Shown piece after piece: positions 1 through 53,174 of a stretch of 53,174 nt of DNA (positions are counted from its first letter, which is position 1; each line of letters starts with the position of its first letter). The stretch is taken from contig FXAI01000017.1 in the NCBI GenBank assembly GCA_900177435.1, positions 1 to 53,174 on the forward strand, read 5' to 3'. Made by a program: the position numbers and the translations under genes. Below the pieces are notes generated by a model. The model saw only the letters and a list, made by a program, of their open reading frames with translations, did not search any database and was not told where the DNA came from. The DNA is from Alteromonadaceae bacterium Bs31. GTDB taxonomy: Bacteria; Pseudomonadota; Gammaproteobacteria; Pseudomonadales; Cellvibrionaceae.

Positions 1-83
1 CTTTTGGAATACACCCCATCCATGGGGTTAACCAAGCTTGTTCCTGACAAGCTTTTGGAATACACCCCATCCATGGGGTTAAC
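1..83. repeat. Tandem 51-bp repeat (two copies, cut by window edge)
   Basis: A 32-bp sequence at 1-32 recurs exactly at 52-83, a period of 51 bp. Each copy contains the near-palindrome CCCCATCCATGGGG. The 19 bp between copies contains AAGCTTG, and CAAGCTT follows it, so a second hairpin is possible. The period is a multiple of three, so an open frame runs from position 4 into suhB; I take this as accidental and not as a protein extension. More copies may lie left of the window. The function is unknown; an intergenic structured repeat is the simplest reading. Confidence 0.75.
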
Positions 84-99
84 TACGAGACTGATATTT

Positions 100-900
100 A
101 TGGAACCCATGCTGACTATCGCGCTAAAGGCTGCCCGCAAAGCCGGCGAAATTATCGAACACGCCTATGAGCGCGTGGACCTCATTACTATTGAAGAAAA
201 AGGTCGCAATGATTTTGTCAGTGATGTTGACAGAAAAGCAGAGAAAGAGGTGATTTACCACCTCCGCAAGTCCTACCCCGACCATAAGTTTTTGGGTGAA
301 GAATCTGGCGCGAGCGGTGCCGAAGAAAGCGACTACGAGTGGATTATCGACCCGCTGGACGGCACTACCAACTTCCTGCACGGCATACCGCAGTTTTCCG
401 TGTCAGTTGCATGTAAGTTCCGCGGCCAACTGGAACACGCTGTAGTGCTTAACCCTGTCACCCGTGAAGAATTTACCGCCAGCCGCGGCAAGGGCGCCAT
501 GCTCAATGGCCGTCGCCTTCGGGTATCGCAGCGCAGAAACCTGGACGGCGCCTTAATTGGTACTGGCATTCCCTTCAATGGCTACGCACTGGAACACATC
601 GATAGCTATTTAAGCTGCATGCGTGAGGTTGCCAGCCAAACGGCAGGCCTTCGCCGGCCCGGCTCCGCCGCCCTGGATCTGGCCTACGTTGCCGCAGGCA
701 GGTTTGACGGTTTTTGGGAGATGAATTTAAAAGCCTGGGATATGGCCGCTGGGATTTTGCTGGTAAAAGAATCAGGCGGACTGCTGGCAGACTTCAAAGG
801 TGACAATAACTACATGGATAGCGGCAATATCGTGTGCGGCACGCCTAAAGTATTCAAGCCGCTGCTGCAGATTGTTGCCAAACATATGGGCGATATCTAA
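100..900 (+). CDS. suhB: Inositol-1-monophosphatase family protein (SuhB)
   Basis: A Mg2+-dependent phosphatase of the inositol monophosphatase family. In gammaproteobacteria SuhB also assists rRNA antitermination complexes. The start MEPMLTIALKAARKAG aligns with the E. coli start MHPMLNIAVRAARKAG, so I place it at the ATG at 100, not in the repeats upstream. The 266 residues match the family length. Metal and substrate motifs are visible: EESG in the N-terminal third, WIIDPLDGTTNF (the DPxDGT signature), and near the C-terminus AWDMAAG (the WDxAAG signature). It is convergent with the histidine kinase gene that follows. The only oddity is the repeat pair immediately upstream. Confidence 0.95.
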   Translation: MEPMLTIALKAARKAGEIIEHAYERVDLITIEEKGRNDFVSDVDRKAEKEVIYHLRKSYPDHKFLGEESGASGAEESDYEWIIDPLDGTTNFLHGIPQFSVSVACKFRGQLEHAVVLNPVTREEFTASRGKGAMLNGRRLRVSQRRNLDGALIGTGIPFNGYALEHIDSYLSCMREVASQTAGLRRPGSAALDLAYVAAGRFDGFWEMNLKAWDMAAGILLVKESGGLLADFKGDNNYMDSGNIVCGTPKVFKPLLQIVAKHMGDI

Positions 901-915
901 GCCGCTCGCGGCTTT
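899..915 (+). terminator. Short hairpin after suhB
   Basis: AAGCCG-CTCG-CGGCTT forms a 6-bp GC-rich stem with a tetraloop directly over the suhB stop codon, followed by TTTCTG. The U tract is short, so this is a weak terminator candidate. Confidence 0.4.
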
Positions 916-945
916 CTGCCCTGCATCACCAATATAGCCTCGTGC

Positions 946-2997
946 TTACTTACTCACCAACAGCTCATTGAATACGTCAATGAGCTGCTTTAAGTCCAGA
1001 GGTTTTGTAAGGTAATAATTAAAGCCCACCTGCTTACCCTTCTCAATATCGTGAACCATGGCATTCGCCGTTAAGGCAACCACCGGAATATTCTGGGTGG
1101 TACTGTCTTGTTTTAGTACTTCCAGCGTCTCAAACCCGTCCATACCCGGCAGGTTGATATCCAAAATTATCAGGTCAGGCTTTACGGTGCGCGCAAGGTA
1201 AATTCCGCGCACAGGCTCACCGGTGATATCCAGCTCAATATTAGGGTAGCGCACCAATAGCTGCTTCATTAAACGCTGATTGGGAGGATTGTCTTCCACA
1301 TACAAAATGCGCTTCTTATCCTCCACCAGCAAGGTGGGTACTTCATTGCTGAGCGCCAAGGGAAGGCGGTCGTAGTGATTGGCCAGTTGCTCAATGCTTT
1401 GCCCGGTATACAGCGGTAACTCAACCCAGAATGTACTCCCCACACCCTGGGCACTGTTATACCCCAAACTACCGCGCATCTGCTCAACCAGCTGTTTGGT
1501 GATAACCAGCCCAACACCACTCCCTACAATATTGCTGCCTTCAGCACCCAAGCGGTTGAAGGGCTGAAACAAGTCCTTCTGTAAGTCGGCGGGGATACCC
1601 TTACCGGTATCCCGAATAGAAATGCGAAAAAAACTGCCATCTATTATAGAGCACATGATTTCAACGGCGCCGCCGTCGTGATTATATTTAACCGCGTTGC
1701 TGGCAATATTCAACAGTACCTGCTTCAAGCGCACAGCGTCAGCCACTACCGCGCAGTCGTCCAAGTCATCGGTTTCCAGGCTAACAGAAATGCCCCGCAC
1801 TTCCGCCTGCGCCTGCATTAATGCAGCGACTTCCTTCAGCAAACGCACAGGCGTTACCGGCTCGAGGGAAAAGCCCATTCGACCCGACTCAATTTGCGCC
1901 AGATCTAAAACATCGCCCACTAACTGAAGCAGATGATCACCGGCTTTTTTGATCTCAGCCACATTCGCCACCTGGTCGGCGGTGAGGTTTCTATCCATAT
2001 CGAACAGCTGGGCAAAACCGAGAATGGCATTCAGCGGCGTACGCAGTTCATGACTCATACTGGAAAGGAAGTCTGATTTAGCCCGATTGGCCTTTTCCGC
2101 ATCCTCCTTCGCCTTCATCACTCGCAGCTCAGCACGCTTAATATGGGTAACATCCATATTGGTTCCGGACATGCGCACAGGCTTACCGCTTTCATTAAAG
2201 TCCATCTGCCCGCGCGCCCTAATCCAGCGCCACTCATTGTCCTTTCCGCGAATACGATACTCCACATCAAAGGGCTTTCTCTGATGAATATGCTCCTTGA
2301 GAGTACTGTCAAATACAGCCAAGTCGTCTTCGTGAATGCGACTGCGCCAGGCGTGCATGCGGTCTATACCCTGGTTAACAATATCATCGTGATCTGTGTA
2401 GCCAAGGTGCTCCCAACAGCGATTGGAGAAATGGAAGCTGCCATGTTCGGCAGACCATTCCCAAATTCCATCGTTAGAAGCCTGAATAATACGCGCGTGC
2501 CTGGCTTCACTAATCAGTAAGGCCTGCTCTGTTTGCTTTAGCTTGGTAACATCGAAAATAATGCCGGAAATGTGACTTACCCAGCCTCTGGGGTCTCTCT
2601 CTGAATCCACCCGCACTTCCGACCAAATATGACCACCCTTCTTCTTGCGAATGCGAAAAGTGGCTTCACCCAGGCCCAGACCACGCAAATGAGCATGAAT
2701 AGCGTTACTAAGTTTGGGTTGGTCATCCGGGTGGATGTACTCCATAAACTTTTGGGCATCGGAAATATAGGCCATATCGGCTTCGCCATAACCCAGGCTG
2801 CTCCAGAAGGTGCCATTCCATTCCAGCCGGGAACTGTTGATATCCCAGTCAAGGAAGCCATAGCCATGACGGCTGCCACGAACAATACGCTCATAACGGG
2901 CGACAGAATTCTCAAGCTCCTTGAGTCGGGCTTCTATCTGCGGCGGGACTGCATCGTGCGAATCCCTGTCTGAACCTGCTTTTTTAAACCATGCCAT
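946..2997 (-). CDS. PAS-PAS hybrid sensor histidine kinase with C-terminal receiver
   Basis: A 683-residue signalling kinase. Two PAS/PAC units occupy about residues 40-155 and 165-285; their PAC ends read GIIFDVTKLK and GTNMDVTHIK. HisKA follows with the box SHELRTPLNA, phospho-acceptor H316. The HATPase_c domain shows NIASNAVKYN (N box), DTGKGIP (G1) and GSGVGL (G2). A receiver domain occupies about 565-683 with ILYVEDN, phospho-acceptor D613 in ILDINLPGMDG, and the conserved Lys in YYLTKPLD. There is no signal peptide or membrane segment, so it is probably a cytosolic sensor. The signal and partner are unknown. It is convergent with suhB and separated from secF by a terminator, so it is likely transcribed alone. 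Confidence 0.93.
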   Translation of the reverse strand: MAWFKKAGSDRDSHDAVPPQIEARLKELENSVARYERIVRGSRHGYGFLDWDINSSRLEWNGTFWSSLGYGEADMAYISDAQKFMEYIHPDDQPKLSNAIHAHLRGLGLGEATFRIRKKKGGHIWSEVRVDSERDPRGWVSHISGIIFDVTKLKQTEQALLISEARHARIIQASNDGIWEWSAEHGSFHFSNRCWEHLGYTDHDDIVNQGIDRMHAWRSRIHEDDLAVFDSTLKEHIHQRKPFDVEYRIRGKDNEWRWIRARGQMDFNESGKPVRMSGTNMDVTHIKRAELRVMKAKEDAEKANRAKSDFLSSMSHELRTPLNAILGFAQLFDMDRNLTADQVANVAEIKKAGDHLLQLVGDVLDLAQIESGRMGFSLEPVTPVRLLKEVAALMQAQAEVRGISVSLETDDLDDCAVVADAVRLKQVLLNIASNAVKYNHDGGAVEIMCSIIDGSFFRISIRDTGKGIPADLQKDLFQPFNRLGAEGSNIVGSGVGLVITKQLVEQMRGSLGYNSAQGVGSTFWVELPLYTGQSIEQLANHYDRLPLALSNEVPTLLVEDKKRILYVEDNPPNQRLMKQLLVRYPNIELDITGEPVRGIYLARTVKPDLIILDINLPGMDGFETLEVLKQDSTTQNIPVVALTANAMVHDIEKGKQVGFNYYLTKPLDLKQLIDVFNELLVSK

Positions 2998-3326
2998 TGG
3001 AATATGAGAAGTTTTCCGAGAATCTAAAGATTTTAGACCAATTAATTCTATATCTGCGGATACCTGCAGGGAGCCACTATACTGAATTCATTAAGTGGGT
3101 GATAACTATGATCGCAGATTTTGAAGCACTTGCGTGCAAAGCTAAAGAAAATATCGCTGGATTGTTCCAGATCCTCGGAGACGCAGGCACCACTGAGCGC
3201 AGCCACCTGATAGAACTGCAGCAACAACCGGAAACCCCTCGAAAACAAAACCACCCCTACCCTGCAAGCACAAAAAAAGCGAGCAACCAAGGCTGACTCG
3301 CTTTTTTAACCTGCCAAGCCTTGGAG
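2998..3326. other. Intergenic region between the kinase and secF
   Basis: This 329-bp gap holds the secDF terminator and presumably the kinase promoter. Short open frames on both strands cross it (plus strand 2991-3296, minus strand 3048-3290). Neither resembles a known protein, and the plus-strand one ends inside the terminator hairpin, so I do not call a gene. Confidence 0.6.
3273..3307 (-). terminator. Rho-independent terminator of the queA-tgt-secDF operon
   Basis: AAAAAAGCGAG at 3273-3283 pairs with CTCGCTTTTTT at 3297-3307 around a 13-nt loop. Read on the minus strand, it lies 20 bp after the secF stop and ends in a long U tract. It may also act on the plus strand. Confidence 0.85.
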
Positions 3327-4253
3327 CTAAGGCACCAGCGTTTCCTGATCTTCGCCTTCTTTTTCTATGATAATCAAATCGTCTTTAGAAATGTTCATCA
3401 CCAGTAGAATATTGGCCGCGACATATATGGAGGAATAGGTACCCACAACAACCCCGAGTATAAGCGCCAGAGCAAAATTATGAATGAGCTCGCCACCAAA
3501 GATAAACAGGGCCAGTAACACCAGCAATGTGGTTAAAGAGGTAATCAGCGTTCGACCAAGTGTTTGTGTGAGGGAAATATTGATAATTTCAACAGAACTG
3601 CTCTTACGTACCTTGCGAAAATTTTCACGAACTCGATCAGAAACCACAATGGTATCGTTCAAGGAGTAACCAATCACTGCCAGCACTGCTGCCAGCACGG
3701 TGAGATCAAAGTCTATTGCAAAAGCGGAGAAAAGCCCCAACACGATGAGTACATCGTGAGCAAGTGCCGCCACAGCCCCCACAGAAAACTTAAACTGAAA
3801 GCGAAGAGCAACGTAAACCATCACCACAAGCAGAGCAAACAACATCCCCAGCCCGCCGTCGTTGGTAAACTCATCACCAACCTGTGAACCCACATACTCT
3901 ATTCGCTTGCGCACTACCTCGCCGTCACCCTGATAGCCCTCGGCCAATGCTGCCGCAACGGTGTCACCCACTTTTTCTTCGTCTGACTGGATACGAATTA
4001 CCACATCTTGGTCAGAACCAAAATTGGCCACCACCGCGCTAGCGTAGCCCTGCTCTCGCAACTGTTCTCTGATTTCTCCGAGATTGGCTGTTTTGGGGTA
4101 GTGCATCTCAATAAGAGTACCGCCGGTAAAATCGAGACCAAAGTTGAGGCCTTTAATGGCCAGTGAGGCCACTGCAGCCAGCACTAAGAAAATAGATAGG
4201 GCTGCCGCAATTTTGCGCTGACCCATAAAATCAAAAACTTTTTGTTCGCTCAT
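3327..4253 (-). CDS. secF: Protein translocase subunit SecF
   Basis: An inner-membrane subunit of SecDF, which uses the proton gradient to help secreted proteins leave the SecYEG channel. The 308 residues are close to the E. coli length. The N-terminal transmembrane segment is followed by GLNFGLDFTGGTLIEMHY, the characteristic SecF signature, then a periplasmic domain and a five-helix membrane block containing ALAHDVLIVLGLFS and GYSLNDTIVVSDRVREN. AAGAG lies upstream of the ATG. It follows secD by 28 bp in the same operon. Confidence 0.96.
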   Translation of the reverse strand: MSEQKVFDFMGQRKIAAALSIFLVLAAVASLAIKGLNFGLDFTGGTLIEMHYPKTANLGEIREQLREQGYASAVVANFGSDQDVVIRIQSDEEKVGDTVAAALAEGYQGDGEVVRKRIEYVGSQVGDEFTNDGGLGMLFALLVVMVYVALRFQFKFSVGAVAALAHDVLIVLGLFSAFAIDFDLTVLAAVLAVIGYSLNDTIVVSDRVRENFRKVRKSSSVEIINISLTQTLGRTLITSLTTLLVLLALFIFGGELIHNFALALILGVVVGTYSSIYVAANILLVMNISKDDLIIIEKEGEDQETLVP

Positions 4254-4281
4254 TTTTTTTACTCTTGAGTAGGGGCCAGAA

Positions 4282-6147
4282 TTAAATCCACAATTTTTCT
4301 ACGCGACGACGACCGTAAATAATGTTGATAATTGCACGGGTGCCCATAATTGCGGTAAACATGGAAGTGACAATACCAATGGCCAATGTAACGGCGAAGC
4401 CTTTGATGGAGCCGGTACCGATTGCATACAAAATAATGGCGACAATAAAGGTGGTAACGTTCGCATCCAGAATGGTTTCAAATGCGCGATCAAAGCCAGC
4501 TTTAATAGCTGTTTGCGGCGGCATACCGTTTGTTAACTCTTCGCGAATACGAGAGAAGATAAGCACGTTGGCATCCACCGCCATACCAACGGTTAACACG
4601 ATACCGGCAATACCAGGTAAGGTTAATGTCGCTCCAAATATGGACATGACTGCAATCAGTAGCACCATGTTTAGACTAAGTGCAATATTGGCAGCGATAC
4701 CAAACACCTTGTAAAACAGCAGCATGAATACCAGTACAAGCGCTAAACCAATTTGCACAGATTTAACACCAAGGGCGATATTTTCAGCACCCAGAGACGG
4801 CCCGATAGTTCGCTCTTCAACAAAACCCATTGGCGCAGCCAAAGCACCAGAACGCAATAACAAAGCTAATTCAGAAGCCGCTTGGGGATTTTCCATGCCG
4901 GTAATACGGAAGCTTTTCCCTAAAGGACTCTGAATGGTAGCAAGACTGATAATGCTGGATTCCGGTGTCTGGGTGTAGGTAATTGTCTCTTCGCCATTTT
5001 CGTCGATGGCGCGAAGAATCTCAGTCTTAAACTCGATGAACAGCACCGCCATACGCCGACCAACGTCGTTACGAGTACCCCGGTTCATAGCCGAGCCACC
5101 CTGGCTATCGAGCGTAATATTCACTTGCGGCAGACTGGTATCGGGGTCGTAGCCCACTTGTGCATTTGTGACGTTCTGACCGGTAACAAGCGGACGTTTT
5201 TCGATGGTGGAATCACCATACATCGCCTGCTTTTTTTTATCTCGCCAAGGGTAACGCTCTTTTTGCGAAGCAAGTGTGCTGCTATCAACCTCCAGACGAA
5301 ACTCCAGGTTAGCGGTTTTACCAATAATCGCTTTAGCACGAGCGGTATCCTGAATACCCGGTAACTGAACAACAATGCGATTACGCCCCTGACGCTGGAC
5401 AAGCGGCTCTGCCACACCAATTTCGTTCACGCGATTACGCAGTGTGGTTAAGTTTTGCGTTACAGCGTAGTCTTCTTTTTCTTTGATATAGCTATCAGAA
5501 AATTGAGCGCGAAGGAAAAACTTACCACCATCTTCATAGCGTTCATACTGTAATTCGTTAAGGTCACTTCGCATCATGGAAGAAATAGACATGCGCTGCT
5601 CGTCTGATTCCGCCTCAACAATAATCACATCGCCTTCCACCCGAACACTTACCCCGCGTAAGCCTTCCTTTCGAGCATGCTTTTTAATATAAGCAACAGC
5701 ACTTTCCTGCTCTTCCTCAAGTATCTTTGGTGTATCCACTTCTAACAAGAAGTGCACACCACCTGCGAGATCCAGGCCCAATTTCATCGGCCCGGCGCCG
5801 AGATTTAACAACCAGTCTGGCGTTGTAGGGGCAAGGTTAACCGCCACCACGAAGTCTTTGCCCAGTGTTTCATGTATTTGTCGCTGAGCAACGAGCTGAT
5901 CGGATTGCTGTGTGAGCCGGATCAAGCCATTACCTTCCGCAAACTCCACACCGAAATAAGCAATACCCAGCTCATCCAGCTTCTTAGTGGCCTTACTCAT
6001 ATCCGCTTCGGTTATACGCAAAGCGGCGTCTTGCCCGGATATCTGAATAGCCGGATCAGGCGCGTAGATATTTGGCAAAGCGTAGAGGAAGCCGACCAGC
6101 ACAATTGTCAGGATCAGCAGGTATTTCCAGAGGGGATAGCGGTTCAT
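4282..6147 (-). CDS. secD: Protein translocase subunit SecD
   Basis: A 621-residue partner of SecF. An N-terminal transmembrane helix begins MNRYPLWKYLLIL and is followed by the large periplasmic P1 domain. The SecD signature LGLDLAGGVHFLLEVD lies near residue 130. The C-terminal membrane block includes GIVLTVGMAVDANVLIF, with the conserved Asp used in proton coupling, and the length matches the family. It sits only 103 bp after tgt. The usual small membrane gene yajC, normally between tgt and secD, is absent from this gap. Confidence 0.96.
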   Translation of the reverse strand: MNRYPLWKYLLILTIVLVGFLYALPNIYAPDPAIQISGQDAALRITEADMSKATKKLDELGIAYFGVEFAEGNGLIRLTQQSDQLVAQRQIHETLGKDFVVAVNLAPTTPDWLLNLGAGPMKLGLDLAGGVHFLLEVDTPKILEEEQESAVAYIKKHARKEGLRGVSVRVEGDVIIVEAESDEQRMSISSMMRSDLNELQYERYEDGGKFFLRAQFSDSYIKEKEDYAVTQNLTTLRNRVNEIGVAEPLVQRQGRNRIVVQLPGIQDTARAKAIIGKTANLEFRLEVDSSTLASQKERYPWRDKKKQAMYGDSTIEKRPLVTGQNVTNAQVGYDPDTSLPQVNITLDSQGGSAMNRGTRNDVGRRMAVLFIEFKTEILRAIDENGEETITYTQTPESSIISLATIQSPLGKSFRITGMENPQAASELALLLRSGALAAPMGFVEERTIGPSLGAENIALGVKSVQIGLALVLVFMLLFYKVFGIAANIALSLNMVLLIAVMSIFGATLTLPGIAGIVLTVGMAVDANVLIFSRIREELTNGMPPQTAIKAGFDRAFETILDANVTTFIVAIILYAIGTGSIKGFAVTLAIGIVTSMFTAIMGTRAIINIIYGRRRVEKLWI

Positions 6148-6250
6148 GTTGTGGTCCAGTAAGGCAAAAGCTTGTTATTTTTTAAGGCGCGGGATTATAC
6201 CGGTATTCGCGATAAGTTACTGCACCAGATGGCGGCAAGCATGATCAGTT

Positions 6251-8424
<2,174 letters not shown>

Positions 8425-8513
8425 AAAGAATGAACAAGTGCTTGAGCAAAAATCGGGCGGCAAGGGTAATCGAAACCGGCACGTTTTTCCATGCTCAAGC
8501 CCCTATGCCGCGC

Positions 8514-8541
8514 TTGACCCAACAAAAAGCGCTGTTATAAT
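8514..8541 (+). promoter_or_regulatory. Sigma-70 promoter of the tRNA-Leu unit
   Basis: TTGACC at 8514-8519 and TATAAT at 8536-8541 are separated by 16 bp, an almost consensus housekeeping promoter. A GC-rich stretch (CTCGCGCC) follows the -10 box, as in stringently controlled stable-RNA promoters. It lies about 430 bp before the tRNA and just before the repeat array, so the repeats should form the 5' leader of the tRNA precursor. Confidence 0.8.
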
Positions 8542-8582
8542 CTCGCGCCTTGCCGCTGAGAGCTGAAAGAACTCAGTACACT

Positions 8583-8968
8583 TGCACAAGTGTCGCGAAA
8601 AGCAGGACAAATTGGACCAGCACAAAGTGCTGGCATGTTCGAGAAAGCAGCACTACGTTATCGAACGCTAAGACAGTTGAATTAATGCCAGAGTGGTGCG
8701 ATGTGCAGGATGCACAAGTGTCGCGAAAGGCAGGACGCCTGAGAGCGACAAATTGGACCAGCACAAAGTGCTGGCATGTTCGAGAAAACAGCACTACGTT
8801 ATCGAACACTAAGACCGTTGAATTAATGCCAGAGTGGTGCGATGTGCAGGATGCACAAGTGTCGCGAAAGGCAGGACGCCTGAGAGCGACAAATTGGACC
8901 AGCACAAAGTGCTGGCGTGTTCGAGTAAGCAGCACTACGATATCGAACGCTAAGAAAGTTGAATTAAT
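8583..8968 (+). repeat. 141-bp structured tandem repeats carrying tRNA-Leu 5' ends
   Basis: Units begin with TGCACAAGTGTCGCG at 8583, 8711 and 8852. Each runs into GAATTAATGCCAGAGTGGTG, whose last 12 bases are the 5' end of tRNA-Leu, at 8687, 8828 and (the real gene) 8969; the period is 141 bp. The first unit lacks 13 bp. Each unit contains the perfect hairpin CCAGCAC-AAA-GTGCTGG (8617-8633, 8758-8774, 8899-8915) and the dyad GTTCGA...TCGAAC. GTGCAGGATGCAC appears at the junctions. The TGTCGC...GCGACA stem is kept in units 2 and 3 only. The layout resembles the tyrT repeats of E. coli, although those copy the tRNA 3' end. Confidence 0.9.
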
Positions 8969-9055
8969 GCCAGAGTGGTGAAATTGGTATACACAGGGGA
9001 TTCAAAATCCCCCGCCCTTAAAAGCGTGCCGGTTCGAGTCCGGCCTCTGGTACCA
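8969..9055 (+). tRNA. tRNA-Leu (anticodon CAA)
   Basis: An 87-nt cloverleaf with the long variable arm of tRNA-Leu. Acceptor GCCAGAG pairs with CTCTGGT (G1 pairs with U72). The anticodon stem is GGGGA/TCCCC with loop TTCAAAA, giving anticodon CAA. The T arm is GCCGGTTCGAGTCCGGC, and CCA is encoded at the end. The sequence is close to E. coli tRNA-Leu(CAA). Its 3' end is the attachment site of the island that follows. Confidence 0.97.
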
Positions 9056-9060
9056 TTTAT

Positions 9061-9091
9061 AAAAAAGCCTCGCATCTGCGGGGCTTTTTTA
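9061..9091 (+). terminator. Terminator of tRNA-Leu
   Basis: AAAAAAGCCTCGC-ATCT-GCGGGGCTTTTTT begins six bases after the tRNA. It is a strong rho-independent hairpin with a T tract, and it is symmetrical enough to work in both directions. Confidence 0.9.
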
Positions 9092-9229
9092 TTTCTACCC
9101 AGGCTTAACCAGCACTGCCCAGCATTACCCAACCTATTGTTTTTAAAGACTTTTAATCTTAACTCCCCCGAATCGGCTAATTACTAGCCATAAACTTTCT
9201 AACCATCGTTAACCAGGCTTGAGCGTTTT

Positions 9230-9281
9230 TGTGGTAACGGTGTGGTAACAGATTGCACCTTTTTTAAGCTCTGTTACCACA
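9230..9281. promoter_or_regulatory. TGTGGTAAC repeats, candidate integrase arm sites
   Basis: TGTGGTAAC occurs at 9230-9238 and 9241-9249 and inverted at 9273-9281. The last two form an 11-bp dyad (TGTGGTAACAG/CTGTTACCACA). A related GTGGTAAC lies at 12458-12465 near the other island end. Short repeated sites flanking the core at both ends fit arm-type binding sites of a lost integrase. The rest of 9092-9534 shows no gene I can support. Confidence 0.45.
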
Positions 9282-9534
9282 CATTGCAAACCTCTTGATT
9301 TCACCACCAAGCAACACCAAAGTAACCGTTGGAAGGCGCCTTCGGCTTTTCCAACCTACGAGCTGTTTCTTATACTTTGACTACACAGCTTTTAAAAATT
9401 TCGTTTGAAACCAAGGGGCCAAGAGCTCTTGGTATACGAGCACCGGACCAAGGTAGAATCAACGGTTCTACCCCATTCATCGAATATTTATATTTCAGGC
9501 TGAACCGCCTCAATCTCCAATTTAAATTTTCTAT

Positions 9535-9774
9535 TCACATTCCCCATTCACTCTGCAATCCATTAAAAAAAAATCTTCTTCCTTCCTCATAATCCCAACC
9601 TGACTCATGCTCAAGCATCGCTTTTACAATTTGATCGGACTCAGCTTCCATCATTTCATAGAAGGCCTCAATCAGTAACCCAAACCAATCCATATCCCAA
9701 GGATTACCTATGAAATTATCGCTAAGGAATTGTGATTCGCAAAACGGCTGAAGCTCCTCAAGAAGGTCATTAAT
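9535..9774 (-). pseudogene. Small acidic reading frame downstream of Fic
   Basis: An open frame of about 79 codons ends at TGA 9535-9537 and has protein-like acidic, aromatic content (for example DMDWFGLLIEAFYEMMEAES). No ATG, GTG or TTG start exists at its upstream end; the only candidates are a rare ATT at 9774 or an internal ATG at 9693 giving 52 residues. It may be the C-terminal remnant of a gene lost in the island or a small unannotated gene. I do not recognise the family. Confidence 0.3.
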
Positions 9775-9784
9775 GCTCTATGTT

Positions 9785-10876
9785 TTACGAGATAATTTGG
9801 TAAGGGTTATCCGCCAGTAAGGCAAATAATGGTTGATTGATATAAAAGTTGGTGCGACCAATCTTTTCTTTGGCCAGCAGTTTTTGTTGTACCAGTATGT
9901 CTAAATATTTAGTGGCGGTTATGCGGCTTACGCCAAGGTCTTCCACTAAAAATTCTATTTTGGTGTAGGGGTGGCTAAACAAGTTATTCAGCAGTTCGTG
10001 GCTGTAAATTTTGGGCATGTTAGTGCGTATGTGGGTTTTGTAATGCTGCATAAGTTCGCGAATACCGTGAATAAGGGCGATCGTTTTTTGCGAGGTTTGC
10101 AGCACGGCTTCCAGCATGTACAGCAGCCATGGCTCCCACTGGCCGGTTTCGCGCACGGATTGCAACAGTGTGTAATAGTCTTTTTTGTGGTGAATAATAT
10201 AGCGGCTGAGGTAAAGCACGGGCAGCTCCAGCAAGCCTTGAGACACCAAGTACAGAATATTTAATATGCGCCCCGTGCGACCGTTGCCATCGTAAAAAGG
10301 ATGAATGCTTTCGAATTGGTGGTGAATGATGGCCATTTTTACCAGTGGATCAGCGTCGCTAAGCGTATCGTCATTGATAAAGGCGATGAGGTCGGCCATT
10401 AGGTCTTCGATTTCTTTTGGGTCTTGTGGCGGGGTGTACACCAATTCGCCGGTTTTACTGTTTTTTAGGCCGGTGCCGGGGAGTTTTCTGAAGCCTGCTC
10501 GGTTTTTCTCCAGTTGTTGTTGCGACTGCAGTATATCGCTAAGGCGGATTAGCTTGTTCTGGCGTACTGAATGGAAGCTGTGCTTGAGAGCGCTGGCGTA
10601 ATCTTGCACCTCTTTCGTGGCCGGGCTGACACTGCCTTCGGCCAGTAGTTTTGCTTTGTAGAGTTCATCTTGTGACGTAACGATGTTTTCTACTTCGGAG
10701 CTGTCTTTGGCTTCTTGCAAGGTGAGTGTATTGATAAGAATGGCTTCGTTGGGAATGGTGCGCGCCACGCCTTTTAGCTCCGCGAGGTAACGATGCGCCA
10801 GTGCGGCTTTTTTAAGTACGGCTTTGGTTTCCCACGTTTCAATAAGGCCTATGGGAATGGGCGGTATGCTTGGCAT
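9785..10876 (-). CDS. Fic family protein (probable AMP transferase)
   Basis: A 363-residue Fic protein. An N-terminal Fic_N-type region carries the putative inhibitory helix motif SSEVEN (residues 59-64, S/TxxxEG/N type). The catalytic Fic motif HPFYDGNGR lies at 192-200 with its invariant His and Gly-Asn-Gly-Arg. A C-terminal winged helix around 305-345 has FLVEDLGVSRITATKYLDIL. Proteins of this layout transfer AMP to hydroxyl side chains and are held inactive by the inhibitory helix. The target is unknown. All key residues are present, so it looks intact although the surrounding island is decayed. Confidence 0.92.
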   Translation of the reverse strand: MPSIPPIPIGLIETWETKAVLKKAALAHRYLAELKGVARTIPNEAILINTLTLQEAKDSSEVENIVTSQDELYKAKLLAEGSVSPATKEVQDYASALKHSFHSVRQNKLIRLSDILQSQQQLEKNRAGFRKLPGTGLKNSKTGELVYTPPQDPKEIEDLMADLIAFINDDTLSDADPLVKMAIIHHQFESIHPFYDGNGRTGRILNILYLVSQGLLELPVLYLSRYIIHHKKDYYTLLQSVRETGQWEPWLLYMLEAVLQTSQKTIALIHGIRELMQHYKTHIRTNMPKIYSHELLNNLFSHPYTKIEFLVEDLGVSRITATKYLDILVQQKLLAKEKIGRTNFYINQPLFALLADNPYQIIS

Positions 10877-10937
10877 GGTGTTCTCGGCTGTTGGTTGTGA
10901 GGCTTAGATGCCAACGTAGTTCATATTTTGATCTTTT

Positions 10938-11078
10938 TATACATATACAAAAGAATATATATAGTTATTTAAATTAATTATGCATATTCTAGTGCTGTTT
11001 GGGCAATCGTGTCTATTTATCTGGTTTCTCTATACATGTCAGGTTTTCATGTATAAATATTGCCGTTTTTTATACATA
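10938..11078. promoter_or_regulatory. TATACAT boxes upstream of fic
   Basis: TATACATA occurs at 10938-10945 and 11071-11078, and TATACATG pairs with CATGTATA at 11031-11038 and 11048-11055 as a perfect 8-bp inverted repeat. The 232-bp gap upstream of the fic start is AT-rich. Repeated boxes with one dyad suggest an operator, possibly read by the winged-helix end of Fic or by a lost regulator. This is inference. Confidence 0.4.
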
Positions 11079-11108
11079 TGCCTTTGGGCGCGCTGGTGCG
11101 TGGCCTGC

Positions 11109-12263
11109 TTATGAGTTGTTTGGCCATATACCTTCCACCACTTCGTGTAGCAGGCCCTTTAACTGCCCCTCCATATCGTGATCAAAGCGTTTATAGCCCC
11201 CCCTCGCGGGCGAAGGATTCGTTGATAAAGTCCTTATCGATGATGACTTCGTGTACGAGCTGTTTGGCGAGCCTGTCGAGCCACTTTTTTTGTTTTATGC
11301 TCCAGCTCCGTTTCGCGTATATACCTTCCATGGCTTTTTTTACGCGCTCATCAAAGGCCACCAGCGGCTCGCCTAAGGCCGCCTGGCGAATGTAGCCGAT
11401 AATGCTTGCGGCAATTTCCTGGTTGGTGCTATTGCGCCAAGCGCTTTTCAGGTGGGCTTCGCTGTAACCCTGGCTATCGAGCAGCAGGCGTACTTCGCGC
11501 AGTTGCTCACGGGTTAAGTCGCTGGGTTTTGTGCACACCACTTTCAGGGCGGCGTGTTGGTTTATGTGTGATTTAACGAAATCGTTAAAATCGTGCAGGT
11601 AGTCGCCGGGCTTTTTCTCGCTAATACCGTAACCTTGGCTTACGCCTATTAACTCGTCGGCACCGGTATAAAATACGGGCCTTTCTGCGCTGCCAATGAG
11701 GAATTTCAGCTCGTCGATTTGGTTGATAATGTTGCGGTTTTCGTCAAAAAAATTGGCTGCGCGTTTTGGCCCCATTTCCACAAGACTTTTGTGCAGCTGT
11801 TTTGGCTCTATTTGCCAAAGCTGTTGCAGCTCGCCCAGCTTTTCTTTTAGTGCGGGCTTTTCTTCACTGAGTTTTTGCGCCTTGCGGGTAACGCGCATTA
11901 TTTTCTGGCTAATTTGTGCCAGTACGTCATCGGCGTGGGTTTCCCCTTTTTCGCCTCCGGGCGCTTGGTAGCTTTGTGGGTTGTGCAGCTCGCCGATAAG
12001 TTGCTCTAAGCTCACGTTTACATCTTTAACGATGGGCTTCATGGTGTCTACGTCTTCCAGAGTTTCGTATAAACCCACGGGGTCGTGAATATAGAAAACG
12101 GTTTTACCGATGTCGTCGCAGCGGCGTGTAGCGCGGCCCTTCATTTGCTCGTAGAGAATGCGTGATTTAACACGGCGCATAAACAGCAGGTGGGTAATGG
12201 GCGGTACGTCGATGCCGGTGGTGAGCAAATCGACGGTGATCGCCACACTGGGGTAATGCCGCG
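11109..12263 (-). pseudogene. hsdR: Type I restriction enzyme R subunit (HsdR), 5'-truncated and frameshifted
   Basis: The C-terminal part of an EcoEI/EcoKI-type HsdR. Recognisable sequence starts with HYPSVAITVDLLTTGIDVP (helicase motif V), then SRILYEQMKGRATR (motif VI), then the C-terminal R-subunit domain. The nuclease and first helicase domain are missing, replaced upstream by an IS5-like fragment. Near the 3' end a run of seven C (plus strand, about 11197-11203) shifts the frame: the open frame stops at 11191, but removing one C gives EGGYKRFDHDMEGQLKGLL continuing to EVVEGIWPNNS and a stop at 11109. No hsdM or hsdS is present. It is non-functional. Confidence 0.85.
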
Positions 12264-12354
12264 CTGAGTTGGCAGTAAATGCTCGATAATTTTGAATTGG
12301 GGTTTTGTGATTTCCATGGACAACAATTTTATCAAAATTAGTGTCAACAGGCCC
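12258..12354 (-). mobile_element. IS5-family fragment (left end and transposase start)
   Basis: On the minus strand the sequence GGCCTGTTGACAC (end near 12354, flanked by CTAG) precedes an ATG at 12317. This opens the frame MEITKPQFKIIEHLLPTQRG, the typical first 20 residues of IS5/IS427-type transposases. The frame is then fused to hsdR sequence at about 12258-12263, so the rest of the IS and the hsdR 5' half were deleted. Beyond 12354, to about 12530, no further gene is recognised. Confidence 0.6.
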
Positions 12355-12551
12355 TAGATAGTGACATCTACTAAGACTAGCGGAAAGTGGCCATTCCACC
12401 ATTACCCTTCAGCGAGAACTGAGCTATCATGGATCCAACTCGCTACATAGCCGACTGGTGGTAACGAGCGGGATAACGGAAGTAAAGTTTTTAAAATAAC
12501 TTTTAAAATCAATTGGTTAAAAAGCAGTTCGGTTCCGGCCTCTGGTACCCA

Positions 12552-12588
12552 ACAAAAAAGCCTCGTCCTCGGACGGGGCTTTTTGTTT
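12552..12588 (+). terminator. Terminator next to the attR copy
   Basis: A long stem AACAAAAA..GCC.CGTCC-TC-GGACG.GGC..TTTTTGTTT lies immediately after the 16-bp tRNA-Leu 3' fragment. It resembles the terminator after the intact tRNA in core (GCCTCG / GGGGC) and is probably the original chromosomal tRNA-Leu terminator displaced by the island. Confidence 0.8.
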
Positions 12589-12726
12589 CTAAGCAGGCTC
12601 TAGCGCAGAACCCACCAGTACCGCTAACGCATAGCCTGTCCCCTAAGCCTCTAACCCGCCTTAGTGCGGCATAACTCACGTCACACAACTCTGCATGCAG
12701 CTCATCGCCCTGGTAAGCCTGCAGCC

Positions 12727-12855
12727 ATGAGAAAATACACTACACTTTTATTAATGCTAGGCTGTTTCTTCTACGGGGCTGTGTACGCTCTAAACCTATA
12801 CCCTCTATTAGGCCTTTCACTTCTGCTGGAAGAAGCTGGCGTCTCCTATGTTTAA
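12727..12855 (+). CDS. Small hydrophobic peptide, hypothetical
   Basis: A 42-residue frame starting MRKYTTLLLMLGCFFYGAVYAL is almost wholly hydrophobic and would form one membrane segment or a signal peptide. It ends four bases before the extended diguanylate cyclase frame, so coupling is possible. There is no clear ribosome site. It may be chance or the remnant of a secreted protein start. Confidence 0.25.
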   Translation: MRKYTTLLLMLGCFFYGAVYALNLYPLLGLSLLLEEAGVSYV

Positions 12856-12891
12856 TTATTGCTTTCGGAGGATCAGTGCAATTTGTACCGA

Positions 12892-14739
12892 ATGTATAGG
12901 CACTCGCTTGCAAAACTCTCTTTTCTGTTGGCTATCTGTATTCAGCTTGCCGTTACAAACTGTTTCGCCGATTCCGGCTATATTAGCTTCGACGCTTACT
13001 ATTTTAACGATGAAGGGGCGAACTCGACCATTCAAGATGTTTTACGAGGCGACAGTGCCAATCGATTTATAGAGCCTCAAGCTAACGGACTATCTTTTGG
13101 CTGGGTTGACACCCCCTATTGGGTAAAACTACAAATAATCGAAATTAAAGACAAACAAGCTCTTTTTCTAGAGATACCTTGGCCACTACTCGATGAACTG
13201 AATATCTACCTCGTAGATTCAGAAAACACTATCATTAGCTCCTATGCCCTAGGCGACCACCAGTATTTTTCCCAACGACCCATTTTTGACGCCCAGTTCG
13301 TAGTTCCTGTAGATTTTTCCACGCAAGCTATTGAAACAATCTACTTTCAGGTTCAAACAAGCAGCTCATTACAACTTCCCATACGCTTTTGGACACAGGA
13401 AGATTATTTAAAGCATCGCGCTAAATATTTATCTACCCAGGGCATCTTTTACGGCTTGCTACTGGTTATGACCTTTTATAACCTGTTCATCTATTTTTCC
13501 ACACGACGTGTGGCCTATTTACACTACGTCTGTTTTGTTGTTTCATTCAGCACCTTACAGCTGGGCTTAAAGGGAGTGGGCTTTCAATTTATCTGGCCCA
13601 ATATTCCCCAGCTCAATGACTACGCTATTGCAACCGGCGGAAGCTTTTGCTTATTGTTTTTAACTTTATTTGCAAGGTCATTCTTACAGCTGGACGAAAC
13701 ACCGGCACTCAAGAAAGTCAATAACTACATGCTGGTCTTGGCCATCATATTTATTCTTCTTTCCATGCTTGTGCCTTACAGAGTTATTATTACGCCACTA
13801 ACAGTCTCCGTTTTGATCTGCTCAATTATCGTTATAATTAAAGCAACTCTGCGATATAGGCAAGGATTTAGAGAGGCACGATTTTATTTAGTGGCATGGA
13901 TCACCATGGTCGTCGGATGCTTTATTTATCTATTTAAGCAGCTCGGCTTCTTTCCCATTAACTATATCACTGAAAACTCCTTACAAATCGGCTCGGCATT
14001 TGAAATTGTTTTACTGTCCTTAGCTTTGGCAGACCGGCTAAATACTTTGCAGTCAGGTTTAAAAACAGCCAACGAACGACTCGAGCAAGAAGTGAGCGAC
14101 CGTACTCAAGAATTACTTTCTGCACTCGAAAAACTTGGCAATGTCAACACAAGGCTCTCTGTCATTTCTATTACGGACGGGCTCACAGGCTTACACAATC
14201 GCTATCACTTTGATTCAGCCCTCCAGAAAACGATTGAAAAAATGCGATCTATAGGTGGCACCGTTTCTTTGTTAATTCTCGATATCGATCACTTTAAAAA
14301 AATTAACGATACGTGGGGACACCTGCTAGGTGACAAAGCACTACAGTGGGTTGGCGATAGTTTATGCGCCATAAAAAAACGTAAAGCAGATGTTTTGTGC
14401 CGCTATGGTGGAGAGGAATTTGCGATAATAATGCCCGACACAGACAATCTGGGCGCGTCAAATTTTGCAGAAAATATTCGACAAGAAATGGAGGCATCTC
14501 ATTTTTATGAGGAAGGTGTGCGAATTCCTATTACAATTTCCATTGGCATTGCTTCTTTACCTGCAACAACAGACCTAGAACCCGATAAACTTATCAAAGC
14601 GGCTGACATCGCTCTGTACGGAGCGAAAAATTATGGTAGAAACTGCGTGCATATATTTACAGGCGAAATAGGCAGTGTTCTAAAGAACAACGATGCAAAT
14701 ACCTCTTCGCAGCGAGTGAAGACGGTATGCTCTCAATAA
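12892..14739 (+). CDS. 7TMR-DISM diguanylate cyclase
   Basis: A membrane-bound c-di-GMP synthase. From the ATG at 12892 it has 615 residues; TTG at 12883 or 12859 are other in-frame starts, and GGAGG near 12867 could favour 12883. A signal peptide (LSFLLAICIQLAVTNCFA) is followed by a periplasmic 7TMR-DISMED2 domain (FGWVDTPYWVKLQI), seven transmembrane helices of the 7TM-DISM type, a short coiled coil (LKTANERLEQEVSDRTQELL) and a GGDEF domain. The active site is GGEEF at 506-510, and RKAD five residues before it is an intact inhibitory I-site. The DISMED2 domain may sense a carbohydrate. It stands alone. Confidence 0.92.
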   Translation: MYRHSLAKLSFLLAICIQLAVTNCFADSGYISFDAYYFNDEGANSTIQDVLRGDSANRFIEPQANGLSFGWVDTPYWVKLQIIEIKDKQALFLEIPWPLLDELNIYLVDSENTIISSYALGDHQYFSQRPIFDAQFVVPVDFSTQAIETIYFQVQTSSSLQLPIRFWTQEDYLKHRAKYLSTQGIFYGLLLVMTFYNLFIYFSTRRVAYLHYVCFVVSFSTLQLGLKGVGFQFIWPNIPQLNDYAIATGGSFCLLFLTLFARSFLQLDETPALKKVNNYMLVLAIIFILLSMLVPYRVIITPLTVSVLICSIIVIIKATLRYRQGFREARFYLVAWITMVVGCFIYLFKQLGFFPINYITENSLQIGSAFEIVLLSLALADRLNTLQSGLKTANERLEQEVSDRTQELLSALEKLGNVNTRLSVISITDGLTGLHNRYHFDSALQKTIEKMRSIGGTVSLLILDIDHFKKINDTWGHLLGDKALQWVGDSLCAIKKRKADVLCRYGGEEFAIIMPDTDNLGASNFAENIRQEMEASHFYEEGVRIPITISIGIASLPATTDLEPDKLIKAADIALYGAKNYGRNCVHIFTGEIGSVLKNNDANTSSQRVKTVCSQ

Positions 14740-15602
14740 GGGCGCCGCACAGGCTACGCTCCTGACCTCGCCCCCTGTCCAAGTATAAAAGACCCCAAAA
14801 GCTTGCTCACAAGATACACAGCTAATACAAATACGGTGACAATGGGACTCTCACCCATTCTCTATATTTTTCTCTAGGTAATTTTTCTTACATCATTTTC
14901 TTACACTTTACCGATCGACCTGAGCACGATTGTTCCTGTCCCTGACCGGCTGATAGCGCCACAAACAATTACACTTATTCTAACTTTTCATGAGAGACGC
15001 TGAGTATGAGCATACACTTGGGCGTGTTAAAAGCGAAATCCAATACCGGGCGAACGTAGCCTGCGAGCAAGGCAAGCATTTACTGAACGCTCTGTCGCGA
15101 GCAAGTTATTGAGAAAAATGAGGACTAGCCCCTGGCATTATGCGAACCAATAGACAAATCACTCACACTACTGGTCGAACCTACCCGGTGAATATAGGAG
15201 AATATTTTGCCGTGCGAGGCACTGCAATACAAACCCTAAGAATGAACGTCACCAGACTATAAATAATTAAAAATAATAACAAGGTTTCACAAATAATATT
15301 TTTTGTATATAACTGGGAAAGAAAGAAAGACATACCCACAGCATGAAAACCAATCGAAAATAGTTAGTAGCCAATTCCAATAACTATTCTTCACCTACAA
15401 ATTATAGTTTACGTTAAAAAACCACGCGAAAAACGAACTCGTTAAAAATCACTTAACATTCAGCCTCACAACCCACGCAAAAGCGATTTACTAATTTTAG
15501 TTTAACAGACCGAAGCAGACACACGCCGCCCATAAAAAAGTCCGGCGACAAGATAACACCACCACTACAAAAACAAGATAAGCAGCGAGCAAAGAGGAAA
15601 CA
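14740..15602. other. 863-bp intergenic region before the CBM-PL1 gene
   Basis: AT-rich, with frequent stops in all frames. I find no gene and no recognisable c-di-GMP riboswitch core. It presumably contains the promoter of the pectate lyase at 15603, but no clear -35/-10 pair stands out. Confidence 0.5.
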
Positions 15603-17807
15603 ATGCAAACCACACACACAAACAAATGCTTGTATCAGGTAAACCCAGACCAAATAGCAAAAAATAAAAATCCTGTAGCACGTTTAATTTCTGCAAGTGT
15701 TTTATTCGCAGGTTTACTGGCCACGGCTAATAGCACTTATGCATTATCCTGTTCAGTAGCGGCAGATAGCTGGAGTACTGGCTATGTGCTGAACGTAACC
15801 GTAACAAACGACAGTGCTAGCACACTAAGCGAATGGGACGTAAAAATTAATCACACGCAAGCCCCAGGTGTTACCGGCTCCTGGAATGCAAGCACATCTG
15901 CTTCCGGAAATACTGTAAGTGCTTCCAATGTTGCCTGGAATGGAAACCTTAGGCCAGGGCAAAGTGCTAGCTTTGGCTACCAGGGAACCCATAGCGGCAA
16001 CTTTGAGCTGCCACTATGCTCAACGGGCTCCGTCAACCCGTCCCCCACCTTAGCACCGACGCCAGCCCCTACACCCTCACCTACAAACACACCAACGCCA
16101 ACACCCACCAGCGTGCCAACACAGGCCCCAAGCCCAACACCAATGCCAACAGCTACACCAAGTCCATCACCGACGCCTGCACCTACAGTTGCACCTACGC
16201 CAGAGCCAACACAAGTTCCTACACCAACACCTACACCAACACCTACACCAACACCTACACCAACACCAACACCTACACCAACACCTACACCAACACCTAC
16301 ACCAACACCTACACCAACACCAACACCAACACCAACACCAACATCAATACCAACAGACCTGCCAAACGGTGAAGATCTTGTTGTGCAAGAAAACGACTCG
16401 GGTTTCTGCGCTGTCGATGGGTCAATCGATAGTAATAACGGCGGCTTTACCGGTAGCGGCTTTGCAAATACCACTAATACAAATGGGAGTGCCATTAGCT
16501 GGCAAGTAAAGGTTGAGTACGCAGGCCCCTATCAACTTGAATGGCGCTACGCCAATGGCTCCAGCAATAGTCGTACGGGGCTGGTAAGTATTAACGACTC
16601 CGCTGAAGCCACGGTTAACTTCCCTACTACCGGGTCCTGGACGAGCTGGACGGTGGACAGTGCCGTGGTTAATTTAACCAGCGGTTTAAATGACATTGTG
16701 CTGGCAGCCAGCAAAGATGAGGGTTTGGCCAATATCGACTCGCTGACAATTATGGGTGCCGGCATAAGTGCAAGCGATTGCGATAGTACCCCTCTCCCAC
16801 CAACACCCGAACCTAGCGCCAGCCCCGATCCAAGCGCAGAACCAAGTCCAGAGCCAAGCCCCAATCCAACAGACGAACCAACACCAACGCCAAGCTCTGA
16901 ACCTACCGTGCCACCAGCAGACAACGAACTTGTGGGTTGGGCGGCAATGCCAGAGTGTGGACCTAATGGCACTACCGGTGGTGGCAACGCGACCCCTATT
17001 ACAGTAACAGACACGGCCTCTTTAAAGGCCGCTATGAACTCCAGCGAGCCTCAGGTCATTTATGTGTCTGGCAGGATTAAAACACCGGGGAATTTTTCTG
17101 GTCGAAAAAATAAAACGTTAATAGGGATTAATAACGCCGAAATATACGGCGGGTCGGGTTTGGTTGTTGCCCATAATGTTATCGTTAAAAACATTAAATT
17201 CAGTGATGGCTCCAATGACAGCTTTGGTTTGTCTGGATCTACCTGTATCTGGATCGATCATTGTGAGTTTGTGGATGGTAGCGATGGCAATCTTGATATT
17301 GTAAATGGCACAGACCTGGTCACTATCTCCTGGTCACGATTTTATTACACTCGCGGCCACGGACACATGCTAGCCACGCTGGTAGGCAACAGCCAGCCAC
17401 TGGATATTGATATCGGTAAAGAAAGAATTACCTTCCACCACAACTGGTGGGGTGCAGGTGTGAAAAGCCGAAAACCGCGAGTGCGTTATGGCCAGGTGCA
17501 TTTATTTAATAACTACTATCACTACACACCAGTGAGTGGGGACAGTGGTGACAACTATGATATTGGCGCCGGCTTTGAATCTAAGTTACTGGTAGAAAAC
17601 AATTATTTTGATGGAAGCAATACCCCAGTAACCTGGATGTCTGATAGTGGTACAGCCGAAGTTGTTCTACGGAATAACACATTTGTAAATGCAGGTGGCA
17701 CGGTATCCCGTGGCTCCGCCTTTACACCGCCTTATAGCTATCAACATCTTATGGAAGCCGCAGACCAAGTGAAAGAAAGCGTACGCGCCGAGGCCGGAGT
17801 TCAATAA
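15603..17807 (+). CDS. Secreted pectate lyase, CBM2-CBM35-PL1
   Basis: Cleaves polygalacturonate by beta-elimination outside the cell. The 734 residues show a signal peptide with a long N-region ending about residue 48 (TYALS), CBM2 at about 50-139 bracketed by Cys50 and Cys139, a Thr-Pro linker to about 250, CBM35 at about 255-395 ([21 protein letters not shown]), a second Pro/Ser/Glu linker, and a PL1 domain from about 441. PL1 signatures are [19 protein letters not shown] and [21 protein letters not shown]2 usually binds cellulose and CBM35 uronic acid or mannan ligands, so the enzyme is probably tethered to plant cell wall while cutting pectin. Long linkers are typical of Cellvibrionaceae. 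Confidence 0.94.
16219..16347 (+). repeat. Thr-Pro microsatellite in the lyase linker
   Basis: A nearly perfect 6/12-bp repeat (ACACCTACACCA units) encodes about 20 consecutive Thr-Pro pairs. It stays in frame, and the opposite strand gives an artefactual Gly-Val frame. Slippage should change linker length in multiples of two residues. Confidence 0.9.
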
Positions 17808-18539
17808 GACCAAGAAAGCACTATGCAAAGGACTGCATAGTCTCTATACCAGCCAGCGGATTTGGGTGTACTTATTCCAAAATCCTGATATTAAGCCCAT
17901 CACACGACCCACAGTGGCCCTAGAGCAATGCTCTACCCTGAAGTACAACAAGCCTTAGAGCCGTCGTTAATAATAGACACGCCCACGCCTGAGAATAAGC
18001 TCATAAGCTGGAAAATCTGATGTGGAATGTTAAAAGCTGGCCTAAATATAAAATAGCAATAAAAACATAAAAGAACGAGCTCTCACAATCATGAGAGCTC
18101 GTAAAGGACATTGGTACAAGCAATAACCCCTGATGTGCGGGAAGTGACACAAGGTGCATCCATTCACACGAATACTCCCGACTCAGTGCAATTAAGATAA
18201 TCCTCCCCCAGCCCCGATACTTCCTGTTTTAAAAGAAATAGTGCCCGAACTCTAAGAATTTGTCGTAAGTAATGAATCAATACGATGCAACGCTAACCCG
18301 GTGAAATATTTAGCTGAAATTACAATAATAAAGCTATATTAAATTGTGTTAAATTCGTGGAGCCAAGCCTTGCTCAAGCAGGTATAACAAAACATAAAAC
18401 CGCGCTTAAACGTCGAACTTTCATTAAAAACCATGAATAATACGTACATATTATGCCGTTTTAGCCCTACCGCGCTATATAGAGTACATTGGCTAATCCG
18501 CCACTGGCGCACCAGTACGATTAAACAGGAATAAAACCC
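17808..18539. other. Intergenic region with two hairpins and a shared block
   Basis: There is no gene here. ACTATGCA-AAGGAC-TGCATAGT at 17820-17841 follows the lyase stop and may act as a terminator without a U tract. A perfect 11-bp hairpin, ACGAGCTCTCA/TGAGAGCTCGT, lies at 18075-18102. A block at 18202-18258 is shared with 28448-28508 (see separate entry). The promoter of the DUF1593 gene at 18540 should lie here. Confidence 0.55.
18202..18258. promoter_or_regulatory. Conserved block shared with the TonB-receptor upstream region
   Basis: CCTCCCCCA, then ATACTTCCTGTTTTAAAAGA and AATAGTGCCCGA, then CTAAGA recur with few changes at 28448-28508 in the same order and spacing. In both places the block is intergenic and lies upstream of pectin-utilisation genes. 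It may be a promoter or regulator site; which strand is read is unclear. Confidence 0.5.
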
Positions 18540-19952
18540 ATGCGAAAAATAAGTGTCTTGCTTCTTTCTCTTGTTTCTTTGTTCAGCCTTAGCACTAGCC
18601 TGCTCGCCGATGAAGAGCGGGTTCGAGTTATTGTCACCAGTGATGGGGAAGCGGATGACGAATGCTCTATGGTTCGCTTTCTTCACTATGCCAATGAGTG
18701 GGATATTGAAGCTATTATCACCTCCAGCTCCCAGTACCATTGGCAGGGGCACAAATGGGCTGGTGACGATTGGGTTCAGCCTTACCTAAAAGCCTACGCA
18801 AAGCTTCGTCCCAACCTGCTTAAACACGACACAGGCTACCCCACAGCTGAATACCTTCAGGCGCGAACTTTTCTCGGCAATGTAAAAGCCGAAGGTGACA
18901 TGAAAGAGGAAACAGCCGGCTCACAGTTTATTGTAAAAGTATTACTGGACGAAACAGACCCCCGCCCAATCTGGATTCAAGCCTGGGGCGGCACCAATAC
19001 CATTGCCAGAGCACTGCTAAGTATTGAACAAAAACACCCGGAAAAAATGGCCTACGTAGCCAAAAAAATCCGGTTCTTTTTTATATGGGAGCAAGATTCA
19101 AGCTATCAGGATTACATCCGAAAAAACTGGGGAAAATACAATATAGAGACGATTATCTCCGACCAGTTTATTGCTATTTTTTATCACTGGAAAAAATACT
19201 TACCCCCGGAACAACAGCATTATTTTTCTGCACCGTGGATGAATGAAAACATCTTGAAAGAACATGGGCCATTGTGTGCACTGTATAAAGCCCACGAGAA
19301 CGGTGATTTTCGTTCTGAAGGAGACTCCCCGGCATTTCTACATATTATCCCCAACGGATTGCGTAGCCTTGAATCGCCCGATTGGGGCGGCTGGGGCGGT
19401 CGCTACGTGCGCGTGCGTGACAATACCTGGCTGGACCCGGTACAGGAGAAAAACTACAGCTACCCCGAAGGCCGATGGTACGGTAACTCTGCCTGGGGGC
19501 GTGAGCGTTTGCGTAAAGCAATCCCCAATGACAAAGCCCTTACTGAATACCTGCGACCCATCTGGCGATGGACAGAAGCCATGCAAAATGATTTTGCCGC
19601 ACGCGCAGATTGGGGCGTAAAACCCTTTAAAGAAGCCAACCACCCACCGCTAGTGGTGCTGGACCACAAGGCCGATTTAAATGCGAAGCCTGGCGCGAAG
19701 GTGGTACTCAGCGCAAAGGGTACAAGCGACCCGGATGGCAACGGCTTAAACTATCGCTGGTGGCATTACCGCGAGCCTAGCACTTACGGTAAAGAGGTGC
19801 TGATCAGCAATGCAGATCAACAAAGTGCGAATTTCATCGTGCCTAAAGAGGCAAAACCGGGCGAGACCATTCATATTATTGCCGAGGTAACAGATGATGG
19901 TACGCCTGCCCTCACACGCTACCAGCGCGTGCTTGTTACAGTGTCTCCTTAA
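18540..19952 (+). CDS. Secreted DUF1593 protein, nucleoside-hydrolase-like (paralog 1)
   Basis: A 470-residue Sde0182-type protein. The signal peptide ends near residue 23 (LLA-DEE). The N-terminal nucleoside-hydrolase-like domain opens with the acidic loop VTSDGEADDECSMVRF (D35, D39, D40), which corresponds to the calcium-binding DxDxxxDD loop of nucleoside hydrolases. Family motifs follow: [51 protein letters not shown] and QNDFAARADW. A C-terminal Ig-like domain from about 380 has KGTSDPDGNGLNYRWWHY. Enzymatic activity is unproven; I infer a glycoside (furanoside) hydrolase acting in the periplasm or outside. It is followed by a close paralog 125 bp downstream. Confidence 0.9.
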   Translation: MRKISVLLLSLVSLFSLSTSLLADEERVRVIVTSDGEADDECSMVRFLHYANEWDIEAIITSSSQYHWQGHKWAGDDWVQPYLKAYAKLRPNLLKHDTGYPTAEYLQARTFLGNVKAEGDMKEETAGSQFIVKVLLDETDPRPIWIQAWGGTNTIARALLSIEQKHPEKMAYVAKKIRFFFIWEQDSSYQDYIRKNWGKYNIETIISDQFIAIFYHWKKYLPPEQQHYFSAPWMNENILKEHGPLCALYKAHENGDFRSEGDSPAFLHIIPNGLRSLESPDWGGWGGRYVRVRDNTWLDPVQEKNYSYPEGRWYGNSAWGRERLRKAIPNDKALTEYLRPIWRWTEAMQNDFAARADWGVKPFKEANHPPLVVLDHKADLNAKPGAKVVLSAKGTSDPDGNGLNYRWWHYREPSTYGKEVLISNADQQSANFIVPKEAKPGETIHIIAEVTDDGTPALTRYQRVLVTVSP

Positions 19953-20077
19953 GTTAACAAACCCGGGCTGGGAATACGGTTTAGCAGCCAGACATAATTG
20001 TCGCCAATTAAACACGGCTATGGACTATTGCCAGTTATTTACTATGAACAGCATACTTAACTATGCGGAGTGCCTAA

Positions 20078-21484
20078 ATGAAAATCAGGTTCGTACTATT
20101 TCTACTTGCTAGCGCTTTTGCTTTATTAGCAAATCTAGCAGCAGCCAATAAACCCCGCGTACTGGTGACCAGCGACGGGGAGATCGACGACCAATGCTCA
20201 TTGGTGAGGTTTCTCCTTTACACCAACGAATGGGATGTTGAAGGCATAGTCACCTCCAGTTCTCAGTATCATTACCATGGGCACCGCTGGCCAGGCGACG
20301 ACTGGATTGAGCCATATCTTAATGCCTATGAAAAAATTTACCCCAACCTTCTAAAACACGACAAAGCTTACCCTAGCCCGTCCTACCTGCGTGTGCGAAC
20401 AGTGCTTGGAAATGTAAAAACCGAAGGAGAGATGGAAGAAATAAGTGCAGGCTCGCAACTGATAGTGAAGGTGCTGCTGGATGATTCCAAACCGCAGCCG
20501 ATCTGGCTACAAGCCTGGGGGGGAACAAACACCATTGCCAGGGCATTAAAAACAATAGAAGAGAAACATCCGAACAGGATGGCTGAGGTAGCCAAAAAAA
20601 TACGCTTTTATTTTATATGGGAGCAAGACGAAACCTATCAAAGCTATATTCGCCCCCACTGGGGCAAATATGACATCCCTACTATTATTTCAGACCAGTT
20701 TGAAGCCATAGCCTATCGCTGGAAACAGGTACAACCCCAGAGCATGCAAAGTTACTTCGAAGGCCCCTGGATGAAAGCGAACATTCTCGAAAACCACGGC
20801 CCCCTGTGCTCAAGCTATAAGGCTCATGATAACGGCGATTTTCGCTCAGAGGGTGATTCACCGGCATTTTTACACACCATTGTCACCGGGTTACGAAACA
20901 TGGAATCACCAGATTGGGGTGGCTGGGGCGGCCGCTACATTAAAGTGCGTGAAAACACATGGCTCGACCCGGTACCCGTTGAGGGCTATCAATACCCGAA
21001 AGGCCGATGGTACGGCAGCAATGGCTGGGGCAGAAGCAGCTTAAGAGAAGGAAGCAAAACGACAGAACAGCAGCGCGGGGAATATTTTAAACCCATGTGG
21101 CGTTGGTCAGATGCCATGCAGAATGATTTTGCAGCCCGAGCGGACTGGAGCGTTTTACCGTACAACAAAGCAAATCATCCGCCCGTGGTAAAACTACAGC
21201 ACGCTGAAGACCTGAGTTCAGCACCAGGAAAAAAAATAAAACTCAATGCCAAAGGAAGCTCAGACCCGGACGGCGATACATTAACTTATCAGTGGTGGCA
21301 TTACCGCGAAGCCAGTACTTACAAGGGTGCAATAGACATAGAAACCCCAGACAAACAAACAGCCTCGTTTACAGTGCCTAAAGATGCGGGTAAGGGAGAG
21401 TCCATTCACATCATTGCTGAAGTAAGTGACAACGGCGTTCCCGTATTAACACGCTATCGGCGCATTGTTCTTACGCTTAAGTAA
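20078..21484 (+). CDS. Secreted DUF1593 protein (paralog 2)
   Basis: A 468-residue close homolog of the preceding gene along its whole length, presumably a tandem duplication. The signal peptide ends about AAA-NKP (residue 23). The acidic loop is VTSDGEIDDQCSLVRF (D33, D37, D38). It shares [61 protein letters not shown] and the C-terminal SSDPDGDTLTYQWWHYREAS. The upstream sequence GCGGAGTGCCTAAATG gives a usable ribosome site. It is probably co-transcribed with paralog 1 and ends at a terminator hairpin. Retention of every family motif in both copies argues for two working enzymes, perhaps with different linkage preferences. Confidence 0.9.
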   Translation: MKIRFVLFLLASAFALLANLAAANKPRVLVTSDGEIDDQCSLVRFLLYTNEWDVEGIVTSSSQYHYHGHRWPGDDWIEPYLNAYEKIYPNLLKHDKAYPSPSYLRVRTVLGNVKTEGEMEEISAGSQLIVKVLLDDSKPQPIWLQAWGGTNTIARALKTIEEKHPNRMAEVAKKIRFYFIWEQDETYQSYIRPHWGKYDIPTIISDQFEAIAYRWKQVQPQSMQSYFEGPWMKANILENHGPLCSSYKAHDNGDFRSEGDSPAFLHTIVTGLRNMESPDWGGWGGRYIKVRENTWLDPVPVEGYQYPKGRWYGSNGWGRSSLREGSKTTEQQRGEYFKPMWRWSDAMQNDFAARADWSVLPYNKANHPPVVKLQHAEDLSSAPGKKIKLNAKGSSDPDGDTLTYQWWHYREASTYKGAIDIETPDKQTASFTVPKDAGKGESIHIIAEVSDNGVPVLTRYRRIVLTLK

Positions 21485-21529
21485 CAGGTGCAAATAACTT
21501 GGTAGGCTGATAAATAGCACCAAATGGCG

Positions 21530-21553
21530 GGGGAACTATTAAGCTCCCCTTTA
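21530..21553 (+). terminator. Terminator after the DUF1593 pair
   Basis: GGGGAACT-ATTA-AGCTCCCC forms a stem with one mismatch and is followed by TTTATA, 46 bp after the stop of paralog 2. Confidence 0.6.
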
Positions 21554-22014
21554 TACCCTACCCAAGCAAAGCCTTAGTCTTACTCCTCTCAATACCAACA
21601 GGGCCTTGTCTGCCTTTTGCGCCGGCGTGCTGCAACAACACGACAGAAATAAATTCGCCTTAATTAGGCATTCCCTCTGCTTGGCTTAACCCCGCCTATT
21701 TTTTATTTATCGCGGGAGCAATCGATAAAACAACACTACATCTCAGTTATTGTGTGTGTATGTGTGCACAAGTCTTCACTAAGGTCACCACCGCGCAAAC
21801 GGGAGTATATTGTGCTTTGAGTTAGGATTAAGGAAATAAGCGCCTTACCGAAAGTGCCCCTCAAGAGAGTATTTTTACATCCTGCATTGTGCTGAAAACT
21901 CATAAATAATTTCCGGCATTATAAATGTGAAGTACTTTTGGAATAAACAACGCCTTTTTATTAAGATGTTTTTACTTGGGCTTATTAGCATGCGACTATT
22001 GCATGCAATCAATA

Positions 22015-22150
22015 CAGCATAGATAACTTAACAGCATAGATAACTTAACAGCATAGATAACTTAACAGCATAGATAACTTAACAGCATAGATAACTTAAC
22101 AGCATAGATAACTTAACAGCATAGATAACTTAACTGCATAGATAACTTAG
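22015..22150. repeat. Eight tandem copies of a 17-bp unit
   Basis: CAGCATAGATAACTTAA is repeated eight times without gaps. The first seven copies are identical and the last has two substitutions. It lies alone in an AT-rich 843-bp gap (21485-22327), about 180 bp upstream of the gene at 22328; no gene is seen elsewhere in that gap. There are no spacers, so it is not CRISPR. It may be a variable-number repeat or a multimeric protein-binding site. Confidence 0.95.
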
Positions 22151-22327
22151 GTAAAAAATAGCATTAGCTCACGGCCTCATCCAAGCCTAACCGTTTAACC
22201 CAAAAGTACCAGCATCAGTTCTAAGACTTTTTAGCAGGTGCTTAACTTATCTTGCGCATATGGGCCAACCGCTATCTCTATTAAAGAATAAGAATAAGCA
22301 CAGACAGTCGGGACGGCTTGTTAAAAG

Positions 22328-23233
22328 ATGAAATTTAGATTTCTTATATTTTTTCTACTGGTGGGATTATCTCTATCCACCACCTATCTGGTGAATAAAA
22401 ACAGTACGCTGAAATCAGAAATATCAGGCCTACGCCTGCAAATATCCGACATCCGAGCAAAACACAGTGACACGATAATCAACCCCCCTGCAAGCACTCA
22501 CACGAGCATCGAAAAAAAAGCCTCACCCCAAGCTGTAAGCGATTCAGTTCGACAGCAAAAAAGCACTCCCGCCGACTGCTACCACCCGGAGCAAGAGGAC
22601 TTTGTTAGCGAAAAGGAAAAACAACTATCAAACATCGCTATCCAACAGAAGTACCAATTGTTACTTGGCAGCCTTAACCTTTCAAGAGACCAGCATGGAA
22701 AAATAAGTAGCTTACTTACCGAGCGAGAAGACTTGCTTAACATGAATTACTCGGGATATTTCAGCGACCCTCTTGAGTCCGAAATCACTGTTTTTGAGCG
22801 AGATCAAAAACTGGAAGAGCTGGACAAGCAAGTTGCTTATTTACTGGACGAAGATAGCACTAAGATGTACGAACTATTGAAAGATTCAGGCTTCGAGCAA
22901 TATCAGGTACAAGAGTTTGATCAAGCACTGCCGTCTGGTGAGTTTTTGTCAGAGCATCAATCAAAAAAATTACTATTGGCGAAATTAAATTATAAGAATG
23001 AATACGAATCTGCCATAAATAACGCAAGCAAGCTCGTAGAACAGGGCCAACAAGAAGAAGGTTTCCGTGCTTTTGAACAAGCTATAGACAGCTATAAAAA
23101 CAGCTATTTAAACCATGCGCGTGCAGAACTAAGCGAATCCCAATATAGCCACCTAGAAGCCTACGAAGAAGAAAATTTTGGCGATATGCTCAGCAGCCTA
23201 ACAGCCCCGTACGAAGACAGAGCCTTTGATTGA
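22328..23233 (+). CDS. Unknown membrane-anchored helical protein
   Basis: I do not recognise this 301-residue protein with certainty. An N-terminal membrane segment (FLIFFLLVGLSLSTTYLV) is followed by a short coiled coil, a Ser/Pro/Thr-rich stretch and a long acidic helical region. Three LSxxQ motifs (LSRDQ, LSEHQ, LSESQ) are spaced along the chain, as in helical periplasmic Spy/CpxP-type sensors or chaperones, but the similarity is only at motif level. It most likely sits in the inner membrane with the helical part in the periplasm. The neighbours are pectin genes; its upstream region carries the 17-bp repeat array. Confidence 0.7.
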   Translation: MKFRFLIFFLLVGLSLSTTYLVNKNSTLKSEISGLRLQISDIRAKHSDTIINPPASTHTSIEKKASPQAVSDSVRQQKSTPADCYHPEQEDFVSEKEKQLSNIAIQQKYQLLLGSLNLSRDQHGKISSLLTEREDLLNMNYSGYFSDPLESEITVFERDQKLEELDKQVAYLLDEDSTKMYELLKDSGFEQYQVQEFDQALPSGEFLSEHQSKKLLLAKLNYKNEYESAINNASKLVEQGQQEEGFRAFEQAIDSYKNSYLNHARAELSESQYSHLEAYEEENFGDMLSSLTAPYEDRAFD

Positions 23234-23943
23234 CAGACATAAAAATCAAGCAGGCAACACCAAAAATAAATAAATCATACAAAGGTTCAACATGCACGCT
23301 ATACGAAAAAATCGCGCCTATTGACTCACGCCTATAGCTATCCAGCAGAAAAAACAGCTAGCCTTTTCTTATACAGGCTCTACTCTATACTTCTACTAAA
23401 ACCTCTCCATCTACCAATTGGATTTTTTCATCAGAAGCCAACTTTCACGCCCTCTGAAAACAACCAAATCGTTTTTGTGAAAAAATATCTCGATTGCATA
23501 CATGCACACCAGAATAAAAACTATTTTAATGACACAAGGCAATAGAAAGCGCAATAAAACAGCCTATAAAATCAACCCCCCTACCAAAAGCACCTTTGCA
23601 AAATATCAAATAAATAAAATAGCATTTAAAAATACCAAGCACCTCCAAGGCATGCCTCATATCAATACTTAACTATAAATACAGACAATATCGGCCAGCC
23701 ACTCAATACCGAAAACGACTCAAGCAAAAATATACGCTTCAGAACAAACAACCTTAAAACTAATATTTTTTAATGTGATGCCGTCTACCATTGCCCAGTG
23801 AAATGCCCTTTGGTTTTACCAATCCGGTATGACTGAAAAATGTTAAATATTGTAAAATGTTGCCTGATTTAAAAGAGCTTTGACTCCCACTCTTTAAAAC
23901 GGGAGCAAGAAAATAATAATGACATCACACAAGGTAAAACATC
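23234..23943. other. 710-bp AT-rich intergenic region
   Basis: I see no supported gene. A 74-codon plus-strand frame at 23321-23545 lacks a convincing start and composition. CCTGATTTAAAAGAG at about 23864 loosely resembles the core of the block shared by 18202 and 28448, too weakly to call. Confidence 0.5.
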
Positions 23944-25197
23944 ATGTATAAAAAAATACTATTCACACTAGCTGCAGCCGGCGTCGCGCTTACCGCTAAT
24001 GCCGCCTCCAATCGACCAGCAGACTACAAGACCATTTGTAAAATTGACCAAACCTGTTCTGTCAGCTCCTCAACCAAGGTGGCTTTCGGAGCCTCTGGTA
24101 AGTTTGTTTACAAAACATTAAGTGGGTCATTCAAATGTAATGTTAGTACTTTTGGTAGTGACCCTATCCCATCAAAGAGTGTAAAAGAGTGCTCGATTCC
24201 AAAAAGCGGCTCTGGCTCTTCCAGCTCTTCAGACTCATCATCTTCAAGCTCTGACTCTTCAGACTCAGGCAGCACCTCTAGTGAATGTGGTTCAGGTGGC
24301 GGAGTAAAAATCTGTTTAAGCGCCAAAGCCAGCGGGTCTGATATCAAGTTGAGCTGGTCTAAATCCGGTTCGCCAGATAATGTTGAGGTATACCGCGATA
24401 CCGATAGTAACCCAAGCGGTCGCACGCGCATTGGAAAACCAAGCGCAAGCGCTACAAGTTTTACAGACACAAGCCCAAGTAAAGGTAAAACCTATTACTA
24501 CTGGATTAAATTCAGAAAAAGCGGAACCTGGTACAACTCTGGCGTTGCTTCTGCTAAAACCACCAGCGACTCGTCATCTTCAGATAGCTCTTCTTCCAGC
24601 TCAAGCGGTTCAAGCAGCATGGGTTCAGCGTGCACGAGCTCCAAGGGCACAGTAAAGCTTAGCTCTACTAAAGTAGTAGACGGTACCTTCGACGGTGGCT
24701 GTAAAACCTATCTTCCAACCTGGGGCGACTGTGGTCAAAAAGAAGGACAAGATCCGGTATTTCGCGTTAACGGCGGCACACTGAAGAATGTAATTGTTGG
24801 TAACCGCGGTGATGGTATTCACGTTTACGGAAATGCCACTATTGAAAACGTAACCTGGCCAGACGTTTGCGAAGATGGTCTTACCGTAAAGAAAGCTGCA
24901 ACGGTAACTATCAAGAACATTACAGCCAATGACGCCTCAGATAAGTTTATCCAGGTAAACGCCAAAGCAACCGTCAACGTTTCCAAAGCTAAAATAAACA
25001 ATGTGTTGAAAATGTTCCGGGAAAACGGCGGAAAATGCTACCCAATTAAAGTATCCGTGAAAGACTCAGATCTATCTAAAGTTAATGAGGCAATTTTCCG
25101 TACAGACTGCAGCAGCAGCACTTTCACTATGTCCAACACCAAAACAAGCAGCATCAAGGCTGTTTGCAAAGGTAAAGGAAAGTGCACTGTAAAATAA
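23944..25197 (+). CDS. Secreted pectate lyase, PL3, with polyserine linkers
   Basis: A 417-residue lyase. The signal peptide ends near residue 20 (ALTANA). An N-terminal module of about 60 residues has four Cys (32, 38, 65, 83) and is of unknown function. Polyserine/Asp linkers at about 88-113 and 208-226 frame a fibronectin-III-like domain (KLSWSKSGSPDNVEVYRDTD...YYYWIKF). The PL3 domain occupies about 228-417 with the family signature NVIVGNRGDGIHVYGNATIE and VTWPDVCEDGLTVK. PL3 enzymes cut polygalacturonate by beta-elimination and need calcium. AGGTAAAAC precedes the ATG. It is transcribed alone, ending at a terminator. Confidence 0.93.
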   Translation: MYKKILFTLAAAGVALTANAASNRPADYKTICKIDQTCSVSSSTKVAFGASGKFVYKTLSGSFKCNVSTFGSDPIPSKSVKECSIPKSGSGSSSSSDSSSSSSDSSDSGSTSSECGSGGGVKICLSAKASGSDIKLSWSKSGSPDNVEVYRDTDSNPSGRTRIGKPSASATSFTDTSPSKGKTYYYWIKFRKSGTWYNSGVASAKTTSDSSSSDSSSSSSSGSSSMGSACTSSKGTVKLSSTKVVDGTFDGGCKTYLPTWGDCGQKEGQDPVFRVNGGTLKNVIVGNRGDGIHVYGNATIENVTWPDVCEDGLTVKKAATVTIKNITANDASDKFIQVNAKATVNVSKAKINNVLKMFRENGGKCYPIKVSVKDSDLSKVNEAIFRTDCSSSTFTMSNTKTSSIKAVCKGKGKCTVK

Positions 25198-25233
25198 TAA
25201 TCAGTTAAAGGCCTGAGTGCCTATTGCTTAAAG

Positions 25234-25258
25234 GCCTGTTTTTAAAACGGGCTTTTTT
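25234..25258 (+). terminator. Terminator of the PL3 gene
   Basis: GCCTGTTT-TTA-AAACGGGC with one G-U pair, followed by TTTTTT, 37 bp after the stop codon. The remaining gap to 25487 holds no gene. Confidence 0.85.
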
Positions 25259-25487
25259 ATTGACTATTTTTTATGATTTCCGTTCTGGGAAAGGAATGGC
25301 CTCGCAAACCACCAGCCATACATTGTGTGACTACCCAGCGTAGAGTATCCAGTGTCGCAACAAAATTGAATGAAGAAAGAAAAGATAATAACAGGGAGAA
25401 AGGGCTTTAAATAACTTACCCGGTTTAACGCTCAGTAATAAAGGAAGCTCATGGGGCATCCCTTCCCCATGATCATCCGTACACGCT

Positions 25488-28301
25488 TTAGAATTTGTAG
25501 GACGCGCTAAGCAAGATATTCCTTCCTGTTGTGGCCGACTCTAAACGGCGCACTGCTTCTTCATCCACAATTTTCTCAAAGGGTTCGTCAAGTAAATTCA
25601 CAACCTCGAAATTGAAGCTCCAGTTATCGTTTAAACGGTAGCTCGATGAAAAATCGTATTGCAAATAAGGTTCGCGAATCTCCCATAAGTTACCACTTCG
25701 ATTTGGATTAGCATTCTCGTAGTATTCACTTCGATAAGCTGCTGATATACGCGCACCGAATACGTCGTTTTCGTAATAGACTGTAAAATTATATTGATCC
25801 TTAGAAAGCCCAGGCAAACGCGCATTGATATTGTCTACCCCGGGGAAGTTGTCATAACCAAACTCAGAATCAACATAAGTGTAGTTAGCCAACAAACCCA
25901 TACCGTCGATTACTACAGGAAGGTTGTCAGAAAAAACATCGAAGGGGAACTGAACAGCCAACTCAAACCCGTCAATTGTCGCACCCTCACCGTTGGTAAG
26001 CTCCGAGATCTCCCAACAGCCTTCAGGCTCTCCGCATGTACCCTCAAGCTCTTGGGATGCAGGAGAAGTTGGAGCGATTACACTTTCCGGTAAGCCGGTA
26101 GAAGCAAAGGTACCTGTGCGGGTATCACGCAGAGAGAATGTGCCCACATCCTTACTAAAGTAGGCAAAGGACATCAATCCGTCTTCTGCAAAGTACCACT
26201 CCACGGATGCATCAATATTGGTTGCTTCGGTGGATAACAAGTAAGGGTTCTGGAAATTAATAATGTAATTGAAACTATCAACAGTACCCCCTGGGCTGAG
26301 TTCGCTCAAGCCTGGGCGGGACATAACCTCCGCCCATGAAGCTCTAAGAACAAGGTCATCATTAAGCCAAAGCGCTGTATTGATTGAGGGTAAGGTATCA
26401 TCATATTTAGGACGATCAACTGTCACCCAAACGCCGGAGTTGTAACCCGACGAGCTTTGCTCTGTTTCCACATAGCGCACACCAACGTCATATAAAAACC
26501 GCATATTTCCCGAGAGGTCGTGATTACCTGTCAGCTGAATGAAAGCACCCAGGCTGTCTTCATCAATATCTCGATAGCGCCCTTGGTCTTCGCGCAAAGG
26601 AATATCGTAAACACCCAATGCTTCTGTCCAACCTTTAAGCGAAGGAGCCGCCCAAACCGTGTCCGATCCCGCGCCGACTTCACCCTCATAGCGGAAGCGA
26701 GTAGACAATTCGGCGGTTCCCGGCGCGCCGAGTAAATCATCTTCACCATCATCGTTGGTATCGCAGTCGTATAAACCTAATCCACAAACGCTACCATCAC
26801 GCCGGTCTTGTTTTGTATCTAAGGTGAATTTTTTGTAGTGTAAACCGCCGGATAAAATCAACGAGTCATTAATATCCCATTCCAAATCCAGGCTTGCGCT
26901 ATCAAAACCAGATTCCGTGGTATGTACCTGATCTCGAATCTCAGTAAGGGTAAAGATTGTGCCATCGCTAATATCTGGCCCATTAAAAGCCAGCCTTGGG
27001 AACGAATCACTGTCACCGTTGTAGTCGTAAACGTAGCCGTTATAGTCCCTGTCGTCATACATCAAGGTTGTTACGTGTGGCATGTGGCCTTTGTTACTGG
27101 ATGTACCTACTAAACCATTTAGACGCAGGGTGTCGGTAATATCCTGCTCCAAGGTTAAGGTAAACTGCTGAAAATCAGACTCGACTTTCTGATCGTACGC
27201 TTCGGAGCGCACCCAGGCATTATCCACTTCCATTCCAGTAATGGAGTCATTACCGCGACCATATTTGTCCGGGTTACCCTCAATATCAAAAGAAGTCACA
27301 TCCATGCCACCCTCATTGCCACGGAATAATACTTCAGCTGTTTTAAAGGTATTTTTCCTATCTAACTGGGCAACCATTGCATCGAAAGTAAGTTCAGTTG
27401 AATCAGTGGGAGCCCACTGTAAAGCACCAGTTATACCCAAGCGCTCCTGTTCAAGTACATTTGCGCCATAACGAGGGATGCGCGGATGAAAGCCATTAGA
27501 AACAGCGGCACAACCAGGGTCGGTTTCTGCTGCCCGATCCGGGTTACATTCCACGCCCTCAACTGAATTAAAAACGGATTTCTGCCAGCGAACACTATTA
27601 CCCGTTAAAACATGGATACCCGTTTCTGAGTAGGCTAATGAAGCAGAAGCACCCCACTTTCCTTCCGGGTCATTGTAGGCATAGAGGCCTGTAATTCTAG
27701 GGAAAATATCACCGCTATTGCTGTTATGAGAAGCCGCACCTCGAACCAGGAAGGTGCTGCCTTCGTCATAATTAAAAGGTCTACCGGTGTTGAGATCAAC
27801 AACGGCGCCAAGAGAACCCTCAGAGATTGACGCACTTGCCGTTTTACGCACAACCAGGTTGTTAAACAACTCAGAAGCGAACATATTAAAGTCAAATGCC
27901 CGGCCATTATTGTTACCATCGCCAGCCCTGGTTTCCATGCCATTAATGCGCACCATGGTATAACGACCAGAGAGCCCTCGTACGGTAATTTGTTGACCTT
28001 CACCGTTGGTCCGAGTAATGGCTACACCGGGTATGCGCTGCAAGGATTCTGCCAGATTAAGATCTGGAAAGTCAGCCATATCTTCAGCAACCACAGCATC
28101 TACCTGACCGGTTGTCTCTCTTTTTTGGTCCAGAGCAACTTTTAAACTTGTCCTGAAGCCCGTGACATACAGCTCCTCTTCAATTAGGTCTGCGTTATCC
28201 TGAGCGAGAGCAGCTAAGGGCATGCCCGCACAGACGGACATAACCGCGACAGCCAATGAATTCCGGCTAAAACGTTTTTGATATTTTGTGAAATCTACCA
28301 T
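25488..28301 (-). CDS. TonB-dependent receptor (oligosaccharide uptake)
   Basis: An outer-membrane, energy-coupled importer of 937 residues. A signal peptide (VMSVCAGMPLAALAQ) is followed by a TonB-box-like EEELYVTG near residue 42 and a plug domain with DLNLAESLQRIPGVAITR, ITVRGLSGRY and VRINGMETR, typical of sugar-type receptors in Caulobacter and Cellvibrionaceae. A 22-strand barrel ends in the required terminal aromatic (LLSASYKF). No SusD-like partner is present, as expected outside Bacteroidetes. Its place among pectinase genes and next to an AraC regulator points to pectin or apiose-bearing oligosaccharides; the substrate is inferred from context. Confidence 0.93.
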   Translation of the reverse strand: MVDFTKYQKRFSRNSLAVAVMSVCAGMPLAALAQDNADLIEEELYVTGFRTSLKVALDQKRETTGQVDAVVAEDMADFPDLNLAESLQRIPGVAITRTNGEGQQITVRGLSGRYTMVRINGMETRAGDGNNNGRAFDFNMFASELFNNLVVRKTASASISEGSLGAVVDLNTGRPFNYDEGSTFLVRGAASHNSNSGDIFPRITGLYAYNDPEGKWGASASLAYSETGIHVLTGNSVRWQKSVFNSVEGVECNPDRAAETDPGCAAVSNGFHPRIPRYGANVLEQERLGITGALQWAPTDSTELTFDAMVAQLDRKNTFKTAEVLFRGNEGGMDVTSFDIEGNPDKYGRGNDSITGMEVDNAWVRSEAYDQKVESDFQQFTLTLEQDITDTLRLNGLVGTSSNKGHMPHVTTLMYDDRDYNGYVYDYNGDSDSFPRLAFNGPDISDGTIFTLTEIRDQVHTTESGFDSASLDLEWDINDSLILSGGLHYKKFTLDTKQDRRDGSVCGLGLYDCDTNDDGEDDLLGAPGTAELSTRFRYEGEVGAGSDTVWAAPSLKGWTEALGVYDIPLREDQGRYRDIDEDSLGAFIQLTGNHDLSGNMRFLYDVGVRYVETEQSSSGYNSGVWVTVDRPKYDDTLPSINTALWLNDDLVLRASWAEVMSRPGLSELSPGGTVDSFNYIINFQNPYLLSTEATNIDASVEWYFAEDGLMSFAYFSKDVGTFSLRDTRTGTFASTGLPESVIAPTSPASQELEGTCGEPEGCWEISELTNGEGATIDGFELAVQFPFDVFSDNLPVVIDGMGLLANYTYVDSEFGYDNFPGVDNINARLPGLSKDQYNFTVYYENDVFGARISAAYRSEYYENANPNRSGNLWEIREPYLQYDFSSSYRLNDNWSFNFEVVNLLDEPFEKIVDEEAVRRLESATTGRNILLSASYKF

Positions 28302-28447
28302 GCGAGCTTACTCCCCTTGTCGTTATTAGGATCGATTCAAAATTCTGAGGCAGGCGACTAAGCCAAGCGCTGCAAGGAATCCGTAAAAACATGGTTGCAA
28401 CACTGCGTGCCGCTTAACACTCTATTTTCATCAGCTATCTAAGGTAA

Positions 28448-28508
28448 CCTCCCCCATCAATCTATACTCCCTGTTTTCAAAGAAATAATGTCGAGAGCCT
28501 AAGACTTC
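28448..28508. promoter_or_regulatory. Conserved block upstream of the TonB receptor
   Basis: The second copy of the block described at 18202-18258: CCTCCCCCA, ATACTCCCTGTTTTCAAAGA, AATAATGTCGA, CCTAAGAC. It lies 147 bp upstream of the receptor start on that gene's opposite sense and 558 bp before the AraC start. Confidence 0.5.
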
Positions 28509-28905
28509 AGGCCTGCAGTGGAGCAGTACCAAACAAATTATTCCATAAAGGCCTGGTGCTTAATTCTTATTGTTATGTGCCACCACCAGGCGCAACAATT
28601 AGCTTTTGAGCTAAACGTGCCTTATTAGCAAAACCCTTAGCCTGGCTTTTTTCAAACGCCAGAACTAAAGATGAAAACCCTCCACAAAAAGCGTGGAACT
28701 TGAAATAGTTTAGCCGGGTTGGGATACGCTTCTCACTGTACCCGTGAGAGAAGACCTGAGATTTTTGCTTATTACGGCAATGGGAAGCAGGTTCCAATAT
28801 TGAGATTGTTTCCTATCTGCATCTCTGGTAACGTTAGGAGAGATAAGGTAAGAAAAAATAATAAAGAAGTGCTGAGAAACAGCATTTCATAGAGAAAAAT
28901 CGAAC

Positions 28906-28920
28906 AACAACACTGTTGTT
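28906..28920. promoter_or_regulatory. AACAACA-C-TGTTGTT palindrome
   Basis: A perfect 7-bp inverted repeat with a single central base, 146 bp upstream of the AraC-type gene; a further partial AACAACA follows at about 28929. It is a candidate operator for autoregulation or for a LacI-type protein encoded elsewhere. Confidence 0.35.
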
Positions 28921-29065
28921 TAATGTCTAACAACAAGACCACCGCATTCTTCAAAGGTGCCCTAGCTGTTAAGGCATTGGTATGCGCTTTGAGAACCTCA
29001 AGCGCGTTGCGTGTACCAGATTACACTGGCCAAGTAGGCCATGTTTTATCGGAGAGCAATTAGTA

Positions 29066-29965
29066 ATGATCGCACACGTGCAACCTTGTTCCTTTAATCC
29101 GGAGCGCCAGGATTTTGCTCCCTATGGCCTTACCTGTGTTTACTGGCAGCCTTCTCCTATGCACCGGCCAGACCACCATACGGAAATCGAGCTCAATTTC
29201 CTGAAGTCTGGCTCTGTCACTTATATGCTGGGAGGGCAGAAAACTGTCGTCGAAGTTGGCAAGCTCAGTATCTTCTGGGGTGCAATCCCCCACCAAATAA
29301 TCGACTATGCAGAAAACACCGTCTATATGGTTGCGACGATTCCGCTGCAAATTTTTCTTCAGTGGAGGCTTCCTGAAGATTTTGTCCAACCGCTAATGCA
29401 AAGTAAGCTAATTAGCGAAGTAAACGATAAGCGCGCCTCTCTCGACGCACAATTGTTTGACCACTGGGCATCGGACCTTAGCAATGACCCAGTGAACTAC
29501 GAAGAAACAGTTTTACTGGAAATGCAGGCACGCTTAACGCGGCTCGCCTTAAGTTTCCGTACAGATGCTTCAGAAGGAAGCTCGAAAGACCACCTATCGT
29601 CCGTGACCGATATTGGCATGAATAAAGTTGTGCAAATGGCCTCTTACATTGCGCAAAACTACACCCAAAAACTAACTGTCACTCAAATTGGAGAACTGGT
29701 TAGCCTCCATCCAAATTATGCGATGAACCTGTTCCAAAAAACCTTTGGTACAACACTACTAAGCTACCTAACTCAACACCGCGTTTCACACGCACAGCGG
29801 CTGCTGACAACCACCGACCTTCCTGTGGTTGAAGTTGCCCTTCAATCAGGGTTTTCCTCCATCAGCCGCTTTAATGAGGTATTTAACCGCAGTTGCGGCT
29901 GCTCACCACGAGAGTACCGCAAATCCCACGAATTACAGCTTGAAAACAAATTTGAACACGCATAA
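29066..29965 (+). CDS. AraC-family transcriptional regulator
   Basis: I start at the ATG at 29066, preceded by GGAGA at good distance; the frame is open 84 bp further upstream but without a comparable site. The 299 residues contain an N-terminal cupin-like sensing domain (HHTEIELNFLKSGSVTYMLGG) and a C-terminal pair of helix-turn-helix motifs of HTH_18 type, with LTVTQIGELVSLHPNYAMNL and VVEVALQSGFSSISRFNEVF and the closing SPREYRK. It probably controls the divergent TonB receptor or the nearby sugar genes, acting on a sugar ligand. It is convergent with the isomerase gene. Confidence 0.9.
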   Translation: MIAHVQPCSFNPERQDFAPYGLTCVYWQPSPMHRPDHHTEIELNFLKSGSVTYMLGGQKTVVEVGKLSIFWGAIPHQIIDYAENTVYMVATIPLQIFLQWRLPEDFVQPLMQSKLISEVNDKRASLDAQLFDHWASDLSNDPVNYEETVLLEMQARLTRLALSFRTDASEGSSKDHLSSVTDIGMNKVVQMASYIAQNYTQKLTVTQIGELVSLHPNYAMNLFQKTFGTTLLSYLTQHRVSHAQRLLTTTDLPVVEVALQSGFSSISRFNEVFNRSCGCSPREYRKSHELQLENKFEHA

Positions 29966-29967
29966 AA

Positions 29968-29997
29968 AAACCCCAGGTGCAAATGCCCTTGGGGTTT
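29968..29997. terminator. Bidirectional terminator between araC-type gene and isomerase
   Basis: AAACCCCA at 29968-29975 pairs with TGGGGTTT at 29990-29997. On the minus strand it is followed by seven T, so it is strong for the isomerase transcript. An additional AAGCTCCT/AGGAGCTT hairpin lies at 30013-30038, just after the isomerase stop. Confidence 0.8.
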
Positions 29998-30040
29998 CCT
30001 GCAATTAACTAGAAGCTCCTTATCTTTCATAGGAGCTTTC

Positions 30041-31024
30041 TTAATAGGAGCTGTACAAAGCCTTTTCTGCCATTTTCAGTGCTGTTATTGCGTCATGCTT
30101 TTTCTGAGCCGCTCTCATGGCGTCGAAATCCAGCTTATCCAAGGCCCGCTCCACCACCTTGAGAAAATCTATAGCGCCATTCGCCACAGCAACGGGATCC
30201 TCCCGAAAGGGAAATTGATCTAACTGCCAAACGCCTTCCCAATTATTTTTTCTCAAGGTGTAAAAGAATTCAAAAAGCTCGATGGGGTGTACACTACCCG
30301 CCATTAAATCGTCATCCCAGCTGCGGAAATTGTCGTTAACATCCATACCAAACAGGCGATTGTAATCTATCGCTAGCTGAGCAGCGTCCGCTGGCGATTC
30401 GCCGCCATACAGCGAGTGTCCAAAATCAAGCAGGATACCAATATTCGGCAAACCAATTTTTTCTATACCAAGCAGGGTTCTTGCCACGCTGTCATAGCTC
30501 ATATGAACACGAGGCTCGCGGGGCTTATATTCAATCACAAAATTTAAATCGGGATTTTGGCTGGCCAACTCTCCAACCCCGTCCATGCTGGCGTTCCATA
30601 ATTCATGATGGTCTACCTGAAAGGGGTAATCCCAACCGTCTTGCCCCGGCCACAATTTCACATAACTCGCGCCAAAACGCCGCACAACATCGGCTGCATC
30701 ATTAACCATTTCGTTTGCCAAACGGCGAACACCGGGGTCTGGATTGGTAAATGCTCCCTTTGCAAACTGCTGGGTGTATATTTCTGGGGTAATCCCTATT
30801 ACCGACAGTTTGTTGCGCTCAAGCGCTTTTTCCACGTCTTCGAGAGAAACGGATTTATCGGCAAACGGGTAGTTGATATCAACTACTGACAAATCGTTAA
30901 CCTGCCCGGCAAGATCAATCATTTCAATCAAGCCCCGAGAAGGCCCATAACCGTCGGTAGCATAGCGATCTACATAGGTAGCAAAATGCCAGATGCCCGC
31001 ACCAAATTTCTGTTTATCGCCCAT
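30041..31024 (-). CDS. apsI: Xylose-isomerase-like TIM barrel, probable D-apiose isomerase
   Basis: A 327-residue sugar isomerase of the AP-endonuclease-2/xylose-isomerase-like fold. Metal-ligand stretches typical of the fold are seen: [10 protein letters not shown] (Glu), [13 protein letters not shown] (Asp/His), GMDVNDNF (Asp) and [11 protein letters not shown] (Asp). GGAGA precedes the ATG. The family also contains rhamnose and other isomerases. The assignment to D-apiose (D-apiose to D-apulose) rests on the neighbouring split transketolase and FGGY kinase, which together match the known apiose isomerase/apulose kinase/apulose-4-phosphate transketolase pathway. It has no signal peptide and is cytoplasmic. 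It lies downstream of the deoR-type gene with a 194-bp gap. Confidence 0.7.
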
Positions 31025-31218
31025 ACTGCTTGTCTCCTGTATTTAAAACTGTACTGTAGCCAGCCAGATAAATGCTTTAGCTATTATTTTACTCTCCGGA
31101 AAAGCGAGTGCAGTGGATTATAAAACCTAACAAGGCCACTTGTGAGGGCGAATACCAACAATTTCTTATTGATTTCAAAGATATGCGCTTTATACATGAG
31201 ATAAATCATCACGATCTC

Positions 31219-31998
31219 TTATTTTGCTATCAAAACTTTAACACCATACGACTCAATAGTCTTAAGATCAGGCTCCCTTATGCCGTCGTCTGTCACCAAT
31301 ACGTCTACCTGGTCCAATCCACCAAGCACACAAAACGACTGAGCACCGATTTTACTGGAGTCGGCCACAAGACAAATTGTTTTTGCGGCATTAATCATTG
31401 CTTTTTTTACAGCGATATCTGAAAAAGAGGGATAAGTAAGGCCTCGCTCCAGGTCAATTGCCGCTGTTGCTAAAAACAGTGTCTGAGCATAAAGACCATT
31501 AAAATAATCTGCCGACCTTTCGCCACTCAGAGAAAGTGTCGGCGCCTTAAAATGCCCTCCGGTCATATGCACTTCGAAGCCAGGCTCTGCGCCTAGCATT
31601 AAGGCAATATTCAATCCATTGGTAATCACCGTCATACCCTTGTGGCCAAACAAGCTGGCGGCCACTTCGGTAGTTGTTGACCCCGAATCAAGAATAATCG
31701 TGTCACCATCGCCGACCAGTGAAGCCGCCGCCTGACCGATTCGGCGCTTTGCATCACTATTTTCCTGATGCTCCAAAGCCATTGAGCGAACCTGCTTTTG
31801 CACCGACTTTAAGTAGGCGCCACCATGCTCACGCACAATATGCCCCTCCTGCTCAAGCTTTTCCAGGTCCTGCCGCACCGTGACCTCCGATACGCAGAGG
31901 GCATCAGCAAGCACACTCACGCGGGCACTACCCTCTTCACGAAGCCAGTCCAGAATTCTGAGGCGACGGGTTTCCCCACCGGTTCTAGTACTACACAT
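31219..31998 (-). CDS. DeoR-family sugar repressor
   Basis: A 259-residue regulator. The N-terminal DeoR helix-turn-helix is RRLRILDWLREEGSARVSVL followed by ALCVSEVTVRQDLEKLEQEG. The C-terminal sugar-phosphate sensor domain shows DGDTIILDSGSTTTEVA and VITNGLNIALML, typical DeoRC motifs. DeoR proteins bind phosphorylated sugars and release DNA. Its position between the isomerase and the divergent aptAB operon suggests that apulose-4-phosphate or a related phosphate is the inducer. I choose the ATG at 31998. The protein could control both transcripts from the 277-bp divergent gap. Confidence 0.9.
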   Translation of the reverse strand: MCSTRTGGETRRLRILDWLREEGSARVSVLADALCVSEVTVRQDLEKLEQEGHIVREHGGAYLKSVQKQVRSMALEHQENSDAKRRIGQAAASLVGDGDTIILDSGSTTTEVAASLFGHKGMTVITNGLNIALMLGAEPGFEVHMTGGHFKAPTLSLSGERSADYFNGLYAQTLFLATAAIDLERGLTYPSFSDIAVKKAMINAAKTICLVADSSKIGAQSFCVLGGLDQVDVLVTDDGIREPDLKTIESYGVKVLIAK

Positions 31999-32275
31999 TT
32001 GTAAGCTTTGTCCTCCAGCGCAAATAACAGGCGCGATTCAATAACAGCTAGTCTCGCAGCAGCTATTACTGCCAGTACAGCTACAACTGTGCAAGAGTAA
32101 CACCTAAGGGAGCTGCAATAGGAACCCAATGCGCGGCCAGGTTCAGCGGTATAGTAGACCCGCCAGCCCAAAACGTAAATAACCGAAAGTCGAATACTTA
32201 CGATAACTCTAGATTTGCGCTTATTTTTGAAATATAGTGAAAGCTCAACACCATCCTACTAGGTGAGGAGCAACA
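31999..32275. promoter_or_regulatory. Divergent control region of the apiose genes
   Basis: 277 bp between the deoR-type gene and aptA. The half nearest aptA is AT-rich (TTGCGCTTATTTTTGAAATATAG at 32214-32236 in part) and followed by GAGGAG at 32262-32267, a strong ribosome site for aptA. The promoter and DeoR operator are expected here, but I cannot fix their exact boxes. Confidence 0.5.
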
Positions 32276-33112
32276 ATGCTCTCAGATCAACAGCTCGCGC
32301 GAAAATCGCTTGAATACCGCCGGGATACCTTGCGCTGGATTAAGCACTCCGGGGCCGGCCACACAGGTGGTAGCCTGTCGTGTACCGATATTCTCAACGT
32401 ACTTTACAACCGAATCTTACGAGTAAGCCCCCAGTCCTTCTCTTCGCCCACCCGCGACCGCTATATTCAGAGCAAAGGCCACTCTGTGGAGTCTCTGTTT
32501 GTGGTGCTGGCAGACCAAGGCTTTTATCAGCAAGAAGAACTGGCGTCTCTCTGCCGCTATGAAAGCCATTTTGTCGGCCACCCGACAAAGAAAATACCTG
32601 GTGTAGAACAAAATACTGGAGCCTTGGGGCACGGCCTGCCAATAAGCGCTGGCATAGCCATTGGCGGAAAACTGGATAATGCGGATTTTCGCGTATTCAC
32701 CCTGTTAGGTGATGGCGAGCTTGCAGAAGGCTCAAACTGGGAAGCCGCAATGGCTGCAGCCCACTACAAGCTAGACAATCTTACCGCCATTGTTGATTGC
32801 AATACCCTGCAGATTACCGGGCACACTGCAAATGTTATGAATAACGAACCTTTGGCAGAAAAATTTCAAGCCTTTGGCTGGGCGGTAAGAAGCATAGATG
32901 GCCACGACATAAGAGAACTGACAGCAGCCCTGAGCACACCACTGGAGACTGGCAAACCCAGCGCTATCATCGCTCGAACAGTAAAAGGTAAGGGTGTGAG
33001 CTTTATGGAAAATGTTGGCAAATGGCATCACGGCGTGCCCAGTGACGAAGAATACGCCCAAGCACTAAGCGAACTAAACTCGGCGCTTAAGGCTTTACCG
33101 GAGACCTGCTAA
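32276..33112 (+). CDS. aptA: Transketolase N-terminal subunit, probable apulose-4-phosphate transketolase A
   Basis: The thiamine-diphosphate-binding half of a split transketolase, 278 residues. The cofactor motif GDGELAEGSNWEAAMAAAHY runs on to LDNLTAIVDCN (GDGx...N type), and HTGGSLSCTDIL near the start binds the phosphate side. With AptB it is expected to transfer a two-carbon unit from D-apulose-4-phosphate to glyceraldehyde-3-phosphate, giving xylulose-5-phosphate and dihydroxyacetone phosphate. Strong ribosome site GAGGAG. Its stop codon overlaps the aptB start (TAATG). Split transketolases also occur in other pathways; the kinase and isomerase neighbours support the apiose call. Confidence 0.78.
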   Translation: MLSDQQLARKSLEYRRDTLRWIKHSGAGHTGGSLSCTDILNVLYNRILRVSPQSFSSPTRDRYIQSKGHSVESLFVVLADQGFYQQEELASLCRYESHFVGHPTKKIPGVEQNTGALGHGLPISAGIAIGGKLDNADFRVFTLLGDGELAEGSNWEAAMAAAHYKLDNLTAIVDCNTLQITGHTANVMNNEPLAEKFQAFGWAVRSIDGHDIRELTAALSTPLETGKPSAIIARTVKGKGVSFMENVGKWHHGVPSDEEYAQALSELNSALKALPETC

Positions 33113-34110
33113 TGAGTGCACCAGCTCCCTCGCTTTTTACCGAAGCGGCTATAAAAACTGCTGAAGGCCTGGGCCTCACCAAGGGCCGCGCCAACCTTGA
33201 AGTATTCGCAGACACTTTACTAACGCTTGCCACAAGCGATAAGAATGTTCTCGCTGTAACCAGCGATTCTAGAGGTTCGGGCAAACTGGTTCCATTCGGC
33301 CAGGCCTTACCCGAACAAATTGTGGAGGTGGGTATCGCCGAGCAAAATCTTGTTGGCATTGCCGCAGGGCTCTCTTCGGTGGGAAAAAATGTTTTCGCTG
33401 TTTCGCCCGCGTGTTTTTTAGCGGCTCGCGCTCTAGAGCAGATAAAAAACGACGTCGCCTACTCAGACAACCCGGTCACACTGGTTGGTATAAGCGCCGG
33501 TGTAAGCTACGGAGCGCTCGGAACTACACACCACTCTCTGCATGATTTTGCCGCGCTGAGAGCCATTAATAATTTACGCATTATTGCACCGGCAGACAAT
33601 TTCGAAGCGCGAGAAGCCGTATTAGCTGCAGCAAACTTGCAAGAACCAGTCTATCTTCGCTTCGGCAAAGCTGCGCTATACAACCTGCCAGCAACCGATC
33701 GATTTCATGTGGATAAAGTACGGGTGCTTCGGCAAGGTAAGGATGCTACCTTTATTGCCAACGGAGAAACGGTTATCCACGCCTTACTGGCAGCCGCCCT
33801 GCTTGAACAGCGCGGTATTACATGCAATGTTATTAGCGCCCCCTCAATTAAACCCTTAGACGGCGAAACGGTATTAAGCCTGGCAGCTGATAGCAAAGCC
33901 GTTATTACCGTTGAGGAACATATGGTGAATGGTGGTTTAGGCGAAGCCTGTGCGGCATTAATTGCGCAAGCAGCGATCAATCCAAAGTTTAAAATTATGG
34001 GTATTCCCGATGAATACACCGTAACTGGCAGCCAGGCAGATATATTTCGTCACTATGGTATTTCCATGGAAGGCTTAAGTGAAACCATGCTTGGATTATT
34101 GGAGCCTTAA
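33112..34110 (+). CDS. aptB: Transketolase C-terminal subunit, probable apulose-4-phosphate transketolase B
   Basis: A 332-residue partner of AptA containing the pyrimidine-binding and C-terminal transketolase domains. VEVGIAEQNLVGIAAGL carries the catalytic Glu that activates thiamine diphosphate, and GVSYGALGTTHHSLHDFAAL carries substrate-pocket His residues. The final domain includes VITVEEHMVNGGLGEACAAL. The one-base overlap with aptA implies coupled translation and a stoichiometric complex. The kinase gene begins two bases after its stop. The cytosolic role is as described for AptA. Confidence 0.78.
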   Translation: MSAPAPSLFTEAAIKTAEGLGLTKGRANLEVFADTLLTLATSDKNVLAVTSDSRGSGKLVPFGQALPEQIVEVGIAEQNLVGIAAGLSSVGKNVFAVSPACFLAARALEQIKNDVAYSDNPVTLVGISAGVSYGALGTTHHSLHDFAALRAINNLRIIAPADNFEAREAVLAAANLQEPVYLRFGKAALYNLPATDRFHVDKVRVLRQGKDATFIANGETVIHALLAAALLEQRGITCNVISAPSIKPLDGETVLSLAADSKAVITVEEHMVNGGLGEACAALIAQAAINPKFKIMGIPDEYTVTGSQADIFRHYGISMEGLSETMLGLLEP

Positions 34111-34111
34111 C

Positions 34112-35605
34112 GTGCCTACAGTAATCGCCATCGACCAAAGCACATCGGCCACTAAAGCACTGCTTATTGACGAAAAAGGCCAATGCCTTGGGCGAGCTTC
34201 CCGCATCCACCAGCAAATATATCCAGAGCCCGGCTGGGTTGAGCATGATGCTGAAGAGATCTGGCAAAACCTTCTTGCGGCGGTAAAAGAATTACTTTCA
34301 GAGAATGCCAATTTTATTGGCGAGCTTTCCGCTATTAGCATAACTAATCAGCGGGAAACCATCGTTGTTTTTGATAAAGCGACTGGCTTGCCTTTACACA
34401 ATGCCATTGTGTGGCAATGCCGGCGCAGTGAAACCCTTTGTGCCGAGCACAGCGCCTCAGGCTTCGAAGAGTTTATCCACTCGCGCACAGGTTTAAAACT
34501 GGACCCCTATTTCTCTGCCTCAAAATTACAGTGGCTGGTGCGCAACGAGCCCGCGCTAAATGACCGTATTCAAAACGGTAGCGCACTGGTGGGCACTATA
34601 GATGCTTATTTAATCTACCGTCTTACCAAAGGTAAAGTATTTGCAAGCGACTCAACAAATGCCAGCCGAACATTACTTTTCGATATTACCAATTTACAGT
34701 GGGATAAAGAATTATGCGCATTCTGGCAAATCCCCTTACAGGCCCTACCCGAAGTAAGAGAAAGTTCAGCAGAATTTGGCACAAGCGATATTGACGGCAT
34801 ATTGGGAGAAGCCCTGCCTATTACCGGCGTAATAGGCGACTCCCAGGCTTCTTTATTTGCACAGCGCTGCTATAAAGCCGGTACGGCAAAAGTTACTTTC
34901 GGTACTGGCTCGTCGGTGTTACTGAATATTGGTGAGCAAGCTCAATTGTCAAATAAAGGCGTGCTTAGCGCTTTAGCCTGGGTGCTAAACGGCGTTCCCA
35001 CCTACGCCTTTGAGGGCATTATCATCAACTCGGCGGCAACCCTTAACTGGTTGCAAAACCAGCTCGGCCTGGTGAGCGACATCAACGAATTAATAGCATT
35101 TACCGCGGAGCTGGAGAATAGCGGCGGCGTTTACTTGGTCCCTGCATTTTCAGGCCTCGGGCTACCACACTGGCAGGCCAGTGCCCGTGCCGCTATTGTT
35201 GGTCTTTCTGGGCATAGCGATAAACGCCACATTGCCAGAGCCGCATTAGAATCCATAGCCTATCAATTAAAAGACGCGTTAGAGGCGATGCAACAGGAAA
35301 GTGGCGTAAAAGTAAGCTCGCTACTGGCGGATGGCGGCCCAACAAAGAATGCACTGCTCATGCAATTCACCGCAGATATTACTCAATCACAATTAAAAGT
35401 GTCGACAGCAACAGATTGCAGCGCGCTCGGTGCGGCTATGATGGGTTTTTTTGGCTTGGGTGTATACAGCTCGCTAGACAGTATTAATAGCCTGCAGTTT
35501 GAAGAGCAGCTATACCCACCAGTTATGCCCCCAAATGAAGTAAGCAAATTTCACACAGGATGGCAGACCGCAGTTAAGCAGGTTTTGGCTGGCGTTCACA
35601 ACTAA
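34112..35605 (+). CDS. apsK: FGGY carbohydrate kinase, probable D-apulose kinase
   Basis: A 497-residue FGGY kinase related to glycerol kinase. I choose the GTG at 34112, with GGAG seven bases upstream and the protein starting directly into the ATPase fold ([19 protein letters not shown]); an earlier GTG at 34079 overlaps aptB. Motifs: [34 protein letters not shown] (phosphate loop 2) and [15 protein letters not shown] (adenosine site). In context it should phosphorylate D-apulose at C4. Glycerol kinase is a less likely reading because the operon is devoted to a pentose-type sugar. Confidence 0.75.
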
Positions 35606-35624
35606 ACGTTTCGGAGACAAGCTA

Positions 35625-36614
35625 ATGATAATAAAACGATTCCCCCTTGTACTTCTCAGTCTTTTTTTGGGCTTAAGTGCAGTTCTGGCCGGTTGTGAGC
35701 GCGGAGAACAAGGCAGCACTGCCACTAGCGCAGAAGAAAGCACAACGGCAAAACAAAAAAGAGTGGCCGTCGTAATTTCCACACTCAATAACCCTTGGTT
35801 TGTTGTTTTAGCGGAAACTGCTCGAGATCGAGCTCAAGAACTGGGTTACAAAGCGACAATTTTCGACTCACAAAATAACCCGGCTAAGGAATCAGAACAC
35901 TACGACAATATCGTTTCCTCGGGTTACGACGCCATACTGTTTAACCCGACAGATGCAGACGGTTCAATTGCCAATGTGCGTAAAGCCAAGACAGCAGACA
36001 TTCCAGTTTTTTGTATGGATCGTGAATTAAATGCCAACGATGTCGCGGTATCGCAAATTTTATCCGATAACTACAGTGGCACAGTTGCGCTTGGGCAGTA
36101 CTTTGTTAAGCAAGTTGGCAAAAAAGGTAAATATATTGAGCTACTGGGGCTGGTAGGTGATAACAACACCTGGAATCGCTCAAAAGGCTTTCACAGCGTA
36201 GTGGATCGCTTCCCCGAATTGGAAATGGTTGCCCAGCAAAGCGCGGACTTTGACCGGGCAAAAGCATTGGAAGTGACGGAATCTTTGCTCCAGTCTAACC
36301 CGGATATCGACGCGGTATTCGCGGGTAACGATGCCATGGCCATGGGTGCCTATCAAGCTCTGGTGGCCTCAGGTAAAAGCGATACAGTTAAGGTCTTCGG
36401 CTTTGACGGCGCAGATGATGTAGTAAAGCTGATTGCGGAAGGAAAAATTACAGCAACCGGAATGCAGTTTCCAAAAGTAATGGCAAAAACAGCTGCAGAA
36501 AGCGCCGATGCCTACATCAAAGGCAAACGTGATTTCCCTCAGAAAACACCCGTTGCCGTTGAATTGGTCACACAGGAAAACGTTAGTAACTACGGGGACT
36601 ACGGTCGAAACTAA
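35625..36614 (+). CDS. Ribose-type sugar-binding lipoprotein of ABC importer
   Basis: A 329-residue periplasmic binding protein of the RbsB/LacI-like fold (Peripla_BP_4). The lipobox LAGC (Cys at about residue 23) indicates membrane anchoring, and a Ser/Thr/Gly-rich tether follows. The mature part starts [20 protein letters not shown], the characteristic N-terminal strand and pocket with paired aromatics. [18 protein letters not shown] and [14 protein letters not shown] are family motifs. CGGAGAC precedes the ATG. It probably binds D-apiose (inferred) and delivers it to the permease encoded downstream. Confidence 0.87.
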
Positions 36615-36672
36615 TTCCGGCCTCCCAATAGACGATACATAAGCAATAAAAACAAGAGATAAGAGAAACGCC

Positions 36673-37338
36673 GTGTCGAGTTTACTATCACAAGGGCCAC
36701 TGAGTATCCCCTTTGTTCGCTGGGTCGCGGCTGCACTGTGCCTTGCTGTACTGTTATATTTTGTGCCTCTGGTTCATTTTACGCCACTACAACAGGCACA
36801 GGATAAGATCGCCCAAGCCAAATTTGACGCAGTAAAATACGCTGACGATTTTTGGCATGGACCACTACTAGCCGAAACAGAAAACGCACTGAAAATAGAG
36901 GAGTTAATCTCTGCTTTACAAGCAAGCCCAAAAAAAGCCGCAGAACGCTACGGTAAACGCCTGGGCCTGAGCTCAAGCTCCTCTTACTTTATACGCGGTA
37001 CTGGTACGATTATTTCCAAGCAAGATGATGTGATTAGCATTGCATTAACTAACAGTGATTCCGCAAAAGTAGTCATTGAATTAGGCCCGGTGTTTGGCAA
37101 TGCCATTCGCGACGGTTCGGGCTTACTGGATATTAGCCAGTTTTCCAATACTCAGGAGTTCAACGCTATATCGTCGGAAATCAATATGAAAGTTGAACAA
37201 CTGGTGTTCCCGGTTCTCGATGATCCAGAAATGCTACCGGGCACGGTGCTCCGCTTTGCCGGTGGCATCGAGCTACCGGATGCAGACACAGCGCCACTAA
37301 AGCTTAATCTTATTCCGGTGGTGGTTGCACGGCTATGA
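36673..37338 (+). CDS. DUF2291 membrane-anchored protein of the ABC importer
   Basis: 221 residues beginning at GTG 36673. One N-terminal transmembrane segment (FVRWVAAALCLAVLLYFVPL) is followed by a periplasmic domain with KFDAVKYADDFW and GTVLRFAGGIELP, recognisable as DUF2291. This family recurs in ribose-like ABC operons of Proteobacteria but has no assigned function. Here it lies between the binding protein and the ATPase and overlaps the ATPase start by four bases (ATGA), so it is probably an accessory part of this importer, perhaps docking the anchored binding protein. Confidence 0.8.
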   Translation: MSSLLSQGPLSIPFVRWVAAALCLAVLLYFVPLVHFTPLQQAQDKIAQAKFDAVKYADDFWHGPLLAETENALKIEELISALQASPKKAAERYGKRLGLSSSSSYFIRGTGTIISKQDDVISIALTNSDSAKVVIELGPVFGNAIRDGSGLLDISQFSNTQEFNAISSEINMKVEQLVFPVLDDPEMLPGTVLRFAGGIELPDADTAPLKLNLIPVVVARL

Positions 37339-38867
37339 GTGGAGATGCAGAAGTTTTGTTGGAAGCCAGCAATGTTTCCAAAAGCTTTCCCGGTGTGCGC
37401 GCGCTGGACAAGGTCAGCCTGACACTTCGGCGCGGGCGCTTAACCGCTCTGCTAGGCGAAAACGGTGCCGGCAAATCTACCCTCATGAACATTATTTCCG
37501 GCGTTTTTAAACAGGACGAAGGAGAAATAAAGCTGGCTGGTGAAACGGTCAGTTTTAACAACACGCGAGAAGCCCAGGCAGCGGGTATCGCAATGATTTA
37601 TCAGGAGCTGAACCTGGTATCCAATCTCAGCGTCGCTGAAAATATTTTTCTTGGTCGTGAGCCCTTAAACCCCCTCGGTTTTATCGACAGAAAAAAAATG
37701 CATTGCGAGACAGAAAAACTGCTACAAATACTGGATTTGGATGTAAGCCCTGCCACTCCCCTTAATCATCTTCGCGTTGGCCAGCAACAAGTTGTGGAAA
37801 TTGCCAAGGCGCTATCGTGCGATGCCCGTGTGCTTATTATGGATGAGCCAACGTCAGCCATTACAGAACACGAAATCGACGTACTTTTTGGCATTATCGA
37901 CAAGCTCAAAGCGCAAGGTGTGGCAATCGCCTACATTACTCATAAACTCGAAGAACTCACCCGTATTGGTGACGATGCCGTAGTTATGCGCGATGGTAAA
38001 TTAATTGGCGCAGCGCCTCTCAAGGATCTTAGTCGCGACGAGATAATTACCATGATGGTGGGCAGGGAAATGGCGATAACTCGAAAACGTTCAGACAAGG
38101 TTTTCCAACGGTCTATCCTGAGCGTTGCAAATCTCGCACTGCGGCATCACCAGCGTAACGAAGAATTTGTTTTAAAAGACATTGACATGAATGTGCAGCA
38201 GGGAGAGGTACTCGGTATATTCGGCTTGATGGGTGCGGGCCGTACTGAGCTGCTGGAATGTCTGTTTGGATTACACCCGAAGCTGTGCAGCGCACAGTAT
38301 AAAATCGACGGAAAACTGGTGGCTATCCGTTCACCCGCTAAGGCAATCGAGAATGGCTTGGCGCTAGCGCCGGAGGACCGAAAAAAAGAAGGCCTGGTGC
38401 TGGGCATGTCCGTATCCGACAACACCAGTCTGGCCTGCCTTTCAAAATATCAACGCTTTGGTTTTATTGACCGCCCAGCAGAGGCAAAGCTGGTTAACGA
38501 AACTATTGCCCGCTTCAAAGTCAAAACACCCTCGCCAAGGCAGCAAATTCGGAATCTGAGCGGAGGTAATCAGCAAAAAGTTATTTTGGGTAAATGGTTA
38601 GCGACCAAGCCTCGTGTGCTCTTGCTCGACGAGCCCACGCGCGGCATAGATATTAATGCAAAGGCGGAGATTTACGCTTTAATTCAAGAATTGGGGGAAG
38701 CCGGCTTGTCCGTTATTCTTGTTTCCTCTGAACTACCTGAGATCCTTGCAATGTCCGACAGAATTATGGTGATGTGCGAAGGCCGAAAAACAGCGGAAAT
38801 TGCGCGCGCCGATGCCAACGAAGAAAATATTATGAAAGCCGCTCTACCTCAGGGAGTGACCCATTAA
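37335..38867 (+). CDS. Sugar ABC transporter ATPase (RbsA type)
   Basis: 510 residues with two fused ABC domains, as in ribose/xylose importers. The first has Walker A GENGAGKST, the degenerate signature HLRVGQQQVVEIAKAL and Walker B VLIMDEPTSAI. The second has the degenerate loop FGLMGAGRTELLE, the signature LSGGNQQKVILGKW and VLLLDEPTRGID. It powers import with the downstream permease. It overlaps DUF2291 by four bases and the permease by one base (TAATG). Confidence 0.95.
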   Translation: MSGDAEVLLEASNVSKSFPGVRALDKVSLTLRRGRLTALLGENGAGKSTLMNIISGVFKQDEGEIKLAGETVSFNNTREAQAAGIAMIYQELNLVSNLSVAENIFLGREPLNPLGFIDRKKMHCETEKLLQILDLDVSPATPLNHLRVGQQQVVEIAKALSCDARVLIMDEPTSAITEHEIDVLFGIIDKLKAQGVAIAYITHKLEELTRIGDDAVVMRDGKLIGAAPLKDLSRDEIITMMVGREMAITRKRSDKVFQRSILSVANLALRHHQRNEEFVLKDIDMNVQQGEVLGIFGLMGAGRTELLECLFGLHPKLCSAQYKIDGKLVAIRSPAKAIENGLALAPEDRKKEGLVLGMSVSDNTSLACLSKYQRFGFIDRPAEAKLVNETIARFKVKTPSPRQQIRNLSGGNQQKVILGKWLATKPRVLLLDEPTRGIDINAKAEIYALIQELGEAGLSVILVSSELPEILAMSDRIMVMCEGRKTAEIARADANEENIMKAALPQGVTH

Positions 38868-39853
38868 TGAATTTTATGCCTAAGCTCAATCGCGAATTGT
38901 TGGCGAAATCCCAATCCCTTATTGCATTGCTGATCATGGTAATTGCCATGTCCATGCTCTCGGACACCTTTCTAACGCCCGACAATGGCTGGAATATTCT
39001 GCGACAGATTTCCGTCAATTTATGCCTTTCAATCGGCATGACCTTAATTATTCTATCCGGCGGAATTGATTTATCCGTAGGGGCCATTCTCGCCCTGGCT
39101 GGCGCAGTTGCAGCCGGCGTACTTAGAAATGGTATTGCCCTGCCCTGGTTAGATACCCTTATTCAATTCACCCTTGCAGGAGCCATTGTCGCCGGGGTGC
39201 TTGTTGGGCTTGCCCTCGGCTGGTTTAACGGCTTTGTGATTACACGGTTTCGCTTGCCGCCTTTTGTAGCAACCCTGGGCATGTTCAGTATCGCGCGCGG
39301 CCTCACCATGCTTTGGACCGGAGGCTTCCCTATTACCGGTTTGGGTGCCAGCTTTGGCTACATTGGCACAGGCGTTATGCTGGGAGTACCGATGCCCGTC
39401 TGGATAGGCGCTGCGCTGGTCGCTATATTCGTAGTGCTCACCTTAAAAACCCGCTTTGGGCGCTACCTTTATGCCGTGGGTGGCAACGAAAGAGCCGCCA
39501 GGCTCACCGGTTTAAAAGTCGACAACATTAAAATCTGGGTATACACCCTGGGAGGAGGTTTGGCCGCTGTTGCGGGCTTACTGGTAACCGCTCGCCTGGA
39601 TTCAGCGCAACCCAATGCAGGGCTTGGCTATGAACTTGATTCAATCGCAGCGGTTGTCATTGGAGGCACGTCTCTCTCCGGTGGCAGAGGCTCCATAATG
39701 GGCACAGTGTTGGGGTGTCTGATTATTGGTGTACTTAACAACGGCCTTTTCCTGCTGAATGTTTCTCCTTTCTGGCAGCAGGTTATTAAAGGCCTGGTAA
39801 TCCTCGCGGCGGTTGCTATCGATAAACTCAATAGCAAAGAAAACCAGGACTAA
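38867..39853 (+). CDS. Sugar ABC transporter permease (RbsC type)
   Basis: A 328-residue inner-membrane permease of the BPD_transp_2 family. Hydrophobic helices span most of the chain, with conserved stretches MTLIILSGGIDLSVGAILAL, LGWFNGFVITRFRLPPFVAT and AVGGNERAARLTGL. It starts at the ATG overlapping the ATPase stop. It is expected to import the pentose supplied by the binding lipoprotein. The next gene starts 17 bases after its stop. Confidence 0.95.
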   Translation: MNFMPKLNRELLAKSQSLIALLIMVIAMSMLSDTFLTPDNGWNILRQISVNLCLSIGMTLIILSGGIDLSVGAILALAGAVAAGVLRNGIALPWLDTLIQFTLAGAIVAGVLVGLALGWFNGFVITRFRLPPFVATLGMFSIARGLTMLWTGGFPITGLGASFGYIGTGVMLGVPMPVWIGAALVAIFVVLTLKTRFGRYLYAVGGNERAARLTGLKVDNIKIWVYTLGGGLAAVAGLLVTARLDSAQPNAGLGYELDSIAAVVIGGTSLSGGRGSIMGTVLGCLIIGVLNNGLFLLNVSPFWQQVIKGLVILAAVAIDKLNSKENQD

Positions 39854-39869
39854 CATAAAGGGCAAAGCC

Positions 39870-41159
39870 ATGAGTCCATCCCTTACACTAAAAACTTGTA
39901 CAAGCAGCTTATTTTTTGTAACCGTTTTTATTTTCGCGTGCCCCCTGGCATTTAGCGAAGAAACACCGAAACACCGGGTAATTGTATCTTCCGATATTGG
40001 CGGAACCGACCCTGATGATTTTCAGTCAATGGTTCATCTGCTGCTCTATGCAGACACTATCGATTTAGAGGGAATCATTTCATCACCGTTCGGGCCGGGG
40101 CGAAAAACCGATATTTTGCACGTTATCGATCAATATGCACTGGACTACAAAAATCTCAAATCCCATGCTGCAGACTACCCCAGCCCCAAACAACTTAGAG
40201 CCATAAGTAAGCAAGGCGAGACATTGCGCGCACCCTACCAGGGTTTTCGTCAAGCGACGGAGGGATCTAAATGGATAATTAAACGCGCACGCGTTAAAGA
40301 TGCCCGCCCGCTTTATGTACTGGTTTGGGGCGGCATCGAAGATCTCGCCCAAGCCCTGCACGATGCTCCGGATATTCTGCCTAAACTACGCGTGTACTAT
40401 ATTGGCGGCCCCAATAAAAAATGGAGCCCAGACGCCTACCAATATATAGCGGAACATCACCCCAAACTTTGGATTATTGAATCCAATGCCACTTATCGAG
40501 GTTGGTTTGTGGGAGGAATACAGAGTGGTGAATGGGGTAATAAATCATTTGTGAATACACATATTGCAGGCCGCGGTGCAATGGCTGATTTTTTTGTAAC
40601 CCAACTCGGGGGCGTTATAAAAATGGGGGACACACCCTCATTAACCTGGCTTTTTCACGAAACCCCCGAGCAAGCCGATGCGGGCGGCTGGGGTGGCCAA
40701 TATACACGTGCATGGACTCGCCCTTACAAAGTATTTGAGCGCCTCACCACAGATTCAGACCAAATTGAAGAGTTCAGTATATTTGAATTAGTACTCCCAT
40801 TGAAAAAAGATAGACCCGAAAAAACTTTCGCAACTATGAATATTGGCAACCAGTCACTTGTGGGCCACATTGAAAACAACAAAGTACATTTTCGCTTTTG
40901 TCCAAAAGCCGCTAAAAAATTCGAATACACTCTGGAAAGCAATGATGCTTCGCTCAACGGAGCAAAAGGAAGCCTCACAGCCGTAGCCACCCAGCCTGAT
41001 CAGGCTATCGATAATAATTGGCCCAACTGGTGGGTGGACAACCCCGCTCCCGAATTTAAAGAAGGGCCACATATTGGCGCAAAAACAGTAAACCGCTGGC
41101 GTAAAGACTACCTCAGTGATTTTGCCCAGCGTATGGCAAGAGCAAAAAAAACGAAATAA
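39870..41159 (+). CDS. Secreted DUF1593 protein (divergent paralog 3)
   Basis: I start at the ATG at 39870; the frame stays open into the permease but without a signal peptide start there. 429 residues: a signal peptide (SSLFFVTVFIFACPLAFS), then the acidic loop SSDIGGTDPDDFQSMV (D42, D47, D49, D50) and the family motifs VWGGIEDLAQAL, MGDTPSLTWLFH and GGWGGQY. The WGG and GDTPS regions are kept, but the C-terminal third differs from the other four copies: the NDFAARxDW segment and the DPDGD Ig strand are not recognisable, and PNWWVDNPAPEFKEG takes their place. It is likely a periplasmic hydrolase with different specificity. Confidence 0.85.
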   Translation: MSPSLTLKTCTSSLFFVTVFIFACPLAFSEETPKHRVIVSSDIGGTDPDDFQSMVHLLLYADTIDLEGIISSPFGPGRKTDILHVIDQYALDYKNLKSHAADYPSPKQLRAISKQGETLRAPYQGFRQATEGSKWIIKRARVKDARPLYVLVWGGIEDLAQALHDAPDILPKLRVYYIGGPNKKWSPDAYQYIAEHHPKLWIIESNATYRGWFVGGIQSGEWGNKSFVNTHIAGRGAMADFFVTQLGGVIKMGDTPSLTWLFHETPEQADAGGWGGQYTRAWTRPYKVFERLTTDSDQIEEFSIFELVLPLKKDRPEKTFATMNIGNQSLVGHIENNKVHFRFCPKAAKKFEYTLESNDASLNGAKGSLTAVATQPDQAIDNNWPNWWVDNPAPEFKEGPHIGAKTVNRWRKDYLSDFAQRMARAKKTK

Positions 41160-41220
41160 GCTTAAACAAAAGGGGGCGTTCAGCTACCACCCCTAAACTG
41201 TCTGCAAGTAGGAGTATATC

Positions 41221-42603
41221 GTGCGCTATCTAAAAACCTTTCTATTCACAGTGAGCGTGTTGGGCTTGTCATTGCCAACTCTTGCTGACAAGGAAACCTC
41301 CTCACGGATTCCCCAATACCCTGTCAGCTATGACTACCCGAAAGCCACAGAGATCAAAAACGCTCTGGATCGCGTGCGTGATTACTACCAATCCACAAGC
41401 ACACGACAAATTGTTGACAAGCGCACAGGCAAAGCCATTACTGATTTATCCAAAGCGAATAAATTCGCCATTCCCTCTGAGGGATTAGCCAATGAATGGA
41501 GTTACACGCACGGTGTGGTACTTTCTGCATTTGTTTACATCGAGCAGCTTACCGGCGATAAAAACTACGTAAGCAACAACGTACAGTTTTTTGATTTTGT
41601 TATTGCTTCGCTACCTTATTTTGAAACGCAAATAGAAACTTTTGGCTACAAGGGAAAAATTCCCAACTGGGGCAGAATACTTAATTTCCATGCACTGGAT
41701 GATTGCGGCTCAATCGGCGCGGCTTTAATCAAAACCTACCAAGGGAATAAAAACGAACAATACCTCCCCCTTATCGAGCGTATAAACGAACACGTATCCA
41801 GCAATCAGTTTAGGCTCAAAGACGGCACCCTGGCCCGCCACCGACCACAATATGAATCCATCTGGGCGGATGACCTCTATATGAGTGTGCCCTTCCTCGC
41901 AAATATGGGCGCACACACAGGGGAAAGCAAATATTTCGATGATGCCGCCAAACAAATTCTGCAAATGGCAGACCGCCTGTATATTCCAGAAAAAGAACTA
42001 TTTGATCATGGATGGAGCGTAAGCTCCGGTGATTACGATCCCCGTTTTTACTGGGCACGGGCAAACGGCTGGACACTCATGGCAATGGCAGAACTACTGG
42101 AGCTTATGCCAAAAGACCATCCAAAACGCGAAGCCATCCTGCATCTGTATCGTTCCCTGGTAAGGTCACTGGCTAATTTACAGGACGGCACTGGCTTCTG
42201 GCACAACCTTTTGGATAAACCCAATACCTTTACCGAAACCTCTGCCACAGCAATGTTTACCTTTGCCATTGCCAAAGGTATTAATGAGGGCTGGATTAAC
42301 CACGTATACGGGCCCGTTGCCGTAACTGGCTGGAACGCAATCAATACGCGAATACTGGAAAGCGGCGCCGTAGACGGCACAGTGGAGGGAACCACTTTCG
42401 CACACGATAACAGCTACTATTTTTACCGAGGGCGCAGCATTCACGCTACCCATGGCTATGGTCCCGTGCTCTACGCCGGCGCAGAAATGATACGCTTGCT
42501 CAACAATGAAAAACTCGTTGTACAAAAAGCTGTTCCGGGAAAACAAAACAGTACTCATCACTTTCTCCTAAAAAGTGAATGGCCAGCGGAAAAAAATAAG
42601 TAA
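41221..42603 (+). CDS. GH105 unsaturated glucuronyl/rhamnogalacturonyl hydrolase
   Basis: A 460-residue secreted enzyme starting at GTG 41221 after AGGAGT. The signal peptide ends near residue 22 (LPTLA). The alpha/alpha-barrel carries GH88/GH105 motifs: LDDCGSIGAALI, IWADDLYMSVPFLANMG with paired Asp, WARANGWTLMAMAELLE and ETSATAMFTFAIAKGI. These enzymes hydrate the 4,5-unsaturated uronic acid left by pectate or rhamnogalacturonan lyases, releasing a keto-uronate. In this operon it would process the ends produced by the PL1/PL3 lyases in the periplasm. Confidence 0.9.
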   Translation: MRYLKTFLFTVSVLGLSLPTLADKETSSRIPQYPVSYDYPKATEIKNALDRVRDYYQSTSTRQIVDKRTGKAITDLSKANKFAIPSEGLANEWSYTHGVVLSAFVYIEQLTGDKNYVSNNVQFFDFVIASLPYFETQIETFGYKGKIPNWGRILNFHALDDCGSIGAALIKTYQGNKNEQYLPLIERINEHVSSNQFRLKDGTLARHRPQYESIWADDLYMSVPFLANMGAHTGESKYFDDAAKQILQMADRLYIPEKELFDHGWSVSSGDYDPRFYWARANGWTLMAMAELLELMPKDHPKREAILHLYRSLVRSLANLQDGTGFWHNLLDKPNTFTETSATAMFTFAIAKGINEGWINHVYGPVAVTGWNAINTRILESGAVDGTVEGTTFAHDNSYYFYRGRSIHATHGYGPVLYAGAEMIRLLNNEKLVVQKAVPGKQNSTHHFLLKSEWPAEKNK

Positions 42604-42661
42604 GAAATACATTGGCATTTAAATAATAAAATTTACATTACAGGAAAACCCGGACAAGACC

Positions 42662-44269
42662 ATGCAAGCATGTAAACACACTGCAAGATATGTATCTCGT
42701 GTACTAACTACGATATTACTCTGCCTTTGGTGTTACAGCGCTTTGGCTGATAACGTAAGCAAGGTAGAGAAATGGGGCATATTTGAACTTACACTGGACG
42801 GGCCAGTTAAAGGCAACCCTTTTTTGGACGTGCAACTTTCCGCGACGTTTACACATGCAAATATGAGCATAAACGTAGATGGCTTTTACGACGGCAAAGG
42901 TCAGTTTAAAATTCGTTTTATGCCAGAAAAAACCGGTACTTGGCGCTACACCACCTTCAGTAACAACTGGGAATTAAGCAATAAGCGGGGAGAGATACGA
43001 GTCACCCCGCCTCAACAGGGAAACCACGGCCCGGTAGGTGTAGTAAACACCTTTCATTTCGCTTATGCCGATGGAACACCCTTCAAGCAGGTGGGTACCA
43101 CATCCTATACCTGGACACACCGCCCCGAAAAAATTGAACAACAAACTCTGGCAAGTTTGGCCACCTCCCCCTTTAACAAGCTGCGTATGTGCGTATTCCC
43201 CCAAACTCACGGCAGCAGAGCTATGCCACCAAAACGTTTTCCATTCCTGGGAAAATCCACTAAACCCGACTACACACGCTTTAACCCAAAATTTTTTCAA
43301 CACTTGGAAAAACGCGTCGGCCAGTTGCGAGAACTAGGAATCGAAGCGGATCTTATCTTGTTTCACCCCTACGATGACAATCATATTTGGGGTTTGGATA
43401 ACATGCCCCCCGAAGTTGAAGAGCGATATCTGCAGTACATTGTTGCGCGGCTTTCCGCCTACCGGAATGTCTGGTGGTCTATGGCCAACGAATTCGACTT
43501 CGTGCGTACCAAGAAGGATGAAGACTGGGACAGAAATTTTAAAACTGTCATGGCGGCCGACCCCTACAAGCATTTGCGATCCATCCACAATGGGAAACGC
43601 TTTTACGATAACACCAAACCCTGGGTTACCCACGCCAGTATTCAGAATGGCTTTGCCGTTACCAGCCCCGGTACTGCGCAACTTTATCGAGATGTCTACA
43701 ACAAACCCATCGTCTACGATGAAGTTGAGTATGAAGGTAATCACAGCTCGCGCTGGGCGCAACTTAGCGGCAAAGAGCTGGTGCATCGATTCTGGTCCGG
43801 AACTGTCGCGGGTACCTATGTTGGTCACAGTGAATTTTTTGTAGCACCGGGAGATAAAGACCCATTCGTATGGCTGGGGCAAGGTGGCACACTAAAAGGC
43901 GAAAGCCCTACTCGTCTGGCTTTTCTTAAAAAAATACTGGAGCAGAGCCCGGCAGAGGGAATTGAACCCATCGATAAATGGTGGAACCCGAATATCGGCG
44001 GACAAGCAAATAACTACTATCTACTATATTTCGGACGTGAAACGCCAACAGAATGGTCCTTTGAGCTTAAAGGAAAAGGCATTACCGAAGGGGGTACCTT
44101 TGCGGTGGATATTATCGACACCTGGAATATGACAATCACACCCGTTGAGGGACTATTTACGGTTCAGGCTCGAGATAAGTACAGTTTTGGCGATAAAGAT
44201 AACAGGGTAATTTCTCTTCCCGGCAAAGAAGGAATCGCTCTGCGCATTACCCGCTTTCACAACAATTAA
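42662..44269 (+). CDS. DUF5060/DUF4038 glycoside hydrolase, apiosidase-like
   Basis: 535 residues. A signal peptide (ILLCLWCYSALA) is followed by an N-terminal beta-sandwich DUF5060 (VEKWGIFELTLDGPVKGNPF), a TIM-barrel DUF4038/apiosidase-like catalytic domain (FKQVGTTSYTWTHRPEK), and a C-terminal DUF5605-like sandwich. Candidate catalytic acids are E277 in SMANEFDF and E354/E356 in IVYDEVEYEG, an arrangement of clan A hydrolases. DUF4038 is the domain of GH140 endo-apiosidases that release apiose-linked side chains from rhamnogalacturonan II; that relation and this operon support an apiosidase role, but the exact CAZy family is not provable here. Confidence 0.8.
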   Translation: MQACKHTARYVSRVLTTILLCLWCYSALADNVSKVEKWGIFELTLDGPVKGNPFLDVQLSATFTHANMSINVDGFYDGKGQFKIRFMPEKTGTWRYTTFSNNWELSNKRGEIRVTPPQQGNHGPVGVVNTFHFAYADGTPFKQVGTTSYTWTHRPEKIEQQTLASLATSPFNKLRMCVFPQTHGSRAMPPKRFPFLGKSTKPDYTRFNPKFFQHLEKRVGQLRELGIEADLILFHPYDDNHIWGLDNMPPEVEERYLQYIVARLSAYRNVWWSMANEFDFVRTKKDEDWDRNFKTVMAADPYKHLRSIHNGKRFYDNTKPWVTHASIQNGFAVTSPGTAQLYRDVYNKPIVYDEVEYEGNHSSRWAQLSGKELVHRFWSGTVAGTYVGHSEFFVAPGDKDPFVWLGQGGTLKGESPTRLAFLKKILEQSPAEGIEPIDKWWNPNIGGQANNYYLLYFGRETPTEWSFELKGKGITEGGTFAVDIIDTWNMTITPVEGLFTVQARDKYSFGDKDNRVISLPGKEGIALRITRFHNN

Positions 44270-44306
44270 TCAGCGACAATAATTAAAATAATGTAGCAAA
44301 TTAACA

Positions 44307-45581
44307 ATGAATCAAACTGAGCTCCGTACTAGCGAAGAAGAACCTAAAATCACCCGCCAGCAATGGAAGTGGACGGTGCTAGCAGGCATGGCGTCCTATC
44401 TGGATGCAGGCTCGATTGTTGCCCTGGGTGCAGGCCTGGCTCTTTTTCAGAGTTACCTAAACCTCAGCAACTCAGCTGTAGGTGCACTCGCGGCAATCGG
44501 CCCCAATGCCATCGGCTGTGCCATTGGCGCTTTTTTGGGGGGTTGGCTAGGAGACAAAATTGGCCGCAAACGAATTTACCAATACGACCTTCTAGTATAC
44601 GCAGCAGGTATTCTGTGTATTGCCCTGGCGGTTAATGTAGAAATGCTATTTATAGGGACATTTGTGGTCGGCGTCGCCGTGGGAGCGGATGTACCCACCT
44701 CACTTGCTTTGGTGGGAGAACTGGCGCCAGCAAAAGCGCGAGGCAAATTACTGGGGCTTACACAGGTAGCCTGGAGCCTCGGGCCTGTAGTGGTACTTTG
44801 GCTCGCAGTGCTACTGGCACCTCTGGAATTATTGGGAATACGTATAATATTTCTACATTTGTTTGTTGCTGCCATTGTTACCTGGGCACTTCGTCGCGGC
44901 TTAAGCGAATCGGCCCGTTGGCAGTCAGCAACAAAAGTGGGGAGGACCAGTATCCGTAAACTGTTCCGCGGAGCACATCTCAAAGCCCTTATCTGGACGG
45001 CCACCATTTATCTTTTCTGGAACCTGGCCGCAGGTACCGCAGGAATCTTTAACCCCTATTTTATAAACAAGTTGAACGCTGGCAGCCAGGCAGCAAGCGT
45101 TGCACTGGCCAGTGCAGGCTTTGTTATTACCTTGATCGTAACCGCTAGCGTTTTTATGCGATTTTCCGACCGCAGTTTTAGATCCCGGAAATGGCTTTGG
45201 GGCGTAGGCGCCGTGATGCAAATTGTTGCTTATGCTTTGTTCTTGTTTTTACCATTTAGTGTGCCAGTCATTATTGCCAACATCCTGCTATTTTCTGCGG
45301 GCGCCGCTCTTGCCGGCGAAGCCTTCTATAAAGTATTTAGCCAGGAGCTTTTTCCCACCTTGCTTCGCGGTACCGCTCAAGGTATTACTTTTGGCATAGC
45401 GCGAACAATTCTTGGATTTTGGAGCTTTTTTGTACCAGTGCTCGCAAGTGCAGGCATTGGTGAAGTGGCAGGCCTGCTCACCCTCTTCCTACTCATTAGC
45501 GGAGGCGTGGGCTTTTTCTTCATGCCAGACACTTCGGGGAAAAGCCTCGAACAGATCGAATCCGAACGAGCAGAGCTTTAA
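44307..45581 (+). CDS. MFS sugar porter
   Basis: A 424-residue inner-membrane transporter with about twelve hydrophobic helices. The family signature GGWLGDKIGRKRIY lies in the loop after helix 2, and PTSLALVGELAPAKARGKLL resembles the sugar-porter PESPR/GRR region. The downstream GH78 gene starts eight bases after its stop, which suggests paired function: import of a rhamnoside or rhamnose-containing disaccharide, then cytosolic cleavage. The substrate is inferred. Confidence 0.88.
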   Translation: MNQTELRTSEEEPKITRQQWKWTVLAGMASYLDAGSIVALGAGLALFQSYLNLSNSAVGALAAIGPNAIGCAIGAFLGGWLGDKIGRKRIYQYDLLVYAAGILCIALAVNVEMLFIGTFVVGVAVGADVPTSLALVGELAPAKARGKLLGLTQVAWSLGPVVVLWLAVLLAPLELLGIRIIFLHLFVAAIVTWALRRGLSESARWQSATKVGRTSIRKLFRGAHLKALIWTATIYLFWNLAAGTAGIFNPYFINKLNAGSQAASVALASAGFVITLIVTASVFMRFSDRSFRSRKWLWGVGAVMQIVAYALFLFLPFSVPVIIANILLFSAGAALAGEAFYKVFSQELFPTLLRGTAQGITFGIARTILGFWSFFVPVLASAGIGEVAGLLTLFLLISGGVGFFFMPDTSGKSLEQIESERAEL

Positions 45582-45589
45582 TAAGGTCT

Positions 45590-48340
45590 ATGATCAATTC
45601 CACTATTAATAAGCTGCGGTGTGAATATCTGCTTAACCCTCTGGGTATCGATGAAGCGAAACCACGGCTTAGCTGGCAACTGCAAAGCGATAGGCGAGGC
45701 GCTCGCCAGCTTGCCTATCGGCTTCGTGTTGCCACCACACAAACGCGACTCGAACGCGGAAATGCAGACCTCTGGGACAGTGGCCTGGTACAAAGCCAGC
45801 AAAGCACACACGTAGAGTATGGTGGCAAAAAGTTGTTATCTCGCATGCACTGTTTCTGGAAAGTCGATGTGTACGACGACCAGGAGCAATGCTTAACATC
45901 CGAGATTAACTTTTGGACAATGGGCTTACTGGAACAAAGTGACTGGCAAGCGGAATGGATTACAGCAAATCCACACATATTTACACAGGACCCACAAGCC
46001 TTCGCACCAAGCCTCACTGAAGCTGGTAGCGTTTGTTATTTCAGACGAGATTTTTCGTTAGCACAAAAAGTGGTTAGCGCCACACTCTATGCCAGTGCTC
46101 GCGGGATCTTTGAATTAACTATTAATGGCAAGCGCGTAGGTAGCGACCTTTTTGCTCCAGAGTGGACCGACTACCACAAGCGCATTCACTACCGCAGCTA
46201 CGATGTCACCCACCTTCTCAACAGAAATAAAAATTGTATTGCAGCAAGCCTGGGTGATGGCTGGTGGTCCGGCTATGTGGGTTGGCAAGAGCAGCGTGGC
46301 CGCTACAACTCACTTGAAAACAGTGTACTGCTGCAGTGCGAAATTGAATTGGTTAACGGTTCTCACCTCACTTTAAGCAGTGGCACGGACTGGACCTGTA
46401 ATACGGGCCCTATTCTTTTTTCTGATTTTATGATGGGTGAGTTATACGACGCACGCCGTGAACACGAGGCCTGGGATACGCCCAATTTCACAGAGGATGC
46501 AGCCTGGTTACCCGTAAAGCTGGCAAAACCGCCTACTGCACATTTAGTCGCTCAACTCAGTGAACCAGTAAGAATTGTTGACGAGTTAGCACCTGTTTCC
46601 TTCACGGAAGTTAAACCTCAAATATTTATTGTTGATCTCGGCCAGAATATTACGGGCTGGGCTCGAATGACTCTGCCCCAGCTACCTGCTGGCACCCAGA
46701 TCACACTCCGCTACGGAGAGCGCCTGGATGCGCAAGGTAATCTGTATACAGAAAATCTTCGAAGGGCAAAAGCCACAGACACCTACATTACACAAGGCAA
46801 GCCTTCGGAACACTACCAGCCCCATTTTACCTTTCACGGTTTTCAATATATCGAACTAAGGGGTTTGCCTGCCCACACGGATATGGCAAAGGTGGAAATA
46901 CTCGGCTGTGTCATTCACTCCGCCACACCGCCGGCGGGCCAGTTTGAATGCTCCCATGCGGGCGTAAATCAGATTTGGTCGAACGCCTATTGGTCGCAAA
47001 AGGATAATTTCCTTTCCGTACCGACGGATTGCCCGCAACGGGACGAGCGGCTTGGCTGGACGGGTGACGCTCAGGTATTTATGCGCACCGCCACCTACAA
47101 CATGGACGTGGCCGCTTTTTTCAGCAAATGGATGCGAGATATTAGCGACGCGCAAACAGAAGAAGGGGTTTTCCCAGATACCGCTCCGCGCTTAAGAGAA
47201 GACTGTAATTTTGTTGGCCTCGGTAACTTGGGCGGCGGTGCTGGCTGGGCAGACGCGGGCATCACTATTCCCTATCAACTTTGGAAAATATATGGCGACC
47301 GCCGAGTGCTACAGCAACACTACAGCGCTATGGTTCGCTGGCTAAACTGGATAGAGGAAAATAACCCTAAGGGGCTGCGCACGAATAAACTCGGCAATAA
47401 CTACGGCGACTGGCTCTGTATTCCCAGCGATACCTCATTTGGTACCCACTCACCAATGAAAAGCCTTCTGGCAACTGCATTCTGGGCAGATGGCTGCAAC
47501 AAACTTAGCGAAATAGCTACCGCCTTGAATTACAGCGAAGATGCTCAACGCTTTAGCTTGCTGTTTAATAAGGTCCGAGAGGCTTTTCAAAACGAGTGGT
47601 TATTGAAGGATGGTGAATTAAGCGTTAACACACAAACAGCTTACTTACTGGCTTTGACATTTAATTTACTACCCAACGATAAACGCGAGCGAGCAGCGGA
47701 AAAGCTGGTAGACAATATTCAGCAGCAAGACTGGCATTTAAATACCGGTTTTATTGGTGTCGGCCTCCTTAACCCTCAATTGAGCTTGGCAGGAAAAAAT
47801 GCAGTTGCTTACAAACTGTTATTACAAGAAAGTTATCCTGCATGGTTGTACCCTGTGTTACACGGTGCGACTACCATTTGGGAGCGCTGGAATGGCTGGA
47901 CAGAAAAAGACGGCTTTTTTAACCCACACATGAACTCGTTTAACCACTATTCACTTGGCTCAGTCAGTGAGTGGCTCTACAGATATATTGCTGGAATCGA
48001 GCTAAACCCAGACAAGCCCGGGTTTCAAGATTTTGTTCTTTGCCCTTACATCGATAGTTCCCTAAGCTACGCTAAAGCGAGTTATCAGACTATGTTCGGC
48101 CAGATTGAAAGCCACTGGCAATACAAGCAGCAGACTATTCAATGGGATATTCGTATACCGGCAAATTCCAGCGCACGGGTAGGTATTCCCCACGATACTA
48201 TAGATAGCATCGCAATTGATAATGCGCCTGCCAGTACTTTTCCCAGCGATGCCAGCTTCAACAAGGGGCGTACATGGCTTGATCTGAGCGCAGGCCGCTA
48301 TCGCATAAGCTGGCCGTGCTCTATGCTTGTTGAAGAATAA
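45590..48340 (+). CDS. GH78 alpha-L-rhamnosidase, cytoplasmic
   Basis: A 916-residue multidomain enzyme. It has no signal peptide. N-terminal beta-sandwich domains (RCEYLLNPLGIDEAKPRLSW; SARGIFELTINGKRVGSD) precede an alpha/alpha-barrel with the catalytic region VPTDCPQRDERLGWTGDAQV, WADAGITIPYQLWKIYGD, and NSFNHYSLGSVSEWLYRYI near the end. A C-terminal sandwich closes it. It releases terminal alpha-L-rhamnose. Cytoplasmic location and the adjacent MFS gene indicate action on an imported small rhamnoside and not on polymer. Confidence 0.92.
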   Translation: MINSTINKLRCEYLLNPLGIDEAKPRLSWQLQSDRRGARQLAYRLRVATTQTRLERGNADLWDSGLVQSQQSTHVEYGGKKLLSRMHCFWKVDVYDDQEQCLTSEINFWTMGLLEQSDWQAEWITANPHIFTQDPQAFAPSLTEAGSVCYFRRDFSLAQKVVSATLYASARGIFELTINGKRVGSDLFAPEWTDYHKRIHYRSYDVTHLLNRNKNCIAASLGDGWWSGYVGWQEQRGRYNSLENSVLLQCEIELVNGSHLTLSSGTDWTCNTGPILFSDFMMGELYDARREHEAWDTPNFTEDAAWLPVKLAKPPTAHLVAQLSEPVRIVDELAPVSFTEVKPQIFIVDLGQNITGWARMTLPQLPAGTQITLRYGERLDAQGNLYTENLRRAKATDTYITQGKPSEHYQPHFTFHGFQYIELRGLPAHTDMAKVEILGCVIHSATPPAGQFECSHAGVNQIWSNAYWSQKDNFLSVPTDCPQRDERLGWTGDAQVFMRTATYNMDVAAFFSKWMRDISDAQTEEGVFPDTAPRLREDCNFVGLGNLGGGAGWADAGITIPYQLWKIYGDRRVLQQHYSAMVRWLNWIEENNPKGLRTNKLGNNYGDWLCIPSDTSFGTHSPMKSLLATAFWADGCNKLSEIATALNYSEDAQRFSLLFNKVREAFQNEWLLKDGELSVNTQTAYLLALTFNLLPNDKRERAAEKLVDNIQQQDWHLNTGFIGVGLLNPQLSLAGKNAVAYKLLLQESYPAWLYPVLHGATTIWERWNGWTEKDGFFNPHMNSFNHYSLGSVSEWLYRYIAGIELNPDKPGFQDFVLCPYIDSSLSYAKASYQTMFGQIESHWQYKQQTIQWDIRIPANSSARVGIPHDTIDSIAIDNAPASTFPSDASFNKGRTWLDLSAGRYRISWPCSMLVEE

Positions 48341-48389
48341 TTTTTATAAATGAACAATCGCTACCCAATGCTCGCAGCGGAGAAACCTT

Positions 48390-49874
48390 ATGAGTCCCAC
48401 TAATTCCCCAACAGCAAAAATCATTGCATATAGAAAACTCTTCTGCCAGTGCCTTTGTCTTGTGGCTAGCCTCTTGGTATTTAACGCGCCTGGTGCGGCA
48501 GAAGACAACGGCACGCCAGAGAAACAGCGTCTGTTTGTATTAACGGATATCGGCGGCGACCCCGATGATCAAATGTCACTGGTGCGTTTACTCACCTACG
48601 CTAACCATTTCGATATCGAAGGTCTTGTGGCCACCTCTACCGGCCCCAGTAAAGACCAGGTAAACCCGCACTACATAAAAAGAATTGTATCAGCCTATCG
48701 CAAAGTTCAAGACACGCTTGAACTTCATGAACCAGGTTATCCAAAAGCGAAAACTTTGCTCAAAACCATAAGCAAAGGTTTACCAGTACACGATATGAAA
48801 GCAGTTGGCGAGGGACAAGACTCACCGGGTTCCCAGCTGTTAATCGAAGCAGCGGATAAACAAGACGAAAGACCTCTTTGGATTAATGTGTGGGGCGGGC
48901 CCAATGTGCTTGCACAGGCATTGTGGAGAGTTCGCGAAAACCGCAGCCCGGAAGACCTGGCGAAGTTTGTTTCCAAGCTCCGTGTTTATTCCATATCCGA
49001 CCAGGACAATAGCGGCCCGTGGATACGAAAAAACTTCCCCGAATTATTTTATATCGTCACACCTGGCGTAAATGCCGGTGGCGGTTTCCATCATGCAACC
49101 TGGATCGCCATTGGAGGAGATAAATTCCACGGTCGATTTGGCGGCGCTGATTTCTCCGTTGTGACCAATGAATGGCTGGATAAAAACGTACGCAGCAAAG
49201 GTCCACTCGGTGCCGCCTACCCCCACTGGAAATATATGATGGAAGGAGATACTCCGTCCTTTTTCAATTTACTTGATATTGGCTTGAGCAAACCTGAACG
49301 CCCTGATTGGGGCGGCTGGGGTGGACGCTATGAGCTGTATACACCAAGAAAAGAAAAATGGTTTTTGGAAGAGGAGACCCGCCCTATCTGGACCAACGTA
49401 CAAGACGAAGTACTGGGTAATGACGGGGAGTGGCACACGAGTAATCACGCTACAATCTGGCGCTGGCGCAATGCCTTCCAAAATGATTTTGCCGCGCGCA
49501 TGGACTGGACCATTAAAACCTACGAGCAAGCCAACCACCCGCCTGTACCCAAACTGGATCACCCCGAACGCCTAAAAGCAAAAGCAGGTGAGCGCGTCGA
49601 TTTGAGTGCTAGCGCCTCCACAGACCCGGACGGGGACCAACTGTCTTACCACTGGCTTGTGTATGAAGAAGCTGGAACCCGAGCCATGTCCAATTCGAGC
49701 ACAGGCTTAAAACACGACATTGTTGGCTTCGACAAAGATAAAGCACACCTTATTGTGAAAACAAACCGGGTTATGCCTCCGGGAAAGGGCACCATGCATG
49801 TAATACTCGCAGTAACGGACCACGGTACGCCGAGATTGACACGCTACAAGCGCGTCATTATTGAGGTGCAATAA
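48390..49874 (+). CDS. Secreted DUF1593 protein (paralog 4)
   Basis: 494 residues. The N-terminal hydrophobic segment (CLCLVASLLVFNAPGAA) is a signal peptide. The acidic loop is LTDIGGDPDDQMSLVR (D53, D57, D59, D60). Family motifs: [64 protein letters not shown] and [16 protein letters not shown]-terminal Ig-like domain has STDPDGDQLSYHWLVYEEAG. It is closest to the next gene and differs from paralogs 1-2 by the GG-D-P acidic loop and the longer HATWIAIGGDKFHGRFGGAD segment. Confidence 0.9.
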   Translation: MSPTNSPTAKIIAYRKLFCQCLCLVASLLVFNAPGAAEDNGTPEKQRLFVLTDIGGDPDDQMSLVRLLTYANHFDIEGLVATSTGPSKDQVNPHYIKRIVSAYRKVQDTLELHEPGYPKAKTLLKTISKGLPVHDMKAVGEGQDSPGSQLLIEAADKQDERPLWINVWGGPNVLAQALWRVRENRSPEDLAKFVSKLRVYSISDQDNSGPWIRKNFPELFYIVTPGVNAGGGFHHATWIAIGGDKFHGRFGGADFSVVTNEWLDKNVRSKGPLGAAYPHWKYMMEGDTPSFFNLLDIGLSKPERPDWGGWGGRYELYTPRKEKWFLEEETRPIWTNVQDEVLGNDGEWHTSNHATIWRWRNAFQNDFAARMDWTIKTYEQANHPPVPKLDHPERLKAKAGERVDLSASASTDPDGDQLSYHWLVYEEAGTRAMSNSSTGLKHDIVGFDKDKAHLIVKTNRVMPPGKGTMHVILAVTDHGTPRLTRYKRVIIEVQ

Positions 49875-49946
49875 GCGTAAACACAGGTAAAAACTATTCT
49901 TACCTGTTAATCGATATTCACTACTCCTTCAGCGAGGATATCAACA

Positions 49947-51422
49947 ATGTTTTATAGGCTTAAAAGTCGGAAAGACACAGCTAAAAAAACATTTGGTATC
50001 CGTTTTTTTAGTTTTTTGCTTATTTCTACTTTGTCATGCCAAACGACAATTGCAAATGATTCTGCCTGGCAAAAACCTAGGGTATTCGTATTAAGCGATA
50101 TAGAAAACGAACCCGACGACGCACAGTCTCTGGTTCGCTTTCTGGTTTATTCCAATCAATGGGATGTAGAAGGCATTGTCGCCACCACCTCCGTTCACCA
50201 AAAAAATCGTACGGCCGCCGCTAGAGTAAGACGAATTATCGAAGCTTACGGTAAAGTTCAAAAAAACCTGGCTAAACATGAAAAAGGCTTCCCAGAAGCC
50301 AAAGATCTACTAGCAGTAGTCAGTGAAGGTAAAGCACTTTACGGCATGAGCGCGGTTGGCAAAGGCATGGACTCACGCGGCTCGGAAGCTTTAATAGCCG
50401 CAGTAGATAAAAAAGATACCCGCCCACTGTGGGTAACGGTGTGGGGCGGCCCAAATGTGCTCGCCCAAGCCTTATGGAAAGTAAACGAAACACGCTCGAA
50501 AGAGGAGCTTAAAACGTTTATTGAAAAACTGCGCGTGTACACTATATCTGACCAAGATGATTCAGGCCCATGGATTCGCCAAAACTTCCCCTCACTTCAC
50601 TATATAGCCAGCCCCGGCTTCCATAGTGGAGGCGGCTACCATTTCGCAACCTGGAGCGGAATCAGTGGCGATAATTTTCATGCGCGATTTACCGGAGCAG
50701 ATTTCGAGATAGTAGATAACCCTTGGTTGGATCGTAATATTCGCCGTAAAGGGCCACTCGGTGCAGAGCATCCCCGTACAGAATATTTATTAGAAGGCGA
50801 TACACCAAGCTTTCTAGGCTTGATCAATAATGGCTTGAACTCGCCGGAAAACCCTCACTGGGGAGGCTGGGGCGGACGCTACGAGTACTACACGCCACGC
50901 ATGCAAAAACACATGCTGGAAGCTGAGACGCGCCCCTTTTGGAGCAATGCACAAGATGAGGTGCTGGGTACAGATGGAAAATGGCACACCAGTAACCACG
51001 CAACCATTTGGCGCTGGCGCAATGCCTTCCAGAACGATTTTTCTGCACGTATGGATTGGACAATAAAAGAATTCCAAGACGCAAACCATCCACCCGTCGT
51101 ATTACTCGGCCATCCACGTATGCTGAATGCCAAAGCTGGAGAACGTGTTGAGCTGGTGGCAAAAAACTGCTCCGACCCCGATGGAGACAGCTTAAGTTAC
51201 AACTGGTTTTACTATCAAGAACCAGGCACTTTTACAACGGCCAGTGCGCGCTCAGGGCAAGCGGTAAAGGTAAACAATTTTGACCAGGCTAAAGCCTGGT
51301 TTGAGGTTCCTACAAAGCGCGTTTTACGAAAAGGCTCCATGCATTTTATTCTCGCTGTAACTGACCACGGCAAGCCAAGGCTGACGCGCTACGAAAGGGT
51401 TATTGTGAATGTCGCACAATAA
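49947..51422 (+). CDS. Secreted DUF1593 protein (paralog 5)
   Basis: 491 residues and the last gene of the operon. A long basic N-region precedes the hydrophobic signal core ([17 protein letters not shown]); a Cys in it makes a lipoprotein possible, but the box is poor. The acidic loop is [16 protein letters not shown] (D51, D57, D58). It shares [74 protein letters not shown] and the Ig-like [20 protein letters not shown] with paralog 4, so the two arose by tandem duplication. GAGGATATC precedes the start. Confidence 0.9.
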
Positions 51423-52128
51423 ATTGACTGCGTATAACACGGGGCTTCTACAACACTCTTAAATGCAAGAACCCTAGTAAACATGAAGACCAAAAAAATG
51501 AAGAGATAAATAGCCAAATCATTTTTAATTCCATTTTTTTCTTATTGTTTTTATTATTAAAACACTCAGCCAATTGCTGTGACACAAACCGCAAAAAATA
51601 AATCCAAGCAACGAAGCGGTGTAATACGTGCATCACCACTCAAAATATAAAAAATAGTATAGATTCCTGTCTCAAGGAGAAAAACTCACCTGACAATAAG
51701 CGAGGCCCCTGTTAACTCTGCATAGAGCGAGAAATATGGCTTTAATGATAAATTGCACATTATTATTCTGGCAGAACTATACAGAAAACAGGAGGAATCA
51801 ACATGTCAAAAAATGTACTATTCAATTTACTTACAAGCACGACATTGATTACCTCTCACCATCTAAAAACAGCTAAAAAGTGCTAGGTAAATAAATCAAT
51901 TCATAACTATTTGTAAGTAGCTACCACCAGATGCGCTTACCCATGATTTCTTTGCGCTTATAACAGGCATTAACTCTCTAACATTTTTCTCATAACACGC
52001 ACGCTCAGTTTTGAAGCACAAAGGCCGTGCACCTAAATAAAAAATAAATGTAAGAGTCGCTTTTGTCATAAAAATTAATAGCACCCATGGGCACATACCG
52101 CCCTAAAAACTATTACGAGGACGTTCAC
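51423..52128. other. 706-bp intergenic region before the last lyase
   Basis: AT-rich, with many stops. It contains one small frame with a consensus ribosome site (51803-51886, listed separately). No clear terminator for the long operon or promoter for the PL1 gene can be fixed. Confidence 0.5.
51803..51886 (+). CDS. 27-residue peptide with consensus Shine-Dalgarno
   Basis: ACAGGAGGAATCAACATG gives a full AGGAGG seven bases before an ATG opening a 27-residue frame (MSKNVLFNLLTSTTLITSHH to a final KTAKKC). It looks like a signal-peptide start that stops early, so it is either the relic of a secreted enzyme gene or a leader peptide upstream of the pectate lyase at 52129. Confidence 0.4.
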   Translation: MSKNVLFNLLTSTTLITSHHLKTAKKC

Positions 52129-53174
52129 ATGTATAAAAAACTATTAAGCTCCTTCGCAGTGGCGCTAGCTTTGTCGAGTATAACGACAAGCGCGCTGGCA
52201 GCGAATGGCCCACTCAGCATCTACGACAAGGCCCCTGGCTGGGCAAGCATGAACGGAGGCACCACCGGCGGTGGCACCGATTTAAGCAAAGCCGTTACAG
52301 TAACCAATATGAGTGCCCTTAAAAGTGCCGTGAGCGGTTCCAGTAAAAAAATCGTATTGGTTGAACCTGGCAACTATGACGGCACCTTATCACCAGGCGC
52401 CAACACTACCATTATTGGTACTGCACCCGGTGTCAGAATCTCCGGTAATATCAGTGTTAGCGGCAGTGACAAGAAAAATATCATTGTGCGTAACATCGCC
52501 GTTCGCGGAAAGCCCTGCGGTAGCAATGACGCCTGTAAAAGTGGCTCCGATGGTGTCTACATCGGCAACGGCGCGACTAATATCTGGTTTGACCACGTAG
52601 ATGTTTCCGATGGCCAGGATGGTAACTTCGACGTAACTCGTTCAGGTGATTTTGTAACCTGCTCCTGGTGTAAGTTTTACTATACCTACGATAAAGACCA
52701 TCGCCTCTCCAACCTCATTGCCGGTAGTGACAATGAAACGGAAAGCCGTGGCAAATTAAACATTACCTACATGAACAGCATGTGGGGAGATCGCGTTAAT
52801 TCCCGTCAGCCTCGCGGACGCTTTGGCAAAATTCACATGTTAAACAACTACCACAAGAACTCGGGTTCTTTGCACGGTGTTGGTAAGGAAATGGCTTTAA
52901 TTGCCGAGAATTCCTACTACGATGTACCCGGCAAAGATGTGTTCTTTAGCATGGGCAGCCCAAAAGGCTGGAAAGGTAGTGGTAACAAAGGTAGCGCTAA
53001 AAATCTGAATGCGACCAGCGGCAGCACATTCACTATTCCTTATAGCTATAGCAAAATGTCTGCGGATGAAGCCAAGGCGGCAGTTCTCTCCTCCGACTGT
53101 GGCGCGGGGAATACCTGCCTGTTTGATCACGACGGTACAGGCTCTTCCAGTTCAAGCTCTAGCTCCTCAAGCTC
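52129..53174 (+). CDS. Secreted PL1 pectate lyase with polyserine linker (3' truncated by window)
   Basis: The gene starts at the ATG at 52129 after ACGAGGACG and runs open to the window end (348 codons). The signal peptide ends about ALA-ANG (residue 25). The PL1 domain covers about 30-330: GWASMNGGTTGGGTDLSKAV, IWFDHVDVSDGQDGNFDVT, YYTYDKDHRLSNLIAGSD and NSRQPRGRFGKIHMLNNYH. Downstream a polyserine tract begins (GTGSSSSSSS), so at least one more module, probably a carbohydrate-binding domain, must follow beyond the window. The N-terminal MYKKLLSSFA resembles that of the PL3 lyase (MYKKILFTLA). Confidence 0.93.
   Translation, partial: MYKKLLSSFAVALALSSITTSALAANGPLSIYDKAPGWASMNGGTTGGGTDLSKAVTVTNMSALKSAVSGSSKKIVLVEPGNYDGTLSPGANTTIIGTAPGVRISGNISVSGSDKKNIIVRNIAVRGKPCGSNDACKSGSDGVYIGNGATNIWFDHVDVSDGQDGNFDVTRSGDFVTCSWCKFYYTYDKDHRLSNLIAGSDNETESRGKLNITYMNSMWGDRVNSRQPRGRFGKIHMLNNYHKNSGSLHGVGKEMALIAENSYYDVPGKDVFFSMGSPKGWKGSGNKGSAKNLNATSGSTFTIPYSYSKMSADEAKAAVLSSDCGAGNTCLFDHDGTGSSSSSSSSSS

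Follow-up and report, generated by a model that had tools for sequence, protein, structure and literature searches.

Apiose is a defining sugar of RG-II and of the pectin of duckweed and seagrass, and it is also present in many plant glycosides. To our knowledge, GH140 is the sole family of apiosidases; pathways of apiose use were reportedly described by Carter in 2018. Nucleoside hydrolases (NH) carry the motif DxDxxxDD, and family PF07632, formerly DUF1593, is now named Sde182_NH-like. In a literature search that left most subscription journals outside its range, no published activity for any DUF1593 protein was found among the matches listed. According to the available part of one report, the DUF1593 protein Sde_0182 showed no activity on nucleosides and was discussed as a sugar-interacting module; a furanose-interacting role of the fold is already published (PMC8910321, citing Hehemann, 2011). 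The available part of another report states that D-apiose supports growth of E. coli strains with an SE15-type cluster (PMC13001218). The novel element here is the testing of genomic linkage between DUF1593 and apiose genes.

The window, a stretch of 53,174 nucleotides from the plant-cell-wall degrader Alteromonadaceae bacterium Bs31, contains five DUF1593 genes, designated D1 to D5 (Table 1). A first-pass annotation had proposed these five genes, and the ORF list and Pfam bore them out: all five proteins matched PF07632 with E values of 1e-57 to 1e-112 and 196–373 bits, against a curated cut-off of 26.8. The listed start of the D3 ORF is a TTG at 39813, the ATG following at 39870. The Sde0182_C domain is present in four of the proteins and was not found in D3 by Pfam. 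The signal peptides claimed for all five correspond to signal-peptide-like N termini recognized by eye. An N-terminal acidic loop was visible in every protein as proposed, but the proposed spacing of three or five residues misses D3: the loop reads D-x3-DD in D1 and D2, D-x5-DD in D4 and D5, and D-x6-DD in D3. The host genome encodes nine DUF1593 copies, five in the window and four elsewhere. The first-pass annotation was silent on these four extra copies, on the PF13204 gene at 42662 and on the solved homologue.

Table 1. Annotated features of the window.
Feature	Position	Strand	Evidence
Secreted pectate lyase (PF00544), CBM2 + CBM6/35-type modules, long TP linkers	15603..17807	+	Pfam
D1: DUF1593 / Sde182_NH-like + Sde0182_C	18540..19952	+	Pfam E 1.5e-74; motif SDGEADD
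D2: DUF1593 / Sde182_NH-like + Sde0182_C	20078..21484	+	Pfam E 2.2e-75
Pectate lyase (PF03211)	23944..25197	+	Pfam
TonB-dependent receptor, TonB-Xanth-Caul type	25488..28301	-	NCBIfam TIGR01782
AraC-type regulator	28982..29965	+	Pfam
ISO: TIM-barrel protein (AP_endonuc_2), presumed pathway aldose-ketose isomerase	30041..31024	-	Pfam
DeoR-family regulator	31219..31998	-	Pfam
aptA-like transketolase N-terminal half	32276..33112	+	Pfam; 49% to E. coli SE15 AptA
aptB-like transketolase C-terminal half	33112..34110	+	Pfam; 42% to E. coli SE15 AptB
GlpK-like FGGY kinase, presumably for apulose	34079..35605	+	36% to E. coli SE15 AplK
SBP: CUT2 sugar-binding protein	35625..36614	+	2FN8 (titled ribose-binding protein) is the best solved match
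DUF2291 periplasmic lipoprotein	36673..37338	+	Pfam
Sugar ABC transporter ATPase	37335..38867	+	Pfam
ABC permease	38774..39853	+	Pfam
D3: DUF1593 without Sde0182_C	39870..41159	+	Pfam E 1.4e-57
GH88/GH105-type unsaturated glycuronyl hydrolase	41221..42603	+	
GH140L: DUF5060 + PF13204 Apiosidase-like + DUF5605	42662..44269	+	Pfam; solved homologue 4N0R
MFS sugar transporter	44307..45581	+	Pfam
GH78 alpha-L-rhamnosidase, no evident signal peptide (by eye)	45590..48340	+	Pfam
D4: DUF1593 + Sde0182_C	48390..49874	+	Pfam E 3e-106
D5: DUF1593 + Sde0182_C; presumed calcium/catalytic site Asp51, Asp57, Asp58, Asp285	49947..51422	+	Pfam E 1e-111

The gene context agreed with the earlier description. 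D1 and D2 lie among pectate lyases, flanked by the CBM-bearing enzyme and the PF03211 enzyme, and D3 to D5 lie inside an operon with an apiose-type gene set and importer, Pfam recognizing the transketolase halves, an FGGY kinase, an isomerase and a CUT2 importer in one locus. ISO shares 82% identity with a Croceibacterium protein encoded immediately upstream of a DUF1593 gene, and the apiose clusters of E. coli and Rhizobium also contain a DUF2291 gene. The operon also encodes an apiosidase-like PF13204 protein of its own (GH140L), a GH140-related candidate. In a sister genome (G359), a single region holds relatives of D2, D3, D4 and D5 together with the kinase, the transporter and aptAB, a high-scoring PF13204 protein, and relatives of GH140L and of the GH105 protein; the D2 relative is located within the apt locus.

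The acidic residues likened to a calcium site proved invariant (99–100%) across 201 sequences: in D5 numbering, Asp57 was found in all 201, and Asp51, Asp58 and Asp285 in 198 each. We take this cluster to be the putative equivalent of the calcium site of nucleoside hydrolases. For 37 members, HMMER with filters on gave no match at E values up to 5 to any NH family besides PF07632. Against solved structures the DUF1593 profile found 2YHG, its other matches lying outside the NH domain or carrying no weight, and no solved nucleoside hydrolase. Membership of the nucleoside hydrolases by sequence was rejected, since neither an NH family nor a solved NH was matched. 2YHG, presumably the structure of Sde_0182 from Saccharophagus degradans (judging by the Pfam name), aligns over both domains and shares the acidic motif (TDMGADPDD) and EGDTPAF.

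The proposed tie between DUF1593 and apiose holds for the close relatives of the window proteins, which are linked to apt far above chance in six phyla, but not for the whole family. Genes for aptA/aptB lie within about 10 kb of DUF1593 at 24 of 79 close loci, and five further loci have the operon-type transporter without apt. When only loci with full flanks (at least 20 kb) are counted, apt is present in 21 of 50, while both apt and its transporter are missing from 26. Chance linkage is about 0.0003–0.0015 per locus, giving a total expectation far below one against the 24 observed. The median distance is 3.8 kb (stop-to-stop ORFs), and the genes share a strand in 21 of the 24 cases. Linkage was recorded for 41 of 85 copies with at least 55% identity to the window paralogues and for 7 of 39 below; these copies are not independent, loci fetched via aptB and short-flank copies without apt ("trunc") are excluded, and the counts are too low because some copies with apt more than 10 kb away (L060, L056, L073, L059) were scored "no". 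Linkage required 49 changes on the tree, where shuffling gave 57.1 on average, indicating many scattered origins and no single clade. The apt link is a property of subfamilies, not of DUF1593 as a whole.

Viewed from the other side, 12 of 62 loci selected by aptB contain DUF1593, eight of the 12 from one order. About 0.02 such loci would be expected at the density seen in one class sample of Bacteroidota, assuming genomes of 4 Mb. DUF1593 was not found in the other 50 within the stretch read, absence at L146, L164 and L174 being weak because these stretches are short and at contig ends. Of 14 loci of the Cytophagales-type order, 7 (L165, L166, L169–L173) have DUF1593 placed between the aptB and SBP genes. 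The aptB-selected set takes in 30 of 40 Paenibacillaceae aptB places outside the centre genomes and omits loci L137–L142. Rows for the centre genomes reached through DUF1593 loci (G374, G376, G378, G379, G381), for G532 (38% AptB) and for L156 (no kinase, 39–41%) were dropped. The genome-level co-occurrence expected from the first reading was seen in one class sample, with DUF1593 in 3 of 3 apt genomes vs 9 of 243 others (p 9e-5), or 3 of 4 if G532 is included. Tracking of apiose genes by the whole family was rejected: window-type aptB is missing in 16 of 18 DUF1593 genomes of the host's own family, and in a separate count DUF1593 occurs in 3 of 229 class genomes, the window's own included.

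None of the five window DUF1593 proteins has a PF13204 domain (Pfam). A GH140-type gene, a loose tblastn label for at least 28–30% identity to three probe proteins, lies beside DUF1593 at 12 of the 79 DUF1593-selected loci, five of which also have apt. Of the two added probes, one is strong to 5MSY, which we take to be a GH140 structure, and to 8T9W, whose structure title is Apiosidase; the other (L050) is weaker to 8T9W. No locus of the aptB-selected set has both genes (0 of 62; p 0.005 without correction for phylogeny), a pattern that could reflect replacement of one by the other or simply ancestry. Strict alternation fails in the DUF1593-selected set and is confounded by phylogeny. In Rhizobium, a GH140L-type gene adjoins an OiaX-type apiose operon.

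On these observations, the DUF1593 enzymes of the cluster are good candidates for apiose-cleaving enzymes of a new type. We consider the chances about even that the apt-linked subfamilies (D1/D2, D3, D4, D5) are calcium-dependent apiofuranosidases, judging from sequence and context. The fuller proposal, in which they would form a new GH family of NH-fold, calcium-dependent beta-D-apiofuranosidases in at least six phyla, with paralogues dividing the apiosyl linkages and a route independent of GH140, is more tentative and falls somewhat short of even. Family membership, genomic linkage and the conserved acidic site are observed, and export signals by eye; catalysis, calcium use, inversion, substrate and division of labour are inferred. 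The enzymes would be exported glycoside hydrolases, apparently cytosolic in the Bacillota examples, and would free D-apiose from apiofuranosides of plants, for example apiogalacturonan, further side chains of pectin or small apiosylated glycosides. In D5 numbering, Asp51, Asp57/58 and Asp285 would bind a calcium ion that activates a water molecule to attack the furanosyl C1 in a direct displacement, in the manner of nucleoside hydrolases but at an O-glycosidic bond, and several paralogues may share out the linkages among themselves. The CUT2 importer would take up the released apiose for isomerisation, phosphorylation and cleavage by AptAB. Counted against the apiofuranosidase reading were the reported inactivity of Sde_0182 on nucleosides and its discussion as a sugar-interacting module, the operon's own apiosidase-like protein, the 26 of 50 full-flank loci without apt or transporter, the 50 of 62 aptB loci without DUF1593 in the stretch read, the origin of eight of the other 12 in one order, the separation of DUF1593 from GH140-type genes in that set, the scattered origins of linkage, the ribose-like SBP, and an E. 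coli AptB that branches apart from the window type.

Some DUF1593 members occur in other settings, which would suit furanosidases of other sugars, for example of alpha- or beta-L-arabinofuranosides in pectin and xylan, a reading we hold to be unlikely. One genome encodes both a fusion of a GH10 xylanase, CBM and DUF1593 and a CBM-DUF1593 protein; a Catenovulum member lies among GH115-family genes, a Croceicoccus member (49% to D5) near uronate genes with a GH43 gene about 5 kb off, and a Spirosoma member (50% to D5) about 5 kb from two beta-L-arabinofuranosidase-domain genes. Adjacency to apt would then arise because both belong to shared pectin or plant-glycoside islands, but at several loci DUF1593 stands inside the apt operon, between aptB and the SBP gene. 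Moreover, window-protein probes found GH78, GH105 and PL1 relatives at 3, 6 and 2 of the 79 loci vs 24 with apt, a weak comparison because single-protein probes miss diverged members of broad families. The same CBM fusions, together with an old "cellulose-binding" name and the inactivity on nucleosides and furanose-interacting hypothesis given for Sde_0182 in the available part of PMC8910321, would fit a non-catalytic sugar-binding or scaffold domain. That role appears distinctly improbable: near-complete invariance of the four presumed metal-site residues would be atypical of a fold that only binds, a locus can hold as many as five copies, and the Bacillota copies have no signal peptide visible by eye.

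The sugar served by the operon bears on the same question. The pocket of 5IBQ, which we take to be a Rhizobium binding protein in complex with apiose, is very similar to that of the window SBP. The best solved match of the SBP is the T. maritima ribose-binding protein, and the ribose contacts mapped there (from the available part of PMC2630998) are conserved by hand count. In a tree of 38 AptB sequences, E. coli SE15 AptB forms a long basal branch and is not united with the window type, and the Thermotoga ribose operon encodes, besides a transketolase, two enzymes predicted to act on D-arabinose (PMC3750489, available part). The ribose-type SBP match, the AptB tree and the Thermotoga operon would accord with an operon for ribose or another pentose freed by DUF1593 from ribofuranosides, to which we assign only a slim chance. 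Against it, Pfam showed no domain of ribokinase type in any scanned protein of the operon, the gene set, DUF2291 included, equals the growth-tested E. coli type (PMC13001218, available part), and GH140-type genes recur at apt loci and in the OiaX apiose operon.

If the apiofuranosidase reading is true, DUF1593 would provide a second apiosidase family, unrelated to GH140 and metal-dependent, built on a nucleoside-cleaving fold, and would illustrate O-furanosidase activity arising from N-ribosidase chemistry. A family spread over many phyla would gain a function, and tools to release apiose would become available. From the genomic linkage comes a specific prediction, open to a quick test, about a family that already has a solved structure (2YHG).

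Compared with nucleoside hydrolases, DUF1593 proteins show a similar D-x3/5/6-DD loop and a later conserved Asp, a putative mapping, but they lack the first of the two Asp residues in DxD, appear exported by eye, and mostly carry an Ig-like C-terminal domain. The E. coli SE15 D-apiose cluster shares aptA, aptB, aplK, the CUT2 importer and DUF2291 with the window but has SDR genes instead of the isomerase, and no DUF1593 or GH140-type gene was found in the 40 kb read. Sde_0182 (PF07632 + PF21027) resembles the window proteins in its domains and, through the 2YHG alignment, in its acidic motif, but has three carbohydrate-binding domains of its own (PMC8910321, available part). GH140 apiosidases belong to a Pfam family other than that of DUF1593, yet the two have in common the presumed release of apiose from pectin, and GH140-type genes are neighbours of DUF1593 at the dozen loci described above.

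Genes of the aptA/aptB type (transketolase halves, hereafter apt) were identified beside close relatives of the DUF1593 (PF07632) proteins in distantly related bacteria. Alignment A1 was scanned against ~85,000 species genomes, yielding at least 592 pattern matches and at least 561 relatives, and the best 79 loci, close to the window gene D5 by construction, were kept. The first-pass annotation had expected DUF1593 to co-occur with apiose genes, and this was borne out for the close relatives: 24 of these 79 loci (the best of at least 561 relatives) carried apt genes within ~10 kb at identities above thresholds of 42% (aptA) or 40% (aptB), compared with a chance expectation of ~0.0003 to 0.0015 per locus, based on prevalences from two sampled groups, the highest one included. 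The linked loci covered six phyla (Bacteroidota 13, Verrucomicrobiota 4, Pseudomonadota 4, Bacillota 1, Acidobacteriota 1 and Planctomycetota 1), the median DUF1593-apt distance was 3.8 kb (ORFs measured stop to stop), and orientation was the same in 21 of the 24. Five further loci contained an operon-type transporter without apt; among the 50 loci of at least 20 kb, 21 had apt, 24 apt or transporter, and 26 neither. Within the genus, G359 was the sole other genome with the operon, and combined relatives of D2, D3, D4 and D5 with a high-scoring PF13204 protein, GH140L (the apiosidase-like gene), GH105, transporter, kinase and aptAB; six further genomes of the genus had neither gene.

The association was also examined from aptB alone in five groups, where 5/247, 12/188, 15/213, 6/196 and 40/104 genomes matched (each count including the group's centre genome), and 62 aptB loci were read, centre genomes and weak matches being left out. 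DUF1593 was present in 12 of the 62 (8/14 in the order of G381, Cytophagales type; 1/11 in the class of G376, Verrucomicrobiota; 1/3 in the class of G374, Bacteroidota; 0/4 in the order of G379; 2/30, from 30 of 40 loci, in the family of G378, Paenibacillaceae type). Given the DUF1593 density of the Bacteroidota sample (19 places per 247 genomes, with genomes of 4 Mb assumed), approximately 0.02 such loci would be expected, and the 12 observed would still be far out at 20 times that density. The positive loci were concentrated in one order, and the cross-phylum breadth therefore rests on the DUF1593-selected set. A GH140-type gene, a loose tblastn label, was found in 21/62 loci, and both genes together in 0/62. 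In the Bacteroidota sample, centre excluded, DUF1593 occurred in 3/3 apt genomes versus 9/243 without apt, a group into which G532 was placed because its AptB reached only 38% (p 9e-5); in two of the three apt genomes the genes were not neighbours. In the host's own family, co-occurrence gave p 0.12 with one informative genome, which is too few.

All five window proteins passed the PF07632 cut-off (current Pfam name Sde182_NH-like) by a wide margin, four of five contained a Sde0182_C domain, and their N termini were signal-peptide-like as judged by eye. Two pectate lyases flank D1 and D2. Upstream of D3, D4 and D5 are genes for catabolism and import: aptA-like and aptB-like halves, an FGGY kinase, a CUT2 binding protein (SBP), DUF2291, an ATPase and a permease. 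These are preceded, on the opposite strand, by genes for a TIM-barrel isomerase and a DeoR regulator. D3 and D4 are separated by a GH88/105-type enzyme, an MFS carrier, a GH78 and an apiosidase-like protein with DUF5060, PF13204 and DUF5605 domains. The host genome encodes nine DUF1593 copies; of the four outside the window, one is plain, one belongs to a GH10-CBM-DUF1593 fusion, one adjoins a pectinesterase and one carries CBMs. The MFS carrier and GH78 recurred as a pair in four Verrucomicrobiota-group apt clusters (L149, L150, L151 and L153; 70-74% and 58-63% identity to the window, respectively), which suggests that a rhamnosyl-apiose unit is imported and then cleaved in the cytosol.

Coordinates of features in the window and in compared loci
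Feature	Sequence	Positions	Strand
DUF1593 gene D1	window	from 18540	+
DUF1593 gene D2	window	from 20078	+
301-aa protein, hydrophobic N-terminal segment, no Pfam match at E 0.001	window	22328-23233	
Isomerase	window	30041-31024	-
aptA	window	32276-33112	+
aptB	window	33112-34110	+
SBP	window	35625-36614	+
DUF1593 gene D3	window	from 39870	+
GH140L	window	42662-44269	+
MFS carrier and GH78 without signal peptide	window	44307-48340	
DUF1593 gene D4	window	from 48390	+
DUF1593 gene D5	window	from 49947	+
GH10 xylanase-CBM5/12-DUF1593-Sde0182_C fusion, host genome	L011	6492-10148	
Isomerase relative, Alphaproteobacteria	L017	13868-14848	
DUF5060 protein, Rhizobium johnstonii pRL12	L203	9992-11512	
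Selenomonas ruminantium plasmid operon	L208	1313-10601	

The substrate of the window operon is likely, not proven, to be apiose. The E. coli SE15 apiose cluster has the same make-up, DUF2291 included (AptA 49%, AptB 42%, kinase 36%, ATPase 42%, permease 39% and SBP 33% identical), and growth on D-apiose is reported for strains of E. coli, E. fergusonii and Pectobacterium carrying the SE15-type cluster, but not for K-12 (PMC13001218). The window isomerase had a 75% identical counterpart adjoining aptA and aptB of Rhizobium sp. SL42, and 81-86% identical counterparts in 4/5 aptB loci from the order that includes G379 (Novosphingobium). Of five proteins examined at the isomerase position, three from Bacteroidota scored above the cut-off of the L-fucose isomerase C-terminal family, and two from Paenibacillaceae matched this family below its cut-off. 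Relatives of GH140L adjoin aptAB in Monoglobus and, in Rhizobium johnstonii (L203 and L205, 45% identity), an apiose operon of another type, that with OiaX. Certainty is lacking because E. coli AptB forms a long basal branch among the 38 AptB-type sequences placed on a tree, and because SBP resembles a ribose-binding protein. A transketolase is also reported in a Thermotoga ribose operon (PMC3750489). The best solved match of SBP was the T. maritima ribose-binding protein (382 bits; 5IBQ, 219 bits), and all hand-mapped ribose contacts (Asn, Trp/Phe pair, Asp-Arg, Phe, Asn, Asp and Gln; residues taken from PMC2630998) were conserved. That Thermotoga operon may itself deserve a test with apiose.

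The window isomerase was 79-86% identical to alphaproteobacterial proteins (L017, L070, L104, L154, L155, L157 and L158), well above the 42-50% of the apt proteins in those loci; identity of the DeoR regulator was high as well, up to 75%. Such identity between a gammaproteobacterial window and Alphaproteobacteria may reflect either recent transfer or strong constraint.

Linkage to apt is a property of DUF1593 subfamilies. An association of the whole family with apiose genes did not hold in the host's own family, where DUF1593 occurred in 18/144 genomes and window-type aptB solely in the window genome and G359. Among copies outside the aptB-selected loci, short-flank copies left out and copies of one locus being non-independent, 41/85 sharing at least 55% identity with a window paralogue were apt-linked, versus 7/39 of those sharing less. 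Linkage arises many times on the tree and was weakly clustered (49 changes versus a shuffled mean of 57.1; as low in 4/500 shuffles). Other members had different neighbours: GH115-family genes surrounded the one in Catenovulum (36% identical to D5), GH43 and uronate genes were near the one in Croceicoccus (49%), and the one in Selenomonas (27%) was accompanied by GH1, a rhamnosidase and a beta-glucoside PTS. The Selenomonas ruminantium operon, which also encodes an MBL hydrolase, looks like a system for uptake of a decorated plant glycoside.

Asp51, Asp57, Asp58 and Asp285 of D5 were conserved in 198, 201, 198 and 198 of 201 DUF1593 sequences, respectively. Their spacing, D-x3/5/6-DD with the last Asp farther along in a GDTP/GDSP motif, is that of the calcium site of nucleoside hydrolases. 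Judged from residue order, they would be equivalent to the residues of that site, and the chemistry would involve a metal-activated water and direct displacement at the furanosyl carbon. Because of the gene neighbours, apiose is the best-supported sugar. Sequence searches returned no nucleoside hydrolase; over the NH domain 2YHG alone was matched, which, in line with the Pfam name, we take to be the structure of Sde_0182. Sde_0182 is reportedly inactive on nucleosides, and it has been proposed to interact with furanoses (PMC8910321, citing Hehemann 2011). By eye, no signal peptide was visible in the apt-linked Bacillota members L053, L195 and L196, nor in L071 (Bacillota; apt not seen), and the divergent Selenomonas member had one. 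The signal-less members suit hydrolysis of imported small glycosides better than wall-polymer binding.

Neither the fold, nor the family, nor the furanose idea is new; the link to apiose and its distribution over subfamilies were not found in the literature searched, an incomplete search with few subscription journals. If confirmed, DUF1593 would constitute a new glycosidase family with a known fold.
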